This document shows, piece after piece, positions 1 through 64,000 of a stretch of DNA of 64,000 bases; the stretch's first letter is position 1, and every line of letters starts with the position of its first letter. This DNA comes from Bryopsis sp. KO-2023. Lineage: Eukaryota > Chlorophyta > Ulvophyceae > Bryopsidales > Bryopsidaceae. A model generated the notes under the pieces. That model was not told the DNA's origin, did no database searches, and saw only the letters and a list, made by a program, of their open reading frames with translations. A program made the translations under genes and the position numbers. Where the stretch lies: assembly GCA_030272585.1 (NCBI GenBank), contig BSYQ01000010.1, positions 992,001-1,056,000 of the forward strand, written 5' to 3'.

Positions 1-1010
1 TATAGATGATGTTTCCAAATGCCCCGCGCCAGGGAAAAGGGTCACCCAGAAGGGGGTCTTACTGGCAATGGGCGTTGCATCTGCAGCATTTTTCTGCTGG
101 TGGTAAGCAGAACTGAAAAATAGGCCGTGTTCTTGTCCAATGATGAGCTTTCCATGAACGGATTCAGTACTCTGAAAAATCATTTTGAACTCTGCCTAAA
201 GGTATCAAAATGTACGAAGGACTGAAACATCGAATCTTTTTTTACGAGTGTGGAGTACAAGTGTTGAATGAATGGTGGCACGATGTTGGGGGCAGGCGCG
301 ACATAGTCGGTTTCATCAGACGTAAGTTTAAGACGTGTTTTACAACCCCAAGACGAATTGCTGCTGAAACCAACTCAGGCGACTGTCTTACAACCAGAGA
401 AGCGGGATTGCAGGACGTGGCAAATCGAGCTCATAAAAGAATGTCCAGACAATCAGATCCAACCGTACGAGAGATACTACCCAGCTCAGGCCGGTATGTT
501 ATTCCATGTCGGGAAAATACACATCCACCAGATGTCCAGACTTGTCGATCAGCCTGAGAACTGAGAGTGCGGTGGTTTTCAGAGTTCGGAAGTAAACACA
601 GAAGGTGTTTGTGTGTTGTTTTCTTGCGCAGTTATGAGGGAGTGCAGACCAGCAAGTATGGGGATGTGGATGTGAGCTATGTTTTCGTTTTCCATCCTGA
701 AGGGGAATTCCCCTTCCCTGTGATTTCGAAATCACAGGGAAAGCCACAGACGAGGGTGGCTGCTTTGAGGTAAGACATACGCTAGCAACCCCTTTGGTGA
801 TGTACAAATACGCATCTTGCGGCCCCATCTATTCATTCCCTTAAAAGCACAGCTCGACACCCTAAACACTGAGCGAAAGGTGAAAGCCTATATATAGATT
901 TCTGCGCATGTAGTATTTAATAATTCATTGATTTCAAGGATCAAAGACTATGTCCCACACTACAGTTCCCGTAAATCTTTGCGTTGCCGTTACCATGTTC
1001 ACCGTCCGTA
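1..1010. other. 3' flank of ATG8 copy 1, no supported gene
   Basis: No convincing coding region is seen. Short open frames here lack recognisable motifs. The block at about 935-1010, just beyond the ATG8 copy 1 stop, resembles the sequence beyond the other ATG8 stops (about 36060, 40510 and 44430) and shares the string ACTACA followed by TTCCC. It is probably 3' untranslated sequence carried along with the gene duplications. Confidence 0.5.
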
Positions 1011-4000
1011 CTATTCGACCCTGCGATTCCATAAGACTAGGCCCGTTTTACAAAGGAAAAAAAGAAAAAATGCATACCATCCCAGCCACATGATAGTGGC
1101 AAATAGAAAAACAAAAACACCTACAGGCGTCATGGAAAAAAACAACTCCCCTGATCTGCGAAGAGACATCATTACTCTGTGGCTGAAATCTTGAAACACA
1201 CGAAGCCAATAACAACTTTTGCCGCTGTATGTGATGTACAGATATCCATCGGGGTCTTTGTGCTCTTGATACACATCCATCATGACAGCGGCTGGAAAAA
1301 TCACACACGAAAGACTCTTTAAAAACATTGAGATGGTAAAAACAGAAGAAAACTTAGGTAAGCGATGCTCTATGATGCCTTTCCATACCACGCAAATGTC
1401 ACACAAGAAAAATGGGGAAGAAAAGTATTTCTCTTTTTGAGTTCGACGAAAATATCTGCAGTACTGATTTTCCTTCACATTGCTTTGCATGTAACCCTAC
1501 ATGCATGCATCCCCACAGATGCGTATCTATTGACATAGTTCTTTCTAAAATTGGGACCCACCAGTTGCAGGAAGAAAACAAAAATTGACACAAAGGAAAA
1601 TCGCCTTTTCACGGCTCAACTTGATTCGCTTTCGAATGACAAACACAAATTGTCCAACCAGCAGGCCCGAGGGGACAAGGTATCTAAAAATAGCAAACAG
1701 ATACATATATGTCAGATATTGAACGAAAACAGAAATTTCAGATCATTCAATGGTTCGTCAACGCTCTTCTCAATTCAGCTACTGGGAACATTTTAAGGTT
1801 GATCAACCCCAACCTGTCTACCTCATTCTCTATACAATCAAAATTCCAATAAAAAACGAGAAAATAGAATGTGAAAATATTAAAATGACAGCAGTTCGAA
1901 GGAAATAACAGCAAAAAAAAGGGTATCCATGCACTCACTTTTGCTTGTCGATGTTGGGAAGAAAGCTTCCCTCCGCTTTTTCCACGATCACCTGTTGTTG
2001 ACGGCCACAGAACAGCAATTCAGCACAACCTTTAGATTAACAAGATCCAAATGGGGAACAACAGACACATCAGATTTGGCCTGCTCTGCAGTGATTCGTA
2101 TAAAGACACAAAAACTGTTTTTGGAGAATAGACCCACACTATAGGAAAAAGCGCTCTGTGCGGCGTTATCCAACATCCCCGCGCAGACCCCTGTTCACCA
2201 CGCACAAACTGAAAAAAGACACGTACCTGTTTTGGCCCGTTTTGTGCGGCACTTTTTCATCCCCGCACAGCCGCTGACGACTTTGCCACATTCGAACTCC
2301 GCACAGGAAAACGAAAACCCCGCACAGTGTGCGGTGTTATATTTGTCTGTGCGGGGTTCTCCTGTGCGGGGTCTTCAGGATCCAAAACCCCGCACAGTGT
2401 GCGGTGTTATATTTGTCTGTGCGGGGTTCTCCTCTGCGGGGGGTTTCAGGAACTAAAGAGCCGCACACTGTGCGGGGTTTTTGTTTTCCTGTGCGGAGTT
2501 CGAATGTGGCAAAGTCGTCAGCGGCTGTGCGGGGATGAAAAAGTGCCGCACAAAACGGGCCAAAACAGGTACGTGTCTTTTTTCAGTTTGTGCGTGGTGA
2601 ACAGGGGTCTGCGCGGGGATGTTGGATAACGCCGCACAGAATGGGCCAAAACGGGTACAGGCCCGTGCGGGGGTGAATGAAGGCCGCACAGAATGGGCCA
2701 AAACGGGTGCAGGCTCGTGCGGGGGTGAATGAAGGCCGCACAGAATGGGCCAAAACGGGTACAGGCCCGTGCGGGGGTGAATGAAGGCCGCACAGAATGG
2801 GCCAAAACGGGTACAGGCCCGTGCGGGGGTGAATGAAGGCCGCACAGAATGGGCCAAAACGGGTGCAGGCTCGTGCGGGGGTGAATGAAGGCCGCACAGA
2901 ATGGGCCAAAACGGGTACAGGCTCGTGCGGGGGTGGATGAAGGCCGCACAGAATGGGCCAAAACGGGTACAGGCTCGTGCGGGGGTGAATGAAGGCCGCA
3001 CAGAATGGGCCAAAACGGGTACAGGCTCGTGCGGGGGTGAATGAAGGCCGCACAGAATGGGCCAAAACGGGTACAGGCTCGTGCGGGGGTGGATGAAGGC
3101 CGCACAGAATGGGCCAAAACGGGTACAGGCAGAGATAGGACTTGGGCCAAATTTTTGGTCCGACTCCGGTCCGGTCCGGTTACGGTCGGGTTACGGTCAC
3201 CGTACTACGGCCGTAACTCCGTACCGTAACCGGAGTAATATGTTGTTTTTACGGTACGGAACAGGTACGGTATAACTACGGTAGGCCCTAAATCACCGTG
3301 AAGTAGCGTGGTTCAGTGCTAAAGCGTTAGGCTGCAGTCAGTAGGGTCGCGGGTTCGAATCCCCCTGGGTTCCTTTGGAATCGCGGGACCCTGCGGGGGT
3401 CACTTTCTACGGTTTACGGTTGTTACGGCCGTTACGGTCGTTACGGTCCGGTACGGAGCGGTACGGAGTGGTACGGTGCTACGGTTACGGCCGTAAAAGT
3501 ACGATTTTCTGACGAAAATTGTACTCCGGTTACGGTCCGGTTACGGTGGTTACGGTCCGGTTACGGTGACCGTAACCGTAAAGTCCTATCTCTGGGTACA
3601 GGCCCGTGCGGGGGTGAATGAAGGCCGCACAGAATGGGCCAAAACGGGTACAGGCTCGTGCGGGGGTGGATGAAGGCCGCACAGAATGGGCCAAAACGGG
3701 TACAGGCTCGTGCGGGGGTGAATGAAGGCCGCACAGAATGGGCCAAAACGGGTACAGGCTCGTGCGGGGGTGGATGAAGGCCGCACAGAATGGGCCAAAA
3801 CGGGTACAGGCTCGTGCGGGGGTGAATGAAGGCCGCACATAACGCCTGTGAGGGGGTGATGCTACCGTGTACAGGGATGGTTTTTGTGTGAAATCATTTG
3901 TTTTACATCAGCATTCATAGCTACAATTTATGTCCACTAGGTTGTGTCAAGTTTGTTGAATAAAAACCCAATGAGCCCCTCTAATTTCCATTGTCCTTGG

Positions 4001-7000
4001 AGCTTCTAAAAACATACACAAACTGTTGTAGAATCTCCCAAAGTCTAGAATAGTTTCTGTGGGATGGTAACATGGTCCTTTGTGTTTGGAATCATGTCTT
4101 GATGGCATCCTTCATGGAACCTCCTTCTCTCTCTCTCTTTTTGTCTCTCAACTCCCCAACGTACTCAGGAGAACCAGGCAAACCTTCCATAACCATATGT
4201 ATGTCTTCTGGTGGTATTCCCTGTGGAAACACAATACATTCAATAGCGTGAACACATATGCATCAAATTGAATGTTCGATGTCCTATTGTTGTGGTTCAT
4301 CTGAGGGGTGGGTTGGGAATGATCTTGCAGCATATCTGAATAAAAACCTTGCAGCAAATTATGATCCCATGCATACCTCATTGGCATTTCCTGACTCCAT
4401 GGCAGCAAGCTGAGATCCCAAAGAGTCGACCTCAGTTCTGCATCTCTTCATTTCCTTCAGTGCCTCTTGGACCGTTTCAGCACCTGCACAGACAAGGATC
4501 TCCATGCAATCAGGAGCAAAAATGACACACACATATCCCCAACAAAACATCCTGACCCTAACTTCACAAAACACAACTGGACCCATGAGCTTGCCTGGCT
4601 TTCAAAAAAGAGTAAACCACCTGTATCAGCCACAAAACACCTCCACAAAAATCAAGTTACAACCCACCATCCATTTCCACAATTTCTTTTCATTTTCTGG
4701 GGGTTTCCTGGACACAACTCAATACTTAAACTATTCTCAACCTGCTTTCACGCTCCTTAACACTGTTTTCAGCCTCGTACATCTCAATGAACTGCACCAC
4801 GAGGTGCACCTTCCTCGGTCTTGCCCCCAGCCCGTCGGTTTCTTCACCAAACCCCCATCGCGTACGCCCCCCGTTTGTTCGGACAGCTTCGTGCTTCGTT
4901 GCTTCCCTGCAGAAACGGGTTTCGAGGTCTCGAAAATACAACATTGTTTCTGGATCTCCGCTTTTCCATGCCACCCTGTCAACGGCCCGGGTCTCTCGAC
5001 GGCTGGACCTTTCTCGAGCGGTCGCGAAAGTGATCGCGAGGGCCTTAATATTAATGCTGACAGCACTGGCTTTGGATTGTTTGGGTTTCCTCCAGCTATA
5101 CTGGCGACGTGACGGGGCAAGGTGTAAAGACTGCACTGCGGACTGCGACTCTGAAGCAGTCTGCCAGCCTGAAACAACAGCCTAGAAGGCTGCAACAAGT
5201 TCTGACACGAGAGAGCGGGAGAGAGAGAGTGTTCAACCCCAAAATCGAGTTACAAGAATACCCTGAGGTGCTGCCCAAATACCCTAGGCTGCACCTCTGA
5301 TCCAAACTGATCGTTCAAGGTCCTATCCATCAACATGACCTGACAGTCTGCCTCAGTGTCAGGTCCCCTGTCTGAAACCTTCTGAGCTGCCAGCCCTGCA
5401 GAAAAGCGTCTGCTGAGCTGTCAGCCCCCATTCACAGATCTAAGGGTTCCGCCCTGCTGCAGCAAACCGGCTGCAGCATTGCTGGTTCCCTAGAACTGCA
5501 GGCCTGTCAGTTCCCCTGAACTGCAGGTCTGCCAGTTCCCTGAACTGAGGATCTGACAGTTCCCCTGAACTGTAGAATCCTTACATTCCTCCCCATCTAG
5601 TTGGCAGTAGTCCCTTACTGCCCCAAAGATTATAATAACAACCTTTGCCCCTTTTTGGATGTCAACTTTTTTTTTTTTAACTTCTCTGCCACAGAAACTG
5701 GGTTTCGAAAGGGGTTATGTTATATAAGGAAGTCAAAGCAGTTCTGCAAGAACACTGTATTCAGGAAATTGTCCTAATGCAACAGAAACCCAAAATACCC
5801 TGAAAAATCAATTGGTAACACCCTTGCTGGAAAATTACAACCTGAAGTGTTTGTTTCTGCCACCATCTTGCCCTACCCAGGAAATCCAGAAAAACTACCT
5901 TATAAAAAGTTCAAAGCAACAAGGAAATCATAGTCAGTTTAATTCTGCCTTCCCTAGAAGATTTTCCTACAGCCCACAAGGTCAGCTGAGACACCAAAAC
6001 TTCTTGGCAAACAAAAACCCCCTTTTCCTGCAGAATACCTGAGTCACCTGATTACCCAATCCATTGCAACTCTGTATAATAAAAACCCATTTGACTGGAC
6101 TTCCCTCAAAGGTCACCATGCAATTCTTTACTCTCCCTTTGGCTAATTCAGTAACTCTTATTTCAGATTGCAAATATGGAATTCTCTAGCAATAACATCT
6201 TACCCCTGCTGGACTTGCAATGTATCAACAGGTGAACCATTTTCATAACCAAAACAGGTTGCAAACTTCAGAGTTTTCATCTCAACCTGATCAGAAACTG
6301 CAAAAAGATCCTTGTCCACCTCCAACACACTGATCACCAGAAACTGGACAGCCCTAAGGGTTTAACCCTGCCTGAAAAATTCCACTTCCAACACACTGAT
6401 CACCAGAAACTGGACAGCCCTTGAAAAATTCCACTTCCAACACACTGATCACCAGAAACTGGACAGCCCCAAATCACCAACTCTTTCACTGCACCCCCTG
6501 AGCAAACCACATTCAATCATCCACTCCCATGGTCACACCTCCTGTCGATTCCTGCCTCAGGTCGCCGGACGTTTCAAGCCCCTCTTTGGCGCAAGCGCGG
6601 GCACACTCCAGCGGATCTCTCGAAGTGGCACGCAGTCACGATTGGTTCGTCCCGGGGAGGCTGGCTGCGTTGGCAGGGGTGGACTGATGACCGCAATCCG
6701 CAAGGACGTCAGCACCCTCGGCGCCATGACCGTGTGCTCCCGCAGCTTGCACAGCCCGCACTCTTTCGTCGCATCCACCGAGACCCCCTTTCGCGTTTCG
6801 CTGAGTCGTCCAACCACCTCCAAGCTCCCGTCTGGGTTCGTTCTCTCCACCGTTACGTCTGGCGCGTACCAGAGTCTCTGGACACAGAGGTCCCTGCAGC
6901 ATACCCTGTGCTTCCCACATGGAAGCTCCCGAACTGGTGCCCCAAGAGACCTCGCCGTCTTGAAGCAAAGCGAACAGCCACGTCCCGTTTCTTTCAGCGC

Positions 7001-10000
7001 CGTCTCCATCTCACTCTTTTGGTCTGCTGCAGGTTTTTCTGGTTCAGGGAGCCCTGTGTCCAGGAAGCCGAAGGACAACTCCTCTTCGGAATCCAACCGC
7101 GTTACCGGCATTTTCTTCGCCCACTCTCGCCACGCTTTCAGCTCACTCTCGGCAGCACTCAGAGACCCTTGCAGCTTCCACTTTTCCTGCTCCACCTTTT
7201 GACACTTGCTCCTCAGCCTTTCCAACTCCGCAACGTCGACTGCCCTCTTCCGCAGGACCTGCACAGCCTCCTCAAACGCCACAACCTCATCTGCCCCCTT
7301 GATCACGTCGGCTTTCTCCACCGCTGCCGCAGGGATAACCACAGGGGCAGCCTCTGCTGGCTCACTGCTGCTGGCGGGGGTTGAGACGATAAGGGCGGCC
7401 TGGTTTGCTGGTTGCTGATCCATGTTGATTCCTTTTTTCTTTTCCCTTTCCGAACGATAGGCTCCTCTTTCTCTCTTCTTGCTCTGCGCACGTAACTTGC
7501 TAGACAGTTTCCGACTCCAGTATACTGCACACCTATTTCTGTTTCTGTCAGAGGTTGCTTCAGTCTGTCAGAGACATCAACCTGTCACCTCTGCTTGATC
7601 TAGTCCTTTCAGCTTCTTATCTCAAACTCACGTAACTTGTCCGGTGCGTTTCGCAAGTTTCTGGCAGGTTCCCAGGTGTCCTCCGATTGATCATAACCCT
7701 GCCACCTGACAAGGTACTGCTTCCTGCCCCTGACAGTCCTATCTGCCAGAATCCTGTCAACCAGATACTCCTCTTGGCCTGCCACCATTTCAGGCTCAGG
7801 TTGCCACCTGGGTGCCTCCCTGTCAGGAAAGCTGCCCTCCTGATCTTCGAAAGCAGGTTTCAGCTTGGACACATGGAAGGTGTTATGAATTTTCCAATGA
7901 CCTGGCAGCCTCAGCCTGACTGCAACTTCAGATAACCTCTTCAGAACTACAAAAGGTCCACAGTATTTTGCAGTCAATTTCCTGCTCAACACCTGTGGTA
8001 GGGGTAAGTCCTTTGTGGCGAGAAAAACTTTGTCGCCCGGCTGAAAGCCCCCTCCCCTTCTGTTTTCGTCCGCCCCCTGGCGTTGACGTGCCTGAGCAGA
8101 AGCAATGTTCCTTCTGCGGGTTTGCAATGCAGTCTGCCAAGTAGACCACCAATCATCCACTGCAGGGCAAGCTGTAGCAGCTACAGCACTTGCAGGAGTT
8201 CTGGGTTGTTGTCCATTCATCAAATAGAAGGGAGAAAACCCAGTTGTAGCATTTATGCTGGAATTGTATGCAAATTCTGCAGCATCCAAATGCATATCCC
8301 AGTCTGTGCCTGCAGGTTCCACATAACTGCGCAGAATTTCCTGCACTGTTCTGTTAGCTCGCTCAGTCTGACCATCTGTCTCAGGATGATAACTGCTAGA
8401 CATTGCTAACCGAGTGCCTGCCTTCTTCCAAAGAGCCCTCCAAAAATTGCTAGTGAAACGACTATCCCGATCAGAAACAATTTCTTGAGGCAATCCAAAG
8501 AAACGAACCACATGTTGGAAAAACAAATCTGCTACCCCTGCAGCAGTAACTGTCTGCTTTGTTGGAATGAGTCTGATCATTTTTGTGAATCGATCCACAA
8601 CCACCAGCAAATAATCTGACCCTTTTTGAGTCCTTGGCAAAGGTCCAACAAAGTCCAATGAAACACTAGTCCACCTGCCATCTGGAATTGGCAAGGGCTG
8701 CAGCTTACCCAAAGGCTTCTGAGTAGAGGCCTTGTTTCGTTGGCAGGGAATGCAATTCCTCACATACTTCTGCACAGATCCTGAAATGAGTGGCCAGAAG
8801 TAATACTGCTGAACCCTGTGCAGGGTCTTCCTCCTGCCCAGATGTCCTGCCAATGCAGACTCATGGCAAGCATGCAGTATCTTTTCCCTGAGCCCATCTG
8901 CTTCAGGTATCCACCATTTCCAGGAATGACCAACATGTCTCCAAAGTTTCAGACCATCTGCAACGGCTGCGACTCTGCAAGTCTGCCAGCCAAGCTGAAG
9001 GTGAAACAAAGGGAGACCAAGGTGCAAAGCACTCCAAACAAGGTTAAAAGCTAGGTTAAAACCAAGTGTACCAATACCCTAGAGGCGCTGCTCAAATACC
9101 CTGCTGCAGCACCTCTGACAAGACCTGATCCCCTGATCAGACAACTACTGAGCTGACACAGTGAACCCATCACTGTATCAGGTCAGATCACAGAATGTTC
9201 TGAGCTGCCAGTTCAGCAGGGACACCTGCTGAGCTGCCAGCTCGCCAACCTACAGTCAGATCTCCTGATTCAGGGCCCAGCAGGCTCTGAATCAGGCGAT
9301 TCACTACATTCCTCCCCACCTGAACTGCAGTAGCCCCTACTGCAACTTAGAAAGGAAAAACCCCAAGACTGTAAGTGCTAAGGAAAACCCATATCAGTGA
9401 ATAACTTCCAGTCCACACTTCTGCCAATGAAAACTCATATCTGCAACTCAGACCAAACCCAATGTATTGAATTAAAATAAAACATCTTTCAGATTTCAGT
9501 CACTGATAATCAAGTCCAAAAATGAATGTAATCATCCCAAGTCCTGCCACTGGAAACTGCTAACTCTGACACAACCATAACTTTCACAGGGACCAAATTC
9601 CCCACACAAATGTTTCAGCACAACAAACTATCCATGGACCTGTAATATAGAAATCAGAGTCCTTCTTTCAAGCAAACACTGCACTCCATCTGCAGTCTAA
9701 CATAGAACCCAAATTTCTCATTTTCCAGCCCCTCAAGTGTTGTAATTCTGCCACTGATTTGCCAAACCAATTTCCACATTCAAAACTAAAATAAAAACTC
9801 CTATGCAGGTTGTTGTATCTGCCCTTTTAATCAGCCATACTCCAGTGGCAACAAATACCAACCTCACTAAGATAAAAATCCATTTGACTGGACTTCCTTC
9901 AAAGGTCACCATGCAATTCTTTACTCCCCCTTTGGTTAATTCAGTCACTCTTATTTCAGATTGGAATTCTCTAGCAATAACATCTTAACCCTGCTGGACT

Positions 10001-13000
10001 TGCAATGTATCAACAGGTGAACCATTTCCATAACCAAAAACAGGTTGCAAACTTCAGAGTTTTCATCTCAACCTGATCAGAAACTGCAAAAGAAATCCTT
10101 GTCCACCTCCAACACACTGATCACCAGAAACTGGACAGCCCTAAGGGTTTAACCCTGCCTGAAAAATTCCACTTCCAACACACTGATCACCAGAAACTGG
10201 ACAGCCCCAAATCACCAACTCTTTCACTGCACCCACTGAGCAAACCACATTCAAATCCTGCCACAACTCCCATGATCACACCTCCTGTCGATTCCTGCTT
10301 CAGGTCGCCGGACGTTTCAAGCCCCTCTTTGGCGCAAGCGCGGGCACACTCCAGCGGATCTCTCGAAGCGGCACGCAGTCACGATTGGTTCGTCCCGGGG
10401 AGGCTGGCTGCGTTGGCAGGGGTGGACTGATGACCGCAATCCGCAAAGACGTCAGCACCCTCGGCGCCATGACCGTGTGCTCCCGCAGCTTGCACAGCCC
10501 GCACTCTTTCGTCGCATCCACCGAGACCCCCTTTCGCGTTCCACTGAGTCGTCCAACCACCTCCAAGCTCCCGTCTGGGTTCGTCCTCTCCACCGTTACG
10601 TCTGGCGCGTACCAGAGTCTCTGGACACAGAGGTCCCTGCAGCATACCCGGTGCTTCCCACATGGAAGCTCCCGCACTGGTGCCCCAAGAGACCTCGCCG
10701 TCTTGAAGCAAAGCGAACAGCCACGTCCCGTTTCTTTCAGCGCCGTCTCCATCTCACTCTTTTGGTCTGCTGCAGGTTTTTCTGGTTCAGGGAGCCCTGT
10801 GTCCAGGAAGCCGAAGGACAACTCCTCTTCGGACTCCAACCGCGTTACCGGCATTTTCTTCGCCCACTCTCGCCACGCTTTCAGCTCACTCTCGGCAGCA
10901 CTCAGAGACCCTTGCAGCTTCCACTTTTCCTGCTCCACCTTTTGACACTTGCTCCTCAGCCTTTCCAACTCCGCAACGTCGACTGCCCTCTTCCGCAGGA
11001 CCTGCACCGCCTCCTCAAACGCCACAACCTCATCTGCCCCCTTGATCACGTCGGCTTTCTCCACCGCTGCCGCAGGGATAACCACAGGGGCAGCCTCTGC
11101 TGGTTCACTGCTGCTAGCGGGGGTTGAGACGATAAGGGCGGCCTGGTTTGCTGGTTCCATGTTGACTCCTTCCTTTCGAACGATAGGCTCCTCTTTCTCT
11201 CTTCCTGCTCTGCGCACGTAACTTGCTAGACAGTTTCCTGCTGCAGTATACTGCACTCCTATTTCCGTTTCTGTCGGGGTTGATTCAGTCTGTCAGAGAT
11301 ATCAACCTGTCACCTCTGCTTGGTCGGGTCCTTTCAGCTCCTTATCTCAAACTCACGTAACTTGTCCGGTGCGTTTCGCAAGTTTCTGGCAGGCTCCCAT
11401 GTATCCTCTGACTGGTCATAGCCCTGCCACCTGACAAGGTACTGCTTCCTGCCTCTGACAGTCCTTTCTGCAAGAATCCTGTCCACCAGGTATTCCTCTT
11501 GCCCCTCAACCAGCTCTGGTTCAGGCTGCAGTGTGTGTGTCCTCCTGGCTGGAAAACTGCCCTCCTGATCAATAAAGGCAGGCTTCAGCTTGGACACATG
11601 AAACACATCATGGATTCGCCAATGCCCTGGCAGCCTCAACCTGACTGTCACCTCTGACAGCCTTTCTACCACCTCAAATGGCCCACAGAACTTTGCAGTT
11701 AGTTTCCTGCTCAGTACATCAGGTAGGGGTAAGTCCTTGGTTGCCAGAAAAACTTTTTCGCCTGGCTCAAAGCCCCCTCCCCGCCTGGTTTGATCCGCCA
11801 CCTGGCGTTGTCGATCCTGAGCTTGAGCAATGTTGTCTCTGCCAGCAAGCAGAGCTTGCTGCCAAGTAGTCCACCAATCATCCACCGCAGGGCAGGCTGT
11901 AGTTGCTACAGCACTTGCAGGAGTTCGGGGATTCTGCCCGTACATGAGGAAAAAGGGAGAGAATCCTGTAGTGGCATTGATGCTGGAGTTGTAAGCAAAC
12001 TCTGCAGCAGCCAAATGCTCTTCCCAATCTGCACCTGCAGGCTCAACATAACTTCGCAGAATCTCCTGCACAGTTCTGTTAGCCCTTTCTGTCTGCCCGT
12101 CTGTCTCAGGGTGGTAACTACTAGACATTGCCAATCTAGTATTTGCTCTCTTCCACAGAGCTCTCCAAAAATTACTAGTGAACCGACTGTCTCTATCCGA
12201 AACAATCTCTTGAGGCAACCCAAAGAAACGAACTACATTCTGAAAGAATAAATCTGCAACTCCTGCTGCAGTTACCGTTTGTTTGGTTGGAATCAATCGC
12301 AACATCTTACTGAATCTGTCCACTACCACAAGCAAATAATCTGACCCCTTCCTGGTTTTAGGCAAAGGGCCTACAAAATCCATTGAAACACTGGACCACC
12401 TGCCATCAGGAATAGGCAGAGGCTGCAGCTTACCCAAAGGCCTCTGATTAGAAGCCTTATTTCTCTGACAGGGGATGCAATTCTTGACATACTTCTGTAC
12501 TGTGCCTGAAATGCGTGGCCAGAAATAATGCGCCTGCACTCTGACCAGCGTTTTTCGTCTGCCCAGATGTCCTGCCAATGCTGATTCATGGCAGTCATGG
12601 AGCAACTTCTCCCTGAGCCCGTCTGCATCAGGTATCCACCATTTCCAGGCATTGCAAACCCTTCTCCAAAGCCTCTGACCATCCCACTTTACATGAGCTG
12701 GTCTGTAGTTTGCCTCAATCAATTGCTTGCATAAAGGATCCTTTTGATAGGCCTCCTTGACCTCCTCCTGAAATCCCTGGGTCAGGTCCAATCTTGCTTG
12801 TGCATTAACTTCAGGCTGCTCCTTTGCAGTCTGATGTGTGGCCCTGCTCAGTGCATCTGCCACCACATTGTCTCTTCCAGGTCTGTACTTGATCTCAAAC
12901 TTGAAGGATTGCAAGGTCTCCATCCACCTTGCCTGCCTCTTGGACAACTGAGGCTGAGTCTGTAGATACTTCAGTGGTGCATGATCAGTGTGCACCACAA

Positions 13001-16000
13001 ACTCCTGAGCATCCAGATAGTGCCTCCACACCTTGAGTGCATGTACAATGGCCAAGAGCTCCTTCTCATGGGTAGCATAATTCAGTTCTGCAGGTTGCAG
13101 TTTCCTGCTTTCATAGGCCACAGGTTGCTGACCCTGTCCATGGTCCTGTGTAAGGACTGCTCCAATAGCATAGTCTGAAGCATCAGTGGTGACTTCAAAC
13201 TTCAATCCTGGGTCAGGCACCAACAACACTGGTGCAGACATCAATGCCTCCTTAATATCCTGCATTGACGCAGCTTCCCTTTCTGTCCATTGCCAGCTTG
13301 CTTCCTTCTTCAGCAAGGCAGTCAATGGCTTAGCCCTGGCAGAGAAGTCCTTGATGAACCTTCTGTAGTAATTTGCCAGGCCAAGGAAGGATCTGAGGTC
13401 CTTCACTGACGTTAAGGGAGGCCAGTCCCTGATGATCTGCACTTTGCTCTGCAACACCTGTATACCTGCAGCACTCACTTCATGCCCCAAAAACTCCACC
13501 TGCATCTTGCAGATATCACACTTAGTAGCTGAAGCATACAGTTTCTGTTCCCTCAGTCTCTGCAACACTTTCTGCAAGTGAACCTTGTGTTCAGCCCAAT
13601 TCCTGCTGTAAACCAAAATGTCATCCAAATAAACTATGCAGAAAATATCCAAGAAATCATGAAGAACATGGTTCATGGTGTTCATAAAGGTGGCAGGGGC
13701 ATTTGTCAGCCCAAAAGGAAGAACCACATATTCAAAAAGCCCATATCTAGTGCGGAAGGCCGTCTTTTCTGAATCTGCAGGGTCCAACCGCACTTGATGA
13801 TAACCTGAGCAGAGATCTATTTTACTGAAACAACGAGCTCCCTGAATCTGATCTAGCAACTCCTCAATCCTTGGAATAGGATACCTGTTTTTCACTGTCA
13901 GTTTATTCAGTGCCCTGAAATCGACACACATTCTCAACTTCCCATTTTTCTTTGGAACGAATAAAACTGGTGATCCCCAGGGTGACTTGCTAGGTCTGAT
14001 AAAACCCTGTTTCAGCAACTCTGCCAACTGCTTTTTCAGTTCTTCTCTTTCTGCAAAACTAGCCCTGTAAAGTCCCTTCTTTACTGGTTCTGCCCCTTCC
14101 ACAAGTTCTATCTTGTGGTTAACACCTCTGTCAGGAGGTAACTCCTGAGGCAGTTCTTCTTTGAACAAATCCTGAAACTCTTTTCTGATTTCTTTTTCCA
14201 ACTGCAAAGCTTCTCTTTCTTCCTCTGAGACTGTATCTGCAAAACTTCCTTTTACTGCTTCAGTACTTTCTAATCCATTTATTGCATGCTCAACATCCAC
14301 TTCTCTCAAATGAAGTAAATATATAGGTCTGCCCTTGCGAGCAGCCTGTGCGAACTCTGCTGCAGACATCAGATCCAACTCTGCTGTACTGCAATCCTCT
14401 ACTCTACCAGTCTGCATTCTGAGATTGACTGCTCCCTGAGGTGTCTGCAAGACCAACAACTTCTTTTGCCAATCTATAACAGGGTTGTGTTTGCTTAACC
14501 AAGACATTCCTAACACCAGGTCGTACCTCCCTAGTGTTATGGCATACATCTTTTCCTCTGACACAAACTTGCCCATTTTGACACTGGCCTGCAGTTCTTT
14601 TTCTACCTTTTCTGAGGTTTTACCATCTGCTAACTGCACCTCAGTCAGTACCTCAGCAGCTTCTGTCTGAATGCCATTTTCAAGCAACCAATCTTTTGAA
14701 ACAAAATTGTCAGTTGCCCCACTATCTATCAATATTCGAGAAAAACAACCTGCCACAGTTCCTGTGGTCTTCAACATCCCTTGAGTCCCCCCATGGACTC
14801 CTCTCAACTTCAAAAGTGGGGGTTCATCTAAGCTATGTCCTTGAAAGCAAACTTCATTAGGTCTGCCCAGCTCAGATTCCTCTCTCACTGAAAACGAGTC
14901 TGCAGCGTCTGCCCTCAGATCACTGTCAGCACTCACATGCACAGAAAACTCATGCAGGTCAGGTGTGGCCCCGCCTGGCCCTGCACCTCCTGCCTCAGGG
15001 ACCTGAGAGGTGGTGGTTCCACTCGACCGACCAGCCTCCTCATTCCCGGAAACCTCCTTCAAAATTCCTGCAGATGCTACTGCCCCTGCAGCAGCACCCA
15101 CTAATTCATCCACTGACCTACTCGCAGGAGACTCTGCCCCCAGCAGAGTGCCCGCCAATTCATCCACTGACCTACTTGCAGGAGACTCTGCCTCCAACAG
15201 AGTACCCGCCAATTCATACACTGACCTACTTGCGGAGACTCTGCCTCCAACAGAGTACCCGCCAGTTCATCCACTGACCTACTTGCAGGAGACTCTGCCT
15301 CCAACAGAGTACCCGCCAGTTCAACGTTTTCCAAACGACCGACCTTCCCTTTCGGTGTGGCTTCACAAGGCACACCACCTGCCAGGTTCTGCTTCCCTGA
15401 AACAGATGCTACCCTCCCCATGGTAGCCTCCTTGTGTGGGTGGCTACGCCGGCCCTCCCACACTCCTCTTCTGTCCTCCTTCACCTTTTCATTCCGGCCA
15501 AGGGACTCTCCAGCCCTTGACCTCTTTAGTTTTCCGAGCAGTCAGCGGCGAAGTGGCCTTTCTTGCCACACCTGTAACAATCAACATGGGCTGCTGATCT
15601 GCCCATATCCATTCTGCTCCTCCTGTCTGAGGAACCCTCTCCAGTTCCTGCTCGTCTCTGCCTCTGGTGTCTGCGAGGACTGCCACTGCGTCCTCTGCTT
15701 TTACTGCGACTGTAACTGCGATCACCACCGCGACTGCCGCTGCGACCTCTACTGCCGCTGCGACCTTCCCTGACATCAAACCCCACGCGGTTACGCTGGA
15801 GGCCATCAACCTCCATACGATCACCTAAGTGTGGTGCCTGACGCTGCGGGTGGTACCTGTCGCGTTCGGTGTTATACCTTCCTCGACTGCTACTGCGACC
15901 TCTGCTCTGGGATCTGCCTCTGCTGAACGACCTGCCACGACTCTTCGATCTGTCCCTGCGCGACCTTGCGCGTCTGCTGCTGGGACTGCGATCTCTGTGG

Positions 16001-19000
16001 TAGTTTTCAAGAGGACCTTCCCAGGTCGCCGCCAGCGCGATCGCTCTTTCGAGGGTGTTGGGATCTTCCATCTCAACCTTCGTCCGCAGACGCTCGTGCA
16101 GACCCTCCATGAACCTGAAGAGCTTTTCCCCAGGATTGCTGTCATGAATCTGCAGTGTGAGCCTGCGAAACTTGTGTACATACTCAGCAACCGAAAGTCG
16201 CCCCTGACGCAACCGAGACCACTCTCTTCTGAAGTCACGGTTCTCGTTCACCTTGCCAAACTCCTGTCTCAGCTGTTCAACCAAAGCAACAAGTGACTGA
16301 GGCAGTTCCTGGTGGCCTGCAAGAGCAGCCTCATATCTGCCTCTCCACCAAGTACCTGCAGCTCCCCTGAGTGATCCTGCAGCCACTAAAACCTGCTGCT
16401 CTACATCCCTTGTGCCTGTCACATCAAAATATGTCTGTAACTGCACCTGCCACTCATTCAGTGGGATATCACCAGGGTCACCATACCAAGCATCTGGTGT
16501 CTTTGCTCTGGCCTTGCCCAGTGCTGCTGGAGCCTGTGGCTGAGGCAACCTTTCTGCCACAGCCTGCTGCACCACATCATTCATCTGATGGTTGACATTT
16601 GCAGCAACATTCCTCAGGTGAAGGACTTCATTCTGCAGATCTGTTATCATCTGCCTCATTGCCTGCAGATCGAAAGGATCTGGGGCTGGTACCCCCATCT
16701 GCTCCTCCCCGCCTGACATTCCTTCTGCGCCTCAGCTCGTTCTGCTCACGCCTCTGCTCGTTCTGCTCACGCCTCTCCTGCGTTGCCCTCTGCAATCTGT
16801 AGATAGGACACTGAGGATCAGAACAGTCGTAGTATCTGATGACGTTACCACTGCGTTCTGCCTTTCTGTGGCCGTGAGGAGGCGCTCTGAGAGGAGGTGG
16901 TGGCACCACTGCCAACGGGTGTCTCACTGGACCCAGAACCTGCACCGGTCTGGGTAACCTGTAAGGAGCTGGAACCCAGTCCCCTGCGAAAGTAAACAGA
17001 TCAGGTGGCAGGTTTCCCTGAAACTCTGCCTCACCCTGAATCACAGTTTCCTCGTCTGTTTCTGCCTCACTTTCGCTACTTCTCACTGCTACAGGTCTAC
17101 CAAAACTCATACAACAACCAGAGTCAGAAGATCTCTTTTACAGGTTGCTAGTTCTGATCCTTTCCTTCTCAAGCCACTCTAACAAAAGAAGGCAGTTCGG
17201 ATTCCTACAAGTAACAGAATATATCCAAGTACCCTGACGAAACACCCAATAATGATCGTGCGAGGGAGCCAAAACTGAACTCTCCTCCACCTGACTCAGT
17301 GGTTCCTGCACCCTGTTTTCCCTGATAGGTCCTGCTCTGAAAACAAAGGCAGGTAAAGTCCGAGTCTGATCTGGCTGATTCTCACTAGGAAACCCGTCAG
17401 AGGACACTTCCTCTTCGTCAGAACTAACAACTGTAAAACCTGAGCCCGCACTGCTCATCAACTGCCGACCCTAGTTCCGCTACGCAAACTCTAACACTTC
17501 AGGCCGCGCAAATCTGCGTCTGTGCCCCCTTGCTGCTGCGCAAAACCTGCGCCTGCAAAACTCTACCACTCAAGGCTGCGCAAATCTGCGTCTGTGCCCG
17601 CACTGAACTGTGCCCCTTACTGCTGCGCAAAACCTGCGCCTGACAACGTTCTATGCTAGGCAACGCCTGCAAACTCTACTATAACCTTGCGTACAAAACG
17701 ACCTCTGTGCAGCACTGCGCCTACACAAAACTGTGCGAAAACTGCGCCAACTATGCCTGCACTCAGCGCTACCCTGCGCCCTGATCGATTCTGCAAAAAC
17801 CTTGCGCCTGAAAACTCTGCGCCTGCTGCTTCACCAGAACTCTCTACCTCTCCCAAGATCACTTGTGATCTTGCCACAAGATAGGCTCCGAAACCAATGC
17901 AACGGCTGCGACTCTGCAAGTCTGCCAGCCAAGCTGAAGGTGAAACAAAGGGAGACCAAGGTGCAAAGCACTCCAAACAAGGTTAAAAGCTAGGTTAAAA
18001 CCAAGTGTACCAATACCCTAGAGGCGCTGCTCAAATACCCTGCTGCAGCACCTCTGACAAGACCTGATCCCCTGATCAGACAACTACTGAGCTGACACAG
18101 TGAACCCATCACTGTATCAGGTCAGATCACAGAATGTTCTGAGCTGCCAGTTCAGCAGGGACACCTGCTGAGCTGCCAGCTCGCCAACCTACAGTCAGAT
18201 CTCCTGATTCAGGGCCCAGCAGGCTCTGAATCAGGCGATTCACTACACCATCCCATTTCACATGTGGAGGTCTGGAAGGTGCTCCAATCAGCTGCCAACA
18301 CAATGGATCCTTCTTGTAAGCTGCCAGCACTGCCTGCTGAAATTCCCGATCTGCTGTCAACCTTATCCTTGCATTCAGCTGAGGACCATGTTCCTCTGCC
18401 TGATGTGTGGCCCTGCTCAACGCATCTGCCACCACATTGTCTCTGCCTGGCCGGTACTTGATCTCGAACTTGAAGGATTGCAGAGTTTCCATCCATCTTG
18501 CCTGCCTCTGTGACAGGTGAGGCTGGGTGTGCAAAAATTTTAGAGGTGCATGATCGGTGTGCACGGTGAACTCCTGAGCATCCAAGTAGTGCCTCCACAC
18601 TTTCAGAGCATGCACCACAGCCAACAGCTCCTTTTCATGAGTCGCATAGTTGAGCTCTGCCGGTTGCAGTTTCCTGCTTTCATATGCCACTGGTTGCTGA
18701 CCCTGCCCCTGGTCCTGTGTTAGGACTGCTCCAATAGCATAGTCTGAGGCATCGGTGATCACCTCGAATCTCAGACTTGGGTCAGGCACCAAAAGCACTG
18801 GTGCAGACATTAACGCCTCCTTGACATCCTGCATTGCTGCAGCTTCTGCCTCAGTCCATTTCCACACTGCCTCCTTTTTCAATAGAGCAGTGAGTGGTTT
18901 GGCTCTTGCAGAAAAATCCTTGATGAATCTTCTGTAATAGTTTGCCAATCCCAGAAATGACCTGAGATCCTTCACTGAAGTCAAAGGTGGCCAGTCCCTG

Positions 19001-22000
19001 ATGACCTGCACCTTACTCTGCAACACCTGTACTCCTGCAGCACTCAACTCATGCCCCAGAAACTCAACTTGCTCCTTGCAGATTTCACATTTGGAAGCTG
19101 AAGCATATAATTTCTGCTCCCTCAATCTCTGCATCACCTTTTTCAAGTGAACCTTGTGTTCTGCCCAACTCTTGCTAAAAATCAAGATGTCATCTAAGTA
19201 AACGATGCAGAAGGTATCCAGAAAATCATGTAACACATGATTCATTGTGTTCATGAAGGTGGCAGGAGCATTTGTCAGCCCAAAAGGAAGAACAATGTAC
19301 TCGTAGAGGCCATACCTGGTGCGGAAGGCCGTTTTCTCACAGTCTGCAGGGTCCAACCGCACCTGATGGTAGCCTGCGCAGAGATCAATTTTGCTGAAGC
19401 AGCGAGCTCCCTGAATCTGATCCAGCAATTCCTCTATCCTTGGGATAGGGTACCTGTTCTTCACCGTTAGTTTGTTAAGTGCCCGAAAGTCTACGCACAT
19501 CCTAAGCTTTCCGTTCTTCTTAGGAACAAACAAAATTGGTGAACCCCAGGGTGACTTGCTAGGTCTGATAAAACCCTGCTTCAGTAACTCTGCCAACTGC
19601 TTCTTCAATTCTTCTCTTTCTGCAAAACTGGCTCTATAAAGCCCCTTTTTCACTGGTTCTGCCCCTTCTACCAATTCAATCTTGTGGTTCACACCCCTGT
19701 CAGGAGGCAATTCCTGCGGCAGTTCCTCTTTAAACAAATCCTGAAACTCCTTTCTGATCTGTTTTTCTAGCTCAACTGCCTCTTTCTGTTCCTCTGACAA
19801 GGTTTCTGGTTCACTGCCTCTCACTGCATCAGTACTTTCCAAACCATTTATTGAACATCCATTATTTACTTCCCGTAAATTCAATAGGTACATCGGCAGG
19901 CCCTTGCGAGCTGCCCGAGCTACCTCATGTGCAGACATGAGGTCCAAATCTGCTGTACTGCAATCTTCCAATCTGCCTGTTTGCATTCTAAGTTTAACGA
20001 CTCTACCCTGAGGCCCCTGCAAAGCCACTATCTTTTCCTGCCAATCTATGGTGGGGTTATGTTTGATCAACCAAGACATACCCAGCACCAGGTCATATCT
20101 GCCCAGTGTTACTGCATACATCTTTTCTTCAGACACAAACCTCCCCATCTTGACACTGGCCTGCAGTTCTTTTTCTACCTTTTCCGAAGTCCTGCCATCT
20201 GCCAACTGAACTTCAGAAACTGCCTCAAGAGTGTTGTGTCTGTATGTTGTTTTCCTGCAACCAATCTTTCGAAACAAAATTGTCGGTTGCACCACTATCT
20301 ATCAAAATTCTAGCAAAACAATCTGCCACAAACCCTGTGGTCTTCAACAATCCCTGAGTCCCCCCATGGACTCCTCTCAACTTCAAAAGTGGGGGTTCAT
20401 CCAAGCTATATCCTTTAAAGCAAACTTCATTAGGTCTGCCCAGCCCAGATTCCTCTCTCACTGAAAACAGGTCTGCGGTGTCTGCCCTCAGATCACCAGC
20501 AGCACCAACATGCACTGAAAAATCATGCAGGTCAGGTGTGGCCCCGCCTGGCCCTGCACCTACTGCCTCTGAGAATTGAGTAGTTGTGGCTACCGTAGGC
20601 ACATCAACCCCCTCAATCTCACTCCATGACCCTGCAGGTGTCAGTGCCTCCTGCACTACACCTTCAGAATCCTTCTCTGAAACATCTGCAGATGCTGCGA
20701 CTCCGCGCCCAGCATCTACCATTGCACTCTTCAAACAAACTGCAAGCCTCCCCAACTTTGGCAGACCACTTGCAGTGTTGCTCACCTTCTCCCTAAGGCC
20801 TCCAGAATTCCCTGCACCGGTGTCCCTGCCTGGACCACCACCTGCAGAAATTCCATCCATGAATCTTACACACTTCTCCTCGGTTACGGCTACACACGGC
20901 TCATCAACCTTAGAATGGACTCCACGCCCATAGGCTACCCTCCCCTGAGGTAACACCTTGTGTGGGTGGCTACGCCGACCTTCCCACACTCCACTTCTGT
21001 CCTCCTGCTTCTCTTCTCCACGGCTGGCAGTCTCTCCAGACTCCAGCCTGCTCAGTTTTCCTGACAATCAACAGCAAAATGGCCCAACTTGTCGCAGTTG
21101 TAGCACCGCACATTTGCTGCAGCGCGACCTGCGTCCATTCTGCTTCTGCCTGCTGACGAACTTTCTCCAGACTTTCGCCTCTGTCTGCGAGGACTGCCAC
21201 TGCGTCCCCTGCTCTTGCTGCGACTTGCGTCACGGCGTTTGCCGTCGTCAAAACCCACACGGTTTCGCTGGAGGCCATCAACCTCCATGCGGTCACCTGA
21301 TTGGGGAATATAACGCGGTGTCTGCCGATCGTCAAATCTGCCACGGTTGAAACTCTGAGACCTGCCTCTGCTCTGCGAGCGTCCTCTGCTCTGTGAGCGT
21401 CCTCTGCTCTGGGATCGTCCCCTGCTTTGGGACCTGTCCCTGCGTGAACTTTCACGCCTGCCTCTGGGACTGCGGCCTCTGCGTCCTTCTCTGCGGTATA
21501 TCTCTAGAGGTCCTTCCCATGTAGCGGCAAGTGCTATTGCACGCTCCAAATCTGCAGGATCTTCCATTTCAACCTTAGTGCGCAAACGATCATTCAGACC
21601 TTCTATGAAACGAAACAGCTGCTCCCCAGCATTGCTGTCGTTGATCTGCAACATGAGCCTGCGAAAATCGTGCACATATTCTGCGACAGACATTCGACCC
21701 TGCTTCAGGCGTGACCATTCACGTCTAAAGTCCTTGTTCTCGTTGGTCTTGCCGAACTGCCGTCTGAGATCTGCGACTAGTGCGGTCAGATCTGTAGGCA
21801 AAGCCCTCTGGCCTGCCATTGCCTCTTCGTAACGACTTCTCCACCATGTACCTGCAGCACCTCTTAAACAGCCTGCAGCCACCAAAACCTGCTGTTCCCT
21901 GTCTCTGGTTGCAGTCAGATCATAATATGTCTGCAACTGAACCTGCCATTCGTTCAGAGGGACATCCTGTGGATCACCATACCAGGAGTCAGGGCCTTTT

Positions 22001-25000
22001 GCCCTTGCTTTACCCAGAGCTGCCGGCGGATGCTGCTCGGCCAACCTAGTCCGTACTGCGTGCCGGACTGCATCGTCCATCTGCGCGTTGACATTAGCGG
22101 CGACCTGCCTCAGGTGCAGGATCTCTTCCTGCATCTCTGCCATGCCCCGCCTCAGACCCTGAAGATCGAACGGATCTGGGGCTGGCGTTCCCATCTGCGG
22201 GTGCTCGTCTGTGCCTGACATTCCTCCTGTTCCGCTCACGCCTTTCCTGTGTTGCCCTCTGCGATCTGTAGATCGGACACTGAGGGTCAGAACAGTCGTA
22301 GTATCTGATAATATTACCACTGCGTTCTGCCTTCCTGTGGCCGTGAGGAGGCGCTCTGAGAGGAGGTGGAGGTACCACTGCCAATGGGTGTCTCACCGGA
22401 CCCAAAACCTGCACTGGTCTGGGTAACCTGAAAGGGGCTGAAACCCAGTCCCCTGAGAAAGTAAACAGATCAGGTGGCAGCCCTGCCTCACACTGAATAA
22501 CAGTCTCTACGTCTGATTCTGCTTCACTTCCACTACTCTCCACTGTCACAGGTTTCCCAAAACTCATGCAGCACACTTCTGCAGAAAGTTCTACAACACC
22601 GGCTAATTCCGACTAACCAAGAAGCCTTGCGCAAAACCTGCGTCTTCTAGATCTGCGCCGCCGCGCCTACTCTGATTAACCTAGAAAACTTGCGCAAACC
22701 TGCGTCTTCTAGACCCTGCGCCGCTGCGCCTAGTCAAACCTGCACTCAGGCAGTACTGCGATTTCGACCTTTTAGAAAGCTGCGCCTGCCTGCGCCAAAC
22801 CTTTCTGGGATCTCTCTGAAAGCTGCGCCTATCTGCGCTGAACCTTTCTGCGACCTCTCCTTTGAAAGCTGCGCCGCCTGCGCTACCTTTCACCAGAACT
22901 TCGTTCTCCCCTTTGCTTCCTCCTGAAGCCTTTCAGGAACGCTGCGATCTTGTCGCCAGCCCTGTGCTCCGAAACCAATGTAAAGACTGCACTGCGGACT
23001 GCGACTCTGAAGCAGTCTGCCAGCCTGAAACAACAGCCTAGAAGGCTGCAACAAGTTCTGACACGAGAGAGCGGGAGAGAGAGAGTGTTCAACCCCAAAA
23101 TCGAGTTACAAGAATACCCTGAGGTGCTGCCCAAATACCCTAGGCTGCACCTCTGATCCAAACTGATCGTTCAAGGTCCTATCCATCAACATGACCTGAC
23201 AGTCTGCCTCAGTGTCAGGTCCCCTGTCTGAAACCTTCTGAGCTGCCAGCCCTGCAGAAAAGCGTCTGCTGAGCTGTCAGCCCCCATTCACAGATCTAAG
23301 GGTTCCGCCCTGCTGCAGCAAACCGGCTGCAGCATTGCTGGTTCCCTAGAACTGCAGGCCTGTCAGTTCCCCTGAACTGCAGGTCTGCCAGTTCCCTGAA
23401 CTGAGGATCTGACAGTTCCCCTGAACTGTAGAATCCTTACACAAGGTTTGCGACCAGGTCCTTAGACGGCGGCTCTTTCTCGAAAAACCACTAAATTTCT
23501 GTCTGTTGCGCTCCCGTAATTGCGAGTAATTGCGATGACTGCTGTTGGCTGTCGGGCGGGTTCTTAGATTTGACGTCTGCATGGGGTTGACGACAACCCG
23601 GCCCCGCACCCGTGATCCTGGCCGTTCGGGAGGTTCGTGATCGGAAAAAAGGTTTGTTACAATTTAAAAAAGGAGGGGAAAAAAGGGAAAAATACAAAAA
23701 GAAACTAAGTCAAACCCCTGTGAAAAGACAGTAGTAACGAGACTGGCCCTCCACCAAGACCATCATCTTGGAGACTATATCCTCCAACAAAACCGGGTAT
23801 CCTCTATATTTCCTTCCAACGGTCTTGAAAAGGTTGTTGAGCTTGAGGCTGGAGCCGGTTGGGTACTCAGCATCCACGTTTGCCAGTTGATACATATCAA
23901 CCATAGCCACGATATGGGGGGGATGCCCAGCGTAACCAGCATCCTTGAGAATATAGAAGGCACGGACATCCCCCCCATACATGCTCCGCTCATGCTGGTC
24001 GTCCTCGTAGGTCAAGAAGACGAACGTGGAGTCGGCGGCTATAGACAAGCACATAATTCTTAGAAGATAACCCTTTTAGGTTAACACAATTCTCATGAGG
24101 GTTCTCCCAATGATTCATTGTCAATGAAGCACTCCAATACCTCTGTCAGTGGAACCCCAGCCGGCCGCGTAAAACTCCTCGGTGCCCTGAATCGTCTCGC
24201 GGGTAACTCTAAAGGTCCGTTGAATGGCGTACGGGAGAAGGTCCTGGGGTGTCCACCCTGGAAGAACGAAGCCCCATCTACAACAACAGCAACAAGCAAA
24301 TATGTTTCTTCCGTTTGTAGAAACGAATTGATAGAAACCGATCCGTAGAAAGAAATCCGTCACATCGTGCCCTATGGGATTAATACCTCGTCATCGCATC
24401 CACGATTCTCGCCACAAACTCCTCCACCTCGGTCCCCGTCACAGGTCGTGGAAGAAAGAAAAACGTGTAGGTAGCGGTGATGATGGTGATATGTGTTCTA
24501 GCCCGCTCTCCCTCGATGATAGTCTGCACCGCATCGTCGTCATGCTGCGAAAGTGTGTTCGCATTGGCCCTCAAAGCCCTTCACACCACATAGGATGGTT
24601 TGCACACATGTGACGATTGTGGACAACTACAATTTCTTAGTCAAAACATTCCGACGGTGTTTAGGATTCGACTCGTTTCTCACATGTCAGCCAAAACATC
24701 GTTGGCAATCATCGCGCCCGGTAACTTCTTCACCCTGCCTCCTGAGGTTCGCTTGATGTGTCCCACCGCTCTCTCTACCCATAGCTCGTTCGACCGTGAC
24801 GCTGGTCCGCGGAGACACTCTTGCCGGAATCCCAAGCACAAAATCTTGTGCAGGTTGAAGGTACACATTCCGGCGCCGAAGAGAGTCTCCACTTTCCTGA
24901 TAGTGAAGACACAAGACACTTTCATAACTCAACTTCGTTGGTTCTCGCTTTGCTTGTGGAAAGGAGAAACATTGAAATCCCCGAAGCAAAACGCAACACT

Positions 25001-28000
25001 CACCCAGCATAAGCATACAAAGCGTCCCGGATCTCACGTGCTCTGTCAACACAATCATCTATGGACACCCCGGCCATCGCCCTGTGACACGTGTAGTGGA
25101 CCGCGGCGGAGCACAACAGGGACCAAGCCTCCATCTCATCCTCGTGCAAGCACAGGTGAAAAGCGAACGACGCATAACTCCTGTAGGGTTATTATGAAAC
25201 TTTAAACATCGATGTCTCAAAGCAAACTTCACTTCCTCATCTCAACCGTTTGTAAATCGCTCACCGTACAAGCAGGGCATAGTCAAACATCGTGTACTGC
25301 TTTCGGTCAGCAGTGATGTCTATCACCGCTCCTCCGAAGTCAGTGGTCGGACGTACTCCATCAAGAGCCCTCCGGTAGCGAGCTAGACCAGCAGCCCTGG
25401 ACGGATGTGTGAGACGCACTCGAATCTTGCAAATCACCACACGAATATCAAGTCCATATTCGTTCACAAGTCCCTCACTAACTCATTTGCATTCGAATGT
25501 TCCACATTTTTCATTCATAATGAACAATACAAAACAAACACACACACCTGACGCAAGAAATCCTTGACAAGGCCGAAGAGCATCAAGTGAGACACCCCCA
25601 CCACCTTCATTACTTCAGGGGTGAAGTAAGGAAGGTGGGTGAGGGCCGATCGTCCCCTGATGTGGGCCCGGGCCGCATTGAGGCCACCCCTCTCCGGTCC
25701 GTCACTCGCCAGCGTCGCCGCTCGGAGATACTCGGAGCGAGTCCTGTGTGTGTCAGAGTCCACAGGCGTCCAATTCGCCTCCGCCTTTTCGCAAAACACA
25801 CATATTCATCATTATTGACAAGAGAAGAGTAACATTCGTTGTACGAACATGATCGATGATAACCGCAACAAGAACGAAAACAAAAATATGAAGCAATGAG
25901 AGGAACGTACCTCCCCCACTCTGCCGAGGCGTCTGATGACCTCCATGTCCTCCGGGGAACGCCTGGTTGGCGCCAAATACCCCATATACCTATTTGACGA
26001 CACAACAGTGATTTGTCTTCTATTGATGAATAATTTATCAAAGAGCAACAAGTAATTTATGGGCAAGGTTTGTACCTCGGTCCGGTGGAGCCCCCACGGG
26101 TGGTCACGATGGTCGTGGACCCGTGACAGTCGGGACAGGCGTTGTGTCCAGTGTGACCTCTCGCCATCTCGACTTTTGCAAGCCAAGGCGAGTCACCGGT
26201 CACACTGGACAACAACGCCGTGTGCCGCACGTCGTCGCAGCGCGTGAGGGGGTCACCGGATCCGGACGCAGGGCCGGACCATCCCCTCAGTCTCATCCCA
26301 GGACCTCCAGGAAGGAGCCTCCGGAAGTCGTCCACGATCAAACGAAGGACTCCCTGGAGGCTCTCCGGCTCCTTGGGTCCGGGGATGAGAGCGAGGGGGT
26401 AGTGGTTGTCCGTCTGCATCCGGACGGAGTCGTGAAGGTCATCTAGAGCAAAACACACCACGTTGTACGAAGGTTAATTTAGAGGCATATTACCAAGTCG
26501 AAAATCATAAAGGACATCAAAAAAATAATCAGGAAAGCAAACATCCATAAAAATTAACAATATGCAAGAAGTTTAAAAAACAAGAAGAACAATCAAACTC
26601 ACCGCAGCGAAGAAAAAAACACCCCATGGAGTAGTTCCCTCTCCTCCCCGTCCCCAGGCCGAAGTAATCACCACCAAGCTCGTACAAGCCGGTGGTGACA
26701 CTCTGAAGATCCCCCGCGTCCGGAAGCAATTCTTGCAACCTCTGCAGGACGGGGGTGTTCTTCAGCGAGAAGGATCTTACCGCGGAGTGAAGTCTGGCCA
26801 TGCAAAAATCACGACTACCGTGCATGATGCGAAGGACAGACTTCACGCCGAAGTAAAAGATCCTCCTCACCGGCGTGATAGAGTCACTAGAGACGCGAAA
26901 AAGAGGGTTCCCGCACGTACAATGCGCCTCTCCGGAAGGTCTCAAGCTAAAGAACAAAAAACGTATTTGCTTAATAAGATGAAAAGAAAAGCACATCATC
27001 CTCCACAGTGTGGAGTCCACACCCCACATAAATGTTACTTTTGGTTGGTGGGTGGAAGGATTCGAACAGGGGTCACCCAAGTCCGAGTCATCACTAAGTG
27101 CATCGATACAACCGACACGATCAATAATGCTTGTTTTCATAAGAACGTAAATTTTTATACCTCTATCTCGACAGAATCCAACTTAAAAAAACTCAGGGAA
27201 GAAGGATTCGAACAAGGGTCACCCAAGTCCGAATCATCGTCAAGCGCATTGATGCAACCGACACGATCAACAATGCTTGTTTCAATAAAAACGTAAATTT
27301 TTATATCTCTGTCACGACAGAATCCAACTTAAAAAACTCAGGGAAGAAGGATTCGAACAGGGGTCACCCAAGTCCGAATCATCGTCAAGCGCATTGATGC
27401 AACCGACACGATCAACAATGCTTGTTTCAATAAAAACGTAAATTTTTATATCTCTGTCACGACAGAATCCAACTTAAAAAACTCAGGGAAGAAGGATTCG
27501 AACAGGGGTCACCCAGGGGCGTAATAAAAAAAATTAACATCCTGAGTGAGGCCTTACGTGTTCACTTGCCGGGCAACCCCGCACACGAATACATACAACA
27601 CGCACAGAGACCACAACGTGCCGCGCAAATCACGAAAGTCTTACGAAAAACACTGTGACACCCACGCACACAAGCCCATTCACCCCGCACAAAAGGACGG
27701 TTCTCGCACCCCGCACAAACTGGTTAACACGCCGCGTGTCTAACGCACCACGCCGCACGGAATCACGAAAGTCTTACGAAAAACACTGTGACACCCACGC
27801 ACACAAGCCCATTCACCCCGCACAAAAGGACGGTTCTCGCACCCCGCACAAACTAGTTAACACGCCGCGTGTCTAACGCACCACGCCGCACGGAATCACG
27901 AAAGTCTTACGAAAAACACTGTGACACCCACGCACACAAGCCCATTCACCCCGCACAAAAGGACGGTTCTCGCACCCCGCACAAACTGGTTAACACGCCG

Positions 28001-31000
28001 CGTAGCCACTCGAACACACCGCACAGTGACAGACTTACCTTTTTTCCTTGTACGCCCTGCATCCTCGTTGGCACATGATGTACGCCTGGTCGCGGAGTTT
28101 CGGCACGTCGAGTAGGGTCTTGAATTTCGCGTAAGTCTTCGGGAAGACATTGGGAGTGGGCAGTATGGCGGAGATGAGGCGGAGGATTCCTTCGAACGTT
28201 TCCCTCGTCATCCCGGAGGAGATTCTGAAGTGCCACAGGACCAGCATCACCTGCAAACAACAAAACACAACATGTCCTTCTGTGCGCGACTTAAACGTTG
28301 CTGTGCGGTGCATACCACTATTTCTGCTTGTCTCCCAACAACCCCGCACACGGCTTTTGTAGCGCCGCACACGAGACTAATGACGCCGCGCACGCACCTG
28401 CAGCAGAGAAAGGCAACAGGATGGGTACAGGGGCTCATTCAGCTCCTCAGCACCCTCTATTTTGAAGTCTTGCTCCCCTTGTTCCTCCCCCTCCTCTTCT
28501 CCCTGTTCTTCCTCCTCCTCCTCCCCCTCCTCTTCTCCCTGCTCCTCCTCCTCCCCCTCCTCTTCTCCCTGCTCCTCCTCCTCCCCCTCCTCTTCTCCTT
28601 GCTCCTCCTCCTCTTCTCCCTGCTCCTCCTCCTCCTCGTCCCCAACAAAGTCCTCGTCCTCCTCGTCCCCAACAAGTTCCTCCTCCTCCTCGTCCACCAC
28701 AAAGTCCTCTGCAAAGCCAGCGTACGCCGTCGAGGGGCCTGCGGCGTCGATCGGATCCTGTGCGGCGTTTTCAGTGTCGTCTGCCAGAGCGTGGGGGGGT
28801 TGATACTGTGCGGCGTTTATAGCGACCGTCCCCCCTGCGGCGTCTCCTGGATCCTGTGCGGCAGTACTGGCCTGATGTGCCCCTGTTGGGTCCCCTGCGG
28901 CGTGACTGGCGTTTTGAGCCACTGCGGCAGCGGTTGGAGCCTGTGCGGCGGTGTTGGGGCCGCCCACCCCTGTTGAAAAAAGCCCCCCACATCAGAGGGA
29001 GAAAAGCAGAAGAAAAAACGAAGGACACTGGCGACGTCGACGTCAAGCTCACCTTCGCTCCATTCCAGCAAGATCCCGTCCAGATCTTCCATCCTGGGGC
29101 AGTTCCCGTCAGCGCGCTTGTGCCTTTTCCAGACGGAGCCGCTCCGCATGATCCACCCACATGCTGGGCACGCCGGGCAGTCCGTGCTCTGCCGCCTTTG
29201 CAGGGCGCCGAAACCTGTTTGCTTCGGCATGTTTACAACAACGGAAAAACAGTGTGGAAACAGAGGACAGAAATTAAACTTGCGCCAATGACGTAACGTC
29301 ATCTAAAAATAGCCGCAACCGAAAAGTCCTCTAATCTGTCCCTGCGGCGTGTCTCGGCGTTTTGCACGCTTGTATTTCTTTTCTGCGCGGCAGTCCATTT
29401 GTTGAGAATTAAATCCTTTTCTGTTCTACTGCACCCTCTCTCTCTCTCTTCCTCTCTCACTCTCTCTCTTCCACTCTCTCGCTCCTTTCTCTTCGAGGCA
29501 CAATGGGGATCGCGATTTTCATGGTGCTGGTGCTGGCGGAAGTGGCCGAGTTGGCTGACGTCCTTTCGGCTATGAACAAGGGCAACGAAGGAAACGCGGT
29601 GGAAATCTTGGAGGAACACGGAACACTGAAACCCATGACCCTTGGGGCGATAATATCCGTAAGTCGTCGCTCCAAGCTGAAGTCTCTGTGCGGCATTACT
29701 TTATACATGTGCGGCATGTCACGGGTTCTATGCATGTTTTGTTTTGCAGGAGTACCTGAACCGCAAGCTCCATATATGGGCCGTCGACCCTATACTGAAG
29801 CCACTGGAGTGTTTGGTTGAGCCGAACCTGGAATCTCTGGTGGCGCAGATAGAGGGGAACCTCCTGACCGTGGGCACGATAGGTTACGCTGTGCTCGAGC
29901 CCCTCACTAAGGTATGTACACGCGGTGCTATTACCTCTTTGTACGGCCTTCTATCAATGCTGTGCGGTGTTTTGAATCATTTTGAATTGATATGTGCGCG
30001 GCGTTTTAAAGGTTCTGTGCGGGGTGTTATGGGTTGTGTGCAGGAATTTGTCCAGGCCTCCATGGACCTCTTGGAGGAGTCGATGACGCCGATGCGTACG
30101 GGCGGGTTGGGGACCAAGACGACGGCAGACAAAATCATAGGGTTCGACGACGCAAATTTCGTGGAGGTCGAGAAGAAGGGAAAACAATTGCGGCGCTCGT
30201 ATCCGAGAGAGAAGGCATTTTCCTGGATGAATAAGGTGAGGAAAACAAATTTGTGTGCGGCGTCATTGGATCCTTGTGCGTGTTGTATAGTGTCGCTGTG
30301 CGAAGTGGTATGAGCTGTTTGTGCTGGTGGTAAGATTTCGTGTGCGGGGTGGTGTATGGTTCTGTGCGGGGGTACTAACGTGCTGCGCGTGTTTGTCCTG
30401 GTCTAAGTGCTTTAACGATTTTTGTGCCTATCTATCCAGGTCATTGCTCAGTTTTGGCCTCAGGAGATCCTACCCACCAGTGGACAGCCCCTCAGGATGC
30501 TCGCGGCGAGACGCCACTTGGAGGACGGAAAAACGGTAAGTACGGGGGCTTTTGTTTCCCTGTGCGGGACGTTATGGGCCGTGTGCGGGGTGTGTGTTCG
30601 GTTGGGCGGGCTGTTTGATTTTTGGTTTTGCAGTTCTTTCGGTTTCTGTGCGGGGTGCTATAGGATTGTGTGCGGCGTGTGTGAAACTCTGTGCGGTGTT
30701 GTTCAGGTTGGCGGCCTGGTAATGAATCAGGAAACGCGGGCAAGGATGTTGGAGACCATGGCTACGAGCATCTTCAGGATTCTCTTCAGCAGGGAAAATC
30801 AGCGCGGGGTACAGGGGGGCCAAATGGAGTTTTTCCTCGGGTATAGCGTCGTCAAGAACAGGATCACAGACAGGTAAGTTCGTGTGCGGGGTGTTGTGCC
30901 TGTTGTGCGGGGTGTTAACGTGTGTGTGCGGGTTGTGTTTGATCGCTGTGCGGGTTGAAAAAACACCCTGTGCGGGGTATAAGGGCTCTCTGTGCGGGGT

Positions 31001-34000
31001 GTTTCGGCTGTCGTGCGTGTGCCATGGAAAGTCGTCGTTCTGAAGTCGTCGTTGTGGTGCAGGATTCAGGACAATCGGAGGACGATGAAGGACCACAAGA
31101 AGAGGATCGACAAGCAGGAGGGGGAGGCCAGACCAGTGCACATCCGCTCCGCGCTCACGCCAAACGACCACTGGTTCTTGACGGAAACCGGGTGGGAGTC
31201 GGAGGTGAACCAGATGGTCAGCTGGTTCAACCAGTTTGGGACCCTGCACATGGACACCAGAGTAAGAAAAGAAAGTAAACTGTTTTAGTGTTTTCTATTG
31301 TTTTGTTTAAGGTTCTTCTGTGCGGTGTTGTGTATCTCCTGTGCGGCACTAAACCACGTCTGTGCGTGCAGGTTCACCCCCCCCAAAAACAGGTCGAACA
31401 GTCCAGCGAGGAGGTCTACAGGGGGAAGCAGCCGGTCGCCCGTGTGCCCAGGGTGATCCAGCCACCTGCAAGCGGGGGGAGCCTGGCGATAATGGGTAAG
31501 TGAAGTCCTTGTGTTGCTGGTTTTGTGTGCGGCGTTTAAACGTGTCTGTGCGAGGTGCCCAGTTCCGTGTGCGTGTTTTGTAGGCGATGATGATCAGGGC
31601 ACTTCCGCTGTGGCCGACGCCTTCATGGCTAGCGCGACCGCCGCCCTGGAGGGACAGCCGGACCCCGCACAGGGCTCTCACGACACCGCACCTCCACCCA
31701 CCGACGCCGCACAGCCTGACTACGACCCAAACCTCACCGAGACAGTGGATGAAGACACCACAAAGACGAAGAGGGGGAGGTCGGAGATCTACAAAGGAGG
31801 GAAACAAACGCGGACGAAAAAGAAGAAGTCGGCCGAGGGCGAACGCTCGCCGTCCCCAAAACGTCGTTCCTCTCGTAACAAGAAATAGCTGTGTGCGGAG
31901 GGTTTGAGTGTCGGTGCGCTGTTCACGAGTTTCTGTGCGTGTGTTTTGTTTTCCTGTGCGGGGTACGCGAGGTGGTGAGTGCCTGCGCGTATAGTTCGTT
32001 TTTTGTGCGGGGTGCGCGAGGTGGTGAATGCCTGTGTGTGGGGTTTTTTTTGTTTATGTGCGGGGTGCGCGAGGTGGTGGGTGCCTGCGCGTGTAGTTCG
32101 TTTTTTGTGCGGGGTGCGCGAGGTGGTGAATGCCTGTGCGCGGTTTTTTTTTTGTTTCTGTGCGGGGTGCGCGAGGTGGTGAATGCCTGTGCGCGTTTTT
32201 TTTTTTGTTTCTGTGCGGGGTGCGCGAGGTGGTGAATGCCTGTGCGCGGTTTCTTCTTTGTTTTCTGTGCGGGGTGCGCGAGGTGGTGGATGCCTGCGCG
32301 TGTAGTTCGTTTTTTGTGCGGGGTGCGCGAGGTGGTGAATGCCTCTGTGTGGGTTTTTTTTTGTTTATGTGCGGGGTGCGCGAGGTGGTGGGTGCCTGCG
32401 CGTGTAGTTCGTTTTTTGTGCGGGGTGCGCGAGGTGGTGAATGCCTGTGCGCGGTTTTTTTGTTTGTTTCTGTGCGGGGTGCGCGAGGTGATGGGTGCCT
32501 GCGCGTGTAGTTCGTTTTTTGTGCGGGGTGCGCGAGGTGGTGAATGCCTGTGCAAGGTTTTTTTTTTGTTTTCTGTGCGGGGTGCGCGAGGTGGTGGGTG
32601 CCTGCGCGTGTAGTTCGTTTTCTGTGGTGCGCGAGGTGGTGAATGCCTGTGCGTGGGTCTGTTTTTATGTGCGGGGTACGCGAGGTGGTGGGAGACTGTG
32701 CGGGGTGCAGAGATAGGACTTGGGCCGATTTTTTGGTCCGGCTCCGGTCCGGTCCGGTTACGGTCGGGTTACGGTCACCGTACTACGGCCGTAATTCCGT
32801 ACCGTAACCGGAGTAATATGCTGTTTTTACGGTACGGAACAGGTACGGTATAGCTACGGCAGGCCCTAAATCATCGTGAAGTAGTGTGGTTCAGTGCTAA
32901 AGCGTTAGGCTGCAGTCTGTAGGGTCGCAGGTTCGAATCCCCCTGGGTTCCTTTGGAATCGCGGGACCCCGCGGGGGTCACTTTCTACGGTTTACGGTTG
33001 GTACGGCCGTTACGGTCATTACGGTCCGGTACGGAGCGGTACGGAGCTACGGTTACGGCCGTAAAAGTACGATTTTCCGACGAAAATTGTACTCCGGTTA
33101 CGGTCCGGTTACGGCGTTACGGTACGGTTACGGTGACCGTAACCGTAAAGTCCTATCACTGGCGGGGTGGTTGCATTTCTGTGCGGGGTACGCGGGATTA
33201 TGGGTGTTTTCTGTCGATTTTATGGGTTCACTGGGACCTGGTTTTGATAAACAATTGGGCTATTTGGGATTCGGGGACTGGGGCACTTGTGTGTGTGCGT
33301 TGTTTTTAATGAATTTCCCCTATGGTGACATCGCACAGGGCGCTGTGCGGCATGACGCCCCCGCGCAGCTCCCTGTGCGGCTCTGCTTTTCCAACCAGGC
33401 AAGGGTCGACGACGACTTTGTCGGCGACCATACTTTCTCGGCCCCAGATGGGAAAGGGAACGCCTGGGAGTCGAACCCAGGTATAACCAACCGTTCCTGT
33501 GGAGTTTCAAGTTCTTTTTCGCGACTTTCACATTGGACGACACTCCACCGGGATTCGGATAACGCCGCACAGAGCGGGTCTTCCTATAGTGCCATGAGAT
33601 TGAGCAAGAGCTTTCCCTGAAATTCTCTTTTTGAAAGCCATTCAACCAATTCTACAAACTGACAACATCCAGCTTTTAGAAGAAAAAATGGGACTGAATG
33701 AATCAATTATTCAGTCCGCCGTTGAATGGTGGAAACGAAAGAACAGTGTGGACGATCCTCGAACAGTAACAACACACTCACCGGCAGAGATAGGACTTGG
33801 GCCAAAATTCTGGTCCGGCTACGGTCCGGTCCGGTTACGGTCGAGTTACGGTTCCGTATTACGGCCGTAACTCCGTACCGTAACCGGAGTAATATGTTGT
33901 TTTTACGGTACGGAACAGGTACGGTATAGCTACGGTAGCCCCTAAATCATCGTGAAGTAGTGTGGTTCAGTGCTAAAGCGTTAGGCTGTAGTCTGTAAGG

Positions 34001-34782
34001 TCGTGGGTTCGAATCCCCCTGGGTTCCTTTGGGTTCTCGGGACCCTGCGGGGGTTACTATTTACGGTTTACGGTTGGTACGGTGGTTACGGTCGGTACGG
34101 TCCGGTACCGGAGCAGTACGGAGTGGTACGGTGGTCCGGTTCCGAGCACGAAAACCACTCCGGTCCGGACCGTAACTACCGTAACCGTAAGTGACCGGAG
34201 TGGGGTTACGGTACGGTTTACGGTACCGTAACCGGAAAGTCCTATCTCTGCTCACCGGGATCCTGTCTGGGTACTTCGCTCGAATCCGGTAGGCTTCCGC
34301 TTTTCTCCTTTCTACACCACACATTTGTGATTTTAAAATCAACCAAACAAAAAAGTTGAAAAGGGTTACGGTCGGATCCACCCACATCCCCTCACCAAAA
34401 CAGTTTCGAATTCTTCCCTAAAAAAGTTCATCCATTCCTCTTCTACTTTCTAAGAAACTCGGTATCACTGCCCCCCCCCTTTTCTTCCCCCTCGAACTAA
34501 ACCCGAACAAATCAACTATGACTTCTCCTCCTTTCTTTCCCTCGCAAAGCAACACGCTTCGATTGGCCAGCGCAGAATTTGTCAGGAAGTTGGTCGTTTC
34601 AGCTTGAGTGCAGCTGTTTGTTATTCAACAGCCAGCTACGTTGCTGGCTGTTGAAAAAGACTTCGGTCGATTCAGCTTGAGTGTACACACTCAAGCTGAA
34701 TCGACCGAAGTCTTTTTCTCTTGGAGGAGGTGCAAAACTGACCGAAGGAGTGCTGCTCACGGAAGCCTCCTGGCGTGCTCAT
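1011..34782 (-). CDS. ATG8: ATG8 paralogue 1, tail-anchored form, intron 2 carries a CACTA element
   Basis: ATG8-family ubiquitin-like protein, normally conjugated to lipid on autophagosomes or other organelle membranes. Exons in coding order are 34743-34782, 34256-34311, 1939-1991, 1562-1683 and 1011-1291. They sum to 552 nt (183 aa), all junctions are GT-AG and phases agree. Recognisable ATG8 blocks in order are [54 protein letters not shown] and [17 protein letters not shown]. The canonical protein ends a few residues after YSG at a glycine cut by ATG4. Here the frame continues about 60 residues with one hydrophobic segment ([17 protein letters not shown] and onward) before TAG. Intron 2 (1992-34255) contains the whole 31-kb CACTA transposon plus a hAT MITE. 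The exon model is inferred from homology and splice phase; whether so long an intron is still spliced is unknown. Confidence 0.85.
2137..2171 (+). repeat. CACTA left terminal inverted repeat
   Basis: 35-bp terminal repeat starting CACTATAGG and containing CTCTGTGCGGCGTTATCC, preceded by the target duplication CCA at 2134-2136. It matches the right end at 32 of 35 positions by eye. Confidence 0.95.
2158..2637. repeat. Large imperfect palindrome just inside the CACTA left end
   Basis: The stretch from 2158 (GTGCGGCGTTATCCAACATC) to about 2335 is repeated in reverse complement from about 2460 to 2637 (ending GATGTTGGATAACGCCGCAC). The arms are about 175 bp and look nearly identical. The centre (about 2336-2459) holds two direct copies of a unit containing GTGCGGTGTTATATTTGTC. 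The inner sequence of the left terminal repeat is therefore present twice in opposite orientations. Such a structure could extrude as a cruciform or give hairpin RNA. Confidence 0.85.
3130..3594 (+). mobile_element. hAT-type MITE with tRNA-like core, copy 1
   Basis: The ends are CAGAGATAGGACTT and its inverse, flanked by the 8-bp duplication GGTACAGG (3122-3129 and 3595-3602). An 8-bp duplication and a CAGAG end are hAT hallmarks. The subterminal regions are packed with TTACGG/CCGTAA repeats in both orientations. The middle holds a tRNA-like segment. There is no coding capacity, so it must be mobilised by an enzyme encoded elsewhere. Confidence 0.88.
3300..3375 (+). ncRNA. tRNA-like segment with pol III box motifs inside MITE copy 1
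   Basis: An A-box-like TGGTTCAGTGC at 3309-3319 is followed by a perfect B box in GGGTTCGAATCCCC at 3351-3364, with tRNA-like spacing. The T arm can pair but no matching 5' acceptor strand is visible, so it is not a functional tRNA. It is probably a captured tRNA fragment with an internal pol III promoter. Confidence 0.5.
3839..4091. other. Unique spacer inside the CACTA element
   Basis: About 250 bp between the 52-bp array and the stop codon of the possible third CACTA gene. No repeat or gene is seen; it would include that gene's 3' untranslated region. Confidence 0.4.
5123..5585 (-). repeat. 3' LTR of element A
   Basis: Second 463-bp LTR, preceded in element sense by the purine tract GATGGGGAGGAA at 5586-5597. 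Confidence 0.95.
5586..6556 (-). other. 3' untranslated region and polypurine tract of element A
   Basis: No gene is seen. It contains tandem copies of a unit with CACACTGATCACCAGAAACT at about 6320-6470 (three copies; two in element B). The part from about 6075 to the accessory ORF closely matches element B. The polypurine tract GATGGGGAGGAA at 5586-5597 abuts the 3' LTR. Confidence 0.75.
6557..7423 (-). CDS. 3' accessory ORF of element A, coiled coil plus RING-like domain
   Basis: 288 aa from ATG at 7423, between the pol stop and the 3' LTR, the position of env in some retroelements. It has no signal peptide or membrane segment and so is not an envelope protein. An Ala-rich N-terminus is followed by a charged helix ([19 protein letters not shown]) and an acidic stretch. 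Next is a Cys/His cluster CSLC, then [12 protein letters not shown], then CGLC, resembling a RING or related zinc-binding domain; spacing in the middle group is not standard. The C-terminus is proline-rich and basic. The protein in element B differs by a few residues only. A ubiquitin-ligase role is possible but unproven; a captured host gene is another explanation. Confidence 0.75.
   Translation of the reverse strand: MDQQPANQAALIVSTPASSSEPAEAAPVVIPAAAVEKADVIKGADEVVAFEEAVQVLRKRAVDVAELERLRSKCQKVEQEKWKLQGSLSAAESELKAWREWAKKMPVTRLDSEEELSFGFLDTGLPEPEKPAADQKSEMETALKETGRGCSLCFKTARSLGAPVRELPCGKHRVCCRDLCVQRLWYAPDVTVERTNPDGSLEVVGRLSETRKGVSVDATKECGLCKLREHTVMAPRVLTSLRIAVISPPLPTQPASPGRTNRDCVPLREIRWSVPALAPKRGLKRPAT
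7609..8953 (-). pseudogene. pol: Pol of element A, 3' part (integrase, chromodomain)
   Basis: Continuation of the split pol. It starts with the integrase zinc-binding HHCC region ([10 protein letters not shown], then CIPCQRNK). The catalytic core follows: [19 protein letters not shown] and [12 protein letters not shown], with the two Asp and the Glu expected of a DDE integrase. The C-terminus is a chromodomain ([10 protein letters not shown], then [17 protein letters not shown]), which defines chromoviruses and guides integration to marked chromatin. The open frame is intact to TAA at 7609-7611, but it is cut off from its 5' half by element B. Confidence 0.9.
8959..9308 (-). repeat. 3' LTR of element B
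   Basis: Second 350-bp LTR. In element sense it is preceded by the purine tract GGTGGGGAGGAA (9309-9320). Confidence 0.95.
9309..10299 (-). other. 3' untranslated region of element B
   Basis: No gene is seen. The part nearest the LTR (9309-9870) is unlike element A. From about 9870 it matches A closely, including two copies of the unit with CACACTGATCACCAGAAACT. Confidence 0.7.
10300..11160 (-). CDS. 3' accessory ORF of element B, coiled coil plus RING-like domain
   Basis: 286 aa from ATG at 11160, in the same position as in element A. Apart from a shorter N-terminus (MEPANQ versus MDQQPANQ) only about two residues differ: Glu for Asp in RLESEE, and Gly for Glu in RLSGTRK. Cysteine groups [16 protein letters not shown] and CGLC are kept. 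DNA identity over this ORF and about 400 bp of downstream sequence is far higher than over gag-pol. That points to recombination or gene conversion between elements rather than parallel descent. Confidence 0.75.
   Translation of the reverse strand: MEPANQAALIVSTPASSSEPAEAAPVVIPAAAVEKADVIKGADEVVAFEEAVQVLRKRAVDVAELERLRSKCQKVEQEKWKLQGSLSAAESELKAWREWAKKMPVTRLESEEELSFGFLDTGLPEPEKPAADQKSEMETALKETGRGCSLCFKTARSLGAPVRELPCGKHRVCCRDLCVQRLWYAPDVTVERTNPDGSLEVVGRLSGTRKGVSVDATKECGLCKLREHTVMAPRVLTSLRIAVISPPLPTQPASPGRTNRDCVPLREIRWSVPALAPKRGLKRPAT
15103..15317 (-). repeat. 54-bp coding tandem repeat in pol of element B
   Basis: Four copies start at 15103, 15157, 15211 and 15264. The third is 53 bp (TGCGGAG instead of TGCAGGAG), which causes the frameshift. 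Confidence 0.9.
15498..15535 (-). promoter_or_regulatory. -1 frameshift signal, gag/pol of element B
   Basis: GGAAAAC at 15529-15535, then the gag stop and an 8-nt spacer. A hairpin follows at 15498-15520 (TCAAGGG pairing with CCCTTGG around a 9-nt loop). The layout matches elements A and C, but the stem sequence differs from both. Confidence 0.65.
15526..16719 (-). CDS. gag: Gag of element B
   Basis: 397 aa from ATG at 16719. Motifs [30 protein letters not shown] and [14 protein letters not shown] mark the capsid region. It is followed by a Ser-Arg-rich basic domain and the zinc knuckle [14 protein letters not shown]. The stop TAA at 15526-15528 follows GGAAAAC directly, as in element A. 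Confidence 0.9.
   Translation of the reverse strand: MSGGEEQMGVPAPDPFDLQAMRQMITDLQNEVLHLRNVAANVNHQMNDVVQQAVAERLPQPQAPAALGKARAKTPDAWYGDPGDIPLNEWQVQLQTYFDVTGTRDVEQQVLVAAGSLRGAAGTWWRGRYEAALAGHQELPQSLVALVEQLRQEFGKVNENRDFRREWSRLRQGRLSVAEYVHKFRRLTLQIHDSNPGEKLFRFMEGLHERLRTKVEMEDPNTLERAIALAATWEGPLENYHRDRSPSSRRARSRRDRSKSRGRSFSRGRSQSRGRSSSRGRYNTERDRYHPQRQAPHLGDRMEVDGLQRNRVGFDVREGRSGSRGRSGSRGGDRSYSRSKSRGRSGSPRRHQRQRRAGTGEGSSDRRSRMDMGRSAAHVDCYRCGKKGHFAADCSEN
16628..17110 (-). CDS. ORF1 of element B, unknown protein upstream of gag
   Basis: 160 aa from ATG at 17110, overlapping the gag start by 92 nt. It matches ORF1 of element A closely: shared [15 protein letters not shown], the proline-rich [31 protein letters not shown] and CSDPQC. 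The C-terminus has Arg/Glu/Gln repeats ([17 protein letters not shown]). Conservation between two diverged elements supports a translated product, but no family is recognised. Confidence 0.65.
   Translation of the reverse strand: MSFGRPVAVRSSESEAETDEETVIQGEAEFQGNLPPDLFTFAGDWVPAPYRLPRPVQVLGPVRHPLAVVPPPPLRAPPHGHRKAERSGNVIRYYDCSDPQCPIYRLQRATQERREQNEQRREQNELRRRRNVRRGGADGGTSPRSFRSAGNEADDNRSAE
17138..17458 (-). CDS. ORF0 of element B, small unknown protein
   Basis: 106 aa from ATG at 17458, just upstream of ORF1 and in the same frame, separated by one stop and 27 nt. Acidic Ser-rich N-terminus. The C-terminal part, [14 protein letters not shown] followed by an ERIR end, resembles ORF1 ([14 protein letters not shown], then ERR), with the same C-x4-C spacing. 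It may be a duplicated or split ORF1 module. No counterpart is visible in element A, so it may not be essential. Function unknown. Confidence 0.45.
   Translation of the reverse strand: MSSAGSGFTVVSSDEEEVSSDGFPSENQPDQTRTLPAFVFRAGPIRENRVQEPLSQVEESSVLAPSHDHYWVFRQGTWIYSVTCRNPNCLLLLEWLEKERIRTSNL
17885..17896 (-). other. Primer-binding site of element B
   Basis: TGGTTTCGGAGC next to the 5' LTR, the same 12-mer as in elements A and C. Confidence 0.8.
17898..18247 (-). repeat. 5' LTR of element B
   Basis: 350 bp, starting TGTAGTGAATCGCC and ending with GCCGTTGCA in element sense. It looks identical to the 3' copy. Confidence 0.95.
18248..21061 (-). pseudogene. pol: Pol of element A, 5' part (protease, RT, RNase H, start of integrase)
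   Basis: Opens in the -1 frame at the gag stop. A variable linker leads to the protease motif [13 protein letters not shown]. Next come reverse transcriptase ([14 protein letters not shown] contains the YLDD catalytic motif), RNase H ([16 protein letters not shown]) and the beginning of the integrase region (up to PPHVKWDG). Compared with element B there is one extra base at about 20226-20257, just after the protease motif, which breaks the frame. The coding sequence stops at 18248, where element B is inserted. The remainder is at 7609-8953. Confidence 0.88.
21022..21061 (-). promoter_or_regulatory. -1 frameshift signal, gag/pol of element A
   Basis: Slippery-like GGAAAAC at 21055-21061, read G GAA AAC in gag and GGA AAA after a -1 shift. 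The gag stop and a 6-nt spacer follow. Then comes a hairpin at 21022-21048: GGCTGG pairs with CCAGCC, AGTCT with AGACT, with a GGAG loop and one bulged G. The heptamer is not the strict X XXY YYZ form, so efficiency is uncertain. Confidence 0.7.
21052..22221 (-). CDS. gag: Gag of element A
   Basis: 389 aa from ATG at 22221. Capsid-like region with motifs [30 protein letters not shown] and [14 protein letters not shown], typical of Ty3 gag. A long Ser-Arg repeat ([12 protein letters not shown]) follows, then a CCHC zinc knuckle [14 protein letters not shown] near the end. It would form the particle and bind RNA. The stop TGA at 21052-21054 directly follows the slippery sequence GGAAAAC. Confidence 0.9.
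   Translation of the reverse strand: MSGTDEHPQMGTPAPDPFDLQGLRRGMAEMQEEILHLRQVAANVNAQMDDAVRHAVRTRLAEQHPPAALGKARAKGPDSWYGDPQDVPLNEWQVQLQTYYDLTATRDREQQVLVAAGCLRGAAGTWWRSRYEEAMAGQRALPTDLTALVADLRRQFGKTNENKDFRREWSRLKQGRMSVAEYVHDFRRLMLQINDSNAGEQLFRFIEGLNDRLRTKVEMEDPADLERAIALAATWEGPLEIYRREGRRGRSPRGRRESSRRDRSQSRGRSQSRGRSQSRGRSQSRGRSQSFNRGRFDDRQTPRYIPQSGDRMEVDGLQRNRVGFDDGKRRDASRSKSRGRSGSPRRQRRKSGESSSAGRSRMDAGRAAANVRCYNCDKLGHFAVDCQEN
22094..22567 (-). CDS. ORF1 of element A, unknown protein upstream of gag
   Basis: 157 codons from ATG at 22567, overlapping the gag start at 22221. The protein has an acidic N-terminus, a proline-rich middle ([20 protein letters not shown]), a basic [11 protein letters not shown] stretch, a CSDPQC motif and an Arg-rich end. 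An ORF of nearly the same length and sequence is at the same place in element B, although the elements differ elsewhere, which argues that it is translated. It could be expressed by reinitiation, leaky scanning or a frameshift into gag. Its function is unknown. The C-x4-C motif is too small to call a zinc finger. Confidence 0.65.
   Translation of the reverse strand: MSFGKPVTVESSGSEAESDVETVIQCEAGLPPDLFTFSGDWVSAPFRLPRPVQVLGPVRHPLAVVPPPPLRAPPHGHRKAERSGNIIRYYDCSDPQCPIYRSQRATQERRERNRRNVRHRRAPADGNASPRSVRSSGSEAGHGRDAGRDPAPEAGRR
22568..22965 (-). other. Untranslated leader of element A
   Basis: About 400 bp without an open frame, rich in repeated GCGCAG/CTGCGC words. The leader of element B (17459-17884) has the same character. 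Confidence 0.6.
22966..22977 (-). other. Primer-binding site of element A
   Basis: TGGTTTCGGAGC one base inside the 5' LTR. It differs at two positions from the plant-type initiator-Met primer site TGGTATCAGAGC. The identical 12-mer occurs in elements B and C. Confidence 0.8.
22979..23441 (-). repeat. 5' LTR of element A
   Basis: 463 bp, starting TGTAAGGATTC and ending GCAGTCTTTACA in element sense, with TG...CA ends. It looks identical to the 3' LTR, implying recent insertion. Confidence 0.95.
23710..29230 (-). CDS. CACTA transposase (TNP2-like), 13 exons, 1065 aa
   Basis: Exons in coding order: 29053-29230, 28398-28969, 28039-28250, 26603-26946, 26076-26442, 25911-25989, 25548-25784, 25265-25425, 25004-25180, 24684-24896, 24387-24578, 24141-24277, 23710-24038. 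They total 3198 nt, an open frame with GT-AG junctions throughout. An N-terminal zinc-finger-like [19 protein letters not shown] is followed by a region rich in Ala-Ala-Gln encoded by the CCGCACAG motif, then a long Glu-rich acidic tract. The central part has [35 protein letters not shown] and [20 protein letters not shown]. The C-terminal third has [17 protein letters not shown] and [20 protein letters not shown]. These blocks fit the TNP2 transposase family. It would cut and join the CACTA ends. No disabling mutation was seen, so the element may be active. The family call is from motif memory; catalytic acids were not assigned. Confidence 0.85.
27055..27540. repeat. 145-bp tandem repeat in a transposase intron
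   Basis: Units start at 27055, 27201, 27346 and 27491 (last partial), each beginning GAAGGATTCGAACAGGGGTC. On the minus strand this reads GACCCCTGTTCGAATCC, a good pol III B box. It lies in the intron between transposase exons 3 and 4. Confidence 0.85.
27628..28025. repeat. 133-bp tandem repeat in a transposase intron
   Basis: Three units start at about 27628, 27761 and 27894 with AATCACGAAAGTCTTACG. Each contains several CCCGCACA or CCGCACA motifs. Open plus-strand frames here follow from the repeat and are not genes. Confidence 0.85.
29231..29502. promoter_or_regulatory. Bidirectional promoter between transposase and partner gene
   Basis: 272 bp separate the two divergent start codons. 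The interval has CCAAT (29285-29289) overlapping the 15-bp palindrome ATGACGTAACGTCAT (29288-29302), a CRE/bZIP-type site. CTAAAAATAG follows, then a CT-rich tract at 29440-29490 leading into the plus-strand start. One regulatory site could drive both genes. Confidence 0.6.
29503..31888 (+). CDS. CACTA partner protein, 8 exons, 466 aa, unknown family
   Basis: Exons: 29503-29658, 29750-29911, 30044-30235, 30440-30535, 30707-30873, 31063-31261, 31372-31495, 31584-31888. They total 1401 nt in one frame with GT-AG junctions and matching phases. The N-terminus is hydrophobic/helical ([20 protein letters not shown]). The middle is mixed helical and charged. The C-terminus has a low-complexity stretch ([18 protein letters not shown]) encoded partly by CCGCACAG motifs, then a very basic tail ([19 protein letters not shown]) that looks like a nuclear localisation signal. 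It is divergent from the transposase and inside the CACTA ends. By position it is a candidate second transposition protein, like TnpA that binds subterminal motifs in plant elements, but no sequence similarity is claimed. Confidence 0.75.
31889..32707. repeat. Tandem array near the CACTA right end
   Basis: About a dozen units of roughly 55-60 bp, each with GTGCGGGGTGCGCGAGGTGG followed by TGAATGCCTG or TGGGTGCCTG and a T-rich spacer. Several frames stay open through the array because the unit has few stops; they are not genes. It is the right-hand counterpart of the 52-bp array. Confidence 0.85.
32708..33161 (+). mobile_element. hAT-type MITE with tRNA-like core, copy 2
   Basis: CAGAGATAGGACTT end and the inverse AAGTCCTATCACTG, with 8-bp duplication GCGGGGTG (32700-32707 and 33162-33169). 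Same structure as copy 1. A-box-like TGGTTCAGTGC at 32887-32897 and B box GTTCGAATCC at 32931-32940. Confidence 0.87.
33455..33545 (-). ncRNA. Decayed serine-tRNA-like fragment near the CACTA right end
   Basis: On the minus strand CCTGGGTTCGACTCCCAGG forms a complete T arm followed by CGTTCCC. Upstream, CTTGAAA resembles an anticodon loop for UGA (Ser), and a long variable-arm-like stretch lies between. The 5' acceptor and D arm are not convincing, so it is probably a tRNA relic or tRNA-derived repeat. Confidence 0.4.
33557..33591 (-). repeat. CACTA right terminal inverted repeat
   Basis: Reads GGATAACGCCGCACAGAG on the plus strand and ends TCCTATAGTG, followed by CCA at 33592-33594. It is the inverse of the left end at 2137. 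Confidence 0.95.
33785..34250 (+). mobile_element. hAT-type MITE with tRNA-like core, copy 3, at an ATG8 splice donor
   Basis: Ends CAGAGATAGGACTT and AAGTCCTATCTCTG, with 8-bp duplication CTCACCGG (33777-33784 and 34251-34258). On the minus strand the duplication is CCG|GTGAG, the exon 2/intron 2 boundary of ATG8 copy 1, so the donor exists on both sides of the MITE. B box GTTCGAATCC at 34007-34016. It lies outside the CACTA element. Confidence 0.9.
34624..34715. repeat. Two adjacent palindromes in intron 1 of ATG8 copy 1
   Basis: AACAGCCAGC pairs with GCTGGCTGTT around a short loop. Next to it is a long perfect palindrome with 32-bp arms (about 34650-34715; left arm contains GACTTCGGTCGATTCAGC) around a 2-bp centre. 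The other copies have related AGCTTGA...TCAAGCT words here but no such perfect palindrome. Confidence 0.8.
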
Positions 34783-36143
34783 ATTTACCGACTCCAAACA
34801 AGAGGTTCTTTGCCAGAGAAGTTCCCGGATCCTCACAAAAACACTTTCAAAAAGAATCCAACCCCATCACATCCTTCTTTCCCCAACGACGTGAGTTTCA
34901 CGTCCCTGGTGCTTTCGTTGTCAATGTCGTCCCTATGGGCTCGATGTCCACTTTAACGTGGTCAGCACAACTAAGCTGTATAGTTTTCAAGTTTTTCCAA
35001 TAGGCTCACAGTTTGGTCGTGGGGTATTCCTTAAATCAAATATAATGTTGTGGAATTATTCTTGTTCCTGGCTTGCGCCACTTGGGGCAGCTTTGGCTGT
35101 TGGTTTTTGATAACTTACATGTAAGTAAGTATGTATGTAAGTACTTGTACAAGTATTGTGACGCCTCAACAACACTGGCACCCTAAAATGTACCCCCCCC
35201 CCCTTTGTTCTGGGTTTTCTTCTTATACTTTTTTTCATTTTCATTTTGAAAACCAAGAGGTTACCCCCAAAACAATCGGGGGGCATCATCCTATTCCCAG
35301 AAAAGGGGTTTGCCACAGAAGCCTTTGGAGGGCTTCCTTCTGATTAATCAGAAGGAAAATATTGTAAACAATCAGTGCCGTCCTTCCCTCTTTCGTTAGG
35401 TTCCATTTTTGGGGGTTGTGAGGCGGGCATCGCAACAGCTTTCCATTCCTGTCCATCGTTCAAAAGAGTTTGCTTTTTGGGAGGGTTCCTCTTTTTCTAT
35501 TCACCCTTTTAAAAAGGGTATCTTTTTCTTTCTTTTTTTTTTCAAACAAGGGGGTCTCCTTGACGGCACCTCCCCAGGAACTTTTTTTCAAGATGAGCTT
35601 GTGAATTGTTTTTTGTTCGATTAAGAACAGCTACCCACCCCGTCCGACACCAACAGTGAAAGGGTCTGATATAAAGAAACGAAATCTGAGTGACGCAGCG
35701 TCTACTTTTCAGTCTTAACCATCTCGCATGAAGTGGGGGCCTGATAAATGAAACGAAGCAGAACCATCCGAAACAGCCCCATTTCGGACTTTGGAGTAAA
35801 TGTTGTGAGTTTTACAACCCGTTTCTGGTAATACTTCGAAAGTAAACGATATGAATTCATATTGTGGTTTTATGGTGAAGAGCAACGTGTTCCTTGAATT
35901 TTTTTGTCAAATTGAAGCTTATTAGACGTTTATTTGTTTCACAATAAATCTCCTTTTGTAGCACTCCCCATTCCCTCCTGAAACAAAATTGTTATGTAAC
36001 ACAAAACAATAGCGACAATCAGTTCCTCTCATTTCATTATACTTAAGTATATACAACTCCCAAAGGTTGAGGATCAAAGATGACGCCCCACACTACAGTT
36101 CCCCCACATCTTTGGATTGCTGTACCATACTCACGGTATTATT
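34783..36143. other. Intergenic region between ATG8 copies 1 and 2
   Basis: No gene is supported. It contains the presumed promoter of copy 1 and the 3' flank of copy 2. A segment at about 35220-35340 resembles one at about 43120-43200 upstream of copy 3 (shared GCCACAGAAG), consistent with duplication of whole gene units. Confidence 0.6.
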
Positions 36144-37709
<1,566 letters not shown>

Positions 37710-40574
37710 GATTACCGACTCCTTTTTACACAAGGGGTTTCGTGCGAGAAAACTCCCCAGACCCAAGAGCACCCTCCACTACTTGTCGCAACCCTTAGGG
37801 TTACTCCGTCAATTTTGATGCCTCACATCCTTCTGTCTTTTCTTAACCCTTTTCTTTTGGTCCACGTCGCTGGTGTTTCACTGACCCAAAAATCTCTTCT
37901 CCAATATCTCCAGTAGTGTTGGCTTCCATTCCTTTTCCAATGTGCAAGCATCGCCAATCTCTTTCGTCATGATTGTTGTTAAACCAGGTTGATAAAGGGG
38001 GAGTTGTGAGTGTAGATTGATGGTATGGGACATTAGTCTAGATGATCAGCACATTTTCAGTTACTTGATTCTGTCGATTTCGAGAAGAGTAGCGTTTCAG
38101 CTGATGACAGAAACTAAGCCTGCGTTTTCTGGCAAGTGGCGTTTCGCCTGAACAGTTAGGATAAAAGGGAAGAACGGAAAGGAAAAGACAGAGTGTTTTG
38201 AAAAGACTGTTTACAAGGATCGGGTTGGAAAGTCCCCGATCAAGTCTCGTCCATACACAAGACGTTCGCGTCCCCCCTGCGAACGAAGGCAATCTACAGA
38301 CACAATCAACAATGATTTTGTTTCTTTGATTCCTGTTTTGGGGTGGTCGACTTTTTTTCTTTCTTTCTTTTTCTTGGAATTCAGGAAACTTTTAGGGTGG
38401 TTTTTTTACATGGTGCTCGCGTATTTCTTTGCCGTTATGGGGAGTAATGGCCTCTTTTTGCCTTCTTGTAATTATGGGTTATTGGTTTCACCATCAATGT
38501 CGTGAAGCATATCGATATGTAATTTTTCCACTTGGAAAGAGTCAAGCTACACTAATAGCTTAGTACTTTTAAAATACTTGTCATTACAGGAAAGTGGTAA
38601 GAAACCACACCAAACAAAGAAAATACAAAAACGGCCTTCGAAAGATCCATTGATGAGAAATCCTATATGTGTAGTTGCATCTCAAAACTTGTACTCATTC
38701 GTAACTATGGTAGGGTAAATAAACAAAGGGAGGCAAAAATTAGGATTGGTCGAACACAACAATGGCCCTTTATACTCGGCTGCACACAAGAACTACCGCG
38801 AACTCACATCACTTACGATTGTGAAATTGTGGGACTGGCCAGTGGCCATGGCTGTGTAAAAATGGGGACGAAATTCTATTTGTTAAAAGAGAGAGAAATT
38901 AATACACTCATTAAGGGGTGTGGAATGACATGGTCACTGATTCTTGGGCACGGAGGCTGAAATGAGGTTGGTTTTCTATTTCCCGAAATGTCCCATTACG
39001 ATCGTAAGTCTCCATGTCGTTCGAAAGATTTTAAGGATTTTTTAAGAAAAAAAATATATCTTATATACTTACTCCATCCCAGAATAACTGTCCACTCATG
39101 TTTAAGCATCTCTGATACACATAGATGAAGCCCACAAAATTTCAGATCCATTGATGCAGTGACTCCGAAACCAGAAAAGAAGCAAAAACCACTTTTTCAC
39201 TTCGCCGACTCTTACAATGTGCATACAAAAATTATCCCAAAATTGTAAGATACTGTTATAAAGCAACAATATACACTTCTCAAAGTGTACCCCAAAAATT
39301 TGCTCTGAAAATTCCACCTGGCCTCTCGTGTAATCCACTTGGCATTCAGTATCAAAGTCCCATTTTCTAGGCAGCTTGGTGACTTTCGTTCATATTTTCG
39401 AGCAAACTGGCGCGCAAAGGTCTCTTGAGTTGCGTTTCCGACGTTTGCGAGGTCGAGGTGGAGTTCGCGCATTGCGCCGCTATTTTCGGTTTCAGAGGTC
39501 GACTTTCCTCGGTTTTATAGTCGTCACGATTTGCTGAATGACGACATCGTGCTTTACTCATTGGTTCAATTACGACGAAATTTTGTGAGATCGCCACAGA
39601 ACATCTGAGGCATGTGTCCACAAAATTTTGTGGCAAACGATGAACTTTTAACGTGTTCAAAACGCTCATGGGGAAGTGAAAAAGTGGTTTTTGCTTCTTT
39701 TCTGGTTTCGGAGTCACTGCATCGCAACCTCTCGACCAATGAATCTGAAATTTTGTGGGCTTTATTTATGTGTATCAGAAATGCTTCTCACAAAATTTCA
39801 GATCAAATGGATGTCTTACTGGTGAACTGTAACCTTAAACATTAGTGGACAGTTATTCTGTGACGGAGTAAGTATTATATATTGGGGGGCATATTAGTCA
39901 CAAGTTATATTCATATTCTTGGGCTTATGGATCCAGTTCATTTTTGATGAGGTGATTGTTTGGTAATAGGTTGGGATATGAGCAGAGTGGCTCTTCAAAC
40001 AACATGTAATCATTGATTGATTGGTCACAAGTTGTGACCACAACACACCCTTTTTTTTTCATGTTTACGACCACCCCAAGGTAAATAAGTTCATCATCTC
40101 GACTTCAAGGAAAAAGAGCTTCGTGGTGGTTTTTGAGACCAAGATACAGGTTAACATGGATTTTTTTTGCCGAGGCTTGGAGGACTCTCTTTTTGCTGAA
40201 ACTTTTCATGGTCCAGTTTTGTGGTAAAGAGCAAGTATATATATGTACATATACATACATATGTTGCGCGATGAAAATCTGTCAAATCGACACTTGTATG
40301 CTGATAAGTTTAAATCTTACATCACAATATTCGTCTTTGATCTCTTCTGTTCCCCAATACCACATCCATCTAATAAGTTCCCTTTTGATCCCTCTTAGGA
40401 AACAAATTTGAAACAAGACTGACAATCAGATCCTCCCATTTATTCAGTCAAATGGACATCTCTGAGGAGAATTTCTGGCCCCCAGAATTTCTAGCACCCA
40501 TGCAAAAGGTCGAGGATCAAGATGGTACCCCCCAAACTACAGTTCCCTTCAACCTTAGCATTTCACTTCCATGT
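37710..40574. other. Intergenic region between ATG8 copies 2 and 3
   Basis: No gene is supported. It contains a mariner-type element (39068-39872) and otherwise AT-rich sequence. The stretch at 40200-40230 (TTTTGTGGTAAAGAGCAAG) recurs near 35870 and 44240 and belongs to the duplicated unit. Confidence 0.55.
39068..39872. mobile_element. Mariner/Stowaway-like non-autonomous element with long inverted repeats
   Basis: The left end CTTACTCCATCCCAGAATAA and the inverted right end CTTACTCCGTCACAGAATAA are about 38 bp long with two or three mismatches. TA flanks both sides (39066-39067 and 39873-39874). Further inverted similarity is inside (TGCTTCTTTTCTGGTTTCGG at about 39160-39200 and 39690-39715), so it can fold back. 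The middle (about 39230-39640) is unique, GC-richer and has no recognised transposase. Confidence 0.75.
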
Positions 40575-42457
40575 TCACCTGATCATCCTGGCGTTCCATA
40601 AGGTATGGCCCATTTTACAAAGGAAAAAAAGAAAAAATGCATACCAACCCAGCCACATGGTAGTGGCAAACAGAAAAACGAAAAGACCAACAGGCATGGT
40701 AAAAAGCAAATTCCCTGATCTGCAAAGGGACAAGCATGCTCTATGACAGAGAAACTCAAATAAATTAAACAATGCAGCACCAACGCCACCGTATGTGACG
40801 TACAGAAATCCATCGGGGTCTTTTCGCTCTCGATACAAATCCATCATAAAAGCGGCTGGGAAAAAATAACACACAACTCTAAAAAAGACATTGAAAGTTT
40901 TCGAAAGCACAAGAAAATGTCAGTAGAAAGGTTATGCGCATTCAAAGATTGAATGGAAAGTATTTTACACAAGGCCAAACGGCGGATTGCAGCCCGTTCA
41001 CAGAAATGTGCCGTAGGCTGACTCAGAAAGAAACCACCGTATCATCACAATGTCCATACACAGCTCTCTACCCCAACGATAAACTAAGAAGACACTGATT
41101 CGAAAACCTTCAGAAAAAATGCTGAGCATTCAAGCATACTATTTATATCTTTCTTTCTCAAACTGACACTCACTAGTTTCTGGAAAACCACTATTGGGAA
41201 AAATGAACACTGCATCACTCGACTTGAGTTGCTGTCTCATATCATAAAAGAACTGTCGAACCGGCAGCTTCGACAGGATTAGTTGTCTGGAAATTTCAAA
41301 CAGATGCATGTAAATGAAATGAATGAAAAACAGTGAATTGAATGAACACAAAAAAACAAAAAACATCATAAAAATCTCACAGATCATTCAATGATTCGTC
41401 AACACTCTTCCTCATCTAGCTACCTATCTATCCATACATATATGTTCCCAGCACTTTAATCCCAGCTTGCCGACCTTTGTCTAGACAACACCAGTGGAAA
41501 TCATATAATGAACAAGAACATACAATGTGACATATAGTGTATGCATCATAATGGTGTAACATTAACAGCAGCAGTTCAAAGGAAACGGCAAGGCATGGGG
41601 GCCATCCATGTACTCACTTTTCCTCATCAATGTCGGGAAGAGAGCTTATTCTCAGTTTTTCCACGATCACCTGTTGTTGACGACCACAAAACAGGAATTC
41701 AACAGGAATTTAGATTAAAAAGATCTGAATGGCGAAGGCGGGATGCATAATTGATAAATAACACAAATACTAATAAATATATGTATATATCTGCATGTGG
41801 ATTGTATGCCTTCCGATCAGAATTGGGGTGCTTTTTTTATTTTTTTTATAGTGATGCACAACCATGTGTGCAACAGCCACTTGGAGAAATGCTTCAAATG
41901 GGGCTGAATCAATGGTGGAAATGAAAATAGACTGTGAACGCTCCTCGAATAGTAACAACACACTCACCGGGATCATGTCTGGGTACGTCGCTCGAATCCT
42001 GTCAGACTCCGCTTTTCTCTCTTCTGCAACACGGAACCAAACCAAAAAAAATTTAAACTCCACGACAAGACAGTCGGAAAACGTCCCCTCAACAAAACAG
42101 TTCCGAAACCTTACCTAACAAACTTTATCCTTGCCTCTTCTACTTTCGACGTACCCCCCTTTTTGTTCCGTTTCTAACAAATTTTTTTGGTTTCTATAGA
42201 TGCCCCCCACCAACTAAACCCGATGAAGCCAACTCTGCCTTTTTTTTTTTCCTTTCCTTCCCTCGCTTTGTTGCACGACCATCGGCGCAGAATTTTTTGG
42301 GAAGTTGGTGCGATTCAGCTTGTGTGCTGCTGTTTGTTATTCAACAGGCAGCTAGACTCATGAGCTTGATCAGCTGCAGCTGAATCGACGAACTTCCTTG
42401 TTGTGTGAATGAGGAGCAAAACTGACCGAAAGGGAATCGCTCGCGGAAGGTTTTCAT
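40575..42457 (-). CDS. ATG8: ATG8 paralogue 3, divergent core, tail-anchored form
   Basis: Third ATG8 copy. Exons are 42427-42457, 41968-42023, 41618-41670, 41174-41286 and 40575-40855, totalling 534 nt (177 aa). Exon 1 encodes MKTFRERFPF, close to the classic ATG8 start, and exon 2 gives ERKAESDRIRATYPDMIP. Exon 4 is six bases shorter than in copies 2 and 4 and strongly diverged. The usual KYLVP, VGQF and RKRIKL motifs become QLILSKLP, VRQF and MRQQLK, so residues of the peptide-binding face have changed. Exon 5 keeps [11 protein letters not shown] but follows it with GGVGAAL instead of SGENTFG, then the shared hydrophobic tail ([20 protein letters not shown]). The frame and splice sites are intact, so it is not an obvious pseudogene. 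The altered core suggests relaxed or changed selection. Confidence 0.82.
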
Positions 42458-44496
42458 GCTTGTCGACTCCTCCTTTCAAACAAGTCCATGCGCTGTTTTC
42501 TTCGCGATTTTCGAGCTGGGGTTCTTGTTTGTGCGTGGCTGTTACGCAGCAAAAAAGTAAAAGGCAAAGGGGATTCCTTTGTTTCGTGGATCGATTCCGA
42601 CGAATCAAATGTCTAAGGATTAGGTGGGCTCATAACTCATAACCCGCGATTTCTACCCAACACCAGCGAGAACGTCATACTACAAAGGCGGCGCCCATGA
42701 GCCCGCCAACTTTACAATGTGTTGGCCCCTCTTTGTTTCGCTATTCCAGGGGTTCTCGTTCCAGAAACACTTTCCACGAGAATCCTGAATTCGTTCAAAC
42801 GTAAACCACCAGATTCTTTTATCCTTACATTCACGCCGGTGGCGTTTCACCGTCAATGTCGTCGATGTCGATTCGATCTACCATTTTTCCTCTTATCAGT
42901 GCCGAAGTTGGGAGGATGAATCTCGAAAAGATACTCGTGTCTTGGAACGTTGTGCTCGAGCAGGTGTAATATTTGAGACTATTGCGATAGAGTCTTAAGG
43001 GGGGTGCATCCGGAAAAAAAAACAAAAACGAATCGGTTACAAGTTGTCTTTTGCCAGCTACAAAAGAGGTGTAAGAAACCACACCAAACGAAGTGGTTTT
43101 CTTCTTATCCGCCTTTTCTTTTTTCGTTTTAAAATCCAACAGGTTTTCATTGTTGGGGGAGGCCTTCCTCTGCCCAAGAAAGAGCTTTGCCACAGAAGGG
43201 CGACGAAAGGAAAGAGAACACAAATTACACAACTTGCGTGCCACTGAAATACTGAACTGAAGAAGAAACCAAAAACACTTGTGATTCTGATTGCTCTAGA
43301 TCGTTCTTCACGGTCCTAAGAGAGGATTCCTCACAAACCAATTAACCCCACCACTCAATGGCTCCACCCGTACCAATCTTCAATGTAATATTTTGTGAGG
43401 AATGAGGATGAGTCGTGTGATTGGCTGGCTTGTGTTTTCCAAGTTCAAACTCTGCCACTCAACCAAGGTCTGAGCATCCTTTAGCTCTTTACAAAATAAA
43501 ACATTCCAAGTTTCCTCCTAAATCCCAGTCCAGTTTCTTTCAAAGACGTCAGTTCATGAGCCGACACCATCTCATCCCAAAACCCTCACTTCAGCCAAAC
43601 TCTAATCATTCCATCAAGCCCATAAGCAAATTTCTTCTCCACTCATTACCGAACTCAGCCCCAAAGTTCCCCTAGGAGCTACAATGTATGGAATGAATTT
43701 TAGTATCGACTTCTACTTTCAATTAAGGGGTTCTTGTCCCAAAAAAGTTTTCAAGACGAGCTCGGGGGGCTGCCGCGAGGCACTAGCATAAAGAAAAGAA
43801 AGCCGCATTACGCTGCAGTACTAGTTAGCATCCCACTCATTATATATATATATATATATTGATTTAAATGAACGAATGATTATTTGTTCGTTGAGCAAGT
43901 GTGAGTAATGTGAAGTAAAACTTGAAAAAAAATCGAGTCGAAGCATTCCCTATAAGACCCTCCACACCTCCGCCACAATGAAAATAAACCGCAAAAAACA
44001 GCCCCTTGGGAAAGTGTTCAACAACCTGAATCAAATCCTCATGTCCCCCAAATCTTAATTCAGGTCAAAACAAGCCACCCTAACAGCCGCATAGGTTGGA
44101 AATCACATTCGGAACCACTGTCCCCATTTTGTGCTCTTTTGTGCTCGGGAAAAGAAAAGAGGTTGATTCATAGGGCTACAGAAACTGCCAGAAAACAGTA
44201 AAGCAAAATCTCTCTCTCTCCTCGAATTTTTATCTTGTGGTTTTGTGGTAAAGAACAAGCTGTTCCTTGAAAACTATCAATCCAATCAACACTTACATTT
44301 ATTTATACTACAATCAATTAGCTCCCATTGTGGCCCACTCCCTTTACACACACCAAAAATCAGTTTCCTTCCATTCATTCCTGTAAATATACATCTCCGA
44401 GTCGAATTGCTGGCCCGTGCCAATGGTCAAGTATCGAAGCTGCTGCCCCACTACATTTCCTGTAAATCTTTGCATTGCTCTTCCATGTTCATGGAA
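42458..44496. other. Intergenic region between ATG8 copies 3 and 4
   Basis: No supported gene. It holds the presumed promoter of copy 3 and the 3' flank of copy 4, plus a TA dinucleotide run at about 43840-43860. Short open frames here have no recognisable motif. Confidence 0.5.
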
Positions 44497-47400
44497 TTAT
44501 CCTAGGTTACGATTCCATAAGGCTTGGCCCATTTTAAAAAAGCAGAAAAGCAAAAATGCATACCATCCCAGCCACATGACATTGGCAAACAGAAAAACGA
44601 AAAGACCGAAAGGCATCAAACAAAGGGAATCCACTGATAGGACGAGGAACCTAATTACTCTGTCGCTAAAAGGCTCAAAAAAGGGTAGAGTGCCCTCACC
44701 ACGGTATGTGATGTACAGAAATCCATCGGGGTCTTTATGCTCTTGATACACATTCATCATGATAGCGGCTGGGAAAAAATAACACACAAAAAACTCTTAA
44801 AAAAACATTAAGATGTTAAAAAATTCAAAAAAATGTCAGTGAAAATTCATTACTAGTTTCTCTATGGTACTTTTTCATGCCACGCAAATCTCGAACAACA
44901 AAGAGGGAAAGCAAAGCATCTTAGGTTTTTCCAGTAAAACATCTGCAGGATGGATGTCCTCTACATTTGCCCATAATCCCCGCATGCATGCATCTTAATT
45001 TTTTTTTTCCCTCCTTTCTTAAATTGGACTTTCCCTTGGCACTCACCATCTGGAAGAAGATCGTTCTTGACAAAAATGAAAATCGCCTTTTCACTGCTCA
45101 ACTTGATTCGCTTTCGAATGGTATACATAAATTGTCCAACCAGCAGGTCCGAGGAGACGAGGTATCTAAAAGTAGAAAACAAACATATTATTCAATGAAA
45201 ACAGATGATTGCATGCAGAGAATCTCATAGATCATTCAATGATTCGTCAACGCTCTTCCTCATCCATCTGTGCATAGCACCTTACCCCCACCACACCTAA
45301 CTTTTTCAATGAGAAAAAGAATAGTAGAATAATAATAGATTATTTATGAGATAATAGAATGTATCAATAGATCAATGGCAGCAGTTCAAAAGAAAAGCAC
45401 ATAAGGAGGGCACCCCTGTACTCACTTTTGCTTGTCAATGTCGGGAATATCGCTTCTCTGAGATTTTTCCACGATCACCTATTGTGGACAGCCACAAAAC
45501 AGCGATTTAAGACAAACTTCACAGGCAGAAAAACTGAAATCCTTTTAGGGGTCCATTTTTCCAAAAATAGTTTCTCTCTTTCCATGAATCACCGAAGAAC
45601 ACCCCAAAAACTGATGAGTAAGGCAATACAATCCACATGTAAAGATCCATATCAAGTTAGCTGTTAATGTCAATGGTGTTTTCTGAAATGCTTTAAAAAA
45701 AAAATGGGATGAATGAATGGTAGAAATGAAAAATGGGGAAAACGCTCCTCGAGTGGATGCGACGCACTCACCGGGATCCGATCTGGGGACTCGGATCGAA
45801 CCTCGTTAGACTCCGCTTTTCTCTGTTCTACAGCACGAAACCGAACACAGCCGCAAGTTACCCCCGTCCCCTCAACAAAACAATTTCGAATCCTTCCACA
45901 ACGAAGTTGATCGCGGGGAAGTAACCAATCAATCAAAAATACATGCGCTGAAGCCCAGGCATAGAAACAAAAAAAGAGTTAACCTTGCCATGTCTGAACG
46001 AGGAAAAGAAAGAATGCTACTTCCTTGTCAACTAAACCCGATAAAACCGACTGTATTTTCCTTCCCTGCCACCCACAATTCATCCAAAACGTTTCACAAG
46101 CTCAAAATTATCAAGAAAGGTGGAAATGTTCCAACCTAAACACACAAAAAATATTCAGAAAAGAAAAGAAAAGGTGGAATTGTTCCGATTTGAACACAAA
46201 CGCCGGCCACACTTCCCCATTTTGTTTTCTCTTTCTCTTTTTTTTTGGGGGGGGGGCGGGGGGGCGGGAGGGGGGAGAGGGAACATTCACACCTTCAAGG
46301 TGTGAATGTTCTCGGTATTATTCTGGGTCGAGAATTATACCAGTGCTACGGTATTATAATACCGTGGGTGTTACAGGGTATTAATAGGTATTAACAATAA
46401 CATCATCTTAATACCGCGAGCTGGGGTGAGAATGACGTCTCGTCGCGACAACGCCTTCACTGAAATTGTCAAGTTGCTGCCGACAGTGGTGCTGTCCCAA
46501 CTTCGCCGCCGTCCTCACGTCGTACTCAATGCGGAATGGAAATCGTCCAGTTCGATTCTGGAGCCGCATCTGGGAAAAAAACTTCAGCACCAGCATTGCG
46601 CCTGAAGTGTGACGAGAAGCGGTCGATTCCTTGTCGGACGAGGTTGTCGCTTTTTTTCGCCTCGTTTCAGAGTTTCGAGGCGTTTGGGAGGACCGGCGCG
46701 ACCTTTTTTTTCCATCGTTGGCAAAAGTGTGCTGATTAGCGACGGAGCATGATGGCAGCACCGATGGCAGGCGCGGTAGATCAGGCGCGAAAGAGAGCGC
46801 GTTGCTATTGTGGCATCAGCATTCTTTTGCTCTTTGATCATTTTCTGCAGGAGGCTTCTAAGGATTTTACCATGGTGCAAGATAGGCTGAAGCAACCCTC
46901 TGCCCATACCAAAAATTTGAACTGAGCTGGGGTAGCCTGATTGTGGTGGTGGAAATCAGAACAGTTTCTTTTGTACAGGTAGCAATTGTTGATTTGCAAT
47001 TTTTTTGGCCAGGTTCAATTTTGGGAGGTCTTTCTTGTTATTTATTCCTCCCTTCCACGTGTTTGTACTTGAAATTAGCTCAAACTCTGTCTGCTGTGCT
47101 AGGGAAATAATATGGAGTCGTCGATGGAAAACGAAGGTTATTTTGCTGAGAAGTAGGTAAGCGGTTCTGTCATCCACCAGTCAAGAGACAAGGAGTGTTT
47201 TTAGTGGGAAAAGCCGTTGCAAAAAGGGAGTCAATATTTTAGTTTCAAAGCCCCAATCTGTTGAAGCTTTGAGAAATGTAACGATAGATTGATTCATGGT
47301 TTCACAGGGGTGGCGGTGGGATGAACCCGTGAGGATAGGATCGAGGTGCATTTCAACGAGGTGGGTGGAACAACGTCGGCTTCGAGAGGGTTTTTTGTTT

Positions 47401-50400
47401 AATATATTTAGTTTCACTCAGTTTTGTTTTTATGTTTTTCTTTCCGGTTTGCTTTCAGTTTGAAGAAGTTTCGGAAACCCTGGATCCTGCAGTGGGAAGG
47501 GGCACTGCAAGCCAACCCAATACCCCATGAATGATGGGGTGCTGGAGATGTGCATGGCAGAAAGCCGACTGGACCTATGGTTGAAAGCATGCAACAGCCT
47601 TCCCCAGGTTTCCAAAATGGCCTCCTTGAACACTGTTGGTGTCTATTTCCAGAACGACTGTCCCCCCCAGTAGTGCCCAATATTATCAAGTGCTTATTCA
47701 TTTACTGAGATGTTTACTTGTTTTTCTGGGCAGGATCCAAGTGAATGGGAGGAGGAAGAGAAGAATCCTTACACCTGCGAAAGGCTTCTGTTGATGTACG
47801 ATCGCTGGAGGAAATTGCACAACTGCGACCCACTCTTGTAGAGAGCAAGGCTGAGGCCAAAAAAGATTGCCACTCCGGTCGCTCATTCATGTGTGGGGAA
47901 TTTGAGGACAGAGAACCTGGGGGGGTGAATTGCTGAACTGTAGCGGCTTTGAACGATTGTGAGTTCAGATTATGGTGATGGACAAGAGCTCTTCTCAGGT
48001 TTTGATTAGATTGTGGTGGGAGAAAAGGTCTTGTGAGTTCAGATTATGGTGATGGACAAGAGCTCCTCTCAGGTTTTGATTAGATTGTGGTGGGAGAAAA
48101 GGTCTTGTATTGAGAGAGCAGGATGGTCAATGCCCAGTTCGATTCTGGGCCTGTCAATGCAATTTGGGAAATGTAATGAAGCAATTGTATTTTTTTAATT
48201 TTGACATTATGTCTGTGCATTCTGATATTACCAACACCTAATGATATCGATTAATATTATTGCATTTCATTATCAATCCTATGGTGTTAATAACATCGTA
48301 TGCACGGTGTTAGGAGACCGTGGTATTACTCGGTGTTAGACGGTATTAACAACACCGCTAATACCCAGTCTCCCGCCTGAGTTTCAAAGACGTCAATCCA
48401 GGTATTATCGGTGTTATTAACATCGGTTAATACCGACAGTATTTAATACCGCGTGCGAGGTGTTATTAATACACGGTGTTAAGTTGGGAGACTAGACATT
48501 AACGTGTATTAATAATACCACGGTGTTACAGGGTATTAACGCAGTTTTAATACCGAGTACATTTTTGCGACGTTGACATCATCAAGAGTGGTTCCTGCCT
48601 TTTCATAGGCGCAACCAGGATTTCGGGGGAGGGGAGGCCGAAATATTTTTTGGGGGGGGCACTTTTAATTTTTGTGCCGTTCAGTAGAAAATATGCCGAA
48701 CAGTATTTTTTTTTCTTTTCTTGCTAGCTTTCTTGGGGGGGCCAGAAATTTTTTTAGGGGGGCCAGGCCCCCCCAGGCCCCCCCAGGCCCCCCCAGGCCC
48801 CCCCCTGGTTGCGCCTATGTGCCTTTTCCGTAAATCGGTTCCACAAGTCTCTGTCAGGCGCGACATCGCCCAACTCGCCCGTCTTCTCACCCGATTTTTC
48901 GTTTTCTCGCACAAATGTTGAAACTACCTGCAGAAAAACCCCCACAAAAAAAATAAAACTTGAGAATCCTATATGTTGATGCAGGAAAAAATGAGGGAAC
49001 AAAACCTTTAAAAAAACTAAATAGAACGAAAGGAAGGTTCGATACACTCATTGTGACTAACATGCCCCATGATCTGATCAAGAGTCGAATTTATGTTTGA
49101 GTAAAGATATGAATCTCGGCTCAAATCTCTTGGCGTGAATTCGCAACTTGGGCTGTTTTACCCAAGATAAACCCAACCCGCGTGGACGAGTTCAAGGTTT
49201 GAAGGTTTCCCCAACTAACTCTCACAAACCAAAAGCGACAAATAGAACAGAGTCATTGCAGATACCAAACTCCAAGAAGCACTCACCGAACCCACAACTT
49301 CGACGCCTTTGGACAAGGCCGTCTGATACAAACGTTGGAACAATGATAGACTAGTCGAGTGGACTTACGTCTAGAGCACGGAAACACTTTCTCAACAAGG
49401 AACTTTACAATGTGTCCAAGTTACAATAAGGCTGTGGTCCGGGCCGAATAAGTATTCGGCCGGGCCGACAGCCTGTCCAACCCTTTTGATACCAGCTGCT
49501 GACGTCCAGGGACGTCAGACGTCAAAGGCGTCATGCATCTGACGTCTGTGAAGCGTCAGATGCATCCCCGGTGAATGACAGCATCCTCCCAAGGAGGTAC
49601 TACTGACCTACAGCGAGGAAACCACCGTAAGAGCACAGAGTCAAGACAGTGGTTCGATCATCCAGATTAGGACTTGCGAGACTGAGGTCTTGGGTTCGAG
49701 TCTGAGCGGAAACGTGCTTTGGTCTGGGCCTGTGTGTGAGAGTGTGAGTGAGTCAGGAGTAGAACTGGCGGCTGTGAGTCAGGGTAGTGGGAGTGTTACG
49801 GGTGGTTAGTCACCCTCGGGAAAGTCGAACTGGGAGTTAAAATGATGGGACGCTTGATGTAACCTTGCTTTTCAGTGATCTGTTGGTGTGACCCCGAGTC
49901 TGTGACCCGTGCGATTTTGTGTGACCGTTCCGCCGCCGCCTCACTCTTTTCCGAGATAGGAGACGTCGCTCGCGGACGTCAGTCCTCCCGAGCGATAACA
50001 TTTTTGGTTTCGGAGCCCGAAGGAACCGACTGGACTGGAGCTCTCCGCTGGTTTGACCAGCAGGTTTGTTCGAGGCGCTTAACGCCAGTCGTAAGGTCGT
50101 GGGAAAACGGAAAAAGGCAAACGCAGTGAACGGGAAAAAAGGAAAACGTGTGGTAGCAACGTTGGAAAAGAAGCACACCCATAAAAAGAGAGAAAAGAGG
50201 GTGCCAACGTTCAGTCGTGTGACAGGACGTTTGGGAAAAAGGTTACCCTGTAACCTGCGTCGCTGTCAGCGAACTGTAGTACTCAGGTTCGAAGGGTTAG
50301 AGTCGGACGTGAAGGGGTATAGTAGTATTACGTATAGTAACTCTCACGGCAAGGGCACGTGGGTTATCCGTTCACAGTTCGGCAAGGACAGGTCGTGGCG

Positions 50401-53400
50401 CGAAAGTCAACGGTCTACAGTTGACAGTAACCGTTGCCTGGAAAGTCAACTGAAAGTCAAGCGACCAGAATGGCTCTGGTTCCGGTCGTTACAGAAAGCG
50501 ACATGGTCGCGATAAGCGACGAAGTCATGGAAGGGTCAGAAGTGCAACCAATGGTGCACCAGCAAATTCAGAATATACAGATTAATGGTTCTGATCACAC
50601 TGAAATGCAAAGACAGATTGAGGTCTGGGGTGGAACAGTAACCAACCACCTCCAGCAATCATTGACCTCCATGCAGAGTCAGGTTCAACAAGTCCAGGTT
50701 GAACTCTATACACACAGAGAGCAAGCAGAGCTACATCAGTCAACTCTAAAGGAAGAGTTGCAGTCAGCCTTAGTGCACAGTTTGGAAGAACAGAGTCGAA
50801 AACTACAGCAGACTCAGGAGCTACATGCAAAGGACTTTTATCAAAGCCTCACTGCAAATACAAATACTCAACTGAAGGACCTTGGTGAACAGTTGAGAAG
50901 TACAGGAAAAGATCATGCTGTGGGCATGGCTCAGTGGAAAAATAAGAACCAAACAGAGCTGGAACTATTCCAGAAGAAGCAGTTAGCTCTACAGGAGCAA
51001 CTGATGTTGGTTCAAAAGAAACAACAGGAAGATATTAATGCCCAATTATATGAAGTGTCTCAGCACATGCAAAGAATGCAAAAACAGCTGATGGAAGAGA
51101 GGGAGAGTATGACAAACACAATGACTAGCATACTGCAAGGAGAATTGGACTCCTATCCTGCAGTCATTCAGAAAATGGTAGCTACAGCAGTGGATGAAAC
51201 CACCACAGCTATTGAGGACAAGTATAACAATGCTGAAGGACAGAAAGCAGATCTAGAAGAGACTAGATGGGCTTTAACTGATCCAGAATATCAGAAAGCA
51301 GTTGATGGCTGGATGAAGGATGGAATCCTGAGAACACCTATTCCTCCACAAGTGATGCAAGTGCATATGATGCAAGCAACACAAACAGTACAGAATACAG
51401 AGGAAGGAGAAACTGAGGGACAAACTCAGGATATCCCAACATCTGGTCAGCCACCAGTACAGCAAGTTATACCTGCCACAAGTACTGGAGCAGTACCTCC
51501 AGGACCCTCTTCTTTAGGTCTAATAGACCTCACTTCAGGACAACAACTGTCCATGGGTTTACCACCCCCTATACTGCAACCACCAGCAGTAACTATAGCA
51601 CCTCCAGCTACCTTTACTTTAGGTACTACCCCAGCACCATCAGGAATGGGAATTAGACCACCAAATCCCTTTGAACAGTTAACAAGTCAAAGAGCACCCA
51701 GTGGTGGTGCACCTGGAGGAAATCCAGGGGATCCAAATGGATCAAATGGACCAAATGGCCCAGACAGACCAGGCATGCCTAGAGCATCTGGTTCTGGACA
51801 TCCAGGGCCAGGGAATGGTGGTGATGGTGGTGGAGGTGATGGAGGAGGTCCCCCAGGAGGAGGACCACCTGATAGAGATCCTAGTGGTACATCAGGAGGT
51901 TCAGGACAAGGTCCTGATAGACCTTACAGCAAACAGATTAAGCTCACTCCCCCAGAGAAATTCACAGGAGATGAAAGGATGTCTGCAACAGAATGGATAC
52001 TAGGAATGAAGAGATGGTTGCAGAATCAACACATCTTAGAGAGGGACTGGTTATCCTGTTTTCAGTCACATCTCCAGGGAGATGCACTTAGCTGGTTAAA
52101 CCTGATGGATATACAGATCATGAATCAGGAAAAAGCAGAGTATGCTAGCTGGCAAGAGTTCACTCAAGAACTAAGGAATGTTTTTGAGCCAGTCTCCCTA
52201 ATAGAGACTGCCAGAAAACAATTAAGAACTCTAAGGCAGACTGGAACTGCCTTAGGCTACATCAGACTCTTCAGAAAGCTGATGTTTAGACTCCCCAATC
52301 TACCTCAAGAAGAAAGATATGCAGCCTTTGTGGATGGGCTCTCAGATAGAAATATGCAAGCACAGGTTATGACCCTGTGTGATGGAGATCTAGATAAGGC
52401 CATCCTCACAGTCCAAAGACTCTCTGCAACTATAGGCAGTAGAGGTGGCACTACTAGCAGTTTTAGAGGCAGAGGTAGAGGGAGGGGAAGATTTGGACAG
52501 AGAAATACACAGATGTCAGCAATGATGTCTGCTGCAACATCACAACTGCCTCCTGCAGCAAATTCAGTTAAGGCTGTGCAGCAGAGAGGTCAGATGGGAT
52601 CTAGGCCCTCAAGGGGAGGATCCTTCAAGTGTTTTCTATGTGGAAGCACAGAGCATGGGGTAAGACAGTGTCCCAAACTGTCCCAAGCTCAGAAAGCCCT
52701 GAAGAAGGGAAACTAAAAGAGGAGGCTAGTGTTGGGTCAGCTAAGCCTCCAGATGATATTGAAATGAAAGAACCCACTACAAAAACACCAGCCTCACTAA
52801 ATGATGGTGTTCAAGAGACACCTGTGGTTGCAGCCCCTATTGCAACAGAACAGGAAGCATACACACTGGATGGGGTCACTCCAGGAGTGTTAATTCAAAA
52901 GAAAAAGCAGTCTCAAAAGAGAGTGGATAAACAAACAGAGGCCACTGTGAGTTTACCCACTAGAGTGGAAAGAAATGTTGAGGGAAAGGAACCAGTTCAG
53001 ACTGCAGTAGCTCAGGCTACAGCAGCATATAGAGGATATGAACTGGCAGGATTTATTGGTGCAAAGAAAGCTACAGCATACATTGATACAGGATCCACTG
53101 CTAACTATATTAGCATGGATGCAGTCAAGGAACTGGGACTGCAATACAAACCACAAGAAACTCCTGTTAAGTTTCTAGATGGTACAGAAAGGAAATCAGT
53201 AGGGAGATGTTATGGCATCCCATTTGTCTGTGGAAAGATCCAGCTCTCATTTGATGCTGATGTCTTTCCAGACAGTAATCACCCAATCCTGCTGGGATTG
53301 CCCTGGCTTATACACTACAATCCCAAAGTGGACTTTAAGTCAGGAATAATCACAGTAAACAAGGGCAGAAAGAGTGTAAAATTACCACTCTCAGTGATGC

Positions 53401-56400
53401 CTGAATATCAGCTCAAACCCACTGGAGCTACAGAACTTTCCTTTTGTTCTAGTGGCAGAATCAAAAGACAGATAGAAAAAGGGGAAATTAAACACATCAT
53501 CATGGTGGTGATCAGGCCAGAGGATGAATCAAAGACTGGAGTAGAAACAATCCCAGAACAAAGAGAAGGGGATGATCTACAGAAAATCCTGCAGGAGGAT
53601 ATGGATCCCAGGATTAAGGAAGTACTGACTCAGTACAGAAAAGTGTTTGCAAAGGATTTGCCTAAAGGTGTACCTCCTGTCAGACTGGGTCATGAATTCA
53701 GGATTGATTTGGAGGAGGGTACAGAGCCCATGTATAGACCCCTATACAAACTGTCTCCTCTTGAGTTAGATGAGGTTAAAAGACAGTTAGATTACCTGTT
53801 GGAGATGGATTTCATAGAACCATCACAGTCACCATTTGGGGCACCCATCCTGTTTGTCCCTAAGAAAGATGGAGGGCTCAGGATGTGCCTGGATTACAGA
53901 TGGCTCAATAAGAAAACCATCAAAAATAGGTATCCTCTGCCCTTACCAGAGGAGATGATTGACAGGGTACATGGGGCTAAATATTTCACAAAGATTGACT
54001 TGAGATCAGGCTACTGGCAGATGCCTCTAAGGGAAGAGGACAGGCCTAAGACTGCCTTCAGAAGTAGATTTGGACATTACCAGTTCAAGGTCCTTTCTTT
54101 TGGACTTACTAATGCTCCAGCACAATATATGAACATGGTTAATGACATCTTCAAGGATATGCTGGATATCTTTGTGCTGATCTTCATTGATGATCTCTTA
54201 ATCTATTCTAAGAGCATCTCTGAGCATGTAGAGCATTTAGCAGCAGTCTTAGCCAGGCTACAGAAGTATAGTCTGTTTGCCAAGGCCACCAAAAGTGAAA
54301 TCTGTGTAAGGGAAACAGATTTCTGTGGATTTTGGTTGAGTGAAAAAGGGATCTCAGCAATGGATGTGAAAGTTAAGGCAATCAGGGATTGGAAGCCCTT
54401 AAAGACAGTTACAGATGTCAGGAGTTTTCTGGGGATGGTTTCCTTCTATAGAAGATTCATCCCAGACTTTGCAAAGATAGCAGGCCCTCTGCATGACTTA
54501 ACTAAGAAGGATGTCATGTGGGAGTGGGGATCTGCACAGGAACAGGCTTTTCAAACACTCAAAACTGCATTGATGGGGAAACCAGTGCTGATCCATCCTA
54601 ATCCAGTGAAAGATTACACTGTGATTAGTGATGCATCTGGGGAAGCAACTGGAGGAGTCCTCTGTCAGGATCATGGCTCTGGATTACAGCCCATAGCCTT
54701 TTGCAGTAGAAGATTATCCAAATCAGAACAGAATTACTCAGTGTATGAAAGGGAACTCCTGGGAATAGCCTACTGCTTGATGCAGTGGAGGCACTATTTA
54801 GAGGGCTGCCCAGGAGAAGTCACAGTCTTTACAGACCACCAGCCACTAACAAACTTTATGGATCAAAAAATGATGTCAAGGCCTCAGGCCAGGTGGCTGA
54901 GAGCAGGACATTTCCTCAGCATCAAACCAAAGATTCAGTACATCCAGGGGAAATTGAATCTAGTGGCTGATGCACTATCAAGAAGTCTACCAGCAGAGAA
55001 TCAAGTGAATGTAGTGAGCTCCTTACAACCTAGTATGGAGGAGATTACACTCTGGGAACAAGCAACACTAGCAGATGTTGAGATCAAGGACATCTACACT
55101 CAAATACTGGATGGGGAGAGAATTCCAGGCTATGGAATTAATGAATCAGGATTGTTGATTTATCAAACTCAAGATGGACTCATGAAGTTATGGGTACCTC
55201 AGGAACTGAGGATGAAAGTCCTTACAGAAGGACATGATAATCAAATCTCTGGACATCTAGGGATAGAGAGAACTCTGGAGCTGATGTCCAGGAAATACTA
55301 CTGGAATGATATGAAAAAGGATGTCCAGGAATATGTCAGGACATGTGAGGTTTGCCAGCAAATGAAGCCTGAGTTGAGAGCTCAGAAAGGCTTGCTGCAA
55401 CCTATTCCAGTAGCTGATAAGAAATGGGATCAGATCACTACTGATTTAGTGACTGATTTACCCCCTGTTGATGGATTTGATTCCATTGCAGTCTTTGTTG
55501 ATAGATTGACCAAAATGGTGAAGTTCATACCCTGTAGTAAAACAATAGATGCACCAGGGTATGCAAGGATATTCTTTGATCACATCTTCAGGAATCATGG
55601 GATTCCTAGTGTGATAATCAGTGATAGAGACACTAGATTCACAAGTAAATTTTGGCAGGAATTAATGAAGTGTGTGGGCACTAAAGTTAGAATGTCTACA
55701 GCCTTCCATCCTCAAAGTGATGGACAAAGTGAGGTCAGCATCAGGACCTTAGAAAACTTTCTAAGACCCTATGTGGAAGATCATCCAGAGACCTGGATGC
55801 AGGGATTAGGGATGGCTGAGTTTGCAGCTAATAATGCTGTGCATACTGCAACTGGATACAGCCCCTTCTACTTGATGTATGGAGTGCATCCACAACTGCC
55901 AGGGGATTTACTTGCTGGAAAAGCTCAAGCTGAAGCAGAGTCAGTACAAGAGATGATATCTCATATGCAGGAAGTCATCAATGATGCCAAGGACAGATAT
56001 AAAACAGCCCAAGAGAAGATGAGGCAGCAAGCAAATAAAAGGAGAAGGGATGTACAGTTTCAAGTGGGAGAAAAGGTGTTGCTCTCCACAAAGACATTGA
56101 ATTTATCAGTCTTGAAACATATTCCAGTGAAAATCAGAAGAAGATATATAGGGCCTTTTGTTATTGCTGCTGCAGTGGGATCTGTGGCATATAGATTGGT
56201 GTTACCAGATGGATGGAAATTACATCCTGTATTTCATGTATCAAAGTTGAGAAAACTTCAAGAGAGTTCTAAGTTTCCTAGGGAGGTAATGGCACCTCCA
56301 GCAGAATTAGATTCTGAGGGAGAAGAAGAATTTGAAGTTGAGGCTGTAGTAAGACATAAGTTTTCAGGAAGGAAAAGAAGATTTTTAGTAGTCTGGAAGG

Positions 56401-59400
56401 GGTATCCACTTAGTGAAGCAACCTGGGAACCCCAAGACAATTTATTGAATGCATCAGAGATCCTGGCTGATTATAAGAGGAGAGCTGGGATCAGGTAGAA
56501 GTTAGATGCACTTTTGATTCTGTGGCTGAAGGATCAGGAATCCCAGAGACTAGGGGATGGGTTGCATAAGGGCAGTGAAGTGTTTTCTGAACTTCTGTGG
56601 GTTAAGGATTTTATGGGGATCTAATTATCCTTTCAGAAGTGCAGGGAGCTTGGGATTTGCATCACCCTAGTTCAGAGTTACTTTTACAGAATCAGAAGGA
56701 TGCATTTGATAGATACTTGGTGAGGGCACCAACTGCCCCCAGGGGGGAGGCAATTGATACCAGCTGCTGACGTCCAGGGACGTCAGACGTCAAAGGCGTC
56801 ATGCATCTGACGTCTGTGAAGCGTCAGATGCATCCCCGGTGAATGACAGCATCCTCCCAAGGAGGTACTACTGACCTACAGCGAGGAAACCACCGTAAGA
56901 GCACAGAGTCAAGACAGTGGTTCGATCATCCAGATTAGGACTTGCGAGACTGAGGTCTTGGGTTCGAGTCTGAGCGGAAACGTGCTTTGGTCTGGGCCTG
57001 TGTGTGAGAGTGTGAGTGAGTCAGGAGTAGAACTGGCGGCTGTGAGTCAGGGTAGTGGGAGTGTTACGGGTGGTTAGTCACCCTCGGGAAAGTCGAACTG
57101 GGAGTTAAAATGATGGGACGCTTGATGTAACCTTGCTTTTCAGTGATCTGTTGGTGTGACCCCGAGTCTGTGACCCGTGCGATTTTGTGTGACCGTTCCG
57201 CCGCCGCCTCACTCTTTTCCGAGATAGGAGACGTCGCTCGCGGACGTCAGTCCTCCCGAGCGATAACACCTTTCATCCAACTCAGCGTCCTAATGGTCCC
57301 TTGGCCGTGTCCTAATGGACCCTAAGCTGAATGTGAGGCTCCAGGCCGAACTGAGGGTTGCCACCTCAGAGGCGGCCTGGCCCTCTCCCTTAATGTGTGG
57401 CTATGATGATGGTGAGCTGGTTCGGTCCGACTACTGTCAGGCCGAACCACGTGTTGGGTGAGTAGGCCGAACCACGTGTAATACGACGGACGTTCGTATC
57501 ACCGTCACTCCCAGCACAGCGACACCGTACGGTTCGCGAATCAGAGTACCGTAATAGTTCTTTTTCTTCTTGGCCGAGTCTTTTCGACTTGTTTGGACGA
57601 CGTCTCGTCGTCGGTACTCGCGTGCAGCCGATGTGTTCTGATCAACGCGCCGCGTCCAAGTGCCGCAGTTCGGCCTACACGTCCTTGAGATCTTTTTCAG
57701 CCCGACGGGCTGGACCAGGCCGGGAAACGAGGACATCCGGGTCAAAAGATCCGAGCGCGCCTTTGTGTTCGACACGAGAGTCATAACGAGGCTCAGCGCC
57801 CTCTGCGGCGCTGATGGACTTTGTTCGCGTGTCTTGTACAGATCGGGAGAGCGCCTTTTCCTCCTCCGGCCCAACGACCGCAGAAGCCAGAATCGAACCG
57901 ACCAATCACCCACGGTCTTGGCAAAAAGAAGATTGACGGATCCGATTGCGGGTTTGATTGAATAATTTGGGGACGATCATTTTCAAACTCTCTGAACATT
58001 TGTTTCTCGTCAGAAGAGTGGCAATTCCTCTCCACAATGTAGAATTTGATGTCGTAAAACCCATTAGGATGAGACTAAGTGCTTTGTGGGGGTGACTGGC
58101 TCTGGGATCAAAGAGTCAAAAATCACACAGAATGGGATGTGAACAGTAATGGGTTTTATCAATGTGTTGAATACACTCGTTCGCAACAGCGATACCGAGT
58201 GGTGAAACAGCCGCCAAAAGAATGCTTTACAAAAAGTAAGCCAAATAATCGACCATACACCCAACCTCCTTCTTCCCTAAATCGCACCCCCTCTCTCCGA
58301 GTCTTCCCGACTAAGCCCCATGACCGACTCAGTTCTGATCCGATTGACTCCTCCTGACTTTGCCTTTGCCTTCATCGTCTTCAACCCAAGCTAAACCAAC
58401 ATCACTGTCCCAGTGTTTCCTATCCACTTTCTCTCACAGTTTTTCCCATCTACCCTTTTCCTAGCTTTTTCTGGCGTGGGCTGTTTCCAGTTAACACTGG
58501 ACCCTTCGCCTGCTCTTGACCCTTAAAATGCAAGTCACACATAGACTCTCCACCATCGCCAGTCATGGGCTGCACAGGACAGGGTTCTGTACGGGTTCTG
58601 TGCACCCTGTGCAGGTCTGTCATGTGCAGCGGAATTGCACAGGCCAGAACAGCACAGACTGTCTGTGCACGGAACAGGGTCGGACCTGTGCGCACAGATG
58701 CACAGACTGCACAAAACTGCACAGAACAGCACAGAATCTGCACAGACTGTGCACAGAATCTGCGCAGAATCTGCACAGACAGTGCACAGAACTGCACAGA
58801 ATCTGCACAGAAACTGCACAGACCGTGCCTGTGCTGTGCTGTGCAGTCTGTGCGACTGTGCAACACAGGTCCGACCCTGTCCTGTGCACAGACAGTCTGT
58901 CCCGTCCTGTCCTGTGCACAGGGGTCTCAGCCCATGTCTGACCATCGCCAAGATCGACCAGCAGCAACTCTAACCTTCTAACCAATTTTGAAGGAGAGGC
59001 TCCACCAAAATCATCGTCCGATCCCCCCACTCCACAATCCACCACCCCCCATTCCACCTCCGGACGGCCTAGGGTAGCCCAGGGGGTAGGTGGTCTAAAG
59101 CGAGGATTCTGCAAACCACCATTTTCCTTGTCTCCAGTGTTTGGGGTGCACAAGCTCAACCCCTGCTGCGATCCATCCACCTGGGATGCCGGAGTGACTA
59201 TTCTTTCCCTGATGACCGTTGGTTGCGGTGAAACCCCACAAGACCCCAAAGACGATGTGGTGGATGGATGCTGGGGGATGCCCTCTTTTTCGGAGTTTGA
59301 ATGATTCGACGTCGTCGACATTTCCCTCCAGCCCCCTTGTCCCGTTTGCAAGCTTGGCGTCGATTCTCGGCCTTGCACGATGCTTTCGGTGATTTCCAAA

Positions 59401-60066
59401 CGGTCGATGTTGCTGCCAGCTGTACTCAAGCTGTGACGAGATGTGAACCCCAGTTCAGACATGGCAGTTCTAGGTTTCAGGAGGTCGCTGCCAGTGTCGA
59501 GCTCCCCATCGGCCCTCCGCCTCCCCCCAAATTCCTCAAACAGAGCATGAATCGTGTTCAGCACCGGACGGGGTTGGACGCCGTCGTTTCCAGAAGGATT
59601 GGGAGCCCCATTACCACCTCCAACAGTGGATTTTTTTATCCTCTTGATTGGAGAGACTCGATGGGGAAGGGCCGCCATCCAATTCCATGGCTCCTCCAGT
59701 GTTTCCTGAATTGGTGCATCCCACCAAAGTTCCTCCCGATTGTTGAAACTGTGGGTCCAGTCTTTCGAGCACTCCTTCTTGGGGGGTAAAGGTGAGGTGG
59801 AGAGGTGTTGCTTGGGCTGTCGGCTCGATGCTGTCCCTTTGGCCCCCCTCCCCACAACTGACCATTCTTCCAATCGAAGCCACATCCTGGCAAAGCAAAA
59901 CACGATTGTCGGCGCAGAATTTTGGTAGATCAGCTTGAGAGCAGCTGTTTGTTATTCAACAGCCAGCTACACTTACGAGCTTGATCAAGCTGAATCGCGA
60001 ACTTCCTTTTTGTGTGAATGAGGAGCAAAACTGACCGAAAGAGTACTGCTGACGGAAGTTTTTCAT
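44497..60066 (-). CDS. ATG8: ATG8 paralogue 4, tail-anchored form, 14-kb intron 1
   Basis: Fourth ATG8 copy. Exons are 60036-60066, 45772-45827, 45426-45478, 45047-45165 and 44497-44768, totalling 531 nt (176 aa). Exon 1 ([10 protein letters not shown]) was placed at 60 kb because its sequence, its donor G|GTCAGT and its flanking intron all match exon 1 of copies 1-3. The part of intron 1 next to exon 2 stops resembling the other copies near 46070 and the similarity resumes near 59890. Other blocks are [49 protein letters not shown] and [19 protein letters not shown]. The tail again has a transmembrane segment ([20 protein letters not shown]), and the protein ends NRNLG. Exons 2-5 are secure; the exon 1 assignment depends on splicing across the inserted 14 kb. 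Confidence 0.8.
46231..46318. repeat. G-run and adjacent perfect hairpin
   Basis: T and G runs (about 46232-46282, several G tracts of 4-10) could form a G-quadruplex. They are followed by GAACATTCACACCTT and its inverse AAGGTGTGAATGTTC around one base, a 15-bp hairpin. Confidence 0.75.
47527..47839 (+). pseudogene. Coding fragments of unknown gene within the GGTATTA element
   Basis: 47527-47672 is an open frame starting [19 protein letters not shown] second stretch from an acceptor at 47734/47735 reads [20 protein letters not shown] to a stop near 47839. Both have protein-like composition, but no continuous gene model could be assembled and no family is recognised. They could be the remains of a transposase. 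Confidence 0.3.
47959..48108. repeat. Two-copy 74-bp tandem duplication
   Basis: GTGAGTTCAGATTATGGTGA starts at 47959 and again at 48033. The copies differ at one or two bases (CTCTTCTC versus CTCCTCTC). Confidence 0.9.
48604..48819. mobile_element. hAT-type MITE with G-quadruplex-like core
   Basis: 216 bp with 16-bp inverted ends CATAGGCGCAACCAGG, flanked by the 8-bp duplication TGCCTTTT (48596-48603 and 48820-48827). The right half has five runs of seven or more C separated by AGG (G runs on the minus strand), and the left half has G runs. It is unrelated to the CAGAGATAGG MITE. Confidence 0.88.
48828..49486. other. Unassigned intronic sequence
   Basis: No convincing gene. Near 49441-49470 a palindromic GGCCGAATA...TATTCGGCC occurs; GGCCGAA words recur after element C (57330-57480), so C inserted into a repeat containing this word. 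Confidence 0.4.
49487..50000 (+). repeat. 5' LTR of element C
   Basis: Starts TGATACCAGC and ends GCGATAACA. The first 80 bp carry a cluster of TGACGTC/GACGTCA words and a 12-bp inverted repeat ATGCATCTGACG...CGTCAGATGCAT (49533-49565). Confidence 0.96.
50005..50016 (+). other. Primer-binding site of element C
   Basis: TGGTTTCGGAGC four bases inside the 5' LTR, the same 12-mer as in A and B. The region 50017-50469 is an untranslated leader. Confidence 0.8.
50470..52716 (+). CDS. gag: Gag of element C
   Basis: 748 aa from ATG at 50470. The N-terminal half is Gln/Glu-rich and helical ([20 protein letters not shown]), likely coiled coil. A Pro/Gly-rich linker follows ([19 protein letters not shown]). 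The capsid-like region starts near residue 490 ([19 protein letters not shown], then [19 protein letters not shown]). An Arg-Gly stretch ([12 protein letters not shown]) precedes the zinc knuckle [14 protein letters not shown]. It forms the particle and packages RNA. The long N-terminus makes it nearly twice as long as Gag of A and B. The stop TAA follows the slippery heptamer. Confidence 0.93.
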   Translation: MALVPVVTESDMVAISDEVMEGSEVQPMVHQQIQNIQINGSDHTEMQRQIEVWGGTVTNHLQQSLTSMQSQVQQVQVELYTHREQAELHQSTLKEELQSALVHSLEEQSRKLQQTQELHAKDFYQSLTANTNTQLKDLGEQLRSTGKDHAVGMAQWKNKNQTELELFQKKQLALQEQLMLVQKKQQEDINAQLYEVSQHMQRMQKQLMEERESMTNTMTSILQGELDSYPAVIQKMVATAVDETTTAIEDKYNNAEGQKADLEETRWALTDPEYQKAVDGWMKDGILRTPIPPQVMQVHMMQATQTVQNTEEGETEGQTQDIPTSGQPPVQQVIPATSTGAVPPGPSSLGLIDLTSGQQLSMGLPPPILQPPAVTIAPPATFTLGTTPAPSGMGIRPPNPFEQLTSQRAPSGGAPGGNPGDPNGSNGPNGPDRPGMPRASGSGHPGPGNGGDGGGGDGGGPPGGGPPDRDPSGTSGGSGQGPDRPYSKQIKLTPPEKFTGDERMSATEWILGMKRWLQNQHILERDWLSCFQSHLQGDALSWLNLMDIQIMNQEKAEYASWQEFTQELRNVFEPVSLIETARKQLRTLRQTGTALGYIRLFRKLMFRLPNLPQEERYAAFVDGLSDRNMQAQVMTLCDGDLDKAILTVQRLSATIGSRGGTTSSFRGRGRGRGRFGQRNTQMSAMMSAATSQLPPAANSVKAVQQRGQMGSRPSRGGSFKCFLCGSTEHGVRQCPKLSQAQKALKKGN
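52629..56498 (+). CDS. pol: Pol of element C
   Basis: Open from 52629 in the -1 frame relative to gag; expressed pol probably joins at 52713. Numbered from 52629: aspartic protease near residue 150 ([13 protein letters not shown]); reverse transcriptase with [10 protein letters not shown] near 520; RNase H near 670 ([14 protein letters not shown]); integrase zinc site near 875-905 (HLGIERTLE, then CEVCQQMK); DDE core ([30 protein letters not shown]); C-terminal chromodomain ([20 protein letters not shown]) ending near 1289. This order is that of Ty3/gypsy chromoviruses. All catalytic motifs are present and the frame is open throughout. Confidence 0.95.
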   Translation: MFSMWKHRAWGKTVSQTVPSSESPEEGKLKEEASVGSAKPPDDIEMKEPTTKTPASLNDGVQETPVVAAPIATEQEAYTLDGVTPGVLIQKKKQSQKRVDKQTEATVSLPTRVERNVEGKEPVQTAVAQATAAYRGYELAGFIGAKKATAYIDTGSTANYISMDAVKELGLQYKPQETPVKFLDGTERKSVGRCYGIPFVCGKIQLSFDADVFPDSNHPILLGLPWLIHYNPKVDFKSGIITVNKGRKSVKLPLSVMPEYQLKPTGATELSFCSSGRIKRQIEKGEIKHIIMVVIRPEDESKTGVETIPEQREGDDLQKILQEDMDPRIKEVLTQYRKVFAKDLPKGVPPVRLGHEFRIDLEEGTEPMYRPLYKLSPLELDEVKRQLDYLLEMDFIEPSQSPFGAPILFVPKKDGGLRMCLDYRWLNKKTIKNRYPLPLPEEMIDRVHGAKYFTKIDLRSGYWQMPLREEDRPKTAFRSRFGHYQFKVLSFGLTNAPAQYMNMVNDIFKDMLDIFVLIFIDDLLIYSKSISEHVEHLAAVLARLQKYSLFAKATKSEICVRETDFCGFWLSEKGISAMDVKVKAIRDWKPLKTVTDVRSFLGMVSFYRRFIPDFAKIAGPLHDLTKKDVMWEWGSAQEQAFQTLKTALMGKPVLIHPNPVKDYTVISDASGEATGGVLCQDHGSGLQPIAFCSRRLSKSEQNYSVYERELLGIAYCLMQWRHYLEGCPGEVTVFTDHQPLTNFMDQKMMSRPQARWLRAGHFLSIKPKIQYIQGKLNLVADALSRSLPAENQVNVVSSLQPSMEEITLWEQATLADVEIKDIYTQILDGERIPGYGINESGLLIYQTQDGLMKLWVPQELRMKVLTEGHDNQISGHLGIERTLELMSRKYYWNDMKKDVQEYVRTCEVCQQMKPELRAQKGLLQPIPVADKKWDQITTDLVTDLPPVDGFDSIAVFVDRLTKMVKFIPCSKTIDAPGYARIFFDHIFRNHGIPSVIISDRDTRFTSKFWQELMKCVGTKVRMSTAFHPQSDGQSEVSIRTLENFLRPYVEDHPETWMQGLGMAEFAANNAVHTATGYSPFYLMYGVHPQLPGDLLAGKAQAEAESVQEMISHMQEVINDAKDRYKTAQEKMRQQANKRRRDVQFQVGEKVLLSTKTLNLSVLKHIPVKIRRRYIGPFVIAAAVGSVAYRLVLPDGWKLHPVFHVSKLRKLQESSKFPREVMAPPAELDSEGEEEFEVEAVVRHKFSGRKRRFLVVWKGYPLSEATWEPQDNLLNASEILADYKRRAGIR
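52707..52750 (+). promoter_or_regulatory. -1 ribosomal frameshift signal, gag/pol of element C
   Basis: GGGAAAC at 52707-52713 is a canonical slippery heptamer, read G GGA AAC in gag. Then come the gag stop, a 7-nt spacer and a hairpin GGAGGCT (52721-52727) with AGCCTCC (52744-52750) around a 16-nt loop. Loop bases 52733-52737 could pair with ACCCA at 52772-52776 to make a pseudoknot. The -1 frame runs directly into pol. Confidence 0.88.
56499..56754 (+). other. 3' untranslated region of element C
   Basis: About 250 bp with no open frame of note. It ends in the polypurine tract. No accessory ORF is present, unlike A and B. Confidence 0.8.
56755..57268 (+). repeat. 3' LTR of element C
   Basis: Second 514-bp LTR, preceded by the purine tract AGGGGGGAGGCAA (56741-56753). 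Confidence 0.96.
57274..58500. other. Unassigned sequence right of element C
   Basis: Overlapping open frames on both strands at 57437-57965 have no recognisable motif and no supported exon structure. GGCCGAACCACGTG is repeated (about 57440 and 57468). Nothing definite is seen at 58000-58500. Confidence 0.35.
58560..58925. repeat. CTGCACAG/CTGTGCAG short repeat cluster
   Basis: Dozens of copies of CTGCACAGA, CTGTGCACAG and related words in both orientations. Because the unit lacks stops, several frames on both strands stay open. The words resemble the CACTA motif CTGTGCGG only superficially. Confidence 0.85.
58970..59880 (-). CDS. Hypothetical Ser/Pro-rich protein fragment
   Basis: An open frame of about 300 codons on the minus strand, from an acceptor-like TTTGCCAG at about 59890 down to the CTGCACAG repeats. 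Composition is Ser, Thr, Gly and Pro-rich ([34 protein letters not shown]), with [17 protein letters not shown] near the start. No family is recognised and no terminal codon before the repeats is clear. It may be an exon of a gene in the inserted block or chance coding. Confidence 0.3.
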
Positions 60067-61933
60067 GCTTGTCGACTCCAGCTTTTCTAACAAGGATTCG
60101 AAATTTCGTTTTTCCACCTGGAGGCGGCCAGCACAACGGTGTTGTATGATGTATGGACCAGTGATGTGATGTTTTTTGCTGTGTCATAGTGGTACACTAC
60201 GAAACTGCTGCTATTGCCACGTAGGCACAATTGCGAAATTTTTGATAACTTTGAGTTCAATGCCACCTTCAAACAACTGAACCACTTTAAACTACAGCGC
60301 CCTGTCAAGGTTTTTTGGTCTTGGTTTTTTCACCTTGGCCAAAAAAACATCCCAACCGTGAGTTTCCGTTTGTCGCCTTGGCCAAAAAAACATCCCAACC
60401 GTGAGTTTCCGTTTGTCGAACACAGGGTGTGTTACTCAACTTTCCCCCTAAGGTGTCATTTGAGCAGTGTTTTTTTCTCGCGCTTTTTGCCCATTGCGGC
60501 CGCCCACCAAAATATTCGTAGTTCAGTGTGTTACCTCTTTTCCAGAGAATCGCATGAACAACTTCAATGGAAACTCATGAAACAGAATCTACTGTTGGTT
60601 CTAACGCATGAACAACTTCAATGGAAACTCATGAAACAGAATCTACTGTTGGTTCTAACGAGTGGAAATCTTTCGAGACTCGGTGAAAAAAAGATGAAAA
60701 GACAAGCAAACATGGCCAAGTTTTTGATAACAGTCAAATATTGCCCCAAACAATAAACAACATGATCATATAAGAGACTCTGTTCTTTTTCCCCCTCTCA
60801 AAAGCAACCAAGAAACAAACTGAGAAAAAAAAAGCATTCCCTTCCTTCTTTTTGTCAGTTTTCTTGAGTGGGGACAAACCCAGCTGGTCAATCTCTCAGA
60901 AAAAAAAGGGCAGAAAATGACGCAAGTCTTTTTTCTTTTTTCCCTCTCGTCGTCGAATGCCCATCCTACACCCCTATGTGTAAAAGAAAAAGTAAAAAAC
61001 CCTAGCATACACCGTTCCCTTTCCAAGCTTTTCCCAGTTGGTACATTTTCCTTTTTACATAAGAGAGAAAAATAACCTCTTTTCAGGAAAGCACAAGAGA
61101 GCCACAAATGTATCCTTTTACCCTATCCACCCATTTTCTGCATATTTCTTTTTTTTTTTGGCTTCTTTGTTTTCCCATGTCTTGGATATTTTTTTGTTTT
61201 TCCTTTTCTTTTTTTTTTGAACATGTTTTTTCCCACCTTGCAAAAAAAAAACAAAACCCCTGCGCATCTACTCACTTTTCTTCGTACAGAGATATATCCT
61301 TTTTGTCTAGGATTGCCTGTACACACACTTGGGAAAACTTCACAATGCAACCACAGGGGTATCCTAAAATATAAACTCTATGTGGCTCTTTTTTTTTTTA
61401 ACTCTCTTTTTTTTTTCCGCTCTGTGTACAAAAATTCCCCTTTTCATCTTCCACTGAAAAAAAAAAAAAAGTGGAAACCATGCGACACCCATGCTGAAAT
61501 AATCTCTTTACCAAACAGGACCGCTTTTTTCTTTTCCCTTTAAAAAAAAAAAATCGAAACTCTTTTTTGGTAAAACTTGAGAAGTGACAGAGCATCCCGA
61601 TCAAACAAACCAAAAAAAAACAAAGAAGAACAAAAAGAGCACAAATTGGACATATATATATATATATGTATATGCATACTACTATATATTCGGAGAGCCT
61701 CGTCTACTATCAACTGTTGTATCTCCAATTTTCTTTCGTCTTTAAAAAAAAAAAATCTTTTCTTTTCCTTCTGTCATTCTCTCTCCCCAAACTTATCCAA
61801 ATATCCGGACCCCCCCCCCCCCCCCCAAACTTCCTGAACCCTCCTTCCCCAAAAAAAAAGCTTCCTTTTTCTGTTGTTTCTCTTTTTTCCTTCTTTCCCC
61901 ACCGAAAAACAAACAGGTCCCAAAAAAGGTCAC
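60067..61933. other. Upstream region of ATG8 copy 4 with short duplications
   Basis: The start presumably holds the copy 4 promoter. Two tandem duplications occur: a 43-bp unit CCTTGGCCAAAAAAACATCC at 60333-60418 and a 54-bp unit CGCATGAACAACTTCAATGG at 60551-60658. The rest is T-rich with no supported gene. Confidence 0.55.
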
Positions 61934-63722
61934 CGCATGGGGTTCAATTCGGCAGCTTTTGGAGTGCCCCGATGGCCAGCTCCGGAATGAATGTGTCCGA
62001 CGACCGTATTCACCACTTTCTGTGGTCGAGTGGCTTCCAGAGCAGGAAAATCCTCTTCCTGAAACGTGAACGTTTTAGGCTTGATTTCGTCTCTCCTGTG
62101 GTGGCTGCGATGCTGCCCATGGCGATCGTGCGAACTCCGGACTCCCCCATTTCCGTGGGGGTGGTGATTCCCACGCTGATTCGACCTCCTTTCGTAGCTT
62201 TGGTCGGGATGGTGACCTCGGCCGTTGTGCTCCTCGTTAGGATGCCCATGCTTGGCCATATACTCTAGCCCTTCCGCCGTCGTTCTTCTGTGAGCACGAC
62301 CGTACCGTCGGTTGCCTGAGTAGAAACAATCGGATCTAAAAAAAAAAAAAAAGCGAAAAAAAAGAAAAGAAAAAAGAAAAAAAAAAGGCAACGACGACGA
62401 CGGAATGGATTTGATTTTCGCTCTCTCTCTCTCTTTCTCTTTTTTTTTTCTTTTCCTTTTTTTTGGGTGTTTTATGTCCCCCCCCCCCCTCTTTTTTTTG
62501 CCTCTCTCTCTCTCCTCGTTCACAGATATTTATATTAATATTCCTCTTTTTTCATTTTTGCAAGGTTTCTTTTTTTCTTTTTATCTTTATGAAGCTTATG
62601 AAAAAATAGAAAAGAAAGAACAGCACGACCTCAGCTTCCTTTTTAGCCCCCCTCCCTGTTCCCCCTAAAATTTGCATAGGGGGTATATGTTTTTTTTCTT
62701 GTTTTTTTCCCTCTCTCTCTCTCTCTTTTCTTTTTTCTTTTTTTTTTTCAACCTTCATCAGATGTGCAAGGAGGTTTCTTTTCCCTTCCCGATTTTTAAG
62801 ATTCCTTTTTTCCATCTCAGGAAAACCATGATTGGCCAAACAAGGGTCTTTACCAATCCTAAAGAGACGCACAAAAATGAAAAGAGACATACCTTCATGA
62901 GTTTTTTCCCCCTTTTTTTTGTTTTCTTTTTTGGCAAGTTCTCTTTTCATACACATCTCTTTTTTTTTTGCGTTTCTATTCTCAGAGGAGCTATAGTTTC
63001 GGGGGAAAATATCGACAAGTGACACAAAGAGGAAGGGGAAAGGGAAAGAGAGAGAGAAGAAAAAAAAAAACCTTTCGTTGATCCGTCGCTGCCGCAACAA
63101 TACGTATCAAAATCAAATTCGATTTTACGCTCGTCGCATTTTTTTTTATCAACGTTTTTCCTGTTTCTCCTTCCCCTTTTTTTTCTTTTCTCTTTTCTCT
63201 CTTTTCATTCTATACGCACATTCTTCCAGTCACCCTCAATTTTTTTTTGTGTCTTTGTGTCTTTTCTGTCTTTTTTTTTCCCCCTTTCCCCTTTTCTCAT
63301 TTCATCCCTTTTTGAACGTACTTTCCCAACGCTCCGTTTCTCGTCGGGCTAAGTTGCGACCCTGCGAATGCACGGTGTTGTGACTGCCTTGGCTGTCGGG
63401 TGTGGAACTCCGATCAGTGTGGTGGTGATCTCGTTTTTCCTCCCTACCGAATCCATTCCATCGCCCGTCCTCCTTGTCCCGTCGATGCACCCCTTTCCAG
63501 TACCCTCCCCGGTAATTCCGCTGCTGGTCATACTGGGGATAAACATCCTGGTCGAACTCTTGTTCAGGCCGCATGTAACCCCCGCTGTACCCTCCTCCTC
63601 CATATCCATGCACTCGAGCATCCGGGTAGTAAAACGCACCGCTGTATTCTTGACAATATTCGATCGTCGGCCGATCGCTCCGTTGCCACTGGTCCCCTCC
63701 ATTCCAGTATGAATTTTGACTC
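61934..63722 (-). CDS. Partial low-complexity, probable RNA-binding protein
   Basis: Two exon-like stretches on the minus strand. The upstream one (63722 down to a donor at 63321/63322, or to a stop at 63302) is Gly/Tyr/Asp/Arg-rich (HGYGGGGYSGGYMRPEQ, YPQYDQQRNYRGGYW). The downstream one (61934-62315), with a good acceptor and donor, is His/Arg-rich (NQRGNHHPHGNGGVRS) and ends with TFTFQEEDFPALEA; a DFPAL-type motif is seen in several RNA-associated proteins. The exons between and beyond were not resolved; the intron is nearly all purine on the coding strand. Assigning both stretches to one gene is an inference from strand, spacing and composition. Confidence 0.45.
62330..63320. other. T/C-rich intronic tracts
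   Basis: Almost unbroken T and C runs on the plus strand (CTCTCTCT, poly-T, C runs). Open frames here are composition artefacts. Confidence 0.7.
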
Positions 63723-64000
63723 CTGACCGCCAAACACAAACTCAGTCCTTTTTCCTTTTTCCGTTTCTTGATTCCTTTTTCCACTTGTCAGGGTTTTTTT
63801 CGTAACAGGAGATAGCCCCTGGTATATAGATAACCAACTTGATATGTGCTGTAGATATGTAAATTTCTTTTTAAAAGAAATGTGCACTGTATATATGTCA
63901 CTTTTTTTAAAAAGAAATATAACGAGGATGTACGGATACGAAGCGTTTTACTATCTCTTTTTGCACAGTACAGGCACAATTCTGTTGTAGGGGTGTGTTT
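63723..64000. other. Right edge, no feature
   Basis: No gene or repeat was recognised. It would be intron or upstream sequence of the low-complexity gene. Confidence 0.4.

Follow-up and report, generated by a model that had tools for sequence, protein, structure and literature searches.

Candidate tail-anchored ATG8-like proteins encoded by a family of genes in the green alga Bryopsis sp. KO-2023

Proteins of the ATG8/LC3/GABARAP family are cut by ATG4 after a C-terminal glycine and then attached to phosphatidylethanolamine; ATG8 works by being placed reversibly on membranes through this glycine. Ubiquitin-like proteins that are membrane anchored are also known, among them HERPUD1 and TMUB1. 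According to a review (PMC11449223), every algal ATG8 surveyed has kept this glycine, and some algal ATG8s possess long C-terminal extensions that are cut off by ATG4. The genes described here, from the siphonous, giant-celled ulvophyte green alga Bryopsis sp. KO-2023 (Bryopsidales), encode ATG8 cores that lack the glycine and continue into a hydrophobic helix. They are read here as a young, recombining family of putatively nonconjugable, tail-anchored ATG8-like proteins that undergo fast protein change, a reading to which we assign a probability of about 0.48, that is, slightly below even.

Organization of the locus and gene models

The window, that is, the whole 64,000-nucleotide stretch of DNA that was analyzed, corresponds to positions 992001-1056000 of contig C10 (5,138,194 bases) in the 91-Mb genome. 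It contains four minus-strand genes of five exons each, designated A to D (Table 1). The intron phases (1, 0, 2, 1) are common to all four genes, and GT-AG ends are present in 16/16 introns of the models. Each gene encodes a full ATG8 core, followed by a linker and a hydrophobic stretch, and the Pfam ATG8 domain (PF02991) scores above the cutoff of 27 bits in every case (A, 134.8; B, 144.3; C, 89.3; and D, in the NCBI model, 135.2). The initial annotation of four five-exon ATG8-core genes in conserved phase is borne out by these features. Its layout of four tailed genes also stands, with the correction that retrotransposon-filled introns separate exons 1 and 2 of A from exons 3 to 5 by 32 kb, and exon 1 of D from its remaining exons by 14 kb. 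These far-off first exons are backed by the motif GGAGTCG, which lies just 5' of the start codon (ATG) in every one of the six family members. A family of four is what the window holds, but a fifth, frame-broken copy (E) and a canonical ATG8 (F) were found nearby, outside it. No consistent poly(A)-like motif was detected after the stop codons. A 443-codon open frame without a Pfam match (58620-59951, minus strand) adjoins exon 1 of D.

Table 1. Exons of genes A to D and retrotransposons in their introns (window positions)
Feature	Position	Strand	Basis
Gene A exon 1 (13 residues; ends in phase 1)	34743..34782	-	tblastn, splice model, upstream GGAGTCG
Gene A exon 2	34256..34311	-	tblastn, splice model
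Gene A exon 3 (separated from exon 2 by 32,264 bp)	1939..1991	-	tblastn, splice model
Gene A exon 4	1562..1683	-	tblastn, splice model
Gene A exon 5 (core end, linker, helix 1050-1121, stop)	1011..1291	-	tblastn, splice model; helix placed from model
Gene B exon 1	37670..37709	-	splice model; same start in NCBI BSKO_10957, splice differs
Gene B exon 2	37277..37332	-	tblastn, splice model
Gene B exon 3	37028..37080	-	tblastn, splice model
Gene B exon 4	36640..36758	-	tblastn, splice model
Gene B exon 5 (helix 36183-36254)	36144..36415	-	tblastn, splice model; NCBI model exits before helix
Gene C exon 1	42427..42457	-	splice model; spliced C = NCBI BSKO_10958
Gene C exon 2	41968..42023	-	splice model, BSKO_10958
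Gene C exon 3	41618..41670	-	splice model, BSKO_10958
Gene C exon 4 (core most diverged here)	41174..41286	-	splice model, BSKO_10958
Gene C exon 5 (helix 40617-40688)	40575..40855	-	splice model, BSKO_10958
Gene D exon 1 (separated from exon 2 by 14,208 bp)	60036..60066	-	tblastn, splice model; NCBI has another first exon, start 46083
Gene D exon 2	45772..45827	-	splice model, NCBI BSKO_10959
Gene D exon 3	45426..45478	-	splice model, NCBI BSKO_10959
Gene D exon 4	45047..45165	-	splice model, NCBI BSKO_10959
Gene D exon 5 (helix 44536-44607)	44497..44768	-	splice model; retained in NCBI BSKO_10959
Nested Ty3/gypsy chromodomain retrotransposons, intron 2 of A	1992..34255		Pfam; LTR comparison
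Ty3/gypsy retrotransposon, intron 1 of D (515-bp LTRs, 100% identical)	49486..57268	+	Pfam; LTR comparison

The models were compared with the NCBI proteins of this genome. BSKO_10958 is identical to the gene C model letter for letter, and BSKO_10959 comprises exons 2 to 5 of D, including the tail, with a first exon at 46083 instead of 60066; the exact protein for C and the shared exons of D rule out a chance reading frame. No NCBI protein matching A or E was found among the best 120 of 7145 profile-search matches. BSKO_10957, which has the same start as B, differs in splicing and has other exons at both ends. Its exit from exon 5 precedes the helix, which counts against the tailed reading for B. 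The tail of the family might thus go unused, with alternative splicing (as in NCBI's B) or another 3' end yielding a tailless, soluble ATG8-like protein. This alternative is considered improbable: the donor used by BSKO_10957 to leave exon 5 reads GTCCAC, whereas the other introns have donors of the GTGAGT type; the helix is retained in BSKO_10958 and BSKO_10959; and the helix DNA is well conserved.

The giant intron of A harbors two LTR pairs, one of 463 bp (5123-5585/22979-23441) that encloses another of 350 bp (8959-9308/17898-18247), with flanks that fit the 5-bp duplications CAAGG and CCATC. Both pairs are 100% identical, as are the LTRs of the element in D, indicating that the Ty3/gypsy elements arrived recently. 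The same intron of A contains 52-bp tandem repeats at 2549-3946, repeats of ~50 to 100 bp at its other end (31950-34082), and a 300-bp repeat common to 3129, 32707, and 33783; the repeats at both ends are perhaps the ends of one older, large element.

The C-terminal tail and the lost glycine

In A to D, 66 to 69 residues follow the glycine of the TYxG motif, that is, the proteins extend about 60 residues beyond the normal ATG8 end. The tail begins with a variable linker, continues with a hydrophobic stretch of 24 residues that has the core FLFA(T/N)xMWLGWYAF, and ends with 12 to 13 further residues to the C-terminus, in agreement with the earlier description of some 60 extra residues carrying one hydrophobic segment of about 25. 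When hydrophobicity was judged from the best window per protein, that window lay in the tail in 4/4 cases, with values of 1.86 to 2.16 on the Kyte-Doolittle scale and -17.0 to -19.5 on the octanol scale, compared with 1.55 and -5.7, respectively, for the tailless F. A hydrophobic helix of membrane-spanning length near the C-terminus, the arrangement by which tail-anchored proteins are recognized, is therefore predicted for all four proteins. Because the helix DNA is T-rich (54% T), hydrophobicity alone is weak evidence. Mean pairwise DNA identity along exon 5 is 0.86 to 0.94 at the core end, 0.57 to 0.69 in the linker, and 0.80 to 0.94 in the helix, followed by 0.68 to 0.84 from the helix to ~80 bp past the stop codon and 0.37 to 0.56 farther on. 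By this profile, the contrast of the helix with the linker is clear, whereas that with the DNA after it is mild.

The position of the lipidated glycine is occupied by R in A, S in B, N in C, and P in D, whereas F has G; in B, a glycine occurs one place later than normal (STLSG). The predicted products of A to D hence lack the defining feature of a conjugatable ATG8, the glycine exposed by ATG4. A simple pattern applied to the 160 ATG8 proteins collected detects F/Y/L-G at the core end in 155, a count that comes from the pattern itself and includes at least one false match, the YGG of C. Exons of ATG4, ATG7, ATG5, and two ATG3/ATG10-type loci are present in the genome, so that lipidation is presumably kept for F. 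The tail could, in principle, be a long propeptide that is removed by ATG4 or another protease, so that the copies end as ordinary ATG8s. The existence of long, ATG4-removed extensions in algal ATG8s, as reported in the review (PMC11449223), and the late glycine of B are compatible with such processing, but F-G is missing from the site in A, B, C, and D alike, which makes it very improbable.

Other extended ATG8 proteins were sought in the collection. By the same kind of simple pattern, 31 of the 160 proteins have an extension of at least 19 residues, and four exceed the hydropathy threshold, namely C, D, a Cys-rich protein of Monoraphidium, and a metagenomic protein (P0155), the latter two of which retain FG. 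In P0155, the FG is followed by a hydrophobic C-terminal stretch that is presumably removable by ATG4. Only P0001 and P0122 had more than 70% query cover among the best 120 of 7145 profile-search matches. A search of the protein collection with the tail alone gave one match among two candidates, Bryopsis C itself, and none of the titles listed in the literature searches concerns an ATG8 that naturally bears a membrane helix.

Possible sources of the tail within the genome were also considered, with searches that skip very common words. An origin from another gene or mobile element was rejected: a peptide search matched the five tailed copies only (5/5), all matches to the D tail DNA were in the copies (5/5), and so were 5/6 matches to exon 5 of A, the sixth being F. 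A tail exon hidden downstream of F was likewise rejected, being absent from loci L009 and L011 by tblastn, which gave only weak, chance-level matches.

For C (mean pLDDT, 84.6; pTM, 0.64) as well as for NCBI's D (81.4; 0.57), the AlphaFold models show an ATG8 fold followed by a long C-terminal helix (residues 134 to 176 in C and 163 to 198 in D). The pLDDT of the helix block is 79 to 92 in C and 77 to 95 in D, and that of the linker blocks is low, 52 to 68. In Foldseek, the best 50 matches listed for C and for D were all Atg8-family structures, and D matched Atg8 chains in the PDB; the ubiquitin-like ATG8 fold is thus predicted for both modeled proteins. Of 15 residues that we take to form the LIR/AIM docking pocket, B keeps 15, A 14, D 12, and C 8. 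On these counts, A and B could bind LIR proteins unchanged and are the likeliest members of the family to do so, and C probably does not bind them in the usual way.

Recombination, constraint, and decay

Copy E and the canonical gene F lie on the plus strand in locus L009, ~75 kb away from A to D. F is a protein of 128 residues that ends in YSGESTFG-SFETFETELA, is identical to NCBI BSKO_10943, and is the sole glycine-bearing ATG8 found in this genome. No ATG8 genes were found beyond the six on C10 when the best candidates from a genome family search (9 matches) and a protein search (19 matches) were scored. The copies share their exon structure with F, and DNA similarity between them ends a few codons before the glycine of F; in exon 5 of A, for example, the match to F is confined to the first 77 bp. 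Judged from their predicted proteins and exon structure, A to D are members of the ATG8 family by descent. E, in which the end of exon 4 is out of frame with exon 5 by one base, is a mosaic: it is C-like from exon 1 to intron 2 (0.87 to 0.94), A-like from exon 3 to the core part of exon 5 (0.87 to 0.96), and D-like in the tail (0.94), with the remaining intron comparisons at 0.49 to 0.74. Conversion or unequal exchange is the likely cause, and it weakens all tree-based selection figures given below. In addition, dS between A to D and F is 0.14 to 0.36, less than the intron divergence (identity, 0.50 to 0.74). The exons look homogenized, perhaps by exon-only (cDNA-like) conversion, or else synonymous sites are perhaps constrained.

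The chief rival explanation is the decay of recent duplicates, in which unconstrained copies extended into T-rich DNA and some frames are merely still intact. It is a serious contender, although its chances appear clearly short of even. The codon data point in its direction. In a grid search, the optimal omega was 1 for the core (A, B, C, D, and F) and for the linker, tail, and whole gene (A to D), with values of 0.45 and below clearly worse; pairwise omega in the core was 0.47 to 1.04, and the best value for the helix (A to E), 0.45, was not distinct from 1 (P = 0.17). No avoidance of the sites conserved across ATG8 proteins was seen among replacements relative to F in C (P = 0.48), D (P = 0.40), or the broken E (P = 0.48), where replacements fall as at random, so that C and D no longer evolve like ordinary ATG8s. 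Conversely, A avoids these sites (P = 0.004), which speaks against decay; B perhaps does so too (P = 0.15).

Comparisons of exons with introns are similarly divided. Exons and introns have diverged to the same extent in the recent pairs C-E and A-E, as decay would predict, whereas between F and the copies the exons are better conserved than the introns. Gaps in multiples of three are enriched in exons (34/50, versus 91/297 in introns), in counts pooled over 15 pairs of copies and hence not independent. The broken frame of E, the T-rich tail, and the retrotransposon-bearing introns of A and D all accord with decay, but the identity of the LTRs suggests that the insertions are too recent to have shaped the divergence of the copies, and the better conservation of helix than of linker DNA is not what decay would leave. 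Finally, under random substitution at half the mean pairwise divergence, the frame stayed open in 8 to 12% of simulations per copy, yet A to D are all open; at ~0.1 each, the joint probability would be ~1e-4 if the copies were independent. The evidence for selection is mixed, and the divergence of C and D fits decay or a new role alike.

Proposed function and comparison with known systems

Under the favored reading of a tail-anchored family, the ATG8 gene was duplicated, and from a few codons ahead of the site cut by ATG4 onward, the copies carry another 3' end, which encodes a linker and one C-terminal hydrophobic helix. Some or all of A to D might be made as tail-anchored proteins and inserted posttranslationally, with the ubiquitin-like head in the cytosol. 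Lacking the glycine, they could not be charged by ATG7 and ATG3, which would result in permanent residence in one membrane. There, anchored A, B, and perhaps D might recruit or sequester LIR-bearing partners independently of the ATG4-lipidation cycle in which F takes part. The initial annotation had proposed a permanently anchored ATG8 that bypasses ATG4 and the lipidation machinery. The loss of the glycine in 4/4 copies, the tail-anchor-like helix with its conserved DNA, and the presence of a normal ATG8 (F) in the genome favor this proposal, and the copies could, as far as their sequences tell, reside in a membrane independently of both ATG4 and lipidation. In its simple form, that of an anchored but otherwise working ATG8, the proposal fares less well, given the near-neutral codon evolution, the loss of 7/15 LIR-pocket residues in C, and the splicing out of the tail in NCBI's B.

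A broader version, in which a lipidation-free ATG8 branch, recombining and permanently anchored, marks a membrane of the giant coenocytic cell and diversifies quickly while the canonical ATG8 keeps conjugation, is rather unlikely.

A genome with one canonical ATG8 alongside several copies that end in a hydrophobic tail would be a natural experiment that separates the ATG8 tasks dependent on reversible lipidation from those for which being on a membrane is enough. With their near-neutral evolution, the copies are also a case of a new membrane protein family being born, or dying, by tail replacement.

Compared with ATG8/GABARAP/LC3 proteins (PF02991), A to D share the whole ubiquitin-like core and, in A, B, and D, most LIR-pocket residues, but they lack the C-terminal glycine at the ATG4/ATG7/ATG3 site and possess a long tail with a C-terminal hydrophobic helix instead. 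The long-extension algal ATG8 precursors, such as that of Volvox carteri (PMC11449223), resemble them in having an extension after the core; however, those precursors keep the glycine, so that the extension is removable, whereas the Bryopsis copies have lost it and carry a conserved hydrophobic helix. Tail-anchored proteins and the membrane-bound HERPUD1 and TMUB1 offer a different parallel, the combination of a ubiquitin-fold head with a membrane helix, of which A to D would have one, near the C-terminus; in the Bryopsis proteins, the head is an ATG8.
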